64,000 nt of DNA from Trebouxia sp. TZW2008 (lineage: Eukaryota; Chlorophyta; Trebouxiophyceae; Trebouxiales; Trebouxiaceae): contig BDIU01000410.1 of the NCBI GenBank assembly GCA_002118135.1, forward strand, positions 124,001-188,000, given 5' to 3'. The notes under the pieces are model-generated. The model did not search any database, was not told the DNA's origin, and saw only the letters and a program-made list of their open reading frames with translations. Positions 1-64,000 of the stretch are shown here, piece by piece (position 1 is the first letter of the stretch; each line of letters begins with the position of its first letter). The position numbers and the translations under genes are program-made.

Positions 1-817
1 ATGACAACACTCATTTGTGAGACCACAGAAATATTAAGTCACAGCATCATACAACTGATTGCAACTCTTGAGGGTCCCAGTTGTGCAAAGCACCCACAGG
101 GTCTGCAGCCTGCAAATTTCAGCCGCCATGCCTCAAAGTTACTCCCGAACCCTGGCGCTCGGCTCAAAAGTCCTGTACTCACCCACGAGTGCTACAGTCG
201 GCAGCATGCATCACAAGCATGAGCTGTGAGGCAAGGTACATACAAGGCGTGCTAACTAGAAAATTCACCAAAGGGGGAGTCTGCCTCCATATGAACTGCA
301 AGCTTGCACCAATGCATGCCTCTTGCACAGCCATGCACTGCTGGGCACCTTGCCAAGTCTAGCTTCTCACTGCCTCCTACATGGGATGCAAGCCTAGGCT
401 TTCAGTTAAATTGTCCTTATATGCAATTGTCCCCATTCAGAGGTGCCATCGCACTCAGAAAGCAGTGCTTTTGGTATCAAGATCCGTTTTACAGGTTGCA
501 TGGCTGCTAAGATGGAGTTTCAACTGACTGTGTGTCGCTTTTGAGTCAGGCACCAAACTTGAGACTATCAAGACTGCCACAATGACACATGCAGGATAGC
601 AACTGATGAAGCAAACATTTGACAGGAGACAAAGGATTTGCTAAGCACTGTCCCATGATCACATGCAGATTGAGGTGGAATGCCATCAAATGACAGGCAA
701 CTGGGTGCACACCCAGAAACCATACTGGCTCTCAAGAGTGACATGTAGCCCTTTGACAATACAATACGCTGCTGTGACGTGCCATGTTGTAAAGAGGCCT
801 GACAAATTCTCACTCAC
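1..817. other. Left edge: presumed intron of the branching enzyme gene
   Basis: No convincing intact exon was found here. It should be the intron after the exon ending at 818. It holds a truncated MITE copy near 411-475 and, on the minus strand near 640-740, a frameshifted stretch resembling a branching-enzyme exon. Confidence 0.4.
411..475 (-). mobile_element. Truncated MITE copy
   Basis: About 60 bases (ttgtccttatatgcaa ... cactcagaaagcagtgctt) match the reverse complement of the middle of the MITE at 943-1119. No terminal repeats remain. Confidence 0.55.
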
Positions 818-2529
818 CCTTGCGCCTGGAGCCCATTCTCTGTACCAGATACCGGTCTTGCCCTCATGCTCTCCCCTGTTCAGCCCATAGTACTTGTACC
901 CTGCAGCATGGGTGAAGTGAGTACACATTTGCACAACACAACTACAGTCACTTCCCTTTGTAAGGACACTCATTTTCAGGACATCCCCGATGTAAAAACA
1001 ATGCCATGGGGAACCAAGCACTGCTTTCTGAGTGCAGTGGTACCTCTGAAGAAGGACATTTGCATATAAGGACGGTTCATTGGAAATCAAAGCGTTTGTT
1101 ACAAAGAGAGGCCACTGTATATATTGGCATCTTGCAGACACCAATGCCACAGCTAATGGTCAGGTATCATGATATGGAGACGATGTTGTCAGAGGGTCCA
1201 CGGGACGCCCAAGATGAGAAGTATGTGCTTACAAGTGCATGTGCTTGTTTGGCATTTACTGAGGCACCAAATTTGGCAATTGCATAGGCCCTTTCATGAC
1301 CATGCACGGATGTTTTCACCTTTGGAAGTGCTTCTTCACCATCAAGGCACATCATAAATCCGCTTCCGGCGCAAACACAACATGGCTGCTGGTGAGCTGT
1401 TGACTATTATGTGATGCTAGGCAGAATGGTATGTCTTGCATGTATGCTGCAGTCAACAGACAACGGTGCATGACAGAGCCCGCATCCCCTTACCCTGAGT
1501 GAACTTCTCCATTCCTCCCTCATTCTCATCTATCTGTTTCCTGATGGTCTTGTACACATTCCAGCGATACTGCATGACACCACAAGACAAGTGTTGTCTG
1601 ATGTGAAAGGAGACACAGACGATACTACATGTCAAGCAAGATGTGCGCCATAGTTCTTGAGAGCAGATCAATCCTTTTCTTCCTGTGCAGGATGCATGTG
1701 GTGATGGCATGTGATAACACAAGTAGATCATGCAACGTGCTTGTGAGAGGTATGATGAACTTGAGTTGGCGCCATTTCAATTCTCTTGCCAGCGATTTTA
1801 TGCTGATGCGGGTGTACGCACAGCTTGCAATGCAATTGCAACGCAGCACAGCAGAGATCAAGCTTGCTTGGTTTCAATCAGGCAAAACAGTATGGAGAGC
1901 CATCTTTCTTGATTTGCTGTTGAGCACCTTGAAGTGCTCAGCATGGCTCCATAATGTGTCATCAGTTTTGAGGCAGTCTGTGCCATCATGTTGTGGCACT
2001 GGGCTAAGTTTGCCATATTGATCTTTGTATTCCCCTTTTGAAGGAGGCGGTTTTAGTGGGGTCCAGTACTCCTCAGGACTATGGATGCCTGTCTCCTTCA
2101 CATCCTTTTCTCTGTCAATAAGCTCTACACTGACCCCGCCTTCCAAGATCCCTGACTCCACTAGCCCAGGTGATTCAGTGGGTTCCTCTGCTGTCAGGGC
2201 TAGCGTGGGGTTTTCGGCCTGTGGGCCGGGTGTCTTGGCTTTCGTGGTCCTGTTGGCGCTGCTGGCCTTGGCAAGCGAGACATGGCGCTCTGGCAACAAG
2301 CAATCACAGGGTTAAAGAGGCTTGATGGTAGACCCCATCAAGTATCTGCGGTACGGAACATGGTTTCAAGACGCAGAGTACCTGTGCGTCGAGTTGGTCT
2401 AGCGGAGTACTGCAAGCGCTTTGTGGGTTGCGCCTTCCGGAAGAAGCTCACGGTATCTGAGCGTCTGCCGGGAAGCACGGTCCTATGCTGGGCGCCTACG
2501 CCTGCTCGCATAGTTGCAGACGATTGCAC
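818..2529 (-). CDS. Starch (1,4-alpha-glucan) branching enzyme, N-terminal part only
   Basis: Glucan branching enzyme of family GH13, which makes alpha-1,6 branches in starch, presumably in the plastid. Four exons read on the minus strand: 2529-2355, 2289-1928, 1569-1494 and 900-818, with phases that close. The first begins MQSSATMRAG and is basic and Ser/Arg-rich, like a transit peptide. The second ends in the conserved HDGTDCLKTDDTLWSHAEHF. The third gives YRWNVYKTIRKQIDENEGG. The fourth gives GYKYYGLNRGEHEGKTG, then IWYREWAPGAR, the start of the CBM48-like module. The catalytic barrel is not present and must lie left of the window. The first intron is only 65 nt and its exact sites are the least certain part. 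Around 640-740 there is a degenerate match to the next expected exon (SQYGFW, then a frameshift to DGIPP), which may be a decayed copy rather than the working exon. Confidence 0.85.
943..1119 (+). mobile_element. MITE copy A (TA-flanked, Tc1/mariner or pogo-like)
   Basis: A 177-bp non-coding element lies inside a branching-enzyme intron. It starts TACAGTCACTTCCCTTTGTA, and its other end read inward is TACAGTGGCCTCTCTTTGTA, so it has matching terminal inverted repeats bounded by TA. The interior has several aaggacat-type motifs shared with the other copies at 5050, 13976 and 19496. The family assignment to mariner/pogo rests only on the TA ends and CAGT termini. Confidence 0.75.
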
Positions 2530-3251
2530 CGGCTCAATCAGAGTAAGTCAGCAGCATCTGATACCACTAAAAATCGCGTTTATAGTCACGCTGTCGATTG
2601 CGCTGCAGCACCTTTGAAGGCAATATGCCAGCTGAATTCGATATCTTGACTTGAACTACGGACCGTACGGTTGCAGTTACGCACATCCGTCAGAACTCGA
2701 TCACATGGAGCACCCATGACTATTTACTTGATGGTGCTCACATGGCCTCTCGGTCCTCAACTTCTGCAAGTCAGCCTTGCCATGGGCTGACGCCGTTATG
2801 AGGCTCAGCCTGTCGATCCTGGCAGTTGTACTGTCAGTGACTTTGATACACAGCATCGTGACATTTTCAGAGGCAGACATGTGACATTGTGTTACATAGT
2901 GTCATTCAATCATTTTATGATTGATCAAGACAGCTTTGCACCTTATGCAGAATCATCTACAGGGCTACTGAGCTGTCAAATCCTGACAATGTCATTCAGC
3001 ACCGTCAGATGAATGCCATTGCACACCAGGCCTGTGCATGTTGCTGTGGCAATACTCAGCCCTGCAACACGGTCTAGCCGACACGCCAACAATAGCAAAC
3101 CAGACCAGAAAACTTAACACTACAGCTTCAGCTGCTTGGGCACAGATGTCACATGCCAACAGGCACTTGCACTGGACTCAAGCTTTTTGTATGATTGCCT
3201 GCTCTCTAGAAGTGTTGTCAGAATCAGTTGTTGCAATTGCCCAATTGCAAT
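2530..3251. other. Intergenic spacer between two minus-strand genes
   Basis: This 722-bp stretch separates the branching enzyme start codon from the bisphosphatase stop codon. It should contain the branching enzyme promoter and the bisphosphatase 3' UTR. No ORF of note and no recognisable promoter motif was found. Confidence 0.5.
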
Positions 3252-6200
3252 CTATGCCTTGACTGCTGCATCCGCAAATCTCTCAGACTTGCCCAACATA
3301 AACTCCTCAAACCTCTTGACCTCACCAAGACTGCCGTAGCAGATCTGAGTTCTCTGCAAAATAGAAGCAGACCCGTCAAGCACCTTTCCCAAAAATGGAA
3401 AGAAAGGTCTTTGCCGTTGGGCGTCATAAGGGGAGCCTCTGTCTTAACAGGCAGACCTTGCAATGACCTCAATGCAATTGCATGACTGACGCGAAACAGG
3501 ACCTGCAGACCTTGAATACAATGATGTTTATGAGCAATTAAACTATCTAGCATTGATTGCTAGGTGTGTGTCGCACAACTCCTGTCTTGCCAGGCAGGCT
3601 TTGTTTGAGCGTTACGATGAGGACTTTGCATTCATCTCAGGGAATGTGCAACTGGGGTGGGGTCAAAGGATGTGACAAGCTGGACCACATTGGCACATGA
3701 GATCGTGAAACTAGCCGTCTGGCATCATGTGTTTAACAAAGCACAAGCAAAGTGTGTTGATGATTGCGCATTGCCACGCACAGTGTTTGAGACTCGCAAA
3801 ATAAGTCAACTGGTGCATCAAACACCGATTGCTGAAACATCAGACTAGCTGGAAACCCTGATTGTACCTAGCTGGACCCCTTGAGCCTGCCAAGCATGCT
3901 GTTATGGCAAATAATCAAACACGTTGTAAAGGTCAAGTTGTACCTGGTCATGCTTCTCTGCCACAATGTCCAATCCTGAAATGCCCTTGCCGTCTCCACT
4001 TGAGTGCCCTCCTGCCTTCTCAACCTGCACAATGGCAAACACACTGTTTTAGCCAATCTTTCATTGTGCTCAAATGTGATACACATGTGCAGCGCCTCTG
4101 GCCTTCTCAACCTGCAATGTTGCAATGCTGCTGTTGGCAACCTCGTTTCTGGGCTCAAATCGGAAGGTACAATACTAACAAGTTTTAGCAGTATGCATGG
4201 CGCAGCTCTTACGTCGCACATGACACGTGCAAATGCAGGTATGTGAAAACCTATATGAAGAGGTTGTCAGAGCATGAACCATACAAGTGGACACAAACTT
4301 GCACATGAGCAATGGTAAACACAAGCTTGCCAACAATGTCAGGAACTGCTACAGACAGCAGTTGTCAGTGAGTTGCAGCCTCTCAACCTGCAATTGTTGT
4401 CATGGAGTTGGAAGCTTACCAGTAGTGCCAAGGGAGCGACCTCAAACAGCAGCCTTAGCTTGGCCTTGGTGGATGGGGAGGTCACGTTTGAGAACACACC
4501 TTTCTCCTTCACAATAATCTGCATCATACAGCTGCCAATTCAGTCAACAATTGAGGTGATGACAACAATCACTGACGGAGTTTGTAGCATGTTGACTTGC
4601 AGTGGATTGACAGTTTACGTCTGCAAACGCACCCTTCTCCTTCACGACGATCTGCATCATACAGGGTGTCAAGTCCATGTGCAACTATTCGGCATATGAC
4701 AGTGATAACTGACTTAGGTTATCACATGTCAGCATGCAGTGGATGCAGAGGTTATGTTTGAGAACAACCCCTTCTCCTTCACAACAAGCTGCATCCCTCA
4801 TGCTGTCCAGTCAGTAGGCATAGCAACGCAGCAGGTAGAAGACTCACGCTTATACAGCAGCCCAGTTGGGCACAGGTCAGCATGCACTGTGGATCTGCTC
4901 TCCAGATAGGCAACACCATGTATCACCTGAGTATGTATGCGCAAGGCGCAGGTTGTAGCACAATTTAGTACAGGCATCTTAGGCACAACCATGAGCATGA
5001 CTCAAGGCGTGCGATTGGAGCTAATTGCATAGCATGCAGCACTTGTAGGTACAGTAATCTCTCAACATGAGGACACTCAAGATGAGGACATTCTTGATGT
5101 AAGGACAATGCAATTGGAAACCAAGCACTGCGTTCCGACTACACTGGTACTTTCGAGTAAGGACACTTCAGTGTAAGGACATTTTCCTTTGGAATTAAGG
5201 CAGTCATTATATCGAGAGATTACTATAATGCCCATCACAGCAATCAGAGTGACACACTGGTGCAAGGTGATTGAGAGCACTTGCCTGGAAGACGTCTGGC
5301 ACCATGCCTCCAGTGTATCGCAAGGTGTACTTCTCACCCACCCAGTAGCTGATCAGCTTCTCGTAGGCTGGGTTGTCAAAAGTGGCTCTCAAGTTTCCGG
5401 GAGAGAACATCTTACCCTCACCTGCAAAACCACCATTGATATAAACTGCATCGACATTAAAGAGCATGTGTCACTGTTGTTATAGACTGCATCAAGATCT
5501 AGAGAGTATCTGTGACATGTTGAGCTCTTGAACCCATCGTCCACATCATCGTCCACATCATCAAGGTTCACTTGCTTGCTGGTGGCATTCCTTGACCCTG
5601 CTAGGCGCATGAAGCAGCAATGAACTTCAGAGCTCACAGCTTAGCCTTGGCAAAGTCTGGAGGTAGCTGATGATCAGCATAGCTGACCACGTGCATTGAG
5701 CACTTACTAATTTACTGGCAAAGGCAGCGCATGCTATAGTCCACATGGAAGCTACTGGCACTGCTCACTTCACTGTCACTTCAAGCAATACGATCTACAA
5801 AAGTGAATGCCAGGCCCTTGTGCAGCAATATGCTTCAAGCATGGGATAGAAAGGCGCACAGAACAGGTCTCACCAATCTCTGTGGTCTCTTTGACATGGA
5901 CCCACTTGCCATCATCTTGCAACAAGAACTCGTGGCATCCTGGTGCGTCCTTGAGGGCAATGCAGTAGATGGTCCTGGGCCCGTACACTCCCATGCCTGC
6001 TGCTGCCTGCAAGCGACTTGAACAGCATCAGCTGTGGGATTGCGCGCTTTGCTGGCAGGGCTATGCAAATGACAGCAAAAGTGCTGTGCTGTGATAGACG
6101 TGCAGTCTGCCCAAAAAAGGCAGAAACATTGAACCCAGGAACTTGTGACTTGTGTGCTTGGGCAGGTGTGTCGACTGCTCAGAGTTGCAGGGAACTAGGG

Positions 6201-8140
6201 CTACTCAGGGTCCTGATTGAGAAGTCTTGCATACCAATCAAAGTCAACACCACATCCAAGCTGCTTCTCATCTGGAAAACTCTTTCAGCCAACATGCTGC
6301 TTGCTATTGCTAGGCAAAGCATAATTGATTGTACCAGTAACATTTGCTTTACCTGGTCTCACCCTGTGACGCAAATGACCTTGTTGCTGGGCCGTACATC
6401 AAACTCAGTGCCATTGTGATGACACAACTGAGACTAGACGTTGCAAAGGTCCATGAATGAACTCTTGCATGTCAATGCATCAACTTCCAGACCATCCCTA
6501 AGCTACTTTTGGATTCAGAGACTCCTATTTCAATGCTCAAATATGCCGTGTCTTTGCAGCAAATGCATGTTCACAGGGTCCTTGACAGGCGTTGAACAGC
6601 ATGGACGTTACTTGGTCTCGGCCAGTGACGCTGATGAGCTTGTCGCCAGACCATACTCCAAAGACGGTTCCAATTGCATTGTCCTTACAACTAACCTACC
6701 CAGTTCAGAAGATCAGAGACTACTGTACCTGGTCTCGGCCAGTGACGCCAATGAGCTTGTCGCCAGGCCACACACCAAAGATAGTGCCGACTGAGAAGTT
6801 TGTGTCCACAATGGAAGAGCCGTCCAATGGGTCAAATGCCACACTGAAACCCTCACCTGCAATCGGGACATGAAAAGTTGATGACATTTGGGCTGCAAAA
6901 GGAAGATCAGTCTAGTGGGGAAAATGCCACAATGAAACCCTACAGTGTTCCATGATAAAACTCAATAGACAAACCGTTTGTAGGTTGTGGTTTGCTTGGA
7001 AAAACAGTCTTGAGCTGCTGCTGCTCCGTGAGTCCCATTGTCATGTACAGCTATGACTACGGTGCCTCCGCCACCATCAACTGTCAGATTTGCTGCTTTG
7101 AGCTTCCTTTGTTCCTGCTGGTTGAAATAGGTTTGAAGGTATGCTGCGCGTGGTGTATTTGCCTGTCAGCCTCTGACACATTTGTGTGTGACAACAAGAC
7201 TTCCAGCTGCTGAACTTTGATGTCAACAGGCTCAGGACCTCCTCAGAACAGGCTCACTGGCAGGCATGAGATCAGCGCAATGTCGCAAACAGCAGCTTGT
7301 ACAGCAAGTCAGGTCACGTCATATCAGGTTGGATAAAAGCTCTTGCAGCACTTCAGGGGCCTGCTCAAAGCAAGCCCACTTGCAAGCCACTTGCAGGTTT
7401 GGACAGAAGCGCAGCAGCTTTTCAAGTCACTGAGGAAAATCAAGCAAATCCAAGGAGAGTAAAGCTGCACTGCTGACCTTCCATGTCACCGGGGTCAGGG
7501 ACCTCCTCAGAGCAGGCCCCCTTGCAGGTGTGAGAGAAGCGCAAAGCCTCAAACAGCACCTCAAATATTCATGTCAAGTGAAGTCAAAACGTGCTCACGT
7601 GCTGACCTTCCATGTCAACAGGCTCAGGGACCCTCACAGAGCAGGCCCCCTTGCAAGCATGAGAGAAGCGCAAAGCCTCAAACAGCACCTCAAATATTCA
7701 TGTCAAGTGAAATCAAAACATGCCTAGGTGCTGACCTTCCATGTCAACAGGCTCAGGGACCTCATCAGAGCAGGCCCACTTGCAGGCGTGAGAGAAGCGC
7801 AAAGCCTCAAACAGGACCTCAAATATTCATGTCAAGTGAAGTCAAAACATGCCCAGGTGCTGACCTTCCATGTCAACAGGCTCAGGGACCTCCTCAGAGC
7901 AGGCCCACTTGCAGGCGTGAGAGAAGCGCAAAGCCTCAAACAGCAGCTTGTCTGCCAGCATGTCCACTGCCAGCTGCTCATCACCAAAGCTGTTCACACA
8001 GGCTGTGGCGCCACATGATGCTGTCCTCACCTACAATGCATGACAACATCATTGACTGAGTGCTGACATTGTCTGCGTGAGCCTCATTTTGGGTCAGAGC
8101 ACCAAGCCATTGACTGTTTGATTGATGCCTGTTGCTTCTG

Positions 8141-8175
<35 letters not shown>

Positions 8176-8655
8176 GTGTGTATGCTGGAGCAGACAGCAA
8201 GACACATGCCGCAAGCTTGACCCAATGCAAAGCGCATGTCTGCTGTACACAGTGAATGGAGAAATGTATGATGGACCATTGCAGCACATGCTGTACCTTG
8301 TATGCAATGGTGCGGATGGCTTCTGACATACTCATCATAAGCTGCCTGAGCTTTGCATCCTTCGTGCTGGCCAGCAGAAATTCCTCCAGGGAGTCACCAA
8401 CCTACAGACAACAGGCAGGCCATTGCCACGGGCGTGACAACTTATTGGCAGTGCAGGTCGAGTCCAGCACACTCATATTTGGAAGGCTTGGCTTGCGGGC
8501 AATTGACTAACCTTTGCCTGAGTCATGATTGCACCCCTTCTGTTTTGAGTCTTGCGGCTGAGGCTGATGCACCTAGCTCCTGCAAACGAGCTGGTGCGCT
8601 GCGTGCCAACGGCGTTGCCAAGGAATGGCGCGCGGAACGAAGAAACCTGCAGCAT
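3252..8655 (-). CDS. Sedoheptulose-1,7-bisphosphatase, plastid precursor (9 exons, 364 aa)
   Basis: Calvin-cycle enzyme hydrolysing sedoheptulose 1,7-bisphosphate in the chloroplast stroma. Exons on the minus strand: 8655-8512, 8401-8297, 8030-7865, 6856-6729, 6006-5874, 5421-5285, 4518-4420, 4024-3944, 3353-3252; all phases close. Residues 1-48 ([14 protein letters not shown]...) look like a transit peptide. C89 and C94 in [14 protein letters not shown] match the thioredoxin-regulated Cys pair of plant enzymes. D147 to S153 is the metal-binding DPLDGSS. Further family motifs are [39 protein letters not shown] and the C-terminal [18 protein letters not shown]. The usual VPDVNQ reads VPDVFQ. 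The intron after the exon ending at 5285 uses a GC donor (CAG|GCAAGT). Introns hold junction-copy arrays and a MITE. Distinguished from fructose bisphosphatase by these SBPase-type blocks. Transcribed divergently from the gene at 9342. Confidence 0.95.
3960..4400 (-). repeat. Acceptor-side copies of the exon at 3944-4024
   Basis: The 5' edge of the exon with its acceptor (plus strand ccttctcaacctgcac at 4013-4030) recurs upstream of the exon near 4096-4115 (ccttctcaacctgcaatg) and near 4376-4396 (gcctctcaacctgcaatt). These copies are shorter and lie in the intron before the exon. Confidence 0.7.
5050..5225 (+). mobile_element. MITE copy B
   Basis: 176-bp element in a bisphosphatase intron, same orientation as copy A. 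Ends are TACAGTAATCTCTC and, read inward from the other side, TATAGTAATCTCTC, so the inverted repeats are close to perfect over 14 bases. The interior carries the shared gtaaggacat motifs. Confidence 0.75.
6340..6760 (-). repeat. Donor-side copies of the exon at 6729-6856
   Basis: The 3' edge of the exon with its donor (plus strand acctggtctcggccagtgac at 6727-6746) recurs downstream near 6610 (acttggtctcggccagtgac) and, more decayed, near 6351 (acctggtctcaccctgtgac). Both extra copies are in the intron after the exon. Confidence 0.8.
7205..7945 (-). repeat. Array of about 130-bp units copying the 3' edge of the exon at 7865-8030
   Basis: The unit holds the last roughly 75 bases of the exon (coding for [20 protein letters not shown] and on), the donor and about 50 bases of intron. 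Starts of the shared plus-strand string tgctgaccttccatgtcaa fall near 7474, 7600, 7730 and 7858, so the period is 127-130 bp. Further decayed copies sit near 7220-7290 and 7350. Only the unit at 7858-7945 is joined to an intact exon. Confidence 0.85.
8142..8174. repeat. (CTG)n microsatellite
   Basis: Eleven CTG units lie in the bisphosphatase intron between the exons at 8297 and 8030. Confidence 0.9.
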
Positions 8656-9341
8656 TTGCCATTTTGATGGAGATAAAGGTCGCAGAACGGGGACGGTCAA
8701 GCAGCGCCACTGATCTCGTCGACACACCTGACGAGCAGAGCGTCCGGGAGCGGCGGACCTGGCTGCGCCCAGGCATGTCTTGGTCTGGCCGAGGCTAGCT
8801 GTAAACGCGCTCATGATTGCAGTGGAATTGTTGCCGAAATCACCCCTGTTCCAGTTCCGATAGCCTTGAGAGTGACTTGTGCGACCTCAAAGCTGAGGAT
8901 AAACTAGGTTTCCCATTGTGCAACAAATTGAGACAAATTTCATGTGTGGACACTGTGGACCCCTCCAAAAATTGTGGGGTTGGTCTTTTAGGTCACGAGA
9001 GGGGTCGTTAGGTTTCAAGGCAAATTTTCTTGGGGGGACAAGCACATGCACTGAGCCTGGCTTCACCAAGCGGGACTTGCATTCGCTTTTTTGTGTCTGA
9101 GGCGAGTAGAGAGCAACAGCAAGCTCGTCCACTGTCAGAGGGAACAAAGAATCCAGTCAACGTGTTGAAAGAACACAGAGCAAAGCGAACTGACATAAAG
9201 GGGCCTTGCCGCGACTGCATCCATCGTTGATTGCCACGCCTCGACTTGACACTGCAGGCCTGTGTCAGGTATGTTGCTACACTACTCTGGTAGAGCCATT
9301 TTCTGTTTCTTCCGTGTGCTCCCCTTGACACTTCCTGTAGC
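8656..9341. promoter_or_regulatory. Divergent intergenic promoter region
   Basis: The 686-bp spacer separates the start codons of two divergent genes, the bisphosphatase (minus) and the Crinkler-like gene (plus), so it should hold both promoters. A 5' UTR intron of the plus gene is likely at 9269-9340 (gtgtcag|gtatgt ... cctgtag|catg). No TATA box or other motif can be assigned with confidence. Confidence 0.5.
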
Positions 9342-12300
9342 ATGTTGAGTCAGACTCACCTCGAGAACGTGCAACAGGAGATTGAGGCTGTCGCTCAAGA
9401 GATTTCAGATGTGACAGCATCGCTGTCAGCAGCAAATCAAGCTGGGGACAGAGAGGAGGTCTCTTTTCTGCGCAGCCAGCCGGAGCAGCTATACAAGAAA
9501 GAAGCAATTCTGCTTCAGAAAAGGAACATTCTCATGCGAGCTCAGCAAGGAGGTGAGCATTGCTCTCTATTTCACCATCAGTTCCTTTCATGCATGTGAC
9601 CTCAACGCAATGAAGCATGCTCCTCTCTGAATCATTGTCGTATTGTAGAAGTTGACACGCTGGTATAACAGGATCGAGACTGGTTTTGGCATCATATTTG
9701 TTTGCGTGTGTGATGTACTATGCAGTCTGCGTAGGCTCAATTGCTGTTGGAGTGAAGATGCATCTCACAACATATCTTGCGGTGTATGCATGCAGTGCGT
9801 CAGGAGCCACATTGGCAGCAACAGACATGTGATGAAGGTATGCATACAAGAAGCTGAACTTGCAGCGGTCTTGATCCAAGTGCATTCTTGTGTGCTGTTT
9901 ATGGTCTGAAGGCAAGTGCACAAGCACAACAGCTGTGCTTACTAGGCTGGATGCACATCCTGGCTGATGTATGCTGAAACGTAGCTGTGAGTAGAAAACC
10001 TGCTATGTCTGACATCCCTCTGTGTCTTGAATCGTGTGTCTTTTGCTTGTGTCTTGGTGTGGTGCTGACATTCAATCATTCTTACTCAAGTACAGTTTAG
10101 AGTTTTTGGGCCAACAGCAAGCCCAGATACATCGACTATCAATACAACTGCTTCTGCAGCAGCTGGAAAACAACTCGTCTGCATGCTACTTGACAAGACT
10201 GATCCAACACCAATGGCAAGGGACCTGTCTTTGTCTTTGTCTTTGTCTTTGTCTTTGTCTTTGTCTTTGTCTTTGTCTTTCTGCTGTCACACCTGCTTCT
10301 GTCACAAGGTTCCTGAGCATGCCTTGTGCTGCAGATCTTACTGGCCAGTATGTGCGCCGCCTTTTGGAGCCTGCCTTCTGCAGTGTGCCAACAGCTGAGA
10401 TTCCAGCCTTGTTCCAGTCTGCGCTGCGCAATTCAGGCACCCTCCCTTTTCCAGTTCCAGATGTGTTTTATGAGTCTCAGAGGCGGCAGGACGGAGACAT
10501 GAAGTGTTATTTGGCACCAGTATCACAGTCTGCAGCTGTAAAATTCAGCTCTAAAGTTCATGATGTACTTACCAAGAGCTTTCCTGCGGGAACAAAGACG
10601 GTACAAGCAGGTCTGCTTCTGGCTCACATGTTCAGGATCTGCTTGCTTATGTTGTGGGTTGTGGTGTGCACCATTTATGGCCAATTTTTGTGCTTTGCAA
10701 TCGGTTTCAAATCCACTTATATGGCATGTCAGCACCTTGTTGCCAAATTCATGCCAAAAACACGCGATGCCGGCATGTAGGGCATTTCGATCAGCTTGTT
10801 TGTGAGATGATGGAGCTCTTGGACCAATACGCTGGTCGCTTCAATTTGAAGCGCAAGCGGCATGGCGGCGAAGCGTCTCTGACATTGACTGCGAAACGCC
10901 CAGATCTGTGTCTGCTGGTGAGGGGTGCTCTTCTGTTCAAAGGTGAACATAAGACTGATGAGAGCGACCTTAACCAGGCTGTAGCTGAGCTGAAGCAGAA
11001 GATGTGTCGCTGGAGTCAAAGCTATCATGGAAAGGTAACTCTATCACTGTCCATTTGTCATAAACTTGGTGCCATTGCAAAGATACTGTCATTATTAAAG
11101 ACCATGAGCCTTGCCTTATAGATTGATTTGAAAAAAAGTTGCAGTAGCAGTGAAAAAACTGCAGAGCAACTTTGAAATGGTTTGGGTTAAGCAAGAGGAT
11201 GCTGCCTGGTCTTGCTGTCCTATCGCTGCTGGTTGTCGCTCCTGTCTGGCATTAAGAATAATATGTAAAATGCATGCCTCTTGCATATGTATGCCAGGTT
11301 GATGGTGACACATTGCACAAGCACCCAGTAGAATTTGACAATAGCTGCAATCAAAGGAACAACTCAGATGAGTTGTGACCAGGGCTGATGCCATTCTGGT
11401 CCTTCTGTATAAGGCTTGTTACTTGGCAGTTGTAGTCCTGCCCCTTCTCTTCATCCTCCCTTCATGACTGGCATAGTCAAATTCCGTGACTGATGTAATG
11501 ACACTCAGTGTGACACTGTTGTTCTGCACTCCAGGTCGAATTTCTGCTCTGCTATGCTATGGCGGGAGGCTATGTCAGGATCTGCATGCTACGTCGTGAT
11601 GATGCAGACAGCTGCCAGGTGTTAAGTGGCGATCACAGCATCTATGACATCAGAGGCAGAATTCAGCTCTTGCGCATTGCTGTTCTGTTGTATCGCATTC
11701 TTGCAATTCAGCAAACGCAGTTGCCAAGTGATGCAGTGCCGCTGGGTAGTCAGCAAGTATTTTCTTCTGGCACAACTATCACTATCATGGACGACTACGT
11801 CATCAAGCATGTGGACCTTCAAAAACACAGACATCTTGTTGACCAGCTTCCAGAGCTCCAGAAGATGTACAAGGCAACAGCAGCCAGCAAGCATCTCATA
11901 CGCTCTAAAGGTGGCCCATACATCCGTGCAAAGTACACAGTCGACCTGTATCCTTTTGGGGAACAGCTGTGGCCTGAAAATATCCCCGCCAGAATAACAT
12001 CCTTGGCACAGCTCCAAGCAGCTATCAGATGCATACTACTGGCCTTGAAAGACCTTCACGCTGCAAACTTTGCCCACACTGACGTCTGGTGGCCAAATGT
12101 AATCAAGTGCAGCAACAATGCATTTTGCTTGATTGATTTGGAGACAACCGTGGAGTTGGGTTGCAAGTGGAGTGATGCAAAGCATGGCCCCAGGCGCACT
12201 TGTTGGCCAGACAACATTTTGACCAGGGGCAAGTACACAGAAAAGTCAGACTTGATGTTGGTGGGGCAAATGCTGAAACAGCCTGAGTTGCCATCCCTTG

Positions 12301-12407
12301 ATGAATCTGGTGATCTTCTTGCTGAGCAGCTGCATGCCAAATCAATTTCAGTGGAAAGCGCCCTGGACCATGTCTGGCTTCAGCCCTCAATTCACAGTCA
12401 TGCATGA
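9342..12407 (+). CDS. Crinkler-like protein: coiled coil, PD-(D/E)XK nuclease-like core, kinase-like domain (4 exons, 615 aa)
   Basis: Exons: 9342-9552, 10101-10610, 10781-11034, 11535-12407; phases close. Residues 1 to about 115 are Gln/Glu/Leu-rich and likely coiled coil. A Leu-Cys hexanucleotide run follows. Residues near 241-325 contain RPDLCLLVRGALLFKGEHK, matching a PD-(D/E)XK signature with D282, E296 and K298. Residues 326-615 form a divergent protein-kinase-like domain: candidate Lys 416 in DYVIKHV, catalytic-loop-like AHTDVWWPN with D508 and N513, and CLIDLE in place of DFG at about 524-529. REase-kinase pairing is known for eukaryotic Crinkler (CRN) type effectors and their relatives. 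Whether it acts inside the cell, is secreted or is a domesticated element cannot be told; no N-terminal signal peptide is evident. The start ATG lies one base after a 5' UTR intron acceptor. Confidence 0.8.
10225..10280. repeat. (TTTGTC)n hexanucleotide repeat inside an exon
   Basis: About nine hexamers. They lie in exon 2 of the gene at 9342 and read as alternating Leu-Cys. A 6-bp unit keeps the frame whatever the copy number. Confidence 0.85.
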
Positions 12408-13290
12408 CACTCAGCTGTTTGTTGTCTCACGCTACAGGACATTGTGAGTCCTGCATGTCTTCGTAGCTGTTCAATAACACTTAGGCTCTAGGGCTCGTAC
12501 AACATGTCGATACGCACATACTCCTATGAGCAAGATTTTACTCCACTCTTGAAAATGTACAGATCCTGTATCACATATCACATCTGAAACAAGTGGTAGA
12601 AGTGATCAACAACAATTTGCGATCGGGTTGATGTAGCTGACACCTCCTACTTAAGTGCGGCAAAGGCACATATGTGCTGATGCAGCATGCCAGCAGCATC
12701 CTGCCAATGTGTTTGCATTGGCTAGACATGCTGTATGCATGGAGCTGTTCAGGCTGATCACAATGCATGGCGTTAGCTCTTGTGCTAGAGCTAGCACAAG
12801 ACTCAAAGACCCTGAGCATCTATTTCGACACGAATTGCTGGACAATTTCGACCTGCACGTTCGATCCGTACGCTTGCAAGCGAACGGGGCTGAGCAGCGC
12901 TTGTCAAGGTCTAGCCGCACTGTCCTTGCGCAAGCGCTAGTTTTCAGATTGCGGATGTATTAAACATCTGCATCGAAAGTTACTTCAGTCACGTGCATGC
13001 TTTCTGACAGCTGCGGTCGGCGAAGGCACAAGACAGTGAAAGCTATGACATAGTGCGCATTGCGTGAGACTCTGAAGTGTGTGTCTTACAGCTCAGATAC
13101 GCCATGACGCCCCCCAGGTGCGCAATCGTCGTGGTGATCAGAGATCACGGTCGGTGCAAAAGCAACAGGCGACAATGCTGTCATCAGCGATCAATGCTGC
13201 ATGGTCCAGGAGATCCTGCCATGTTCTTGTCCTTTTGTGGCCTCTCGGCAATCACGCAACCACTGTCACTTGACTTGGTCAGCAACTGAT
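12408..13290. other. Intergenic spacer
   Basis: 883 bp between two plus-strand genes. It should contain the 3' UTR of the Crinkler-like gene and the promoter of the ADA2 gene. No coding homology was recognised. Confidence 0.5.
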
Positions 13291-16200
13291 ATGAGTGAGC
13301 ACCTGCGCAGACAGAAGCGAAGGTCAACCCCCCAAACTTATTCACAAGGCAAAGGCCGTGCAGCCAACATTGGCAAAAGGTACAGGTTATACTTGTGTTT
13401 TGAACGATTTTGCATATAGGTTACATACAATGTGTATGAAGATTTTGTAAACTGTGAGTTCAGAGCATGACAATCAGAACTTTCATTACTGCAGGGGCTT
13501 GTACCATTGCAACTATTGTCAAAAGGACATCACTGGTGTGATGCGAATCAAGTGTGCTGTCTGTCCAGACTTTGATTTGTGCCTGGACTGCTTCTCAGTT
13601 GGTGCTGAGATTAGCCCTCACAGGAGTGATCATGCATATAGAGTCATGGACAGCTTGTCCTTCCCATTGTTTCATCCAGATTGGGGGGTGAGCTTTGCCT
13701 ACTAATGGTCACTTGTAATTTCTAGCTGCTGAGCAGTGCAGTTCATCAGCCATCAACAAGCAATAATAAGTCTTGCAGAAGCTTGCACAAGTTATATGCA
13801 TGGGGCATGACAATGTCAAAAGATTCAGCTTTCAGCATATAACGTGCGCCAGAATTGCTTGAGAATCTGGCTGTATCTACTTTGTGTGCTTGAACTTGGC
13901 AAGTTGCAGTACATTCAGGAGTACATTCAGGGATAAGACATGCAGGGCTGCAAGTTATGTGTCAAAACTGCTTTGTACAGTAAACTGTTGATATGACGAC
14001 TGCATTGGTTACCAAGAAAAGTGTCCTTACATCGCATTGTCCTTACTCAGCACTACCTCTGAAGTCAGAATGCAATCTTGGTTCCCAGTTGCATTGTCCT
14101 TACACTGAGAATGTCCTTATGTTGAGTGTCTTTACATCAAGAAGTCACTGTGGTAACATTTTTCATGGTCTGCACCATCTGCTGCAATGCTTGTACAGGC
14201 TGATGAGGAGCTGCTTTTGCTGGAAGCAATTGACATGGCTGGTTTTGGAAATTGGGGTGCCGTTGCTGACCATCTTGGCACCAAGACCAAGGAGGAGTGC
14301 AAGGTGGACACATCAATCCAGCTTGCAGAGCTGCTGGCTCAAAAGCCTGCATGCATTGGGATATTCCGGTCACCATGTAGAGCGACATGTAACCTTCAAG
14401 CAATACCTGTGTCAGCAGCTCTGCAAGGCTCAAGCGGTCACGCCAGAACAAGAATTGGCATAAGTCCAGGTTGTTTTGGCTCAGCAAGCAAACTGCAACC
14501 GCAGAGCAATCTACCTGCATGTGCTGGGTTCCTGGCATCATTGCACTTGCGCTTACCCTGCATAAGAAGTCTGCCAGCTCTGCCCCTGGCTACATAAACA
14601 TTTGCTGGTGCAATTCAGCCCACCCAGTCAAAACTCTTTGAGTGGTCTGCAGGGTCACTACTTTGACATATACGTCAACTCGCCCAATTTCCCAGAGCCT
14701 CACCCTGCCCTGCAAATGGCCGGCATAGAGCCCCTGCAGATTCAAAAAGCAAAGCAGGCACAGCGCAGGCAGGCTAGTCAGCAGCAAGCAGCCGCCTCAG
14801 CAGCTGGTGTGGGACCCCAACAGCAAAGCTTGGGGTTGCAGGCTGAGTCCCACAATGCTGCCGAGTCGGGTGTTCAGCATCATACAGCTACTGCAGAGTC
14901 AGCTGATGCTGAAACGGCGCACGGGCGTAACAAGAGGGTGAGCTGATTGCAGCTCTGCTTTGTGTGTCTGCCATGAATGGGTCACACCTCATGCAAAACG
15001 CTTGAGTGTAGTGCACATGGGTGTGGGGACAGGTTTAGATTGCGTTTTCATACCAATGAAGCAAACTGACACGCGCAGCTTCAGAACAGACTTGTGAGAG
15101 TCTGCTGTTTTGTGCTGAGTATTGCCAGTCACCATATTTGCAGTGTATGCTATCAACAGCAGAGGCAGGAGTTTCCTCCACCGTTCAACGCTACATTGCT
15201 TGCATCCTTTTGATTCTGTCCTTTCAAACACAGATCTGCAGCCAGTAATAACTAGCCTGCAGATCCAGCATCTATCCTCAGGGCATCCACATATAGTCAC
15301 AAGTCTAGCTGCAGCGCCTAAGCCTTTGTTTGCTCATGCTGCAGATCAAGCGTGAGCCTTCAAGGGGTGACTTATCAGATGCACCAACTGCATTATACCA
15401 ACCACAAGCTGCAGCATCAGGCATCAGCCAAGCTAACAAAGCAGACAGCCAAGATGCTGAGGGCGACACAGCCCAGCATTTGCCCACAGGTCACACTCAC
15501 AAACGCTTTGCAGAAGGGGGAGACTACACAGCCAAGGCTGCTGAAAATCACACAGGTCCACATCATAAGCCCATGACTCTGTAACTTGATGTTGTCTATA
15601 TGGCCCCTTGTTGGGTGTAAGACAATCTTGTTGTTGCATCTATCAACAGATGAACGCATTGCTTGCTTGCTTGCTTGCTTGCTCGCTCGCTTGATCTACC
15701 CACTCACTCACTGAATGACTGACTGACTAGTTGCTTGAATGATTGATTGATTGATTGCTTGATTGACAGGTTCTGTGGAAGGTACAGCAGCAGACATGCA
15801 GGAAGGGGAAGCTGGAGAGTCCATGCCAAACCTACAGGGCAGCAGCAGGGTTCCAGCAGGACATTTGGACCATGGGTTGCCAGCTGAGGGTTTGCGCATG
15901 CACGCCGACCCTGCTATCAGGGACGGGGTCACTGAGGGGGTGCAGGGGGGGTTGCAGGGGGAGAGAGTAAGTGGGCGGGCCACCCCCAATGCAGACAACG
16001 CCTCTCAGGCTCTCAACAAGAAGGTGCGCTAATAATTACATTATTTTCTTTCACACAATTGATGCAGAATGAGACGCCATGCCTGAACTGGGAACATGCA
16101 GATGTATTCACAGTGTACAGTAAGGGGCAAAGCCCTGCAGCAAGCTGTGTTGATTTGTAACAAGCTGTGTCAAGCCACAGACTCGATTGCCAGTCTGCAC

Positions 16201-19200
16201 AAGCAATGCACTGGTGCATGACTTGCAACACCCTCTAAGCCAGAGGGTAAGCAGAAAGAAAGACAGCCAGTGGCTGGCAACAGACATGTTATTGGCAGTC
16301 ACAGAGCATGTGGCACTGAGAGCAGTTATGTTTGCAGGCAGCTCATGACGTGGTTGCCCTTGCTGGTTTTCACATCAAGCGTCAGGAGTTTGAGCCTGAG
16401 TATGACAATGAAGCTGAGATGATCATTGCTGACATGGAATTCAAAGAGGATGACACTCAGGTTGGCACGTTGCTCTTAAGCCTCATGCTCACTTCTGCAA
16501 ATCCCAACATTGCCCTCTGTCATCTTTTGAGGCATGTCAAGACGCTATGTCAGCTGTACTATGCTGCCAAGGGGAAGCATAAGCCACAGAATGTCTAGGT
16601 TGTCTTCTTGCGATTCAATACATGTCTGCATGAGACTACCGCAATCTGCTTATCTTGCAGCTTGGCAACTTTGCAACACAAAGTCGCCACTCTGACTCTC
16701 CTGATCATTGCCAATGTATGAGAGTAATCCCTTGCATGAGGTCCTTCACCCATGCGATCTGCAACAGACAGGCTTTTTGGCAGGCACTTGCATGACATTC
16801 TGACACATGCTTAGGCAATCACACCACAAGCACACAGACATGTTACTGACACTTCCTGCAGGATGTATGCAGCCGCTTTCTCACAGCCACAACAGCTCTG
16901 CGCTGTGCTCATGTGAACCTCTTCATCCAGCCCTGTGTAAGGCATGGCTATCAACTGCAGCACTTGTTGTCACAATGCAGGCTATCAACTGCATTGTGAC
17001 AACAAGTGCTGCAGTTGATGACGATGCATTGCATAACGCTGGTATAGAGGCGCTCTATGAGTACAGTCCATGGCTATTGCATGTGACAAAAATCAGGCCT
17101 AACACCATTGCTACAACTCACTTGGCAATCAATTGCAGACTCAAGCAGACATTGTTGAGATATTTTTGCAAGCAGCTTCCTCAGCAGTAATAAAAAGAAT
17201 ATCTGTCATCAAGCATCATCATGACAGCCTATATGCACAACCTTGCTGCTCACTGACTTCTGTTGCAAGACATTCCTTGCTAAATTTGCCCCTTCAGCCA
17301 ATGCCGTATCATGTTGTGCTAGCCTTTGCAAACACAACCATTGTAAGCATGGCAAGAAAGCAATGTCCACTGTGCCAGCCCTTGCCTGCAATGGAACACC
17401 ACAAAAGCTTCCCAAATTCCAAATCGTGACTCACAGTCAATGTGCATGGCTGTAGGAGGACCTTGAGGATAAGGTGCGCGCGGCTGATGCTTACAACAAT
17501 CTGTGATTGTCCTGGAATAGAGCAATGTCTCGTCGTGACAGTTGCTACGCAAATCAGACCTCACAAACTTTTCTCAAACCCTAAAGCCTGACCCACGGTC
17601 AATATGCATGGCTACAGGAAGACCTTGAGGAGAAGGTACGGGTGATTGATGTCTACAACAGCCGCCTCACAGAGCGAGAGCGGCGGCGCCAGTTTGTGAT
17701 AGACAGGAAGCTGATCAATGTCAGGAAGCAACAGGCTTTGGACAGGAGGCGTAACCCAGCAGAAAGGGAGCTTTACGCACGGCTGAAAGCAATCGCTAGA
17801 TACCTTCCTCAGCAGGAGTTTGAGGTGCTGTCTGAGGGCGTGGTCACCGAGACCAGGCTCAGAATCCGCATACAGGTGGGCAGTTTGCTTTCTTATACCA
17901 AACAGCAAACGTTGTAAGTGTGAGGGAGTGTAAGAGAGCTGTATGTAGGCCGCAAGCCATTGCCAGATATTGTGTCTCAGCCAGAGTTTGAAGTGCTGTC
18001 TGAGGGCGTGATCACAGACACCAGGCTGGGAATGCGCAGTTAGATGTGCGTCCTTTCTTGCCTCAATAAAGAGCAAGCATTGTGGGTGTGCGGGAATGTG
18101 GGAGAGCTGTATGCATGCCTCAACGCAACTGCTCTATATCTTCCTGATCAAGAATTTGAAGTGCTGTCTGAGGGCATGGCCACAGAGACCAGCCTAAGTA
18201 CTCGCATCGGTGGGCTTCCTCGTTTCTTGTACCATCAGGCAAAGGACCTGAACATTTGCAGTGCCAAATGCTGCAGTCATCAGGACTTTGCTGATGAGCT
18301 TCCAGGAGTGCATCAATATCTGTGTGTAGACATCCAGATGCTGCACTGCATGCTGTTGTTGCCACCCAAATCATTTCTCAGCATGTTGATGCTGAGCTGT
18401 GCAATGATGACCAACAAGCATCTCGCAGCGAATCCATTGTATTCAGGAGCAGAAGGAGCACAGGCGGGCAGGCATCAGGACCTTTGCCAATGCTGAGCTT
18501 ATGAGGCAGACAAGAAGCGCAAGAGCAGTGCAGTCAGCACTTGCGCCTGCTGTTCCAGGGTCTCTTTTCAATAAGCATGTTTTTATCATGTGATCTCCTG
18601 ACCTGTTGCACTTGCTTGTCAGCACAAAAACTCTCAAGAGGTTGATGGACTGCAGGAACTGAAAGAGTACAGGCGGGCAGGCATCAGAACCTTTGCGGAT
18701 GCTGAGCTGTACGAGGCAGACAAGAAGCGCAAGATTACTGTTCAGCCAGTGCTTGCGCCTGCTGCTCCAGGGTCGCTTCCCAGAAACTGGCAATATCCCC
18801 TGGGCTCAGCAGATCTGTCAGCACCGGTGAGTGATGTTATAGCCTGAAGCCTTGCTTCGCCTTGGCTGCTCCAGGGTCACTATCAAGCAATTTGCAGTGC
18901 CCCTTGAAAATCAGCTGGTCAACATCGATGAGCATGTTCCAGCGTCGCGTGACACTGCATGACGCTTGCATTGTTAGTGTTCTGTGAATCAAGTGGACCC
19001 GCAGCTGTTCAGGCTGTGTCAATGTGTGCCTGCAGATCTCAGCATGCAGTCATGACACTATTTTGCATATATGTATATGCTGAGGGCATGCTTTTTGTGT
19101 CCTAAGTACTCAGCCAATCAAGTAGCTTCAATTCCTTTGGTCTTGACCTGTGTCAAAGCCGAGTCGACTTTGCAGAGCACCGAAAAGGCCTTTCAAACAT

Positions 19201-20817
19201 CATCAACAGGATTGTGCTTCACATGCTGTGCGTTCTGGCAACAGCTTCTGACTATGCCGCTCTAGGGTTGGGGTGGAGGGTCCATACCCAGGACAGCATC
19301 TGCCTCAGTTCTGCCACCCAGCAGGAAGGGCAGTGGGCTGCCTGCAGAGGGGCTGCACCGTGCAGCCCCTGCCCTAGTGGCCTGGAGGGCTAGACGAGGC
19401 ATAGCCCTTGACATCACAGCCCTGCCGGGAACAGCCCTTCTCTCAGCCAAGGTGAGTCACCCTTGCCAATATATGACCACGACGCTGATGCCAGGTACAG
19501 TGATTTCTTGTTGTGACGACTGCTTTGTTTCCCAAAAGCAGTCTTTATATCAGATTGTCCTTTCTCAGAAGCGCCACTGCAGTCGTAGTGCAGCGATTGG
19601 TCACCAAATGCATTGTCCTTACATCAAGGATGTCCTTATACTCAATGTCCTCACAAAGAGAAGTTACTGTATTGCGCGCTAGCACAGGTGTGTGGGTCAA
19701 ACCCCCTGCTCAAAGCTGTGCTATGCTTTGTCTGACTGAACCTTCACACTCTCTATTGATAGCCTGGCTTTCACTGGAGCTGTGCTGTGTGCCGAACGTA
19801 CACACACAGCAACAGCCTCTGCTTGCAAAGCCCTGTCAAACAATGGCCATGCTGTGCGTTGACTGTTGTGCTGTCACAGGAGCGCAACCTATGTGCTGAA
19901 GCCCTGCTGCTGCCAGTGAAATTTCTGGAATTGCAGGCTCTCATGATGTTAGAGGGCCACAGCTTCTGCGTAGAAGCTATACTGAGCTTTGGCTGTACCT
20001 TCACACCTTCATTGACTGCTGAATTGTCACAGGAGCGCGAGCTGTGCGCCCAGGCGAGGTTGCTGCCTGTTCATTACCTGGAGCTGAAGGCTCTCATGAT
20101 GCGGGAGGGCCAAAGCAAGGGGTACATCTCCCGGCAAGAGGCACGCACCTTCTTCAGACTGGAGCCTGTCAAAGCAGTCAGGTCTGCGAGTGCCCTTGCC
20201 CCTTACACTGCAATTGCAAATAAACTTGCACTGCAATTCACTGCAACACACTTACATTGCAGCTACAGAGCAACACTTACACTGCGACGCTTACATTGCA
20301 GTCACATTGCAACTTTAAGGATTACCCTCAAGTTGGAGAGATAGGGTTTAACAACCTTCAAGGGGTTTTAATCTTCCTCAGGGTTTTTTTCTTGGAAACA
20401 ATGCGGCTGATGGGTTCAAGGTGTTAGGGCGTGTTTGCAGTATGCATGGCAGCGTGCAAGCCCAACAGGCTTCAATGCAGGGGATGCCCTTGCTGTTTTG
20501 GTGCTCAACAGCTTGCTTGCTGTCAAGATGCTAGAGAATTTACTGCTTTGGGCACAGTGTGCATCATGGTCCTTGCAGCTGCTGTGGTGCATTTGGCAAC
20601 ATTGTGTGAAAGTATGCTTTAAATGCTGTTTGGACATGCTGTTGCGCTGATTTGCAGGGTATACGAGCTGCTTCTTGCGTCTGGATGGATTCCTGGGCCT
20701 CCAAATGCTCCAGGGTCACAGATCGCAGCGCCAAATCAAGCACATCTGTCAGCAACAGCAACAACAGTCCTTGAAAACTCTGAAGCTGAACAAACAGCAG
20801 TGGTCAGCAATACATGA
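13291..20817 (+). CDS. ADA2: Transcriptional adaptor ADA2 (12 exons, 727 aa)
   Basis: Subunit of GCN5-containing histone acetyltransferase complexes (SAGA type), acting in the nucleus. Exons: 13291-13379, 13495-13687, 14199-14303, 14653-14937, 15345-15555, 15770-16023, 16338-16460, 17618-17875, 18656-18826, 19266-19451, 20033-20181, 20658-20817; phases close. The ZZ zinc finger (residues about 32-80) shows YHCNYC, KCAVC and CLDCFS and ends FPLFHPDWG. The SANT/Myb part follows (ADEELLLLEAIDMAGFGNWG, then HYFDIYVNSPNFP). The middle has the ADA2-specific FHIKRQEFEPEYDNEAEM and VYNSRLTERERRRQFV. The SWIRM domain is at the C terminus (LDITALPG, ARLLPVHYLELKALMM, then VYELLLASGWIPG). The linker encoded at 14730-16023 is Gln/Ala-rich and poorly conserved. 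The ends of exons 5 and 6 are the least certain. Several introns contain decayed copies of neighbouring exon edges. Confidence 0.93.
13976..14152 (-). mobile_element. MITE copy C
   Basis: About 176 bp in an ADA2 intron, opposite in orientation to copies A and B. It begins TACAGTAAACTGTTG and ends gaagtcactgtggta. The interior has repeated tgtccttac motifs, the reverse complement of those in copies A and B. Confidence 0.7.
15659..15766. repeat. (TTGC)n / (GATT)n simple repeats
   Basis: Runs of gcttgcttgc and gattgattga lie just before the acceptor of the ADA2 exon at 15770. The polypyrimidine tract of this intron is made largely of simple repeat. Confidence 0.85.
16950..17019. repeat. Perfect 31-bp inverted repeat with 8-nt loop
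   Basis: The left arm 16950-16980 (atcaactgcagcacttgttg and on) and right arm 16989-17019 (ending gtgctgcagttgat) are exact reverse complements around the loop gctatcaa. It lies in the ADA2 intron between the exons ending at 16460 and starting at 17618. In the transcript it would form a strong hairpin. Confidence 0.9.
17395..18215 (+). repeat. Junction copies around the ADA2 exon at 17618-17875
   Basis: An upstream copy near 17436-17500 repeats the acceptor and first codons (gtgcatggctgtaggaggac versus gcatggctacaggaagac). Downstream copies near 17982-18040 and 18148-18210 repeat the 3' end (tttgaagtgctgtctgaggg). The polarity matches the other clusters. Confidence 0.8.
18430..18900 (+). repeat. 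Junction copies around the ADA2 exon at 18656-18826
   Basis: An almost full-length copy at about 18440-18560 carries a one-base loss (gctgagcttatgaggcag versus gctgagctgtacgaggcag) that breaks the frame. A third, partial copy of the 3' part (ctgctccagggtcactatc) lies downstream near 18865-18900. Confidence 0.8.
19496..19671 (-). mobile_element. MITE copy D
   Basis: 176 bp in an ADA2 intron. Ends are TACAGTGATTTCTTGTTGTG and, read inward, TACAGTAACTTCTCTTTGTG, matching terminal inverted repeats bounded by TA. It is in the same orientation as copy C. Confidence 0.8.
19870..20000 (+). repeat. In-frame second copy of an ADA2 SWIRM exon start
   Basis: At 19880 a gtcacag acceptor is followed by an open reading of ERNLCAEALLLPVKFLELQA, a divergent copy of ERELCAQARLLPVHYLELKA in the exon at 20033. 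The two are in one uninterrupted frame. It lies upstream, as expected for an acceptor-side copy. Confidence 0.75.
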
Positions 20818-21752
20818 GTTTCGTACAGTTCAGCGCTGTGTGTACTATATGAAGCAGAGTGTGCAAGTGACACAACGTGCCTGCACTCTGACAATTGTTT
20901 TGCTCATGCCATAAGATGCTCAGCGGCTGAAAACGACCACGATTTCTACCAAATATTGACCCCAGTGGCACACACTTTGAGCAGCAGTGACAATGACAGT
21001 GTGACCTCTTTCAGCATCTGACTAGGTAGATTGATGCTCGTCAAGCAAAACCCCACGACTACTAGCATAGATTTTCTGCTGCACAAATTGAGGTCCTAGG
21101 TGCAATGCAAGGTATTGTGGCTTTGCCATCATCAGGGGTAGGCCCACTTTTGCATATGCAAGACATGAACAGGGCAAGATTGCGTCGACAAGTCAATCTT
21201 TGCGCAAAGAGATCCTCTGCAACAGATCATGCTACCTCCTATCTTGACAATATGAGTGGTCTGAACAAGCAGTGACACAGCACCTGTGGTCCAGTCAACT
21301 GAGCGTATCATCACTAATCAGCGATGCATATGCATGTGCTTGCTCACATGTAGATTTGACTGGCTTGGCTGACAACAGAAACATCAGTCACACAAATGAA
21401 GCTGTTCAGAAAATGAGCGGTGTTGCAAACGCTCCCATTTTCATGCCCCGTTGACCATCAAGGCTCAACTAGAACATCAAGTTGCTCAGAAATTTAAATG
21501 ATGTGAGCCATGTTCATCTCTCTGGTGATGCACATCAGCAGTTTTGGTTTCAATTCTGCATCCTTGCAAACTTCTCGACACTGCTTTGCCTTTTGTTCGG
21601 AACCTAGCTTCTGTGTCAACCTTTTTCCCAGCCAACCCACCAACTCCGTCCAAACCAGAAACAGTCTGGTATAGAAGCGGTCTTGCATGTTTGGTAGTGC
21701 ACATCTTTATGGGCAATTTCTTCTAAACCAGAGAAAAATTGGACACAACTTA
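20818..21752. other. Convergent intergenic region
   Basis: 935 bp between the stop codons of ADA2 (plus) and the DUF1989 gene (minus), so mostly 3' UTRs. No coding signal was recognised. Confidence 0.5.
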
Positions 21753-24700
21753 TCAAGAAGTTGTCTCCAAAATTTGGTAATGCACATCTCTAGGGCCCCC
21801 TGCACCACTGATGCAGGGAGGAACATCATGTGGACATGCTGACATCACTGCAATGCAGTCCATTTCCACTCTGAAAAGGACATAATCTCCAGGCTTTTGA
21901 CCCTGCACAATAATGCAATGCCTGATGTAAAATGTTTGCGGAGCTATATGATCAAGGTGAACTCGAAATGCATGGTCGCTTTGGCTTTAAGTAACATGAC
22001 TGTTGAGACATTGCAGGTTGACACGTGACATTGATCTGCACTCAAAATGCAAACTGACCGGCTTGGCGAGTTACCATAAACAGGCAAAGTTGATAGGAAA
22101 GGCAAAGCATCTTGGAAGGCAGATTCTAGCTAAGAAGTTGCCTCTGATGACAAAATGCATTGGAGGTCAGAACAAGCCAGACAACTTCAACAGCACATGG
22201 GTAGAAATGATTCAGCGAGAAAAGTGTATCCTCTAGCAGGAGGATCCCAGCTGAGCTGTTGGCCACCCTTTTCTAGGCTGACTTTGCATTGACAAAAGGC
22301 AGAAACCAGCTCTTGAGTGGTTGATTTAGGCGCTTCTTAAGTCACAGCACTTGTCACAACAAATGTCAGGCAGAAACGACAGGCAAAAAGACACAGCTTA
22401 GCAGGCAGATCCATGCTGATTTGTTGGCCGCCCTTTGCTAAGCTGACTGTTATCCACAGATTGAACAGAGGGGAGAACAGGAAGCCATCACAAGGCAAAT
22501 AAAATCAGCAGCAAATGACACAAAACTGGGCAAAACTGACAGGAAAGGGAGGTAATAGTACCTTAGCAGGCGGGTCCCAGCTGAGCTGTTGGCCACCCTT
22601 TTCTAGGCTGGCTTGCTTTTCATGACAGAGGGTAGAAAGCAGCAATTTGACTTCTGGCATGGAAACATTCCAAAAATCATGCAACGTTCAGGCAGCATCA
22701 ACAGCAAACATAGTCAATTTACCTTAGCAGGGGGATCCCAGCTGAGCTGTTGGCCGCCCTTTTCTAGGCTGACTGCCATCCATAGATTGAAGGGCGAAGG
22801 CGGCAGAAAGTGATCAGGGTCATCAGTCAAAGGGTGCCCTATAGATTTCAGGGCTGCATGCAAATTGCTGGTGCAGCTATTGTGCTTTGCAGCGGCTTCC
22901 TGCAGTCAGTAGACATCTTTGTCATCATGACTGTTATCTTTGCATGCTTGCAGAAAAAGTTGCAGTGCAGAATTTAGGACTGCATGCAGATTGCTGGTGC
23001 AGCTATTGTGCCATGTAGCTGCTTCCTGCAATGAAAACAGCTCCTCAATATCATCGCCAACTACATGCTCGTAAATGACTTTGTCTCGCAAGATTTTGGG
23101 CTGCACGCAATATTCCTGATGCAGCTGTTGTGCCTTGCAGCAGCTTCCTGAAATCACACAAGATGCTTGTCATCATCACCATCATCATTGTTTGTCTGCA
23201 CATAAGGTGGCGTTTTAGCCTTCAGGGCTGCATGCAAATTGCTGATGCAGCTGTGGTGCCTTGCAACTGCTTGTTGCGTCATCAAACATTACTACCATTA
23301 TCATCATTGTCACCATCATTGCATCATCATGATTATCATCATGTTATTATGATATTATCGCATCATCATTGTTATGAGCAGCATTGCATGCATGCAAGTG
23401 CTAAACGCCTTGCAATCGGTAGAAACCCTACCTTTCCAATTTGCTGTTGGTACAGGTAGTGACAGTATGCAGACACCACAGCGCCATGAAACTTCAGGAT
23501 TTGGGTCATTGAATGCCTGGCAGAACTGAGGGAAAACACCTTGCCAGGTCATGACAAACCTATCTTGCCAGTTTGCTGTTGTAACAGGTTTTGACAACAG
23601 GCAGATTTCACAGTGCTGTGGACGCCAGGTCCTGTGTCTTGTCAACAGTTGACAACAATTGCCCTGTGGCTTTCTACCCCTGGCAGAACTTTGGCAGAAC
23701 GCCTTGCAAAAGACACAAAGCCTACCTTGCCAATTTGCTGTTGGTACAGGTACTGACAGCATGCGGACACCACTGTGTCATGCACCCCAGGTCCTGTGTC
23801 TTCTAGTAGGGTAAATATGGGTCGCCGAAGATTAGTCACCATTGAGTCACCCACTTGTGGAATCAAGTGGTGGTTCTCGTCGTGGCTGTGGTGCATTGAC
23901 ATCACCTCCTTTTTGACATCTGGCAGCCCAAAGCCAAAGAAATCTACCACCTGTGCAAGATGTGCGACAATAAACGCAGCTGAAGCAATAAATGCGGCTG
24001 ACTGCTGCTTTTCGTGAAGTCCAGAAGGGTGCGCCTCCTTGCACAGATTGCCATGTATGCCAGATAATGTGTGAGCAGGTGTTTGTTGCCAGTGGCAGCT
24101 GCAATTGACAGAAGTGCATCATGGATCTCATGTTGAATGTGCTGATCAAAGGCAGTGCAACACACGTCCTGTAACAGTTTCATTGGCATCACCAGCACGT
24201 TTAATTGCATATTGCAGGAGAAACATAGCTAGCGCCTTTGCAATGCTTGCAGTGCGATTGCATTGCATTGCATTAGAGGGCATTGAGGCACGGTGCCGAC
24301 ATGTTGGCAAGCTCACTGCACTACTTAGCTAGACCATGCATGCCAATGTGTACAGTCACAACACTCAGAAATTGTCGTGCTTCCCCTGCAAAATTGATAC
24401 TCACCTGCTCGCCGTGTGTATTGATGACCTTGAAATACTGCCCAGCTTTCAGCTCAACAGCTCGACCTTCGCCACCGGGTACTGTCATAAGTTCGCTAAC
24501 GGGCGCTAGATTCTGCGGGATAGCGATGTCTTTGGTAGGCGCCGACACCGCAGCGGCATTAGCAGCGCTTGAAAACGCAGCAGCGGTCTGAGTGCTGGTT
24601 CGGGGACTTGCATGCCGCTTGATTAGACTGTTCGAGGGGTAAGCTGAGCATGACGCGATAGTCCGCTCAACGTTTGGTCTTGCGCGCAGAAGTTGAATAC

Positions 24701-24833
24701 GCTCAACTTGACGATGTGACGCAAAATGCTGGTGTGCAGCGCGCTGCTCATTCGCGGCGTTACGCCCAGAAACGGATGCAGCTGTCCTCACGCAGAAGGG
24801 CAACTGCGTTCCCGCGCTCACGCTTGTATACAT
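21753..24833 (-). CDS. DUF1989 (urea-carboxylase-associated) family protein (4 exons, 326 aa)
   Basis: Exons: 24833-24405, 23950-23726, 22899-22723, 21902-21753; phases close. The first about 90 residues are Arg/Ser/Ala-rich and may be an organelle-targeting region. The family core follows: AVELKAGQYFKVINTHGEQ, then VVDFFGFGL, MSMHHSHDENHHLIPQVGDS, VTNLRRPIFTLLEDTGPGVH, HNSCTSNLHAAL, PPSPFNLWM and finally PGDYVLFRVEMDCIAVMSAC. DUF1989 proteins occur next to urea carboxylase in bacteria and as stand-alone proteins in algae and plants; their reaction is not firmly established, so no activity is assigned. The start codon is the first ATG of the open frame. Introns hold three sets of junction copies. 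Confidence 0.88.
22226..22790 (-). repeat. Donor-side copies of the DUF1989 exon at 22723-22899
   Basis: The plus-strand string cccagctgagctgttggcc, the 3' end of the exon, occurs at the true exon (near 22737) and again near 22575, 22413 (diverged) and 22246, each preceded by a donor-like accttagcag or its variant. All extra copies are in the downstream intron, spaced about 160 bp. Confidence 0.9.
22855..23275 (-). repeat. Acceptor-side copies of the DUF1989 exon at 22723-22899
   Basis: The exon start (plus strand gctgcatgcaaattgctggt near 22853) recurs near 22980, 23100 and 23222 with matching acceptor context ttcctgca. All are in the intron upstream of the exon. Confidence 0.85.
23430..23770 (-). 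repeat. Donor-side copies of the DUF1989 exon at 23726-23950
   Basis: The true donor edge (plus strand taccttgccaatttgctgtt near 23723) is followed downstream by copies near 23569 (tcttgccagtttgctgttg) and 23433 (cctttccaatttgctgttgg). Confidence 0.85.
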
Positions 24834-25286
24834 GCTTACAACTCAATCGAGGTGTCACTAACAGACAGTGTGACCAGAGCACAGCACCGACAATGGTGCT
24901 CAGGCTTTCGGTGGTTTTACGTGAATTTCGTAAAAGGTGCTTTTTGTGAGTGTGGATGGTACGCAATGCTGCTATGAGCTGCAGCAGCGGAGCTACAGAT
25001 TTTGTCTATCAAAGTATCAGCTTGATGAGTGCAGTTCGAGCGGTGCTGCGCATCTACCCGATCGATTTGTTCCCGACAGCTCGAGATTCAATCAATCAAT
25101 CAAACAAAAATAAAACCTGGCGTTTCGGCTCTCATGAAGTACAGTACAGTGACACAGCCGTTTGCAATGCCGGGATGCCCAGTGGCCGAATGTCAAAGCT
25201 TTGACCTACAGTACAATTTGAATCACTGAAATGCTTGAAATCTGAATGTGGGGTGACTTGAATACACATTCAATTTTGTACTGAAC
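24834..25286. other. Intergenic spacer
   Basis: 453 bp between the DUF1989 start and the RsmE-like stop. It must hold the DUF1989 promoter. No motif was assigned. Confidence 0.5.
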
Positions 25287-28200
25287 TTACTGCATAGCAT
25301 CAAGAACAAGACTGACCAAGGAAATGACAGCAGTTGTCGTGTCAAGCGTTCTACTGCTTGCTGTTGTCACTAGCGTGAAGCCATGCTGGTCAGCCAGCAA
25401 TGCAAGTTCAGCATCAGTCCACCCGCCTTCAGGACCAATAGCTAAAACGACAACAGGCTCTACAAACTGCATGCCTACTCCCCTTTCTACATCCACTGAA
25501 CTTGTCACAACATCAACATCTTCATGATCACCCATTGGCCTTGCCTCGTTCTGTGACACATCATCAATAGCATGGCCCACACTGCCAGAATGAGCGGTCT
25601 GACGTTGCACTGAAGTGCTCCTCATCTGCTGGGGCGTGCTGGTCTGTCTACTACCATGAGTGGACAGCCTGGCTGATGTTGCCTGAGGCACACTAACACC
25701 CCCCTCAGTATGCGCGATAAGCTTGACAGCATCTCTTGTGAAGCTGTTACTCTCGTTTGCTGTCATACTGCTTGGTGAAGCTGCTGTTGCGCTGGCATCT
25801 TCAGAAGCTGCAGATCCCAGCACTGCATTCTCGACAGTGCTTAAGTCTTTTGTATGCCTGGGCAACAAGCATTGCACGCCTTTTGTGGCAGCTGCCTGTG
25901 GCTGGTTGTCCAAAGATGCTTGCACTGCAGCCATGGTGGCTTTGAGGCTCTTGCTGAGATAGACTGCCGGCAGGCGAGTGTCTCCTGCTTGTTCAGCTCC
26001 TGCAGCAGCAACAGCTTTTGTTCGTTGCCTGTGATTCTACACAGTACCCATGGGTGACACTTTACGGCATCTGACAAGGTAAACAGTGACGTTGAGCTGA
26101 TGTACAGCAGCCAGAGTGGCTCTGAGACTCTTACTGAGGTAGACTGCAGGCAGACGAGAGTCCCCTGCTTGCTCTGCCCCTACAGCAGCACTGCACCTAG
26201 CATGCTGTGCTCAATCCAAACTAGTAAGCCTGAGCTGTTGCACTGCAGCATGGGTGGCTCTGAAAACCAGCCTTTGCACCAGTTGTGCACACCTTGCCTC
26301 GTTGATTGCATATACATGACCTCTGGGCTGTTGCACTGCAGTCAGGGTTGCTTTGAGGCTCAGCCCTGCAGCAGCAGTGCATCGGTTTGCCCTGTGCCAT
26401 CCAAGGACTATAGAATTGAGGTGTTGCACTGCACCCAGGGTGGCTTTGTGGTTCTTGCTGGGATGTGCCAGACCTTGCAACAAGCATGATATCAGTCATG
26501 GGAACAGGATTGGCCCGCTGATGACAATGCCAACAGTCCAAGGGCAAGCGTCTTGTGGAGCTTGTAAGCTCTGAATGGGTCCTGCAATGGCTGTCAATCA
26601 AGTCTGCTTTGATGCAGTTCACTGACATAGAAGCATTTCTTGCCAGATATTTTCTGCCTGAGAGCATGTAAGTGCAGAATGCACACTCACAAGACTGACC
26701 AGACCTTCAATGCCATTGAGTATGATGCACTTTGAGATGAATCAACTAACTGCAACAAGCAAGTGCCGTGATGTGGTGCAGTGCACGGACCCCAGCATCA
26801 TTTCCTGCCCAATTTCTCTTTCCTGAGAGCATGTGAGGCAAAATACAGCGTGAAGTTTCATGTGACTTGGGAGACACATGGACTGAAACCACTGAAGTTG
26901 ATTCAACCAGCAATGCCTTGATGAGGTGCAGCCAACTGACCTAAATGCATTTCTGCCAAATCCTCTGTGTCCTGAGAGCATGTGAATGCAGAATGCAAAT
27001 TCACATGAGCGACCAGCCATTTGATGCCATTGCATATGATGCACGTTGGAGTAGATCAACTCAGTTCAACAAGCAAGTGCCTTGATGTGGTGCCATCAGC
27101 TGACCTATGACCATTTCTTGCCAGATCCTGTCTGTCCTGAGAGCATGTGAGGCAAAGTACACCTTCTCCACTTTGGAGGCCCCAGTGATGTAAATACTTG
27201 CCACTCCCAGACAAGCCAGGGTTGACCACAGCCTCATCATGACCTACATGTAGTGCAGACCATGACCAAGACTTGTTAGAGTCAAACACAGCATTATCAT
27301 GATTCGCAGTATCACATGGTGTCTACAAAGCTGTAGCAGCAGTAATGTACACACTTGTCACTCTCAGACACGCCAGAGTTGACCACAAACTCATCATGAC
27401 CTGCATCAGCGTTTCATGTCAGCTAATGCGCATTACATTCTGAGGCAATGGATGATGGCGTGCTGAGCTGCAGTCTCGTGTGTTCACTTCAACTTGAAGT
27501 CTTCAAGGCGGTGGCATTGGTCATGTTGCTGCTGCTGCTCATGCTACTCCTGGATGTGCCAGAGTCAACCACAAGCTCATCATGACCTGCATCAGCGTTT
27601 CATGTTAGCTAGTTCACTATTCATTCTGACGTAAGCCATGATGGCCTGCTGAGCTGCAGTGTTGTATGAGCTGCAGTGCTGAAGGCTGTGCCACTGGTGC
27701 TGCACATGCTTGACACTTCCAAATATGCCAGAGTTGATCACAACCTTATCATCACCTGCATCAATTGCATGTACCCCTGAACGCTTTAGCATTGCTGCTG
27801 CTGCTGCTGCTCATGCAACTCCTGTTCATGCTAGACTTTGACCACAACCTTGTCATGACCTGCAACAGCATTTGACACTTGCAAACTGCTCCCAGGTGTG
27901 GAGAACCACTGCATTATGACCTGCATTGTTGTATAAGCACATCAAGGCGTTTGTCATGTAGACTTTGAAAGCTCCCAGACATGCCAGAATCGCCCATATT
28001 GTGCTGATGACCTACCTTTATGGGCTATGTGCATGCATGTGCCAAGACGAACGCAAGCCGGTATGTTCACCATTGATGAATTTGGACAACGCGCACCAAG
28101 CACCTGTTTTACATGCGATTTTGCCTTTGTGTTGTTACTGCGGTCCTGGTGTTGATCATTGTTGCACTTTGGATTGTTGACATTAATGTGAATTCTATTG

Positions 28201-29053
28201 TTCACACCATCATTGTCATGCTGTTCTCAATGTCATGGGTACCTTTGGTCTGGGCATTGCCAGAATGAGACAGAGCTCAGGTAGTTCCGCTGGCTGGTGC
28301 CAGTGACGGCACTCCAGGGTTATGCTTGGCTCAAGTTGTAACACGTTTGCAGTGCCCAACAACCCATTGACAATGCCAATCTTGACTTGGTGCTGGGGCT
28401 GAACCTTCAACACCTGGAGCGTAGGAGCAGCTGTCAGGCAGTGATGTGGAAAGCTTGTGGCACTTCAGGGCCATGCTTAGCTCAAGTTACAGTACGCTTG
28501 CAGTGCCCAAAAACCCAGTAATGATGCTGTTCTTGATTTGCTACCATGGCTGCACTTTCAGTACCTGCAAAGCAAGAAGAGCCATGAAGTTGCAAAGGAG
28601 GGGGGGCAAATTTGTTGGTGATCAAAGAGTCAGTTGAACAGTAAAAATGCAAGATGCAGTGAGACCTTGATGTGTTTGAGCCAACCTGATTGCATCTCGC
28701 TGCTGCTATCACATGATTTCTGATTTATCTCATTCTAAACATGTGCTAGACAGGCCCAGCAGGCCCAGCTTGATTTATAAATCTGGAGAAATTGAGAGAA
28801 GTAGCTACAGCAGCTGCCATCAACTTGTCAGAGGGAAGCATGAGCATTTTGTCTGTAGGAGTGCTGATGTGCGGCAGACAGCAACTCATTGTGCTGCCGA
28901 ATGTTTGCATTGTTTGTGTTTGTTGTGGGCACTTGCCTCAAGAAGGTGTTTGGCTCTCTCATCAGCCGGTGAGAGGGTGAACAAGCGCCCTTCTTTCACT
29001 TCAGATGAGGTAAACAAAATTCGGTTGCGAGCAGAGATCTGCAGCAAAGCCAT
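25287..29053 (-). CDS. RsmE-like SPOUT RNA methyltransferase (4 exons, 379 aa)
   Basis: RsmE enzymes methylate N3 of a uridine in small-subunit rRNA; a plastid or mitochondrial target is plausible here but no clear transit peptide is seen. Exons: 29053-28937, 28413-28243, 27243-27105, 25999-25287; phases close. N-terminal PUA-like part: RNRILF, then LSPADERAKHL and KIGIVNGLLGTANV. SPOUT part: LCLILAMPRPK, RLWSTLACLGVASIYITGAS, AEQAGDTRLPAVYLSKSLKA and VVVLAIGPEGGWTDAELALL near residue 331. Two low-complexity Ser/Thr/Gln-rich insertions interrupt the SPOUT domain before GPEGG. The usual C-terminal ILRTETA knot motif reads TLDTTTA. The first intron has a GC donor (GAG|GCAAGT) and the third a GTCAGC donor. 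The start codon is the in-frame ATG of MALLQISARN; an upstream targeting exon cannot be excluded. Confidence 0.88.
25915..26490 (-). repeat. Acceptor-side copies of the last RsmE-like exon
   Basis: Besides the true exon edge at 25999, a nearly intact copy at about 26097-26190 reads GAEQAGDSRLPAVYLSKSL. Shorter copies of the SKSLKATMAAVQ-coding bases occur near 26240-26275, 26330-26390 and 26430-26480. All lie in the upstream intron. Confidence 0.85.
26600..27150 (-). repeat. Donor-side copies of the RsmE-like exon at 27105-27243
   Basis: The plus-strand string cctgagagcatgtgaggcaa marks the true exon near 27137. Copies occur near 26951-26993, 26822-26850 and 26667-26685. All are in the downstream intron. 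Confidence 0.85.
27210..28020 (-). repeat. Acceptor-side copies of the RsmE-like exon at 27105-27243
   Basis: The exon start (plus strand gccagggttgaccacagcct and catcatgacct) is followed upstream by copies near 27370-27405, 27550-27590, 27728-27760, 27835-27865 and 27980-28015, about 110-190 bp apart. All have an acceptor-like tgcag on the coding strand, or a variant of it. Confidence 0.85.
28436..28580 (-). repeat. Acceptor-side copy of the RsmE-like exon at 28243-28413
   Basis: Plus-strand atgcttagctcaagttacag and tgcagtgcccaaaaaccca repeat the exon (atgcttggctcaagttgtaa, tgcagtgcccaacaaccca). The copy ends in an acceptor-like ctttgcag on the minus strand. Confidence 0.8.
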
Positions 29054-30079
29054 GTTTTCTTACACTTCATGCAAAATTGGTCAACAGCTCTACAGTCAGG
29101 GCTTAAAGCAAACGGGCTGCGGCACGGCATACTTGCAACGACAGACACCTGTGTCTAGTTGAGAGCCTTTGCCCTGTTGTAAATATCCCTGGGCTGCCTT
29201 TGCACCTGGTCAGCGAAGGCCAGCGCATATGCATGTTAGCTTGCATGCCGACAGTCCGGAGCATATTAGATCACGCCGTCGAGGTCGCTCGGCCGCTGAA
29301 GCCCAGAAGCACTTGCGCTGGTTGTTTTGTAGTACGCAAGGATATCGACGGCAGCACAGTCTGTCTACTAAAAGGAGGGCGCACAGTTTGCTGAAGCAAT
29401 CGAGACTTTGCTGTAACGAAGCACTTCAGCAGCACTCCAGGGTCTGCCAGGTGATGCATTTTGCTGATTATGTTTTTGCTCGACTTGCGGCAATGGAACC
29501 CAGACGCGTCGTGCAGTATGCCAGAGTCATTCAGCAATCCTGCTGGTGTACATGCAGCGGCTGGCACAGTACCAGAATTGGGTGACTGTGGGAGATGATA
29601 CATTACATCTTATTCTCACTTAGCGCATACAGCTGCGAAATGTTTGCCTCCTCAACCCAATTGTAGCTCATGATCAACTTTGCAGGTACTTGCCAGATTG
29701 TGTCCTCAAACCAATCAAAATCAAAATGATACACAAACAGCAAGCTTTTCATCAACGAAGTGACACATGCAGCTGGCAACATGCCACACAAATGCAGCAA
29801 GCACATGAGACTATCAACAGCCTGTACCACACTGAACAAGAGAAGTAATCCCAGCAGCTGAAGGTGGGCGACGTGATGTGCAAAATCTGGCAATGCGGTG
29901 CTCTCTTGTTTTCCACCCAGAAGCTGGATCAGCAAGCCCTTGACCTCAGATTGAGAGCACTGTGCTTCAGCACACTTGAACGCTGCTGGCACCCCTATGC
30001 CTCTCCTCCCTTCATGCTGACCACCTCACATGCTACTTTGTTTTGCACCTACACTTTGCTGCTTTGCTGAGATTGATGC
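29054..30079. other. Intergenic region with an unassigned ORF
   Basis: 1026 bp between the RsmE-like start and the kinase stop, both minus. A 129-codon minus-strand ORF at 29603-29992 is Leu-rich and hydrophobic in the middle, but has no recognised motif and lies just downstream of the kinase stop. It is treated as probably non-coding. Confidence 0.4.
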
Positions 30080-33000
30080 TCAAGGGACATCATCTGGCAT
30101 CAAGCACTGATCCCGCTCATCCTGGCCATCGTGTGACATGCAGAAGCTAGATTCATCTGCTGAGGATGATCGCATGAGCTCATCTGTCCGCTCAACATCA
30201 ACATCCCCAACGACACGACTGACTTGGACAAAATCTGACAACCGCCCAGCAATCTCTTTGAAGGTGGGTCGTTCTTGAGGCTGACTTTTCAGACATTGTC
30301 TAAGTAGAGATTCCATGACTGGGTGTAGATCTTCAGGGATGGCCAGTGTGCGCTGCTGGATGCCGACCATATAGATAATATGGGCATGCCGCAACCCTGC
30401 CCAAGCCCTACTGGATGTGAGCATCTCCCATAGCAGCACTCCAAAGGAGTACACATCAGCAGCCTGCATGAGACAAGCCAATAAGGGACAACAACAAAAC
30501 AAAAGTTTATGGATCATTTCTTGCTCGAAGTCTTTGTATCAAAAAGAAATGAAACCATCATTTCGCGCACCGGCTCATCTACCTTGACCTCAGCAATCCA
30601 AATTTGGTACAAACGATGCGCCGAGTATTCCCATTCCAGCTTCCACCATGACCTCACGAGCCATATGGGTGTGGGTGCTAATCGCAATACCAGCACAGCA
30701 CAGCACAGCACAGCACAGCACAAGGCACTTACAAGGCACTTACAAGGCCTCCAAGGCTTTGATCATTGCAGACATCATGACAGTTCTGTGTAGAAATGTA
30801 TACAAGAGGGTTGGGACATAGGATGCACTTACTGGACCCATATCTGCTTTCATCATGACCTCAGGAGCCATATGGTCTAGTGGTGCCGTACACATTGCCA
30901 GCCACATGTGCAGAGGCATTAGCAGTGCGGGACAGCTCAGCAGAGCATATCACAAGGCACTTGCGGGTCAAAGTTCGCATCCACCGACAGTCGATAGGTA
31001 TATATCTTTTATATGTTTAAAGCTTTTATGCATGCCAGACATTGTGACGCTTCTGGGACATGTAAGTCTGTGCAAGACAAATGGACCATCTCACCGGACC
31101 AAACCATGACCTCAGGAGCCATGTGAGTGATGGTGCCATACACATTGCCAGCCTCACGCGCGGAGGCATTGGCAGTGCGAGACAGCTCGGCAGAGCATAA
31201 CACAAGGTAATTGCTGCTAATGTTTCAGATTCATCCATGCCAGACATTGCAACAATTCTGGGACATGCGAGTCTATGCAAGAGGAGAGTAGAACACAGCA
31301 TGATGCACTCACCGGACCAATTTCTGCTTCGATCATGACCTCAGGAGCCATGTGAGTGATGGTGCCGTACACGTTGCCAGCCACACGTGCTGAGGCATTG
31401 GCAGTGCGAGACAGGCCAAAGTCCCCTAGCTTGGCTTGAAATCCGTGCGGGTTGATGGAGCAGGATGTCAACATCACGTTGCCACCAGACAAATCCTGCA
31501 TGCAAAACAGGATGTCAGTTGACAACACGAAAATGCTTCACATAGAGAGGCCAAAGTCCCCTAGCTTGGCTTGAAAGCCATGTGGGTTGATAGAGCAGGA
31601 TGTCAGCATCACGTTGCAGCTAGACAAATCCTGCAAGCAGGGTTAGGGCTTTTGAAATTCAAAGTCACACTGCATAGCTGGGTCAGTCTTGTGTGGGACA
31701 AACAAGTGTGTATCACAAGGATCAGCTCGGCTTTAAAGGCAGATGGGTTGATAAAGCAAGCAGTCAACATCATGTTGCTGCCAGGCAAAATCTGCAGTGG
31801 CTGCAGACTGGCGGCCATGATACATCACTCTTTCAGGGTGAAAGCAGAAAGAATTGAAACCCATGCGACAAGCAATGGCAGGATGAAACTTGTAAACACG
31901 CCCAGGCCTGTTCAAATTCCACCAAACACAAATTGCAGAAGATCCTGTTATGCAGTCCTCACAGGGCCTGAGGCGTAAGGCTTGAAATTGCAACTATGCC
32001 AGCAAACGCATCTACTGTGACCCTTTGCCATACAGCAAGCTTCGGTAGCTATGTGGTAGACCACACAGCACATGCATGTGCCAGCAAAGTTGTATGCAAA
32101 CCTCAAAGGAACATTACTGGTGATTTGACGATTAGGCACAGTCGCTCAGTGGCATGCAGTGGTATTTATGCTCTGACATCCATGCACAGGACAAACCTAT
32201 CAAAAACAACCCAAAAACACAAGAGAAATAATAGTAATGAGATGATGCATGCGCCCTCCATGAACAATGTTGTGCCTGCGCAGCAACCATCGCGGATGCA
32301 ATCCCTCACAATTGCACACAACAAAATGTCAGTAATGGAGCAGCGTGAACCCAAAACTAAAGAAGAAGCAAACTACTTGAGCAATGACAACAGGAAGAGG
32401 GAGGGATCTGATCTCATGGACAATATTGTGGCTGTGCAGCAACACCATGGTGCACCTCACAGTTCAAAGCTCTGTATGTTAAGCACACATGATGATTGTG
32501 TCTTGAATGGCGAAGAACAAGATGGCAAAAGATCTCACCCCATGGACGATATTGTGGCTGTGCAGCAACGTCATGGCGGATGCAATCTCCAGAGCCGTCA
32601 TGGCTATGGTTCGCAAGTCTGGTTGGCTGGTTGTGGGGTTGCGGCTGCTCCTAAACCACCCCTTCCACACAGCATCCTGAAAACCAGAATGCAAATCAGG
32701 CACATCAAAAAGACATCAAAAAGCATTGGAGAACATTGACAATCAGGCCAGGTAGTCATGGGCTTGCGGCTGGTCCTAAACCACAACTTCTACACAGCAT
32801 CCTGTAGAACAGAAGCATAGTGAATTTTGATATACACGATGACATTGACCTGACCTGTTCTGAGTGCAATTCATGCAGGAGTACCCCTCCTGCACGGCAG
32901 AGTTTCAGTCTGTGTATACGACCTGAGCATTGTTCTGGGGCTGCGGCTGGTTCTAGACCACCCCTTCCACACAGCATCCTGAAAAACAGAACACAACTCA

Positions 33001-36000
33001 GGCACATCAAAAAGCATTGGAGAACACTGCAAGTCTGGCTGGGTAGTCATGGGACTGCTGCTGGTCCTGAACCACCCCTTCCATACTGCATCCTGTAGAA
33101 CAGAAACATGCTTCATTTCTATATACAGAGTAACACTGATCTGACCTGATTTGCATGCATAATATGTAGGACCACCTCTCCTGCACAAGAGAAACTGGTA
33201 CCTTTTTGCATCCCAAACAGCGTCGGTAAGCAAGTCTGGCTGGCTTGTCATGGGGCTGCAGCTGGTGCGGAACCCCATGAGGGGCCATGAGCAGAGTGCA
33301 TCATGTTCTGCATTAGAAGACTGGATCTGAACATGTGTTGAATAATTGCAGTTGATCTTTCTGATGTTGTGCAGGATGCAGTGTGGCAGGGGTGGTTCAG
33401 GACCAGCAGCAGCCCTATGACCAGCTCGCCAGAGTGCAATGACCTCCATTGTGCCTGACTTTGTGTTCTGGTTCCCGGTGCAGTATGAAAAGGATGGTTC
33501 TGCACCAGTTGCAGCCCATGACCCGCCAGCCAGACTTGCAATGTTCTCCAATGCTTTTTGATGTGCCTCATTTTGTGTTGTGCTTTTCAGGATGCTGTTT
33601 GGCAGGGGTGGGTCCATACCAGGCGCAATCAAACGATCCATCTGACTCTTGTTTCAATTGCTGATTCTCATGCAAACTTGACAGAGCTGGTACAAACTTT
33701 GGAAAGATCAGTCCGATACTGTTGTGTACACAGAAAAATACCACATCACATCAAACAACAGCATGTCAAATGGATCATTCTTGGTTTGTGCAGGATGTAG
33801 TGCAGAACCCCATGACCTTACTACAAGGGCTCCCTTCTCGCAGTGGTCCAACAGCATCCAGCACTGCTCCTCTCCTGATGAGTCCCCTTTGTCGGCGGCC
33901 ACCCACCAGGCATGCAAAGAATCTAGCGTCTACTAGGGTGAGCTAAGGACCCATAATCTTACCACAAGGGCTCCTTTATTGCAGTAGTCCAAGAGCATCC
34001 AGCATTGCTAATCTCCTGACGACCCCCCTCTGTTTGTGGCTACCCACCAGGCATGCAAAAGTCTAGGGTTTGACAGGGCAGGATGAGGACCCATAGTCTT
34101 ACCACAAGGGCTCCCTTATCGCAGTAGTCCAAGAGCATCCAGCACTGTTGTTCCCCTGAAGACCCCCCTCTGTCAGTGGCTACCCACCATGCATGTGACA
34201 GCACCCGCATGATGCCTGGGTGCTTCAGATCCTTAGTTAGGGTTGACTCAAGCGGCTGACCACATGAGTCCAGCTTGAGCTTGTGCACATCCCTCACAAC
34301 CTGTAGCAATCACAGATCAATCTTTGGCATAGAGCTGCACAGCATAGATGATGCCCTGGTGCTTCAGATCCTTAGTCAGGGGTGGCTCAAGCAGCTGCCC
34401 ACATGAGTCCACTTTGAGCTTGTGCACAACCCTTACCACCTGCAGTAACTAGAGACTTCTGTCTGGCGGCCATGCAGGCAGCAGAAACAAGTAAGTCTGC
34501 GCGCCATGAGGCTTCATCATGGGAGCCTCTGTCTAGAGGCAGTCCAGAACTATGTTTCACAGCACTTGCCAAGTACAGCAGATGGGGACTCATCTTCTGC
34601 ATGCGTTTTCTACATGCACATTAGATGTACACAAAAGATGGTGCACCTTCCATGCACAGCCATGCAGGAGCATAATTTTGGCACCACATGCATGACGCCA
34701 ATGTGCTGTAAGTAGGGTTCAGGGTTCAGACCCTAAAGCAACAGCAAAAGGCAGGCTTCAATCGCAACCCCATGAACAAACCCCCAAGGGCCCAGCAGAA
34801 GGCAGACTCAATTGTAAGCGTCCTTGCAGCAAGAGATGACTGTGATTTGACTGCGACAAGCTGCCCCTTTCTATAGACCCTTCCAAACGACCCCTTGTCT
34901 CATAGCACTCCCATCAACAGACCCTCACAAGGCCCAGTAAAAGGCAGAAAGGAAACAATGAAAGGCAGACGTGAGAATGAGAATCCTTATGTCAAGAAGC
35001 TACTGTACCTTCACTGCTACAAGCTGCCCCTTCCAAAGACCCCTGTACACGCTCCCAAAGGACCCCTTGCCCATTAGCACTCCCATCAATAGACCTTCAA
35101 TAAGCCCGGTGAAAGGCAGAAAGGAAACAATGAAAGGCAGACTTGACAATGAGAGTCCTTATGTCAAGAGGCCACCCTACCTTCACTGCGACAAGCTGCC
35201 CCTTCCAAAGACCCCTGTACACCCTTCCAAAGGACCCCTTGCCCAAGAGCACTCCCATCAACAGGCCCTCGAAAGGCCCAGTGAAAGGCAAACTGTAGAA
35301 GCGTCTAGTAGGAGCGGAATAGCGAGGCCCAACACTTGTAGGTATCAGCTGTGCATGGACTGGCTCTAAAGATGGCACTGAAGAAGAACGTGGCTGCTGC
35401 GGCGGGGTCTCTGAAAGTGGTATCAAGGCAGCGATGAAGTAGTGAGTGCCAAAGGCTGGTTTCTCATGTAGGTATGCTGGCGCTGCGACTTGCAGTGCCT
35501 CTGCGCTTATGCTCACTGACTTTGCTAATCTGCAGGCATGCATGAACAAATCAGACAGCGATGTCAAGGCAGCGATGAGGTAATGAGTGCCAAAGGATGG
35601 TTTCTCATGTGGGTACGCTGGCGCTGCAACTTGCAGTGACAATGCACTGATGCTCACTGACTTTGCTAACTCGCAACAGCAGTGGATCAGACAGTGGTAT
35701 CAAGGCAGCAATGGAGAAGTGAGTGCCAAAGGTTGGCTTAAGGCAGGTGGACAGCCACTGCAAGCCTTCAAAGCTAGCAAAACAAACACAAGTATGAAGA
35801 TGACAGCAATGTTGATACTTGGAGTCAGACAAGAACAGCACTAGCAACCACAGCAATAATGACAACTATTCATATGGGGAGTGAGTGGGCACAAATGGAA
35901 GTAACAAGTAGTGGGCTGTACCTCATGTGAAGCTGGAAGGGCTGTTTGGCAGCAGGGCTGCCTGGAGCCCCCATGACTGATGGCGACACATGTGACTTTG

Positions 36001-36994
36001 CCACATCAGCTGCCTGCACACAGCACAGGTACTGAGAATCAGACTTCATCATTATCATCATTATCATGTTTTGGAGCTTGTTCCTGTGTTTTGTGACATG
36101 CCTTTGTTGAGAAGTTGCAGACTATGCTTTGTGCCCTTCTGCACAACTTGGGCTTGCCTGTCCCGCAGTTGGATAAGCTCTGTATGATTGTCTGTAGTAA
36201 AGGCCAGCAAGCAAGTTGGACTGCCAAAATGACTGCAATCTGACCTCAAACGGCAGAATGTGTCGGAGCGTTCACCAAAATCCCTTCTGGACCCAAGTAT
36301 GACAGAGTTGTTCGTGAAAGTTTTGCGGGTAAATGAAGCACAGCAGGCATGTGTTTTCTGTGCAAAGCCGGTGTCCATGGCTAGATGCATACGGACGCTA
36401 TGCACTGCCTGCAAACGGTTACAAGCCAACGCACAAACCTGCTTCAAAGCAAAGTAAAGAAGCATTGTCACAGCTGCTGATGTGGCAAAAGGAACAGAGC
36501 AACTTGTGCTGTTGTTGCCACATCGCGCTTCTGGTTGTCACGTTTGCGCTGCACACAGGTATCCAATGTACAGTGAGTGCAGCGTAGCATCATCAACTGA
36601 GAGAGCAGGCCACTGCAAACAAAGTTTGTCATCACAAAAACAGAATACACACTCTAGCGCAGGCACATGTGTGCTGGGCCAAATCCAAGTCATAAAACGC
36701 AAAGGGTATACCATGCAGTCAGCCTTCAGGTCCAGGTAGTCAGTCAAGGGAGCTCCGTCCAAAGGAGGGGGCTGGGGGGAGTCAGGGGGGGTTGAACCCC
36801 CTGCCAGGTGAGCGAGGCAGGCTGGCGACCAATCGCACCCTGCACACAGGCAACAAAATTTGTCATCAATAATTATCTCAAGCATTCATGTGAGATTTTG
36901 ACAGCAGTCAGTTTGCATGCATTGCTTGACTGATAAGCACACATGCTCAGATTTCAGAGGAATGGTATTATTGCTGTTGCTTCACATTAGATGC

Positions 36995-37058
<64 letters not shown>

Positions 37059-40000
37059 CTGCTGGTTTTTGCTTTTGAGAAACAAGCTGAGAAGATGCAA
37101 GAATTCACCTAACAGGTTGCAAGCCGCCATGTTCATGTGCAGCACCCGCCAATCTCCAGCTTTTGATGTGTCCAAGAAAAGGAATGCCTCCTCGTAACAA
37201 GCCAGCGAACGCATGAGCTGCACATTGCTCTGCCGCGCTTCAGACTCTGCCCACTTGTACTCAAGCTGTCTGACCAATAGCTCAGCCATATTGCCCAACA
37301 CAACGCTCCTTGTTGCATCAAAGCTCCTAGGCTTTTGACTGACAAGACACCTGCTCACATTCAGAGCTATGAGCAACGCACTGAGGAGACCCGGCAGACA
37401 GCAAAGGTGTTCACAGCATTGAAGACAACACAAATGTCTGAGCTATGTATGCATCACGCAGCTGTGCTTGACAGTAAGTTGCCCTGTGTAGCAAGCAGTT
37501 GCTTTGAGCCTAGTCATACATCATACACAAGCTAAATTGCAGCGCTGCACTATGCTGCAGATTGCCTGGCAGAACGCCAGCAATTACATAAGAAATAATC
37601 AATAAATAATATAAACACATAAATAAAATAAATGGGAGACAAACACATGCATGCACGCTTGCAACAGCCCAAGCAATCTCCCATTTTGCAGAAGCCATGA
37701 CACCACAATAGCTGCAGTTCAGGTTGCTGACGAAAATGGGGGCGATGCATGCATTTTCAGTAGACAAGTACTACTGCTGAGACTTACAAGGTCCCAAGGC
37801 GGTGTCCGTTGGCTGTGATCAAAGGGCTGCCCGCATAGAACCTCAGGTCATACTGAGGGTCCTTGACAAAGTAGTTTTCTGAGAACCTGCATGGCACAGC
37901 AAAGTGTGAGGTGACCATCTGCACCCCACTAGGTGATGGTTTGGGAGCCATAAAGTAGCCTGAGGACATTCTGTAGTCCTCTGGGCTAGCTGGTGGAGAG
38001 ACAGTGCAGAGCTAGTGTTGAGTTCAGCAACATATTCCATATGTACAAACAGATTTACGTGGTACCTGCAAACCAGAATGGCAGGTGATCATCTATACCC
38101 TACTAGGTGATGTTGCTAGAACATAGAACAAGCAGAAGTTTTTGGAAGCTATTTTGCTTCAGGCAGGAAGAACTATTGCGCAGAACACCATGCACAGTTT
38201 TTGAGCAACAGGTGCATCCTACACAAAGCACATTGCCTCTTACCTTCAGCAGCTGTCAACTTTCGAACATTGCTGCAATGGGAAGACAGGAGCACGCTTA
38301 CGGCAGAGCAGGAACCCACGAGCATACCTGACAAGCTCAAATAGATGCAGCACAAGCTGATGCTGCAGCATGCTGCCGTTGACGCCCTGGCCACTTGCAA
38401 GACCAGCATGATTGCAAACAGCTTGATTTGCACAAAATGCAAAGCCGTTGGTAACAATGTTTGGTCCTTGCATTTCAGCAAGGCCTCACAGGCAGTCTGC
38501 TGAAGCACAGGTCTCTTGCCAACATCTGGTGAGGCTTCAGAAAAGACCGAGCGTGAGTTTCCCCTACCATAAGGGCAAATCCAGCACCTGAGGTTGTCCT
38601 TCAGGTCTCCAATGACAAGCAGCTAGTGGCTCAAGCAGTACAAGTAGCGCTTGTGACCTGCACTTATGTCTATCAGACCATGGCTGCGCACCTGAAATCC
38701 TTGTCCAGGTCTTCAATGACAAGCAGCTCATGGTTGACATCAGAAAAATTAGATTGCAGAAGACCAATGCAGGAAGTTCAACAGCTCCATACCTGAGATC
38801 CTGTTTTACATCTTGAATGACAAGCAATTCGTGATTGAGGTTGAGGGAAAGGCCAGGCACAAACAAACTTTTGAGTGTTTGTGTAATCCTGTGTCATGTA
38901 CAACCATGTCTGTGCTGTGCAGCAACTAGATCTGTTCTGCACCTGAGATCCTCTTTCAGGTCCTCAATGACAAGCAGCTCATGGTTGGAGTTCAGGAAAG
39001 ACCAGGCACAGAAGCCCCAGCGGTCAGGGCAAATGCCTGGGTCCATGATACCCACTCCTGCCAGGATGTGGTAGGCGTCTCCAGTCAGTAAGGTACAGCA
39101 CGCCATGTCGGACTCAAAGATCTTGCACACCAGCCTCAAAATGCTCTCTGCAATGCATAGCACTGTTCAACTAGCCATTTAATGATGATGGTTGAAACAG
39201 AGGGCGCAACACGCCATATTCACTCAAGTAATCTGACACACCAGCCGTAGAATGCTCTCAACAATGCACAGCAAGGCGCCACACTCAAAGGTCTTGCAAG
39301 CCAGCCTTGATATGCTCTCTGCAATGCATGACATTGAGCACCTAGCCATTTTATCATGAATAGTGAAAAGGAAGTACGCCATGCCATGTCACACCAGCCT
39401 CAAAATGCTCTCTGCAGTTTGCAGCAAGCACTTGTTGGCAGTGTTGAGTTTGTAGGCAATTGCGCGCAGGCAAATGCAGAGTTTGTGGAGATGACCAAAC
39501 ATCTGCTGTGCAGAGCATACTGCAGGTATGCCCAGCAGCCTGCAGCAGCCTGTGCTCAGACAGCTATGCTCAAACTGCATAGCGGTTTGAGGCGCTGCAC
39601 TATATGTCTGTAGACACCAAATTGATGGCAAAATGACTAACATGATATGGTACAAGAAGCGGACAGGAATCAACATCCTGGCTGAGTCTCAGGCATGCTA
39701 CAATGCATGTCATGTGAGCTGATTTGAGTCACTACTAACATCATTATCATCAGGACTTGCAAGCATGCTGGTGTGGTGCAATGACCCAGCCTGATGCGCA
39801 CATGCTGTTGCAGCAAGCCAGCAAAGGGCAATCTGACTTACCTATTTCTGCATCCTGTGCTTGACGAAGCTTATGGATGCCTTCTGTGGTTTGCGATCTC
39901 TCAGGACAGCATGCTGGCTTTGGAGGTCCCAGCAGAAAGGTCTTCCTGGCTTCAAAAGGCGGCAGCTGTGCAAAAGCTTTCTCTGCCTGTTCCTCTGCTG

Positions 40001-40461
40001 GAATGAGATCTGGCGGAACCAGCTGAGACACCTCATGGATGTTAGCTGTGTCCTTGCGCGTCAGAAATTTGACACGGTCTGCAATCTGGTCCGCATACTG
40101 CATGTACTCGCTGGCTGCTGAATCGTGCAGTTGGCACAGAGGGCTCCTGCCATTGTGACTGCAGATGGCTTGTGCTAGCTGCTGGACGTCAGGATCGTCG
40201 AGAACTTCGCTAGGGATGCTGCTGGAGGGTGAGTCAGAGCTTGCCTTGTCGAGATCACCGTCAACTTGGGCTTTCTACAATAGCAATGACGGAAATCTAT
40301 GTGTCTGTCACGGCTATGTCATGCCACTGCAACGACGAGGATTGCGGCAGCGTCGGAAGGCGGACTCAGGAACAGGATGACCATACCGCAGAAACAACAG
40401 GTCGTTGAGCCGCGAACTGTCCGTCGAGCGCCTCTGCCGACTGGCTATATGCGATGCCCAT
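30080..40461 (-). CDS. GAF-PAS-TKL protein kinase (12 exons, 841 aa)
   Basis: Exons: 40461-40387, 40274-39842, 39147-38943, 37886-37788, 37350-37109, 36839-36712, 36013-35922, 35529-35181, 34300-34103, 32676-32539, 31495-31313, 30463-30080; phases close. A GAF domain spans about residues 170-310 (SILRLVCKIFESDMACCTLL, then RFYAGSPLITANGHRLGTL, VVLGNMAELLVRQLE). A PAS-like start follows (EEAFLFLDTS, WRVLHMNMAACNLLG), apparently short. The kinase domain (about 515-800) has the glycine loop GKGSFGRV, VAVK (Lys 541), HSHNIVHGDLSGGN with Asp 654, GDFG with Asp 678, MAPEV and AADVYSFGVLLWEML. HGD replaces HRD, as in many algal TKL kinases. The GAF ligand is unknown, so a sensor role is inference. 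The first exon (MGIAYSQSAE) is supported only by phase and splice fit. Divergent from the gene at 40860. Confidence 0.88.
30580..31340 (-). repeat. Donor-side copies of the kinase exon at 31313-31495
   Basis: The plus-strand string atgacctcaggagccat marks the true exon near 31335. Copies occur near 31109, 30854 and 30648 (atgacctcacgagccatatg). All lie in the intron downstream. Confidence 0.9.
30692..30722. repeat. (CAGCA)n microsatellite
   Basis: About six pentamers of cagca in a kinase intron. Confidence 0.85.
31480..31800 (-). repeat. Acceptor-side copies of the kinase exon at 31313-31495
   Basis: The exon start (plus strand gggttgatggagcaggatgt near 31449) recurs upstream near 31585 (gggttgatagagcaggatgt) and 31745 (gggttgataaagcaagcagt). 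Confidence 0.9.
32240..33625 (-). repeat. Junction copies on both sides of the kinase exon at 32539-32676, some inverted
   Basis: Donor-side copies (plus strand atggacaatattgtggctgt) lie near 32416 and 32260. Acceptor-side copies (ccacacagcatcctg) lie near 32788, 32968 and 33082. Near 33373 and 33588 the same motif appears in the opposite orientation on the plus strand (caggatgcagtgtggcagg), so part of the array has been inverted. Confidence 0.85.
33815..34445 (-). repeat. Junction copies on both sides of the kinase exon at 34103-34300
   Basis: Donor-side copies of plus-strand taccacaagggctccctt (true near 34100) lie near 33960 and 33820. An acceptor-side copy of ttcagatccttagtcagggg lies near 34360-34440, upstream of the exon. 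Confidence 0.9.
34740..35735 (-). repeat. Junction copies on both sides of the kinase exon at 35181-35529
   Basis: Donor-side copies (plus strand ctgccccttccaaagacccc, true near 35197) lie near 35022 and, diverged, near 34861. They copy the glycine-loop/VAVK end of the exon. Acceptor-side copies (gtgccaaaggatggtttctc) lie near 35587 and 35723, the true one being near 35447. Confidence 0.9.
36996..37056. repeat. (CTG)20 microsatellite
   Basis: About twenty CTG units in a kinase intron, which is CAG on the coding strand. The exon model splices it out; if retained it would read as polyglutamine. Confidence 0.95.
38580..39425 (-). repeat. Junction copies on both sides of the kinase exon at 38943-39147
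   Basis: Donor-side copies (plus strand caatgacaagcagctcatgg) occur at the true site near 38966 and near 38810, 38715 and 38609. Acceptor-side copies (cagcctcaaaatgctctctg) occur at the true site near 39131 and near 39243, 39302 and 39396. Three extra copies lie on each side. Confidence 0.92.
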
Positions 40462-40859
40462 TCGCCGCGGTGAGCAAAAGTCTACGACACCGTAGGAAAT
40501 GTGTGCAAACCCCACCTTCGCCTATCGGGCGAAGGCCGTAACGAGCGTACACGACTTCAAACGAGGCTGTGTCGAGCTGCAGCGTGTTGCCTTGGGTCAT
40601 ATCCACGGAACTACGCGCAACTTGGCATGACCCATAAGACACCTGAAGCTACGCTGGCTCTGCTCAGTCGCGGAACGCCCTGCTGCCCTTGTCTACTGCA
40701 GATCCGAAGCGGCCTTTAGTCAATGTCAGGACTCTGACTAAGGCTAGCCTAAGCTGAATGAAGAAGCAGAGGAGGGGTCACTCACCAAGGCACTCCCTGT
40801 GCTTTCTCGCGGGGCTTGTCAGCGCGATCAAGTGCTGGTCGCTGCTGTACCTCAGCAGC
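40462..40859. promoter_or_regulatory. Divergent promoter region
   Basis: 398 bp between the start codons of the kinase gene (minus) and the PPGF-repeat gene (plus). Both promoters must be here or in 5' UTRs. No core element was identified. Confidence 0.5.
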
Positions 40860-43800
40860 ATGGCTGCGGAGGACGATGACTGGCGGTCAGACATCTTCGA
40901 TGCGGAAGGCAACTACTTGCAGCAGGACAGTACATATAAGTTCCCTGAGGAATTGAGCAGGGGATCCGCACGTCAGAGACTGAATATGCAGCACGGCTTC
41001 ATGAGACACATTGTGAGTGCTCAGAGGTTGCATATGCCAATGTCGACTGCAGATCTCATTTTCAAGTTTCGACCTAATTTTCAAATTCAGGAACACAACC
41101 AACTCGCGAGACAGCAGTATGAGGCTCAAAATCCCTCAAACACAATGCAGCAGCGATATCTTGCGAAACCTAGCGAGTAAGACGGACGTCTGCGGTCATT
41201 GCTGGGCAAGCGAGATGCCTCCGACGTTCAGCACTTGATCACGTTGCGAATGGCGTCGTGCGTGCAGGCCTCAGTCCTGGCGCAGGAGCTTTGATGACTT
41301 GTCGCCTTCACAGCAAGCACAGTACAGAGCTGAATTAGACGAAAGCAGCAGGTATGCAGTGAGCACTTCGGAAGGCTCTAACCCTGCAGCCAGCAATCGA
41401 CTGGTGTGCTTTTGCAGGTATATGCCACCACACATGCGATCTGGTCTCAGCCCTGACCAGCCAGCTAAAAGTAGCTATTCTAGTGTTTCATCACATGTGG
41501 CAATACCAGTAGCAGCTACACAGCGTGGCTTTGGTCAGGCTAGACCTCAGCTGCAAATAGGTGAAGTTGCGTCTAGCAGCAGTCCTCCTCCTGGATTTGT
41601 GAGGGTTGGACCTGTCAGAAATGATGCCCCAGCAGATGTATTGCAAGCTCAAGGCTTGACAAGAATTGAGGAAGAGCAGCTGCCGAGTACACCTGCCACT
41701 TTGAGCATAGTCATGGACCAAGGTAGGCTGTGATGGCTGTGTCAGCAAGCATGCTTTCACTGTCCCACACAAACTCACGAGACTTGCAAGCGGACTTTGT
41801 GACTTCAATTGCATTCCGCCTTGCAGATCTTTTGACGCCGCTTGCAAGTGACACTGACGCTACTGCTGAGGAGAAGCGGAGGCAGCGCAAGTTCAGAGAG
41901 GGCTTTGCTGCCTACACTGCCCCTCCATTGCTTGGCAGACGTCCTGTTCAGAGTCCTGCCATGGCAAGTCACTGCATCATTTTCATCAAACTTTTGACTG
42001 CACACCCATATATCTCTGAAGTGCTTCTCAACAGCATTCAAAGACAACAGCTTTTGTGGCTGTTGAGCCTATCATACACAATAAAGCTCGAGTAGTCAGT
42101 CGGAGCTACGAAAAAATTATTGACGTTCTTGTAGCATGCTGCCTGTCAGGTTGCTTGACAGCTGCTTGGTATGATTGCAAACACCTGTTTCACTGTAGCA
42201 TCTGCCTGCGTAGGGCCCAGCTCCATTGTCACAGCTGGCAGAAGAACAGCTGCAGGCTGGCATTGTCACTGCGCACAGCTCAAGCCAGCCAAGGCAGCAT
42301 GCCACAGCTGCACAGGCGCAGAGCAGGGTTTCCATGCAGAACGGAGGCCTTACAGAGGGTCAAGCTTTGCATCACGCAGCTCCAACCCCACCACTTGCCT
42401 CACTTCAAGCCATGGCAAGTTCCAGCAACGGTCCTCCAGGGTTCACAATGCCAGCTTCCCGCACCACAATCCCAGATGCTGTCAGCTTGCCACCTGGGTT
42501 TGCTCTGAACAATGCTGTCAACCATGGTCATGAGCAGTCCTCAGCCCCTCCCGCCACAGCGTTGGGCATGCAAGCAGAGACCTCAGCGCGCCCACTGAGA
42601 TATGTGCCAATCCCCTTGCCAGTAACAGCTGACAACAATAGGAGCAGTCAAAGCAGGGGTGCTGCAAAGAGCACACCCAGATCTGCAGCGTCCGTCGCGC
42701 AGTCATCACCAGCAGCTCAGCAAAATTCTGCTGATAGACCTCCAGGCTTTGCTGCATCAGCCAGTCAAGCGAGCAGCATGGAAAAGGAGCTGCCACCTGG
42801 TTTTGGACCCAGCACATCAGCAACCACAGCATCAAAGTCTGATCCTGCGGTCAAGAGTTCAAAAGCAATGCCTGGAGGTTCTGCTGCAAAAGCCCCTGAC
42901 AGCAGTCATGCAGTCAAAGGCAGCCAAGCTCTTCAGCAGGCAAAGGCTGCTGCAAGTCGATCACTGGCAGCACAAGCTACAGATCAAAAGGGAGTGCCAA
43001 GTTCAAAGCTGCAGCCTCAGCAAAGTGCAGTCCACTCAGGTCAGACAGCATCTGTTAGCATTGGTAATGAGTTGCCCCCTGGTTTTCAAGCTGTTACAAA
43101 GCCACAGACTTCTGTGCCCAAAGGCCGTGATACCCTCAGCAGAGCTAGCTTGGTGAATGCTGCATTGTATGCAGCTAATACTGTAGGCCCTGAGGCATCA
43201 AACACACCACCAGGCTTTTCTGCTGGACCACTGCAACCCAAGCAGAAGTCATCTTTGAGCAATGATGCTGCTACAAGACAGGCTTCCTTGCAGCTTGATG
43301 ATCTCCCGCCAGGCTTTCTTGCCAAATCAACGTCTGCCATGGCCACCAATAGGAGTGCCAAGGCAAATGGTGGCATGTCCTCAGACACCCATCTGCCCAA
43401 AAGTCAAAAATCTGCTGCGGAGGGCAGGCGCCTCAAAAGGAATGGCGAGCAAAGCCAAGCCACAGCGCGCTTTGAGGTATGCCATATACTTGATCCAAGC
43501 CATTGACACTTGTGCTACATCAATGCTGAATTCACCACTTACTGCGCCTAGCCCCCGCACACACCAGACACATGACTGCACATGTCAACTGACACATGCC
43601 TGGTTATGGACACATTCCTGATGCGCATCTGCTCTGCCAACAAGCTTGTGTCTTCAAGCTCACAAGCTTGCTGGTAGCATCAATGTGCATCAAACACATG
43701 TCCAAGCCAGCTATGTGTTTGTTGACATGCGTAATTCTTACTGTTGCTGAGATGTTCTGAAAGCTGCATCTCCAGCCATTGTTGTTTTATCAGCATCAGC

Positions 43801-46800
43801 AATGACATGATAGATGTCCAGCAATGATGTCACCTTGCAGACAGCTAGTCAGGGCTCAGGGGATTTGCCACCTGGGTTTTCTGTACAAAGCAATCATCAG
43901 CAAGCTGTGAGACCTTCTCCTAGCCTACAACAAGCTATAAAGCAGAAGGGTGTCTCTCAACATCAGCTGCAGCAAAACCAGCAGCAGCAGCAGCACTCTG
44001 ACTCTCAGCAGCGACCCCCTGGCTTGCAAGCTCCGGCCCAGCAGGCACAGCAGCAGAGGCAGTCCACCAGTGAGGATGAGCGACCTCCTGGCTTCAAGGC
44101 ATCAGCTCAGCAGGCACAGCAGCAAAAGAAAGTCTCTGATGAGGATGAGCAAGTCCCTGGCTTGAATGCGTCAACTCAGCAGGCACAGCAGCAGAAGCAT
44201 TCCTCTGGAGTAGATCAGCGGCCTTCTGGCTTCAAGAGGTCAGCTCAGCAGGTACAGCAGCAGAAGCAGTCCACTAGTGAGGATGATCAGCCCCCTGGCT
44301 TCAAAACCTCAGCTCAGCAGGCACATCAGCATTGGCAGTCTTCAGGTGTGGGTGATGAACCGCCTGGTGTCATGCCTTTGGCTCAGCAGGCACAGCAGCG
44401 TAAGCAGCCTTTTGAGGATGACAAAGCTCATGGCTTGAAAGCGGCGGCTGAGCAGGCACAGCAGCAGCAGCAGTCCTTTAGTGAGGACGATCGACCCCCT
44501 GGTTTTGTATGCTCTGCTCAGCAAGCACAGCACGCAACAGAGCAGCAATCTGCCATCCCACCAAAGCCTGTTCCTGCAGCAAAGCAGAACAGAGGTCGTC
44601 AGCCAAAGCCGCAGCAGTCTGATGGGCCTCCTGGCTTCACTTTAGTCCCCAGGCTAGACCTGTCCCAAACAAACATCAGTCGAGCTGTCCTAGAGCCTTC
44701 AGATTCGCCCCCTGGGTATGGGGCTTCTGTTGCTCAAGACGAGCAAGCTAGATCTGCACAGCAGGTAGCACCCATTCAGAATGCAGTCGCGGTGCCCAGC
44801 AGCAGTTCTGGTCCTGATGCGCTGTATAAGTCAATGCTGCGGCAGGTAGGAGCTTTGCACCGCTGTCATTGTTAGACTGATCTCTAGCATTGCTGCTTGG
44901 ACAATACTATCTAGCCACCTGAACAGAACTTACCTCCTAGACACTGTATAGTGTATGGTGGCTACTCTGTGCACAACTCAGGACAGAAACAGGTCAATGA
45001 ATGTGTGTGATACTTACCCAGAGTAGCAACTCTCCTCATTTTCAAGTGCAGCAGAACAGATATGCCTGTTGGCGTCCAGAATCAGTTTCAAGTGCATCTT
45101 GACCTTCACGTAGAAAATGCTTTAGCCCTGTAATGTACCTTGACGCTGGCAACTTCACACCTTGCGTATTGTTTCATGTTGCACATGTTATCTTCTGCCA
45201 AGCCAAGCAAAAGCCGTCACTTGTTCAGATGTCCATTCGTGTATGCATCCAAGAGTTGCAAGGATCATCAGCTGCCAAGCACGCTCCATGCAGCCCACAT
45301 AGCCCATGCAAAAGAGCAGATTTGCCCAAGGCTAAAGCCCATGTCGAAGCTTTGAATGATGTCTGTGTTGTCCTGCTGCATAGTGCAGGCAGTATCATCC
45401 TAAAGCGGGTTTGCAATTTTCATTGCAGGCACCTAACCGCTAGTCCCTCTCTTGCAGGCGCCCACAGGTGCAATGCCCAGTCGGCCTCGGCCAAACGTGC
45501 AGGACTTGCGACAGAGTGTATATGATGCATACACCTGCCCTAGACCATCTGCCAGCACATTGCCTGACCCAGCCCAAGCTCATGGGCATGACATTCCACA
45601 TCAAGCAGATGCTGTGAGTGCTGCGTGGATTGATGATAGCCGTGCTACTTCATCAGCATTTCACACAGGCCAAGCTGCAGACAGAGTGAACCCACATGCA
45701 TGGCGTGATGAAAGGCTACAGTCAGACTACATGTTGTCACCTGGCAGATCTGCACACAGCCAAACCACCAGCTCAGTTTCCTGTGAGCACCCACATGACG
45801 CTCATAGTCATGAGCCTCCCTCACAGTCCCAGCCGCCTTGGCGGCATCACCATCATGACCAAGCTCAGCCTATCCAGGAAGCAGGTAGACATCAGGAGCA
45901 GGTGTGGGGTGCACAGCAACCCAGTCATGCGCCCAGCAATCAACAAGCTGACTATGCACAGCAGAACTTTTGGCAGCAGCAAGGCAATCTTTCTGCAGCA
46001 GTGCCCAGCAGGCTAGAACGCTTTCCTCTGAAGCCCACACATGCTGTCAATGGAGTGCATGGCACAACAGGCAGTTCTGCTCACAGTAGTGTTCAACATC
46101 CCCATTGCTCATATCCTGACACTCAAAGCAGCAGCATGCAAAGCAGACAAGCAAACAGCTGGGATGTTAATGGCAGTCATGACCCAGCTGACTTGCCTCA
46201 CACTTGCTTTCAGACTGGTGCAGGTGCAGCAGTTTCAGACCAACAACTGATTGCACAAGATGGGTGGGGCACTGATAGCCCGTTGGCTCGCGGGCAAGCC
46301 CCACATGCCTTCAGTCAGCAGCAGCCACATGTCTTAAAGCAACAGCATGCAAGCTCCAGCATGTCACACTCTGCTGCATGTACACAGGAAGTGGCAACCA
46401 ATGTCAGTCTTCAGCATGCTGGTCAGCAGTATAGTCAAGCATACCCTGATGATGCTGGCTATGGCAGAAGCAGCAGGTTAGGTCATGATGGGCATTATAG
46501 GCAGCATCAGGGCAGTCATGCATCTAATCATACACATCAGTTCAGACAGAGAGCTGAGTCAGCCCAGCACAGAGGTGGCTATCAATCAGGTGGACAAGCC
46601 TCTGAAGCAGACGAGGAAGCCCCCAGTTGCATGAGCACCCCTCGCCACCCCCCACAGAAGTTGTCAGAGGTGACATACATGCTTATTATGCCATATTTAC
46701 TTGTGTGCCCTCTGATCCATTCAATGCAACATACTCACTACTTACATGAAGCCGACAATGGCTGAGACAGGCTCAATGCCATAGATACGCATCACCTGAG

Positions 46801-47852
46801 CTACAGTGTGTCATCAATATCACGCTATTCCTCTCAAAAGTTTTGTTGTCATTATTGTGATCAACACTACCATTGTTGTGTTTCTGAATATCATTGTGAA
46901 TGTCGTCATCATTGTGGTCCTCATTATCATTATCATCTTGATTCTCAATATCACCATGATCATGGCTAGATATGTAGTCAACTGTCAACATGTGGTCGGT
47001 CTGCTTTCTTGGGCATTGCCATCACCCGCCCAGAATCTGCACTGGGTGGGCTAGGAAGGGGGACACAAGTCTGAGCTTGCTCTTGTCATCGTCATTACCA
47101 CTAGCACCATCATGATTTATTATCTCGAGGACTGTCAACAGGTGGTGGGCCTGCTTTCTTGGGTGGTGCCAAGGCCGACGCCTGCCCAGAAGCTGCGGCA
47201 AGTGGGCTGGGATGAGGAACACAGGCCCGAGCTCTCTCTACAGCACTTGCGCGAGCTGTCCAGGCATGAAAAGAAGGTATGAACTGCCATCACTTGAAAG
47301 CCATATGCTGCCTTTGCCTGCATGTCAGCGGCAGACAATGATGCAGTCTTTCAGTTCTAGATTGATTGCCTGTGCCAAGAACTCTAAATCCACACTTGCA
47401 GAATTGAAGTCTATAAAGACATGCATCATGCTGGATGCAGCATAGTCATGTACCAGACGGCATCCAGGTTGAATGACATCTCAGCGCTAGCTTGCAGAAC
47501 AAGTTGATGCTGAAGGGTCATTGCGTCAGACCCTGCTAGGGATTGTCAGCTGTTTCAATAGCTTGCAATTTCCTTCAAGCTGTATTTCGTGATCACAGTG
47601 TATACCTTCCCGTTCTGCTGCATTCAGCAGAACGGGTCTGCACCTGTCTCAGCAGCAGACTGCCACACAATCAGCCATTGTCTCAAACTTGCTTGCTGTC
47701 AGGATAACACAGCAAGCATTTACCATCTACAGCATTATCGAGGCAACAATGTTCTGGTCTTGCAGGGGTATGGCTGGAGCACAGATGAGGAGCCAAGTTC
47801 GTCACGAGCTGTTCTAGCACGCAATGCAAGTAAGGACTATCCTAATCGATGA
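40860..47852 (+). CDS. PPGF-repeat low-complexity scaffold protein (10 exons, about 1481 aa)
   Basis: Exons: 40860-41012, 41091-41176, 41268-41351, 41418-41722, 41827-41963, 42235-43476, 43841-44845, 45458-46669, 47142-47276, 47766-47852; phases close. No enzyme domain was recognised. The N terminus is acidic (MAAEDDDWRSDIFDAEGN) and includes RYMPPHMRSG. The rest is Gln/Ser/Ala/His-rich and probably disordered. It carries about 19 copies of PPGF or close variants (PPGL, PPGY, VPGL, PSGF). PPG followed by a hydrophobic residue is the ligand of SMY2-type GYF domains, which act in mRNA translation repression and decay, so a multivalent scaffold role is inferred. The C-terminal exons are compact (GLLSWVVPRPTPAQKLRQVG, then GYGWSTDEEP). 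An in-frame upstream ATG at 40758 would add 34 residues. The intron after 41963 has a GC donor (ATG|GCAAGT). Confidence 0.8.
44012..44560 (+). repeat. Coding minisatellite, 69-bp unit, about 8 copies
   Basis: In the seventh exon of the PPGF gene a 23-residue unit is repeated in frame: RPPGF plus KASAQQAQQQKQS plus an acidic SEDDE. Two units have lost the motif (KAHGL, EPPGV). Confidence 0.9.
46980..47160 (+). repeat. Acceptor-side copy of the PPGF-gene exon at 47142
   Basis: Plus-strand gtggtcggtctgctttcttg near 46991 copies gtggtgggcctgctttcttg at the exon start near 47142. Both follow actgtcaaca. Confidence 0.85.
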
Positions 47853-50001
47853 TTGTGTGGGTTTCAGAGCATTCTGCTGACTCAGCACCCAGGCTTATAG
47901 AGCATGTCCTTCCAGCGAGGGAGGACTTGTACACATGACGCAATCCGCAGCTGCTGTCAGCATCAGGCTTTTAGCTATTGACTCGATTTCCAAAACCTGC
48001 CCTTACATGCATGCTGTTGCATGCAGTTAAGATAATGACATTCAGGAAGCACAATTTGTCAGCTAGTACACATTACCTTAGCCCTCAACACTACACCACA
48101 TCATCATGCTTCTCACATGTAATCACTTGACAGTTCCAAGGCATGGTCTTGCATTACCTGCGTGGATTCTAGTTCTCATGCCATGTTAGGGTCATTGTTA
48201 AAACTCTTTCATACCTGCTGTGCATGACCCATACATGACTGCTTACAGCAGTACCTTGCAAGCAGGCGGACACAGCATGTTCAACTGTTTTGTGTAGGTG
48301 AGGACAGTGAAATGCAGCTGTGGAGACCTGGCAAAGCAAGCTTTTTGTTCAGGCAAGCTGCTTCTCATTGCTGTCCTCTTGGATGTTTTACGTTGAGAAG
48401 CTCCATCAAGCTGAATGTGCTTAAGTTGGCCTCAGTTATTCTTTGACGTGAAGGCAAATGCAAATTCCAGAGCAAAGCTGCCACATAGCAATGGCTGCTA
48501 TGCACAACATGTATGCCTGATCATGCAGCTCTGAGCAAGTGTATGTATGCCGATCTGATGACATTGCACGGGTCAGCTCTAGCGTCTTTTGCTTGCTGGC
48601 GCTTGTAGTACTTCATTGCGCTGACTGCATGCAATGTGCTGATGGCCGGCCTTTTTACATTAGAACCACCCACAAGCGCATAAGCTGCAAGCTTTCATAA
48701 GTGTCAAAGTGCATGAGTGGAATGACAGTGCATAAGGTGTGCATGGCTGTGCAGGAAAACGAGTCAACCACGGCCTGGCCCAGTTGCCGCTGGATGGGAG
48801 TGAGCTGAAATGCTGTTCTTGGTGTCAGACAGCAGTGAGCTGCCGCAGCTGTCATATTCAGCCTGTCCCTTGAGGTCCACTGAACAAGCCCTTTGCGGCT
48901 CCCTTTCAGAGGTGGCTAGCTCTTATTGGCTTTGCTGCGGCAAGCGATCAGGTCCAGCCAAATAGCTAGTTACAAGGAAGCTGGCACAGATTTGGGCCAG
49001 GCGTTCAATCATTTCGAGGCTTGGCAGACCAACATGTAGTCTCTGCAAAGCCTGTCTGCTCTTGCATTGCTGATCTGGACAAATGCCTCTGAATGCTCAC
49101 CAGATGATGCAGGCTAGGGCCATTGCAGCAAATTTGGTGGCGCTGAAAGTTTTGTATTGTAGTACCTATGCAAGAGCAAGACAGCTGCTCTTATACCATT
49201 GTTGCTGTTGTTGCCTCTGCAAGCAGGTCGTCCTGTTTCTTGCCCCAATAGATTACAGAGTAGCCACCTGGTGGCACCTGGTTAGAGTGATTATGCTCAG
49301 ATTGTTGCAGGCATGATTGCCCTGACTACCACGAGTGAAGCTGTGTTGAATAAGGCCCAGTCAGGTCAAGGACGGGACACTTGCCGTGAGGCAGGTGCTC
49401 AATGTGTGAATGATGCACCCGCACGATGCACGCGCCATGGCAGACAGTCAGGCAGACAACTGTCCTTCGAAGCGAAATCCCTGCAGCTTCCGACAGGTAC
49501 TAAATGGTGCCCCTACCGGAACTTTAAGTACTGATCTGTACAACTCCCAGAAGAATGTGCCCACTAGCTTCTTGCACAATCGGGCTCTGCAGTACTGGCA
49601 ATGTTTGCGCGCCTTGGATCCCGTAGCTGCCTCGTTGCTGGGTTGTCGTTCTGCTGAGCACACAAAGAAACCGGTCTGCTGAGCGTGATCTGCTTGCCCA
49701 AACTTGATCCTTTACTTCGAGGCTGAGGCCAGGGACAACAAACCAGACTGGTGCGTAACTCTGTTGATCTTGTTTCGTCATCGGACTGCAACATACCTTG
49801 TGTGCAGTGATTGTGCAATCTTTTCACCCTGTTCAAGGGCAATAAATCGTTTTCCACAGATAACAACCGATGCTAGCAAGTAGTGATCGGCACTAGAATA
49901 TCGTGAACATACTGGCTTGTCCTTGCAGCACGCCTTTTATTCGGTATTGCAGTGTCGCTGCAGTGTGTCTCAGCGCGCGTGCTTAAGTCCGCAGGCAAAT
50001 T
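47853..50001. other. Large intergenic region
   Basis: 2.1 kb between two plus-strand genes. It should hold the 3' UTR of the PPGF gene and the promoter of the next. Short ORFs on both strands have no recognised motif or splice context. Confidence 0.5.
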
Positions 50002-53000
50002 ATGGCCACCGGTCACGGTACCATTGACCTACCGAGTAGCTTTGCCTACTTTGCGCCACCTTGTTGTGTCAAATTGCAGATGCAGTGGTCAGAAGAGCAC
50101 CAAAGAGCTTTCGAAAAAAGCCTCCCTGTCTCTTCCGGTAGCTGCAATCCTGACGACACTTCTTCAACTTCTTCCGGAACCGTATCGCCTCGAGCTTCGG
50201 TTTCCCCGCACAAGCACCAGCAATTTGACATGCAACAGCAACGACGGCAACATGAGCAGCAGCAGTTTCTTGCGGGTGATCTTGACTTCAATCAGGCTAC
50301 TTTGAACTTTTTGCGTCAGCGACATCTGGCAGACATCTGGCTGCCAAAAGGTCTTGAGGAATCCCTTTTGAACTCTCTGCCTGGACATCTAGTGGGCATA
50401 GCTGCTCAAGCCTGCCAAGAGTTGTCAGTTGCAGCTTCTGAACCAAAACATGCTCCAGACGCTACATTTACAGATCATCTTCCATCATCAAAGGTCAAGA
50501 GTTTTTCCATGCCATATGCGTGACCGACGAGTTGTCATGCTGAGCTTAGTGGCCTCTTGTATTTGTGCAGGGCACTTTCCTGTGTGCTGAGGCCAACCCT
50601 GACCTTGGTGAATCTCTGATGGTGCTGGCAATCAAAGAAAGCCTCCTGAGTTGGCCTGACTATTTCAAGGCATTACATGTGATAGACCCTGATGCAAAAA
50701 CTGCTCTTGAGAATGTACAGCCTCACTCTGCAGTCCGTGCAGCCATGGCAGAGGTGATACACAATGATATGCATGCCTGGTCCAATGTTCTGTACACTTA
50801 TTGGCCACTTTGTATGTGACTCGACTGCTTGTCGCTCATGAGGCGTTGCATCTCTTGTCATTTGACTATACCAACAGCTTTTACTGTGCTTCTGTTTGTT
50901 GATCTCCCCAGCTTGCTGCTAGCCATTGCAAGCAGCTGCTAATGCTAGCAGACTGTGCAATTCTGTTTCATGTGGAAGGCTTGTGTATGGTCAATCCTAA
51001 TGGCAAACTTGCATCTTCATGGACATTGCCTTGATGTGCATCCGCAACACTTGGAGCCTCTGCAGCACTTGGACATCTGACACTCAGTACTAATGTTGTT
51101 CCTACCTGCAGCTGCCTCTCCAACAGCTTGCATGGATGACTTCCGACATTGGTTGCCGACTCATCATCACTGGCAAAGGTACAGCAGGTGCCATTGCTCA
51201 AGAAGCCACCCTGCAATTGCAACAGCTTGTCAGAGCGCAATCAACTGGCCAGGTCAGCCACCCAAACACCATGTGTGATCACTGAGCAGTGAAATGCAAC
51301 GCTTGATATAACCCATTGCCTGACTGCCCCAACAGTAACAAAGCGCAATGGTCAAAAGCATTGCTTTCACTTTGCATGGAGTGCATGATACAATACATTA
51401 TTTGCAAGAGATGGTTGAGAGCCCTCTGTTTGGATACAGACTTGGACTCATACCCAGTTGCAGCGTCTTTACATCTGTGAGTTGCAGCAACCCTCATTTG
51501 CAAGCAAAATGCGTGTGATCTTTGATCAAAAGTCGTCAATGTCACCGTTTTGTCTATATTAGATGCATGTAATGGCTTGAACATGCATGACCTGCTGCTA
51601 AGGCATGCTACTAGTTTTTGGAGCAAGCTTGCCTTAGTGTTGTAAGTCAATCAATCTTCTGTGTAGGACTCTGACATCGCACTTGGGGGCCAAAACTCTG
51701 ACTCAGACAGGATACTTTGCGTCACATTTGGAGCACCGCCTAGCTTCAACCCAGCACAACAGCCTCAGGGGCTGATCTGGAACTTTATGCTTGCTAAGAA
51801 GGAAGTGTCGTACACCACTCATACAGAGGCTTCATATCTTGCAGACCTCGTTCCGGCCATTGCTAGCACAGTGCCTTTCTCACCTGACTCAGCTGTTAAC
51901 TGGTTGGAAGCTGTGAGCGACATCATTGCCACATTGAATGCTGCAAGGGTCATGCACCGGGCTGTGTTTGTTCAGGAGCTGCAAGCGGCTGTTGATCAAT
52001 TGTTGGCAGCAGGTGTGTGTCCATTGTTGGCATCCATGTCAACAATTGCAGTTGTGCCAAAACTCACACCTATGTGTGCTTGTCAAAAACATCACACTAT
52101 GCATAATCTATCTTGTATGGCACTATACAAATCTGCTGAAGCTGAAATCCAGTCACGTTAGAGCATCCGTCGCCAAAGCCAGCATGCAAGTGTCTTGTGA
52201 GCAAACTGTGCTGGCCATTCCAAGGTTTTAATGGGCCTAATGCTTTGACATGGTGACATAGCGTAAAGCACTTCAGATACCATTGAACATTGAGCATTCC
52301 AGGCAAGTTGCTGCTGCGGAACACCAAAATAGCGATTTTGTTGCAACGACCGTGTCGCTGAGCTTTGATGCTTTCAGTGAATATGTGTGCTAGTGGTGGT
52401 GTTTCCAATATGTTTTGTCGTTCAAAAATTGGGCATTGTGGCACATTCACTTACAGGCACAGTCAGGCAAGGGTATAAAGGATTCTTGGGACCAGTTTGG
52501 CTGATGCATGAGCCAGTGGACAGCTTGCAAAGAGACGATGCTGGGCAGGGCTCAACATCAAGCCATCATTGGGCTCCAAGTCCAGGCCTATGGATGCCCC
52601 AGCTTTTGAGCAAGTATTTGGACATTGGCAGATTGGACAAGAGGCATGTAAACAGGTTTGTGATTCTGTAGGCATTCTGTAGGCTTTGAGTATGGTGAGT
52701 GTGGGTCCTTAGCAAACGCCCTGCAATGCCGTGCAATGTCTTGCCAAATTCAGCTTGCTCACATCTAAGCTGATCGTGTCAGGTTGTATACACTATAAGA
52801 ATTTCCGCAACTAAAAGCACATTCTGCATGTCAAGCAGAACATTGTTTGCAATCACAACAATCTTCTGCAACACTTAAGTACAACCCAAATGGAACATTG
52901 CTAGCAAACCTCATCCTTTTGTCAGCGAATGCATATCACTCACCTTGCAATATATGAACATGTGAGAGTATACCCAGCCAATCTGCAAGCTAAAAAATGT

Positions 53001-56000
53001 GTTGTTTGCTGGCCACTGGAAAGGTCAGATGTAACATGCAACTGTGTCTTGTGTATCATGAAATATGGTGATTGCCAAGCAAGCATCATCATGTGGTGCA
53101 ACATGTTGTGGTGAGTGCCATCTGTGCCTATGTGCAGCACATTGACAAATATGCATGTGCAGTGCTCAGATGAAGGACTACTGGGACATAGCTAGCCAAG
53201 CCTTCCCTTCTGTTCTCCGCTACAAAACAGCTGCATCAGCCAATCTACTTCAGCCGCTCAAGCTCAGCCAGGACATCCGAGGCTTTTTCAAGCCATTAAC
53301 AGCTATAGCAAGAGGCATGAGTGAGATCAATCAGCACAACACAATGGTTGGTTGTCAAGTCACCTTGGAGGGCGTTGGGGTACAATGGGCTGACTCACAG
53401 GTGTTCACATGACAACTTATGGTCACTCAAGGCTTTGAATGGCAATCGCTGATGTGAAATACGTTTCTCGCCCATCCTTGTGCAAGCTCATGCCGTCAAC
53501 TTGATGTCTTGCCATTGTGGAATCGAGTGTGTTTGACAGCAAGCACAATTGTTGCACTGATGCATTTAAGTGGAAGAGTAGTCCATTCGTACGTCAACCA
53601 CAGTAGTCAACTTACAAATGGCAAGTGTTGCAGGCACCAAAGCTTGAGCTGTTTGGCCCTGGCTTTGATCAACAGCATGTGCCATTTGAGGTGGAGGTAT
53701 TGAAGCCAAGCCGCATCAAAGTTCAGTCAGCTGCAAATGGTGGCGTTTCTTCTTGCACAAGTTGCACTGCACTGACTTTGTTTTACTGCAATAGCTTACA
53801 TTGTATGACAAGTGCATACGGAGGCTTCAATTTGTGCACCCTAGCAACAAATTGAGATGCTGGGCGAGTTGCCATCTTGCATAGTAACACCCAAGTTAGT
53901 TGCAACGGATGGGCGTCCCTTGTGGATGCCTTTTGCATCATTGTTTTCTTGTCTTTTCTGCTAAGCGGCTTCTAAGGTGTGGACAACAAAGTCAGCATGT
54001 CTTTCAACATAAAAGTCCCTTGCTTGTTTGGTCTTTTGCTTCTGTTCTACAACAAGACTTAAACACTGCAACATCATGTGACTTGCAGGCGCCAATGCAG
54101 CATCAGCAAGCCATGACAAGCAAGCTCTTTTTGAGGGCAATGCAGCCGCAAGCTCTAGCTCTGAGCCCCAAGCTCTTGGTGGCAGCGCAACCTATCGAGC
54201 AAAGGTGCTTGACAATCTTGCAAAGTCATCGTACAGTTTGTTTCTGTGCCTTGTGCCCTGATTTGAGCTGATGTGCCACCCCTGCAAATTTAGTCAATTG
54301 CATGCAAAATTCCATTGAGGGAGATGCTTTGGCAATGAGTCCATTGCCCTGTCCCTTACATAACATTGGTCATGAATGTCAACATAGCAGGCAGTTTGCA
54401 GTCTTGATTCAATCCTTGTGCTGTCTGATTTCATCAATGCTATGACCTTGGTTTGCAGGCACATGGGCGCTTGCCCAAGTCCACAGCATGTTGGCCAGCT
54501 CCAGAATCAGGCGCTGGTGCGGTCAAGGTGTTCATTGTCTTGACCACATATTTTGGTCAGCAGAGACTTCAGCTTGAAATCGAGCCTGCTGAACCTGAAA
54601 GGCGCAATGTCAGAAGCGCAGTGGCATCAGGACCCGTGGCAAATCAGTTGCAACGTGCTGTAGTCAAGGCCTTCTGTTGCCTGACTGCTCCATCTGGTAC
54701 TTCGCAACAGGCCCAGCAGGACTCAAAGGTGTCGCATGACAAGGGTCTAGAGATTCTTGATGCCATCGATGAGCTGGAAAGGTAGCTTGATTTGCTTGAG
54801 ACTGTGTATGCAACTCAATCGATGAGATTGTTTTGGAACAAAACATCTTTGTGTTACCAGAAGTCATCCATACTTATCGTTGTTTACAATGATAGTCTTT
54901 GCGCAGCTCATTGACTGACCTCATGCAAGGGTCAACCCCAAGTAGCATGTCTGCCCAAGTACATCGCTCAAATAGCATTGTACAGGTGTATGTGACACAC
55001 ACAAGAGCCAACTTCATTGCGGAAACAGGATTGTTTTTCCAGATGTGACCTTCCTAAAATTGCTGCACAAAATTGTCCACATATCATATCACCCGACAAT
55101 GACTCAGTGCTTATTATGCTGAATTGCGCTGCTTGGCATTCTTCTAATTTCTCAGAGTGCCGTTTTCAAGCTTTCAGTGTAGCACAATGCACGCCTCAGA
55201 ACTGGATCTTCTGGTTGCATGGAGATCAGATGGAACTGGAAGGCTTGATCCTTCATTGTGTTTGCTTGCAGATGGTGCAGAGTCCTGCCAGACGATTTGC
55301 CAGGAAAGTATGCTGCTCAAGTCAGACAGACCATGGCTCAAACTGATTGGCCTGCCGAGCAAACCATCAAGCAGCTCATCATGGCCAAAGCAAAGGTCCG
55401 CCAATTCATTTGTGCAAGCTGATGCCAGAAATGCCTCATTGAGTCTAGTTCTGGCTTGTGCTATTTGCCGATTTGCAGCATCAATAGCCATATAGTTTGC
55501 AAGCTACTAATACAACGCTGCTTGCTGTGTTTTGTGTTTTCCTTGAGTTGTTGGGCCTAGACTTGAACTTGTTCTTGCTTGCTTGCCTAAGTGATGGCTG
55601 CTTGGGTAGATGGTTGGGCTGGAGGGTTTGTCGTCTGCTTGTTGAGTACGCATGCTTCATTGCTCTCTGAGGCCGTCAACAAGCTGAGTTTTGACATCTC
55701 TAATGTGTGTTTTGCAATTGAGCTGTTCAAAAGCTAGGTGGATGCAAAACAACAAACTGCCTAAAGCGCCTTGACACACATGAACCCATGTGCTCTGGTC
55801 ATGCAGGCAAGCAGAGGGCAGGAGAGCTTGATAGCCTTTCAGCATCTCGATATTGTCAACAATGTGCTCGGCAAGCTATACCAAAGCATTTCAGCAGTGC
55901 TTGCTGGTCCTTTGCTTCTGCAGTATGACACCACGCTGCAAGAAAAAGCATCGGCGTGGCTGCTACTTGGGCTTGTGTGTGCCATGACATTTGCTGTCCC

Positions 56001-57873
56001 AGAAGCTCTCATAGCAACGGCATGTGTTGCAACAAGTCTACGCACTGTTGGTATGCTGGCTTAACATTGCATGCCTGGTTCTCAGTTGTTGAACTATCAT
56101 CATTAAAAATCATTTTTTTTCATCATTTCATTGAACTATCATCATTTTCTGTTTTATGTGCACACAACATTCAGGAGATATTGCTACCCAGCTAGGGCAA
56201 GCTGAAGATATGCACTGCCTGAAAATGATGCTATCCAAGGCCATTTTGCGTCGACACAAACGGATAGTTATTAGTACTCTATCGTTTTCACAGCTGCATT
56301 CACAACTGCATCATCAGTACCTTTACCATATGCAATGCCATATGCTTTCCGCATGACGATGACACCATTCTCATGTCTCAAGGGCTGTGATGTGCAGCTG
56401 CAGCCGTGTATGACGGCGCTCCGCTAAGCTGGACCTGGTGGGGAATGCAGAAGGTGTACCTGATTGCGTATGAAAAGGTAACTCAAGATTCAGAGAAAGT
56501 TTTGTTGCACGCTGATATGAAACAGCTTGGAATCCAAAGGAACAAAATGGGCAACACTGAACTATCTTGGATGTTAACTTGCGTTCATGCTGAATGCAGT
56601 AGTGCAGCCGCCTAGATTAGTGTACGGTTGCACTAGGGTCCGCTTAATTTGGCTCTTTTGGGCTCTATTGCTTTGAGGCTGAAGCGAATGCTAAACTACG
56701 AGTAATCTTTGGAGGCGTAAACCTACATCAGTCGTAGTAGCCAATTAAACAATTAGCGTAAACGCCCCTGAAGGACTTGAACTCAGGCTGTGAACGGATG
56801 TTGCTCATGCAATTATAAAAGATATAGAGATTTTCCTTCTACTTCGTTCATGTATGGGTGCGTGAACCCATGATGCTACCGTTAGTTTTTCTTCAAGAAT
56901 GACACAATTGCTGTTGCTTGGATGACAATGATGCTTGCAGAAAGTCGAGGAGTTGTTGGACATGTTGGTGCCAGGAGGCAGGTATCAGAATGAGCTCAGT
57001 GTCATGGAGGACTGTTTAGTGGAAGCTTGTGACAGGGCCAGAGAAGCACACAGCCACTTAGGTCAGTTATTGGACGGGCCAAAAGACGCATCTGCACCTC
57101 AGACATCCAATTCAGATTTGCCTTTGGTGTGGAAGGAGAAGCAGCTGCGCAAGAAGCAGATTGCATGGAAGCTTCCAAATGGGCGCAAATTGACTACAAG
57201 CTGCATGCAGGTCTGCAGTCAAGAGACATATGTTGCTCACAAGCACAAAAGCCAAGAATAGCGGCGCTAGCGTGTTTGCAATGCATTACCTGGAATAGTG
57301 TTGCAAGCCCGTGTAGTTGCTTTGCACAAGGTGTGTCACAGTGTATATGCATCAAGCTCTTTCACAGTTGTTGACGCGCTCTCAAGAGGTTTTTAGACAA
57401 GCTCAAGATAGATTTGGTGGTTCCCTGCAAGCCCCTGACTCTTGAATGGTCCAAAAGGCACTTGAGTTGTGAATGTCTGACACAGCAGTGGTGACTGTAG
57501 GTGTTGAGCGTGGACCTGAATCGCATCGGTGCCTTGCACAAGCTACGTAGCCTGATGCGCAACTGCTGCCTTGTGGGATTGATAGGGGACATCAACGCAG
57601 GCAAGCTCTTCTGTATGCAGATTGCTGGGTGACAAAGATCACCCAGAAAGGTATAAAGCACAATGATGATGATTTGCGTCGCTTGGGTGCATTATTCACC
57701 CAATTGGGTGACAGGGCTCACCCAAGTTGTAAGGTATAAATATGATGATCTGCATTGCTTTTGTGCGCACCTAGCTAGGTCGTAGAACCTCACAAGAAAG
57801 TGTGCTGAAGGATAGCTGATGATGTGCATTGATGGCGGATGAATGTGAAACCTCATTAAAAAGCGTATAGATC

Positions 57874-57913
<40 letters not shown>

Positions 57914-59407
57914 CGATGACGATGATGATGATGATGATGATGTCTGCAGGCAAGACCACCTTGTACAGGTTGCTGTTGGGCTTGCAGCCCATTGCAAATG
58001 GGCAGGCAGCAAGCAACGCCACAAGATATATTGCAGGAGAGCAGTTGAAGCTTCGCACTTGGTCCGGCCTGCAGGCCACATCTCAGTCACCAATCATCAT
58101 TGACACTCCAGGAATGTTTGACCCAGACAAGACGTTGACTGATGCTGCTAGGTTCCGCGGTAAGAGGGATTGTCATTCAAATTCAAGCCAGCACGTTCAT
58201 CTCTTGCATGATGTAAAGTTCAAGCTAGCACTTTCATCTCTTGCATAGTCTGATAACCTTTGAAGCATGTTTATAGGACACAGCAGAAAGGTCAGAACTG
58301 GCTGGAAGCATATGCTGCTTTGTGTACAGCAAACATCAGAAGCAACATTGCAGCGACACCTGATTTGCAGTCAGTAAAGCCCTGTCAGGGAACCGCAAGC
58401 TTCAAGTTTGCTGCACTGTATCTCACGCCATGTAGGTTTTTTCACATTGTAAGCCAAATCTAGACAGGCTTGCATGGCATTGCTTCTCTGCTGTGTGACC
58501 AATAACACACCAGTAGAAACAGCACTTCACCCCATGTAAGCATATGTCACAAGGTGGTCTTGCCGACGAGGTGTTTTGGGCACATCTGTTGGACAGCGTA
58601 ACTTGCCAAGCGGCTTTGCGCAAAAACACAAGTGAGCAAAATGCGCGAAACCAGTTTGTCAAGCTCTGCAGGTGCAATGGCGTTGTACGTAGTGGTTGTG
58701 AGTGCACAGCAAGCGGGCAGGAATGAGTTTAACGAGAATCTGAGGGACAGCATTTTGGAGATTGTCAACCTTGGCCGGCCAGTACTGATCTGTGTCAACA
58801 TGGTGAGCGAGAAATTGCAGTCCAAGTGGTGGGAAACTGCCAGCGATACAGCTAGAGCCACCAAAGAGATCAAACACAGCCTTGAATCACGAGCAAGTCG
58901 TGGCCACGGTTCCATCACAGTCTTCATGACAGAGTGCCTGTTCTTCAAGGAACACGAACAGAAGATGATGGAACTGAATGTCAAGACAGTCGAGGACGTA
59001 AGCGCTGAAACACTCATCTTGCCACGTCTGCAGAAAAATTTCTTCGCATTGAATGCTTGTATGCATGAAAGTTTGCATGAGTCAGTGTTTGCACAAAAGT
59101 CAGTTCAATGTTTGCATTGACCCTGGCTTGAATATTGACTGCCTACTAGTGGCATTGTCACATGCATATCTGTGGTCCTCAGATAGGCATTCCAAGATTT
59201 GTTGACCTCACAATAAATGCAGCTGCGATGCGTGTATGTACAGGTGAGTACGCTCCATGTGCAGTCAATCTGGTTCTGTCTTTGCAGGTCAGGAAATGGA
59301 TTTGCCAAACTGCCCAGGATTGCGATTTTGATGTTCCTACTGCCATCTATGATGCAGACGACTTTGAGAACGTACTGAGCCCCACCGGACCTGGAACTCC
59401 AAACTAA
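50002..59407 (+). CDS. Class-3 lipase-like / dynamin-like GTPase fusion protein (19 exons, 1255 aa)
   Basis: Exons: 50002-50493, 50571-50753, 51112-51252, 51667-52012, 52457-52655, 53163-53400, 53634-53739, 54089-54204, 54459-54781, 55272-55395, 55807-56050, 56175-56273, 56398-56477, 56941-57210, 57501-57600, 57950-58159, 58672-58997, 59183-59233, 59288-59407; phases close. Residues about 165-330 resemble a class-3 lipase (RLIITGKGTAGAIAQEATLQ, then LCVTFGAPP), but the nucleophile elbow GHSLG reads GKGTA, so the catalytic Ser is missing. A hydrophobic stretch lies near 806-834 (AWLLLGLVCAMTFAVPEALI). The C-terminal GTPase has the P-loop GDINAGKT (1016-1023) and DTPG (1072-1075); the G4 motif is NMVS instead of NKxD. 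A GC-AG intron (GCAG|GCAAGC) splits the P-loop. The 3' end is uncertain: an open frame with two hydrophobic segments follows in a shifted phase. Exons 12, 14 and 18 are the weakest. Confidence 0.75.
57874..57942. repeat. (ATG)n microsatellite abutting a splice acceptor
   Basis: About 23 ATG/ACG units end eight bases before the acceptor at 57949, so this intron lacks a normal polypyrimidine tract. Confidence 0.9.
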
Positions 59408-60207
59408 TCAGGTTGTTTGAAACAGCAAGAAGCAGCACAAATTTGGCTGGCAGCTTTGCAGATTCTAAAGGTCGTTTTGTACCCTTACAGCTGTGCATGT
59501 ACACATCATCACAGAGCTCTTCCAGAAGACAGAACTTACAGAATATTTGATGCTGAGCAAGCACAAAGATGCACTTGCCTCTGGATCAGCTTGTTTGTTC
59601 CCACAGAACAGAATTGCTCATCAGTCTATACTTGCTCGAGATTTGATAATGACAAAATTTACAGTGCGTCCAAGGCATCTTTGTCAAGGGTCAGAACAGC
59701 TTGTCTGCTGCTATGCTGCAGTGTGTTTGCTCTTCATTGTCACCAAGGCATCATATGCAAGAACTATAAGAGCAGCCACAGGGCCTAGAGTAGCTTTGCA
59801 AAGATCTAATCAGCTGAGAGTTGCAGAACAGCTTTGCACGCTAGGCACGTTTTGTAACATGCTGTTGCCCGTTATTCGCTCCTGCTTGTTGGTAGCTGTT
59901 CTGCTGTTAGCTGTCACCAAGGCGGTGAACGGAATTCTATAGCGGAAGCATTTTTCAGGCGAGCAAGGCCTTGTAACATGCCATTGCGCAATGGGCGTCA
60001 TACTCAATTTGAGTCGAGCAGCATTTTAACTGGACAATAAAAGCTTTCACAAGTTTGTGCTGTGAAAACCAAAGCAGGCCAGGGTACGCTGCTCAATATG
60101 CAGTACTACAGGCATGAAATAAAGAATGAACAACTGCTGCAAATACAGAAGTAGCATCAGCCAAGACTAAGCAACACAACACAGAGTCACTAGCGGCGAC
60201 TTGAATG
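59408..60207. other. Convergent intergenic region with a 150-codon ORF
   Basis: Between the GTPase stop (plus) and the tryptophan synthase stop (minus). The plus-strand ORF 59493-59942 has two hydrophobic segments (CYAAVCLLFIVTKA and LLPVIRSCLLVAVLLLAV). A second open stretch at about 59408-59467 reads LIRLFETARSSTNLAGSFAD in yet another frame. Together they look like a continuation of the GTPase gene after a frameshift or an unrecognised intron, but this is not proven. Confidence 0.45.
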
Positions 60208-63200
60208 TCACATGTTACGCTGGCTAGACAAGTCTTTGATTTCTTCATCAATGTTCCCAGAAATGTCTAGGTACTGCGCTGCTGTGTGAACGTCTTTGTC
60301 TCCTCGGCCACTCAGGTTGATGACAACCTTGGAACCAGGTGCTAGCGTAGGACACAAGTCCTGCATCACAGGAGGCACAGCTGAGTAGTTCAATAACACA
60401 CATCTGCAACGTATTTTCTGGGAAACAGAAGCATCATCAGCAAGCTACAAAGAGCTCTTCTCATGACAAAGCAAGAGGGGACGGTCGTAGCACTCGCCAG
60501 TGCAGGCGTAAAGTCTGCTATGCCAAAATGCTCGTGATAGCAGCCAAATATTGCTTATCAAGAGCGCATGCATGCAGCAAAGTCCTATATCAGGATAGCA
60601 ACATACTTGCCTTCAGTATGGCAAGATATGAGGCATGCAAAAGCATGATGCAGAGTTCTGTAAGTTGCCATTGTATGCAAGCAGTCAAAAGCACTGCTGA
60701 AACAGCATACCTTCAGGTACGCAAATGCGTGTGGCGTTTCCAAAGCAAATATGGTGCCCTCAACTCTTGGGACTTGCTGGAAAGCTTCTAAGGGATGCAA
60801 GCAGTCCAGTGCAGTGACACAACAGCAGCATACTTTCCTTAAAATACACAACAAAGTAGGGTGTCTTCCAGTGCAACGCCACGATAGCAGCAAACATACC
60901 TTGAGGTATGCAAATGCGTGTGACGTTTCCAAGGCAGGTATGATTCCCTCAAGCCTTGACACTTGCTGGAAGGCTTCCAACGCCTGTTCATCAGTGACAG
61001 CGTAGTACTCAGCTCGCCCAATCTCACTCAGGAAGCTGTGCTCAGGACCAATGCCTGGATAGTCCAACCTGCAGCACTGATCACACTACCTTAGTGATTG
61101 TCAATGCATTTGCACCAGTATATAGGACTGAGGGTGCTGTATAGATCAATGTGGCCCGCACATCAGTGACTGTATGAGCTCAGCAAGCGCGATCTCACTC
61201 AGGAAGCTGTGTTCAGGACCAATGCCTGGGTAGTCAAGCCTGCAGCATACATCAAGCCACTTCAGAAACATGTATTTTTGAGACCTAATAAGAAGGGCTG
61301 TAGAGGTGCTGTATAGATCAATCTGGCCTGCTAGTCAGTGAGTGCATAGCACTCAGCCGGACCAAACTTACATAGCTGTGATCAGGATCAATGCCAGGGT
61401 AGTCTAGCCTGCAGCATAGACCAACCGAGATTGGCAAAAGCATAAAGGCACAGATCTGCACCTTGCAGTGATTGATTCCCATGCATGGAGTGGAGTCAAT
61501 GGCCTGTTCTCAAGTGGATGCAAGGATGCATTGGTGGACGATGAATGGATGCAGGCAGAGGGACTAAAAAAGCGCTAACAGCCGACCAAAAGGACATATA
61601 ACTAAAGACCGTATGAACAGATGAACACATGCATGCAGGAGTGAACAAGAAAAGCAAAGCAAGCGAATTGGACTTACCCAGCGCTGACGGAGTGTGGCTG
61701 AATGACCTGCTCCTTAGCGGATACATGAATGATCAAACAAATGCACATATGAAAGAGTGCATGAGTACATAGTAAGCTGCATACTAGCAACAGCTTGTTT
61801 GACTTGATTGGTGATCTGCAAGCAGACTCACAAAAGTGCACTGATTAGCAGATTTTGGCCTGTTTCACTATCAAACTTACCCAGCACTGATAGAGTGGGG
61901 GTCAATGACCTGCCCCTCAGCATCCTGCAGCAGCAGGCTGAAGCTGCCATGAAGCACGCCAGGTGACCCCTTAGTAATGGTGGCAGCATGCTTGTCGGTA
62001 TCCACACCATGACCAGCTGCCTCAACACCTGCAAGGATTCTAACCCTTTAGCAGAGCAGTTATGGCGCTTGTTGACAAAGAGACGACGTCCAGCTGCCTC
62101 CACAGCTACAGGCCGGGTTATGTAAAGAGCATTGGACAATGCAACACATGCCTGTGCCCGGCTCAAGCTGCAATGCACCATGCCAGGCCAACGACTGGGC
62201 CAAGCTGGCAGTACTTGAAAGGGACCATCTAATGATGCTGACATCCACTTCACCTCAGGCCCCCTTGCTGTGGTATCTTCAGCACATACTCTATACTGAA
62301 TGTGCTGTTCATGAATCACAGTAACAGCACGGATGTCAGCACAACCTATCGCTTGCAGCTGCAGATCCACAAATGACTCATCATTTCAGGGGTACTGTTC
62401 TGTGTGGCTGACATCTCGTTGCACACACAAACAGTTGTCATGCTTACCTATTAGTCTGATGTCAGCATCATCCACAAACTCATGGAACAGTCCGATGGCG
62501 TTTGAACCGCCACCCACACAGGCTAGCAGCACATCTGGTTTGCCGCCCATTTTCTCTAGACATTGCTGCCGTACTTCTTTGCCAATAACTGCTTGGAAGT
62601 CACGTACCTGCAGACAGACAGACACACATGTCAAGCCACATGGACAACTGCACATGCAGACCACTGGCTGGAATGTGACGCAGGCGCTAGCATGCATATG
62701 TCAAAAACCAACATGATGCAGCTTCTGTTGGTGGAAAGAGTACGGCAAGCGTCGCACAGTGAGTGATGGGTGACAGTTGTGCAAAAGCAAGCAGTGTTGA
62801 TTCTTACAACTGCAGTACTGCAAAAGCATGCATTGCATGCACCATAATCTCTACCACAGAGCTACAGCGCACCAGACATGTGACAACCCGTCGCAGCTGC
62901 AAAACCCAGAATGCATCACGCGGTCAGCACAGCTGTCACAAAAGAGTCAACAAGCACCAGACTCTACAGCACATCATGCAGTAGACTTACCATCATAGGG
63001 TATGGGTGCGGCCCCGCAGCAGACCCTAGAATGTAGTGAGTGGTTTCCACATTTGTGACCCAATCTCTGATGGCTTCTGAAGTGGCGTCCTTAAGCGTGG
63101 CAGTGCCTGAATGTACTGGCCTGACTTCAGCGCCCAACAACCGCATTCTGAAGACATTCAGTCTCTGACGCTCCATGTCTTTTGCACCCATGTATACAAT

Positions 63201-63233
63201 GCACTCTAGCCCAAACTTGGCGCACACTGTTGC
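60208..63233 (-). CDS. trpB: Tryptophan synthase beta chain, C-terminal part (6 exons seen, 5' end missing)
   Basis: PLP enzyme joining indole and serine to make tryptophan; in algae and plants it is plastid-located. Exons on the minus strand: 63233-62991, 62607-62448, 62028-61881, 61068-60900, 60360-60208 close in phase, preceded by exons not found here. Motifs: [55 protein letters not shown], the phosphate-binding [49 protein letters not shown] and the C-terminal [14 protein letters not shown]. The N-terminal region with the PLP lysine is absent. The intron between the last two exons is 539 nt and full of junction copies. Five confirmed exons are listed; a sixth at the start is implied by the open phase at 63233 but lies outside the confirmed sequence. 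Confidence 0.93.
60595..60960 (-). repeat. Donor-side copies of the tryptophan synthase exon at 60900-61068
   Basis: The exon's 3' edge (plus strand taccttgaggtatgcaaatg near 60898) recurs downstream near 60709 (taccttcaggtacgcaaatg) and, shorter, near 60605 (cttgccttcagtatggcaag). Confidence 0.88.
61015..61425 (-). repeat. Acceptor-side copies of the tryptophan synthase exon at 60900-61068
   Basis: The exon start (plus strand caggaccaatgcctggatag near 61043) recurs upstream near 61213 (caggaccaatgcctgggtag) and 61383 (caggatcaatgccagggtag), with a period of 170 bp. Confidence 0.9.
61670..61920 (-). repeat. Donor-side copy of the tryptophan synthase exon at 61881-62028
   Basis: Plus-strand cttacccagcgctgacggag near 61674 copies cttacccagcactgatagag near 61876, the exon's donor edge. 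It lies downstream of the exon. Confidence 0.85.
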
Positions 63234-64000
63234 CTGCAGACAAATTTGTATGATCTCAGCCACATGACAGTTGCTGTTTTGCAGGACAGAGCGGAACAGC
63301 AAAACAGGAAGGGTCATCAGCAGATTTGTTGCAACACAGAAGTGAAAGGACTGACGAGACAGTATTTGTGCCAGACACACCTCACAATGTAAACGAGAAA
63401 CTGCAACATCAAGAGTGATGCAGACGAAAAGGCAACAGAGCAGATACCAACAGCTTTGTTGCTATGCAAAAGAGAAAGCAAAAGGCAACACAGGAAGAGA
63501 CAACAGTTGAGATTTAAGTCTTCAGCTCTATACAATCAAGCTGCTGATGTCCGCCATATCTGTGTCAGGGACAGTTGACAATGACAGCATGCAGACAGCA
63601 AATCTTTGTTGTGGCTGAAACAAAGCCGTCTTTGCATCATGACAGCAGCTGGAGATCACCACAATTGCAAAAGGGCTAATCATTTGCAGAGCTCAAAGGA
63701 TGCTGCAGCTATCTGACACAGGCTTTCCTGATGCAATTCAAAGTATCAGGAAACTGCATGTGTCTGTCAAGAATCCCCAGATGCATGCAGGCATGTCCAG
63801 CAATGATGGCAGATGACTCCCGTGATGCAAGCCTGCAAGGCCTTTTGCTAGCTGGCATAAGAGAAAGGCACAGAGAGCTTTCGGTGGCGACACCACAGCA
63901 AAGCTGTTCAGTGCACACATGCAGTTTGCTAAATCTACTCGATCATCATGTTGAATGCAAAGTTGCAATGGCAGATCATCAGATTGGGCAAGTTTGCAAG
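63234..64000. other. Right edge: presumed intron of the tryptophan synthase gene
   Basis: No intact upstream exon was recognised. On the minus strand near 63790-63850 the reading LAKGLAGLHH / ESSAIIAGHA faintly recalls the LAKRLGK...RIIAETGAGQHG block that should precede the first exon seen. It may be a decayed copy. Confidence 0.35.

Follow-up and report, generated by a model that had tools for sequence, protein, structure and literature searches.

In the RdRp gene of potato, a single tandem duplication across an intron-exon boundary is described as having made a new intron (Ma, Lan and Niu 2016, PMC4974935), and the Rogers, or AGGT, model, as outlined in a review (PMC3443670), derives a new intron from the tandem genomic duplication of exonic AGGT. 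Small tandem duplications are also attributed to fill-in by CST-Pol alpha-primase at staggered breaks, and the same paper notes naturally occurring insertions, in plants as well as humans, as a hint of break repair (PMC8355091). Introners form families with copies in many genes and are described chiefly from lineages that evolve fast, green algae among them (PMC9860276).

Here we analyzed a window of 64 kb (the whole stretch of DNA under study), which is nuclear DNA from a Trebouxia-like green alga and holds an unusually clear record of probable intron growth in the form of worn copies of neighbouring exon ends; literature searches gave no account of such an intron pattern. As in the potato gene, the duplication spans the boundary, turning a portion of the upstream exon copy into intron; however, the potato case as reported is one event in one gene that gave a new intron, whereas the alga shows 38 copies across eight genes of our sample, with as many as five per array, by which existing introns appear to have been lengthened. 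The Rogers model shares with the alga the tandem duplication of gene sequence bearing splice-like sites, but in the review the duplicated AGGT is exonic, whereas the algal unit holds existing intron and a splice site, clearly so in SBPase. The CST-Pol alpha-primase duplications are likewise short, tandem and free of a mobile element; the passages describing them deal with engineered breaks whose overhangs are short, at 49 bp in one instance, and smaller than the algal units, and a link to the alga is putative. Introners are likewise a source of intron sequence, but the algal units tested were private to their locus.

Exon-edge copies in the window genes

Four window genes were modelled by homology: SBPase, kinase and TrpB on the minus strand and ADA2 on the plus strand, with 19 introns. 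The counts omit those ends of SBPase, TrpB and kinase that lie outside the models, including the last SBPase exons below 5285, in whose region self-BLAST shows repeats at 4469-4815, as well as the first ADA2 intron and the ADA2 introns between 14938 and 15957, on which two templates disagree. Nine CCT/Cpn60 genes outside the window contributed the 34 introns that passed a score and length filter (nine of ten genes, C352 yielding none), giving a total of 53 introns and 106 exon edges. A copy was accepted when its score exceeded the maximum of 1,904 null scores, which was 110. The intact exons and their copies are as follows.

SBPase
7865..8030, minus strand: intact exon, source of the 3'-edge array, donor at 7864 (spliced alignment to SBPase chain 7b2o)
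7203..7819, minus strand: a series of five 3'-edge copies of exon 8030-7865 in the downstream intron (7819-7721, 7690-7592, 7561-7471, 7423-7353 and 7315-7203, with identities of 0.96, 0.92, 0.93, 0.71 and 0.86, respectively; first three steps 129 bp each)
6729..6856, minus strand: intact exon (spliced alignment)
6879..6941, minus strand: 5'-edge copy of exon 6856-6729 in the upstream intron
6345..6676, minus strand: two 3'-edge copies of exon 6856-6729 in the downstream intron (6676-6605, 6421-6345)

ADA2
17618..17875, plus strand: intact exon (spliced alignment to Trebouxia sp. C0006 homologue P0122; Pfam TADA2A-like)
17441..17498, plus strand: 5'-edge copy of exon 17618-17875 in the upstream intron
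17948..18215, plus strand: two 3'-edge copies of exon 17618-17875 in the downstream intron (17948-18059 and 18113-18215, each step 168 bp; sequence unique to the locus)
18656..18826, plus strand: intact exon of 171 bp (spliced alignment)
18436..18611, plus strand: whole-exon copy of exon 18656-18826 in the upstream intron
18848..18938, plus strand: 3'-edge copy of exon 18656-18826, downstream
19872..19963, plus strand: 5'-edge copy of exon 20033-20181 in the upstream intron

Kinase gene and 39-kb locus
31313..31495, minus strand: intact kinase exon (spliced alignment to P0166)
31544..31796, minus strand: two 5'-edge copies of kinase exon 31495-31313 in the upstream intron (31639-31544, 31796-31724)
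30613..31183, minus strand: three 3'-edge copies of kinase exon 31495-31313 in the downstream intron (31183-31081, 30933-30820, 30697-30613)
32252..32454, minus strand: two 3'-edge copies of kinase exon 32601-32539 in the downstream intron (32454-32405, 32305-32252)
38580..38912, minus strand: copies of the 3' part of a probable, unmodelled exon (about 39154-38930), all three downstream of it, at 38912-38802, 38801-38688 and 38644-38580; no Pfam match at this minus-strand locus (39.1-38.6 kb)

TrpB
61881..62028, minus strand: intact exon (spliced alignment to TrpB chain 5ey5)
62044..62248, minus strand: two weak 5'-edge copies of exon 62028-61881, upstream (62112-62044, 62248-62158)
61672..61775, minus strand: copy of the 3' edge and donor of exon 62028-61881, downstream
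60900..61068, minus strand: intact exon (spliced alignment)
61154..61423, minus strand: two copies of the acceptor and 5' edge of exon 61068-60900, upstream (61254-61154, 61423-61326; steps 171 and 169)
60704..60805, minus strand: copy of the 3' edge and donor of exon 61068-60900, downstream

Within the window, own-side copies pass at 15 of 38 exon edges, in 11 of 19 introns. The weakest is TrpB exon 62028-61881 at its 5' edge, where the copies score 111 in the main scoring and 111 and 119 with a longer query against the null maximum of 110, and do not pass the null maximum of 112 in a separate scoring.

Polarity and extent in the modelled introns

Across the window and CCT/Cpn60 genes, 23 of the 106 exon edges have a copy above the null maximum in the intron on their own side, and none has an inverted copy. 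A wrong-side copy was found in one of 68 comparisons, with a score of 111, one point over the null maximum, and it is part of the whole-exon copy in ADA2 (18447-18611), whose step of 209 bp is longer than the 171-bp exon; this is the sole apparent exception to the polarity. The CCT/Cpn60 genes carry copies at eight of 68 edges, in seven of 34 introns, and the duplications are uneven, with five of the nine genes with usable introns showing no passing copy. Introns with copies are longer than those without (median 602 vs 314 bp, P 2e-5).

These counts agree with the sequence-only reading in that exon borders are copied into flanking introns on both strands, in the four window genes and the CCT/Cpn60 genes, one to five times (five at one SBPase exon), and the 53 modelled introns show an unequal distribution of copies between the two sides. 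Its strict polarity stands apart from the one reversed comparison. It had counted about 15 exons in six genes; the 15 passing edges lie in four modelled genes, and a fifth locus, near 39 kb, adds three more copies. Its expectation that most introns look like this was too high, since copies occur in 18 of 53 introns overall (a third) and in a fifth of those outside the window.

Hit tables for HSP70, tRNA synthetase, kinesin and aldehyde dehydrogenase (240 hits; four of five families searched, CCT having already been used for the sequence test) gave 17 overlapping hit pairs: 12 with the expected polarity, none reversed and five with neither. Some of the 12 are ambiguous (one with near-equal ranges, one copy against copy, two hits overlapping on the genome), and all five others are from kinesin and may be neighbouring exons with overrunning hits.

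Local repeats, unit size and state of the copies

Self-BLAST of the window shows many local direct near-repeats, and also long stretches without local pairs. Across 244 kb there are 197 local direct pairs vs nine inverted, and none in one Markov-1 resample, which excludes chance. Introner-like or other mobile elements inserted in the introns were considered, since introners are reported in lineages that include green algae (PMC9860276); however, the copies match the adjoining exon, just two of the 78 same-strand pairs in the window are more than 800 bp apart (76 lie within 800 bp), and two units searched against 68.5 Mb matched only their own locus and no unrelated intron. This origin is thus extremely improbable, and the dispersal of the same repeats at unrelated loci, which would have contradicted the earlier reading, was not seen for these two units.

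In the modelled genes the 38 unit steps range from 77 to 259 bp with a median of 153.5 bp; nine exceed 180 bp, a wider spread than the 100-190 bp first proposed. The step is near-constant within several arrays (129/129/129, 168/168 and 171/169). The proposed decay with distance fits nine of 11 multi-copy arrays, in which similarity is highest for the nearest copy, but does not appear when arrays are pooled (rho -0.08, P 0.64), and an age gradient was rejected on the latter ground.

The SBPase unit contains exon and intron, and its intron part is identical at 50 of 53 bases. Among 13 cases from TrpB, SBPase and CCT (one SBPase acceptor case was too short and was omitted), six exceed 95% of the null in similarity of the unit's intron part, one of them out of register, and seven have no significant similarity there. 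For these seven, a duplication bounded at the splice site may be the cause, and faster decay of two unconstrained copies would also explain them.

A mechanism specific to exon borders, for instance coupled to splicing or RNA, in place of duplication indifferent to gene structure, would fit some alignments that stop a few bases beyond the apparent splice site and the finding that, of 34 local pairs from 42 modelled introns, 23 touch an exon edge. This 68% compares with 59% predicted by random placement of units of these same lengths, edge copies are easier to detect owing to exon constraint, and specificity could not be separated from these two effects. Furthermore, intron-only arrays are present (C87, C431), intron parts are co-duplicated in several cases, and the share of near-tandem repeats that overlap coding-like sequence is close to background (26.1% vs 25.1%); we therefore regard border specificity as unlikely. 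Non-tandem copying with a constant spacer near 40 bp, prompted by high-identity pairs, was also rejected, because one striking case, L052:9478, is a 29-bp tandem array and because of the same co-duplicated intron parts.

The 38 copies carry 45 frameshifting gaps and 10 stops, and their dN/dS-like ratio is 0.45, near the 0.5 that a drifting copy of a constrained exon would give. Judged from these sequence features the copies behave as neutral debris, and mutually exclusive or alternative exons, which call for an open frame under constraint, were rejected. The copies could instead act as alternative or recursive splice sites, the AG|GT border serving as both acceptor and donor and the arrays regulating splicing. 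A spliced aligner placed zero-length exons at two AG|GT copies (window 6353 and 60711); however, it did so also at two gene starts far from copies (8727 and 63380), and these exons are therefore probably a scoring artefact. Acceptor AG is retained in 14 of 14 copies when the query spans the junction, but with exon-only queries this falls to 11 of 13 (P 0.08) and donor GT is kept in 10 of 18 (67% expected), neither being significant, and selection on the copied splice sites is doubtful. Together with the neutral-like decay of the exon parts, this makes functional copies very unlikely.

Probable intron growth by duplication across splice junctions

Frequent local tandem duplication across existing splice junctions very probably lengthens introns in this alga. 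The same explanation had been offered by the sequence-only reading and is the best supported, by own-side copies, near-constant steps in several arrays, the locus-unique sequence of the two units searched, co-duplicated intron parts in some cases, neutral-like decay and longer introns. Short stretches of the nuclear genome would frequently be duplicated head to tail and, given short introns and exons close in size to the unit, many of the units touching a gene would cross a splice junction. A unit across a donor would add exon end, donor and intron start to the downstream intron, and a unit across an acceptor would add the mirror image to the upstream intron. Selection as coding sequence would be kept only on the copy joined to the remaining exon, and the intact junction is presumably the one spliced; the spare copy would drift, collect indels and stops and lengthen the intron, and repetition would give serial arrays. 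Duplication may begin with fill-in and end joining at paired nicks or a staggered break, or else with slippage, and later slippage or unequal exchange may extend the arrays.

We infer that the polarity reflects geometry and selection on coding sequence and no special property of the mechanism, because a unit crossing one splice site places the extra edge in that intron, whereas other units would in most cases disrupt coding. Intron gain by AGGT exon duplication, mentioned in the sequence-only reading, does not apply, and neither does a new intron made wholly from duplicated exon: where they can be resolved, and clearly in SBPase, the units include pre-existing intron and existing splice sites, pointing to intron growth and not gain.

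Intron lengthening without transposons is usually inferred from sequence decayed past recognition; in this alga the source exon is under selection and stays readable, and single growth events could be told apart, placed in order and set against those of other strains; assemblies of close Trebouxia strains are described (PMC11523091, PMC12712428). A competing splice site would arise with each junction-crossing duplication, and the system could therefore measure how often duplications alter splicing, create introns or are tolerated.

It is possible, though rather doubtful, that continuing duplication limited to about the length of one nucleosome or Okazaki fragment is the main source of intron sequence in the lineage; if so, intron length would be a running balance of junction-crossing duplications against deletions and could be read in each gene. 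Shorter units, which Tandem Repeats Finder also detects, are possibly under-detected in the spacing of local repeat clusters; for 91 such clusters across the 244 kb, the distribution of smallest spacings climbs up to 140-180 bp and drops sharply beyond, with 34 clusters at 140-179 bp and six at 180-219 bp.

Polarity of exon-edge copies

Gene models were obtained with a purpose-written spliced protein-to-genome aligner, with splice-site weights trained on CCT genes; the zero-length exons that it proposed in the SBPase and tryptophan synthase beta (TrpB) models were disregarded. Outside the window, a Cpn60/TCP1 family search and the stretches retrieved from it gave 34 filter-passing introns in nine genes. 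The window genes were modelled as follows:

8401-8297, 8030-7865, 6856-6729, 6006-5874 and 5421-5285, minus strand, SBPase exons (spliced alignment)
63233-62991, 62607-62448, 62028-61881, 61068-60900 and 60360-60268, minus strand, TrpB exons (spliced alignment)
within the window, plus strand, ADA2 gene (spliced alignment)
within the window, minus strand, kinase gene (spliced alignment)

Queries consisted of up to 70 last exon bases plus 15 intron bases (3' edge), or the mirror image (5' edge), and were compared with the same-side (own) intron, the intron at the exon's other end (wrong side, where modelled) and the reversed strand. The null, 1,904 comparisons against introns of other genes, reached a maximum score of 110. 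Of 53 edges of each kind, own-side scores exceeded it for 12 at the 3' end and 11 at the 5' end, in one instance by a single point, while on the wrong side one of 34 3' edges passed, also by one point, and none of 34 5' edges; no inverted-orientation copy passed among 106 edges. The sequence-only reading had claimed a polarity without exceptions: the own-side copies stand (23/106 edges), but the wrong-side count is 1/68 rather than zero. The lone wrong-side match is a piece of a whole-exon ADA2 copy at 18447-18611, upstream of the exon (18656-18826), and is explained because a unit exceeding the exon length yields a copy of the whole exon.

Tallied from the listed scores, own-side copies were found at 15 of 38 edges and in 11 of 19 introns of the window genes, and at 8 of 68 edges and in 7 of 34 introns of the CCT/Cpn60 genes, spread over four of the nine; affected introns are about one third of those tested and one fifth outside the window. 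In four further families (240 hits in the tables), 17 hit pairs span the same profile range, of which 12 show the expected polarity, none the reverse and five neither, some being ambiguous.

Form and decay of the copies

The modelled genes contain 38 copies in 23 arrays, with steps of 77-259 bp (median 153.5) that hardly vary within several arrays (129/129/129 in SBPase, 168/168 in ADA2, 171/169 in TrpB). In 9 of 11 multi-copy arrays, similarity is highest in the copy closest to the exon. The SBPase array is the clearest recent case, its 129-bp unit comprising exon end and intron start, with 50 of 53 positions identical in the intron part. Intron-part similarity was above 95% of the null in 6 of 13 cases from TrpB, SBPase and CCT genes, with one of the six out of register; a fainter intron part in older cases is to be expected if both copies drift.

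Copies diverge 4-39% from the exon, and assembly echoes were therefore rejected. Dispersal of the same repeats at unrelated loci was also checked: in a genome-wide search, neither the SBPase unit chosen as query nor the copies in ADA2 had a match beyond their own locus, and for these two units an origin from mobile elements is not supported. The nuclear genome containing the window comprises 68.5 Mb in 527 contigs.

The 38 copies differ from the intact exon by 0.166 changes per nonsynonymous site and 0.367 per synonymous site, a ratio of 0.45, where about 0.5 would be expected if the exon changed at silent sites only and the copy everywhere; they also carry 45 frameshifting gaps and 10 stops. 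Splice sites within the copies show no clear preservation, the donor GT being present in 10 of 18 cases and the acceptor AG in 11 of 13. Introns with copies have a median length of 602 bp vs 314 bp without (P 2e-5), and in the modelled genes near-tandem pairs occupy 20.4% of the intron sequence and 12.6% of the exon sequence. The proposal that introns grow by tandem duplication is supported by local, direct, junction-crossing copies with neutral-like decay in longer introns, tandem in form in the clearest cases; the copies are a real and unusually legible record of such growth.

Placement and possible origin

Among 34 local pairs in 42 introns (TrpB, SBPase, CCT), 14 cross the donor, nine the acceptor and 11 (32%) are intron-internal, vs 29, 30 and 41%, respectively, among accepted random placements of the same unit lengths. 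The location at exon edges therefore requires no special mechanism, and tandem duplication over one junction must yield the observed polarity. Duplications may have arisen from staggered breaks or paired nicks that were filled in and end-joined, a route to tandem duplication described in PMC8355091, or alternatively by replication slippage; arrays could then have been extended by slippage or unequal exchange.

A survey of 244 kb, made up of the window, the CCT loci, eight 10-kb loci at arbitrary positions and some small loci, found 91 local repeat clusters spanning 11.5% of bases; 32 of the clusters lie in the 80 kb of the eight arbitrary loci. Their distribution is somewhat uneven (mean 1.97 and variance 3.00 per 5-kb tile, 39 tiles). 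Clusters become much rarer at spacings beyond 180 bp: 34 have a spacing of 140-179 bp and six one of 180-219 bp. This hints at a limit of nucleosome or Okazaki-fragment size, with the caveats that short units are possibly under-detected, that TRF detects some, and that nine of the 38 array steps exceed 180 bp.

Known cases, relatives and other repeats

Among the literature matches listed, which mostly leave out subscription papers, no description was found of introns in which the borders of the adjoining exons recur as a series of copies. The nearest case found is one junction-crossing tandem duplication in potato (PMC4974935), and the intron-related passages of the Coccomyxa, Asterochloris and two Trebouxia genome papers are silent on such copies. 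As far as the literature could show, the elements are ordinary and the novelty lies in their extent.

The nearest named relatives of TrpB are from Trebouxia sp. C0009 (91% identity) and Asterochloris (89%), and that of ADA2 is from Trebouxia sp. C0006 (71%), so the source is probably a trebouxialean green alga, either Trebouxia or a near relative. The C0009 protein (P0003) is annotated 'Bifunctional NAD(P)H-hydrate repair enzyme'; its gene model is probably fused or wrongly named. In Asterochloris, the ADA2, TrpB and kinase homologues are numbered Astpho2 8237, 8241 and 8248, and this closeness suggests conserved gene order across window 13-64 kb.

A dispersed repeat family, separate from the exon-edge copies, lies on both strands at 963-1073, 5050-5227, 13975-14151 and 19495-19671 (about 110-180 bp, 71-78% identity). 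In the kinase region, 32656-33102 and 33365-33627 are inverted copies (73-84% identity), the other copies being direct. More local arrays occur at 22234-28567 (minus strand) near a DUF1989 gene (PF09347) and an RNA methyltransferase gene (PF04452). A (GAT)n trinucleotide run lies at 57870-57942, and a (CTG)n run at 36996-37064 is the glutamine run of a minus-strand open frame. Finally, 69-bp tandem repeats (7.6 copies) at 44010-44532, plus strand, lie within a long open frame, so tandem duplication also affects coding sequence when in frame.
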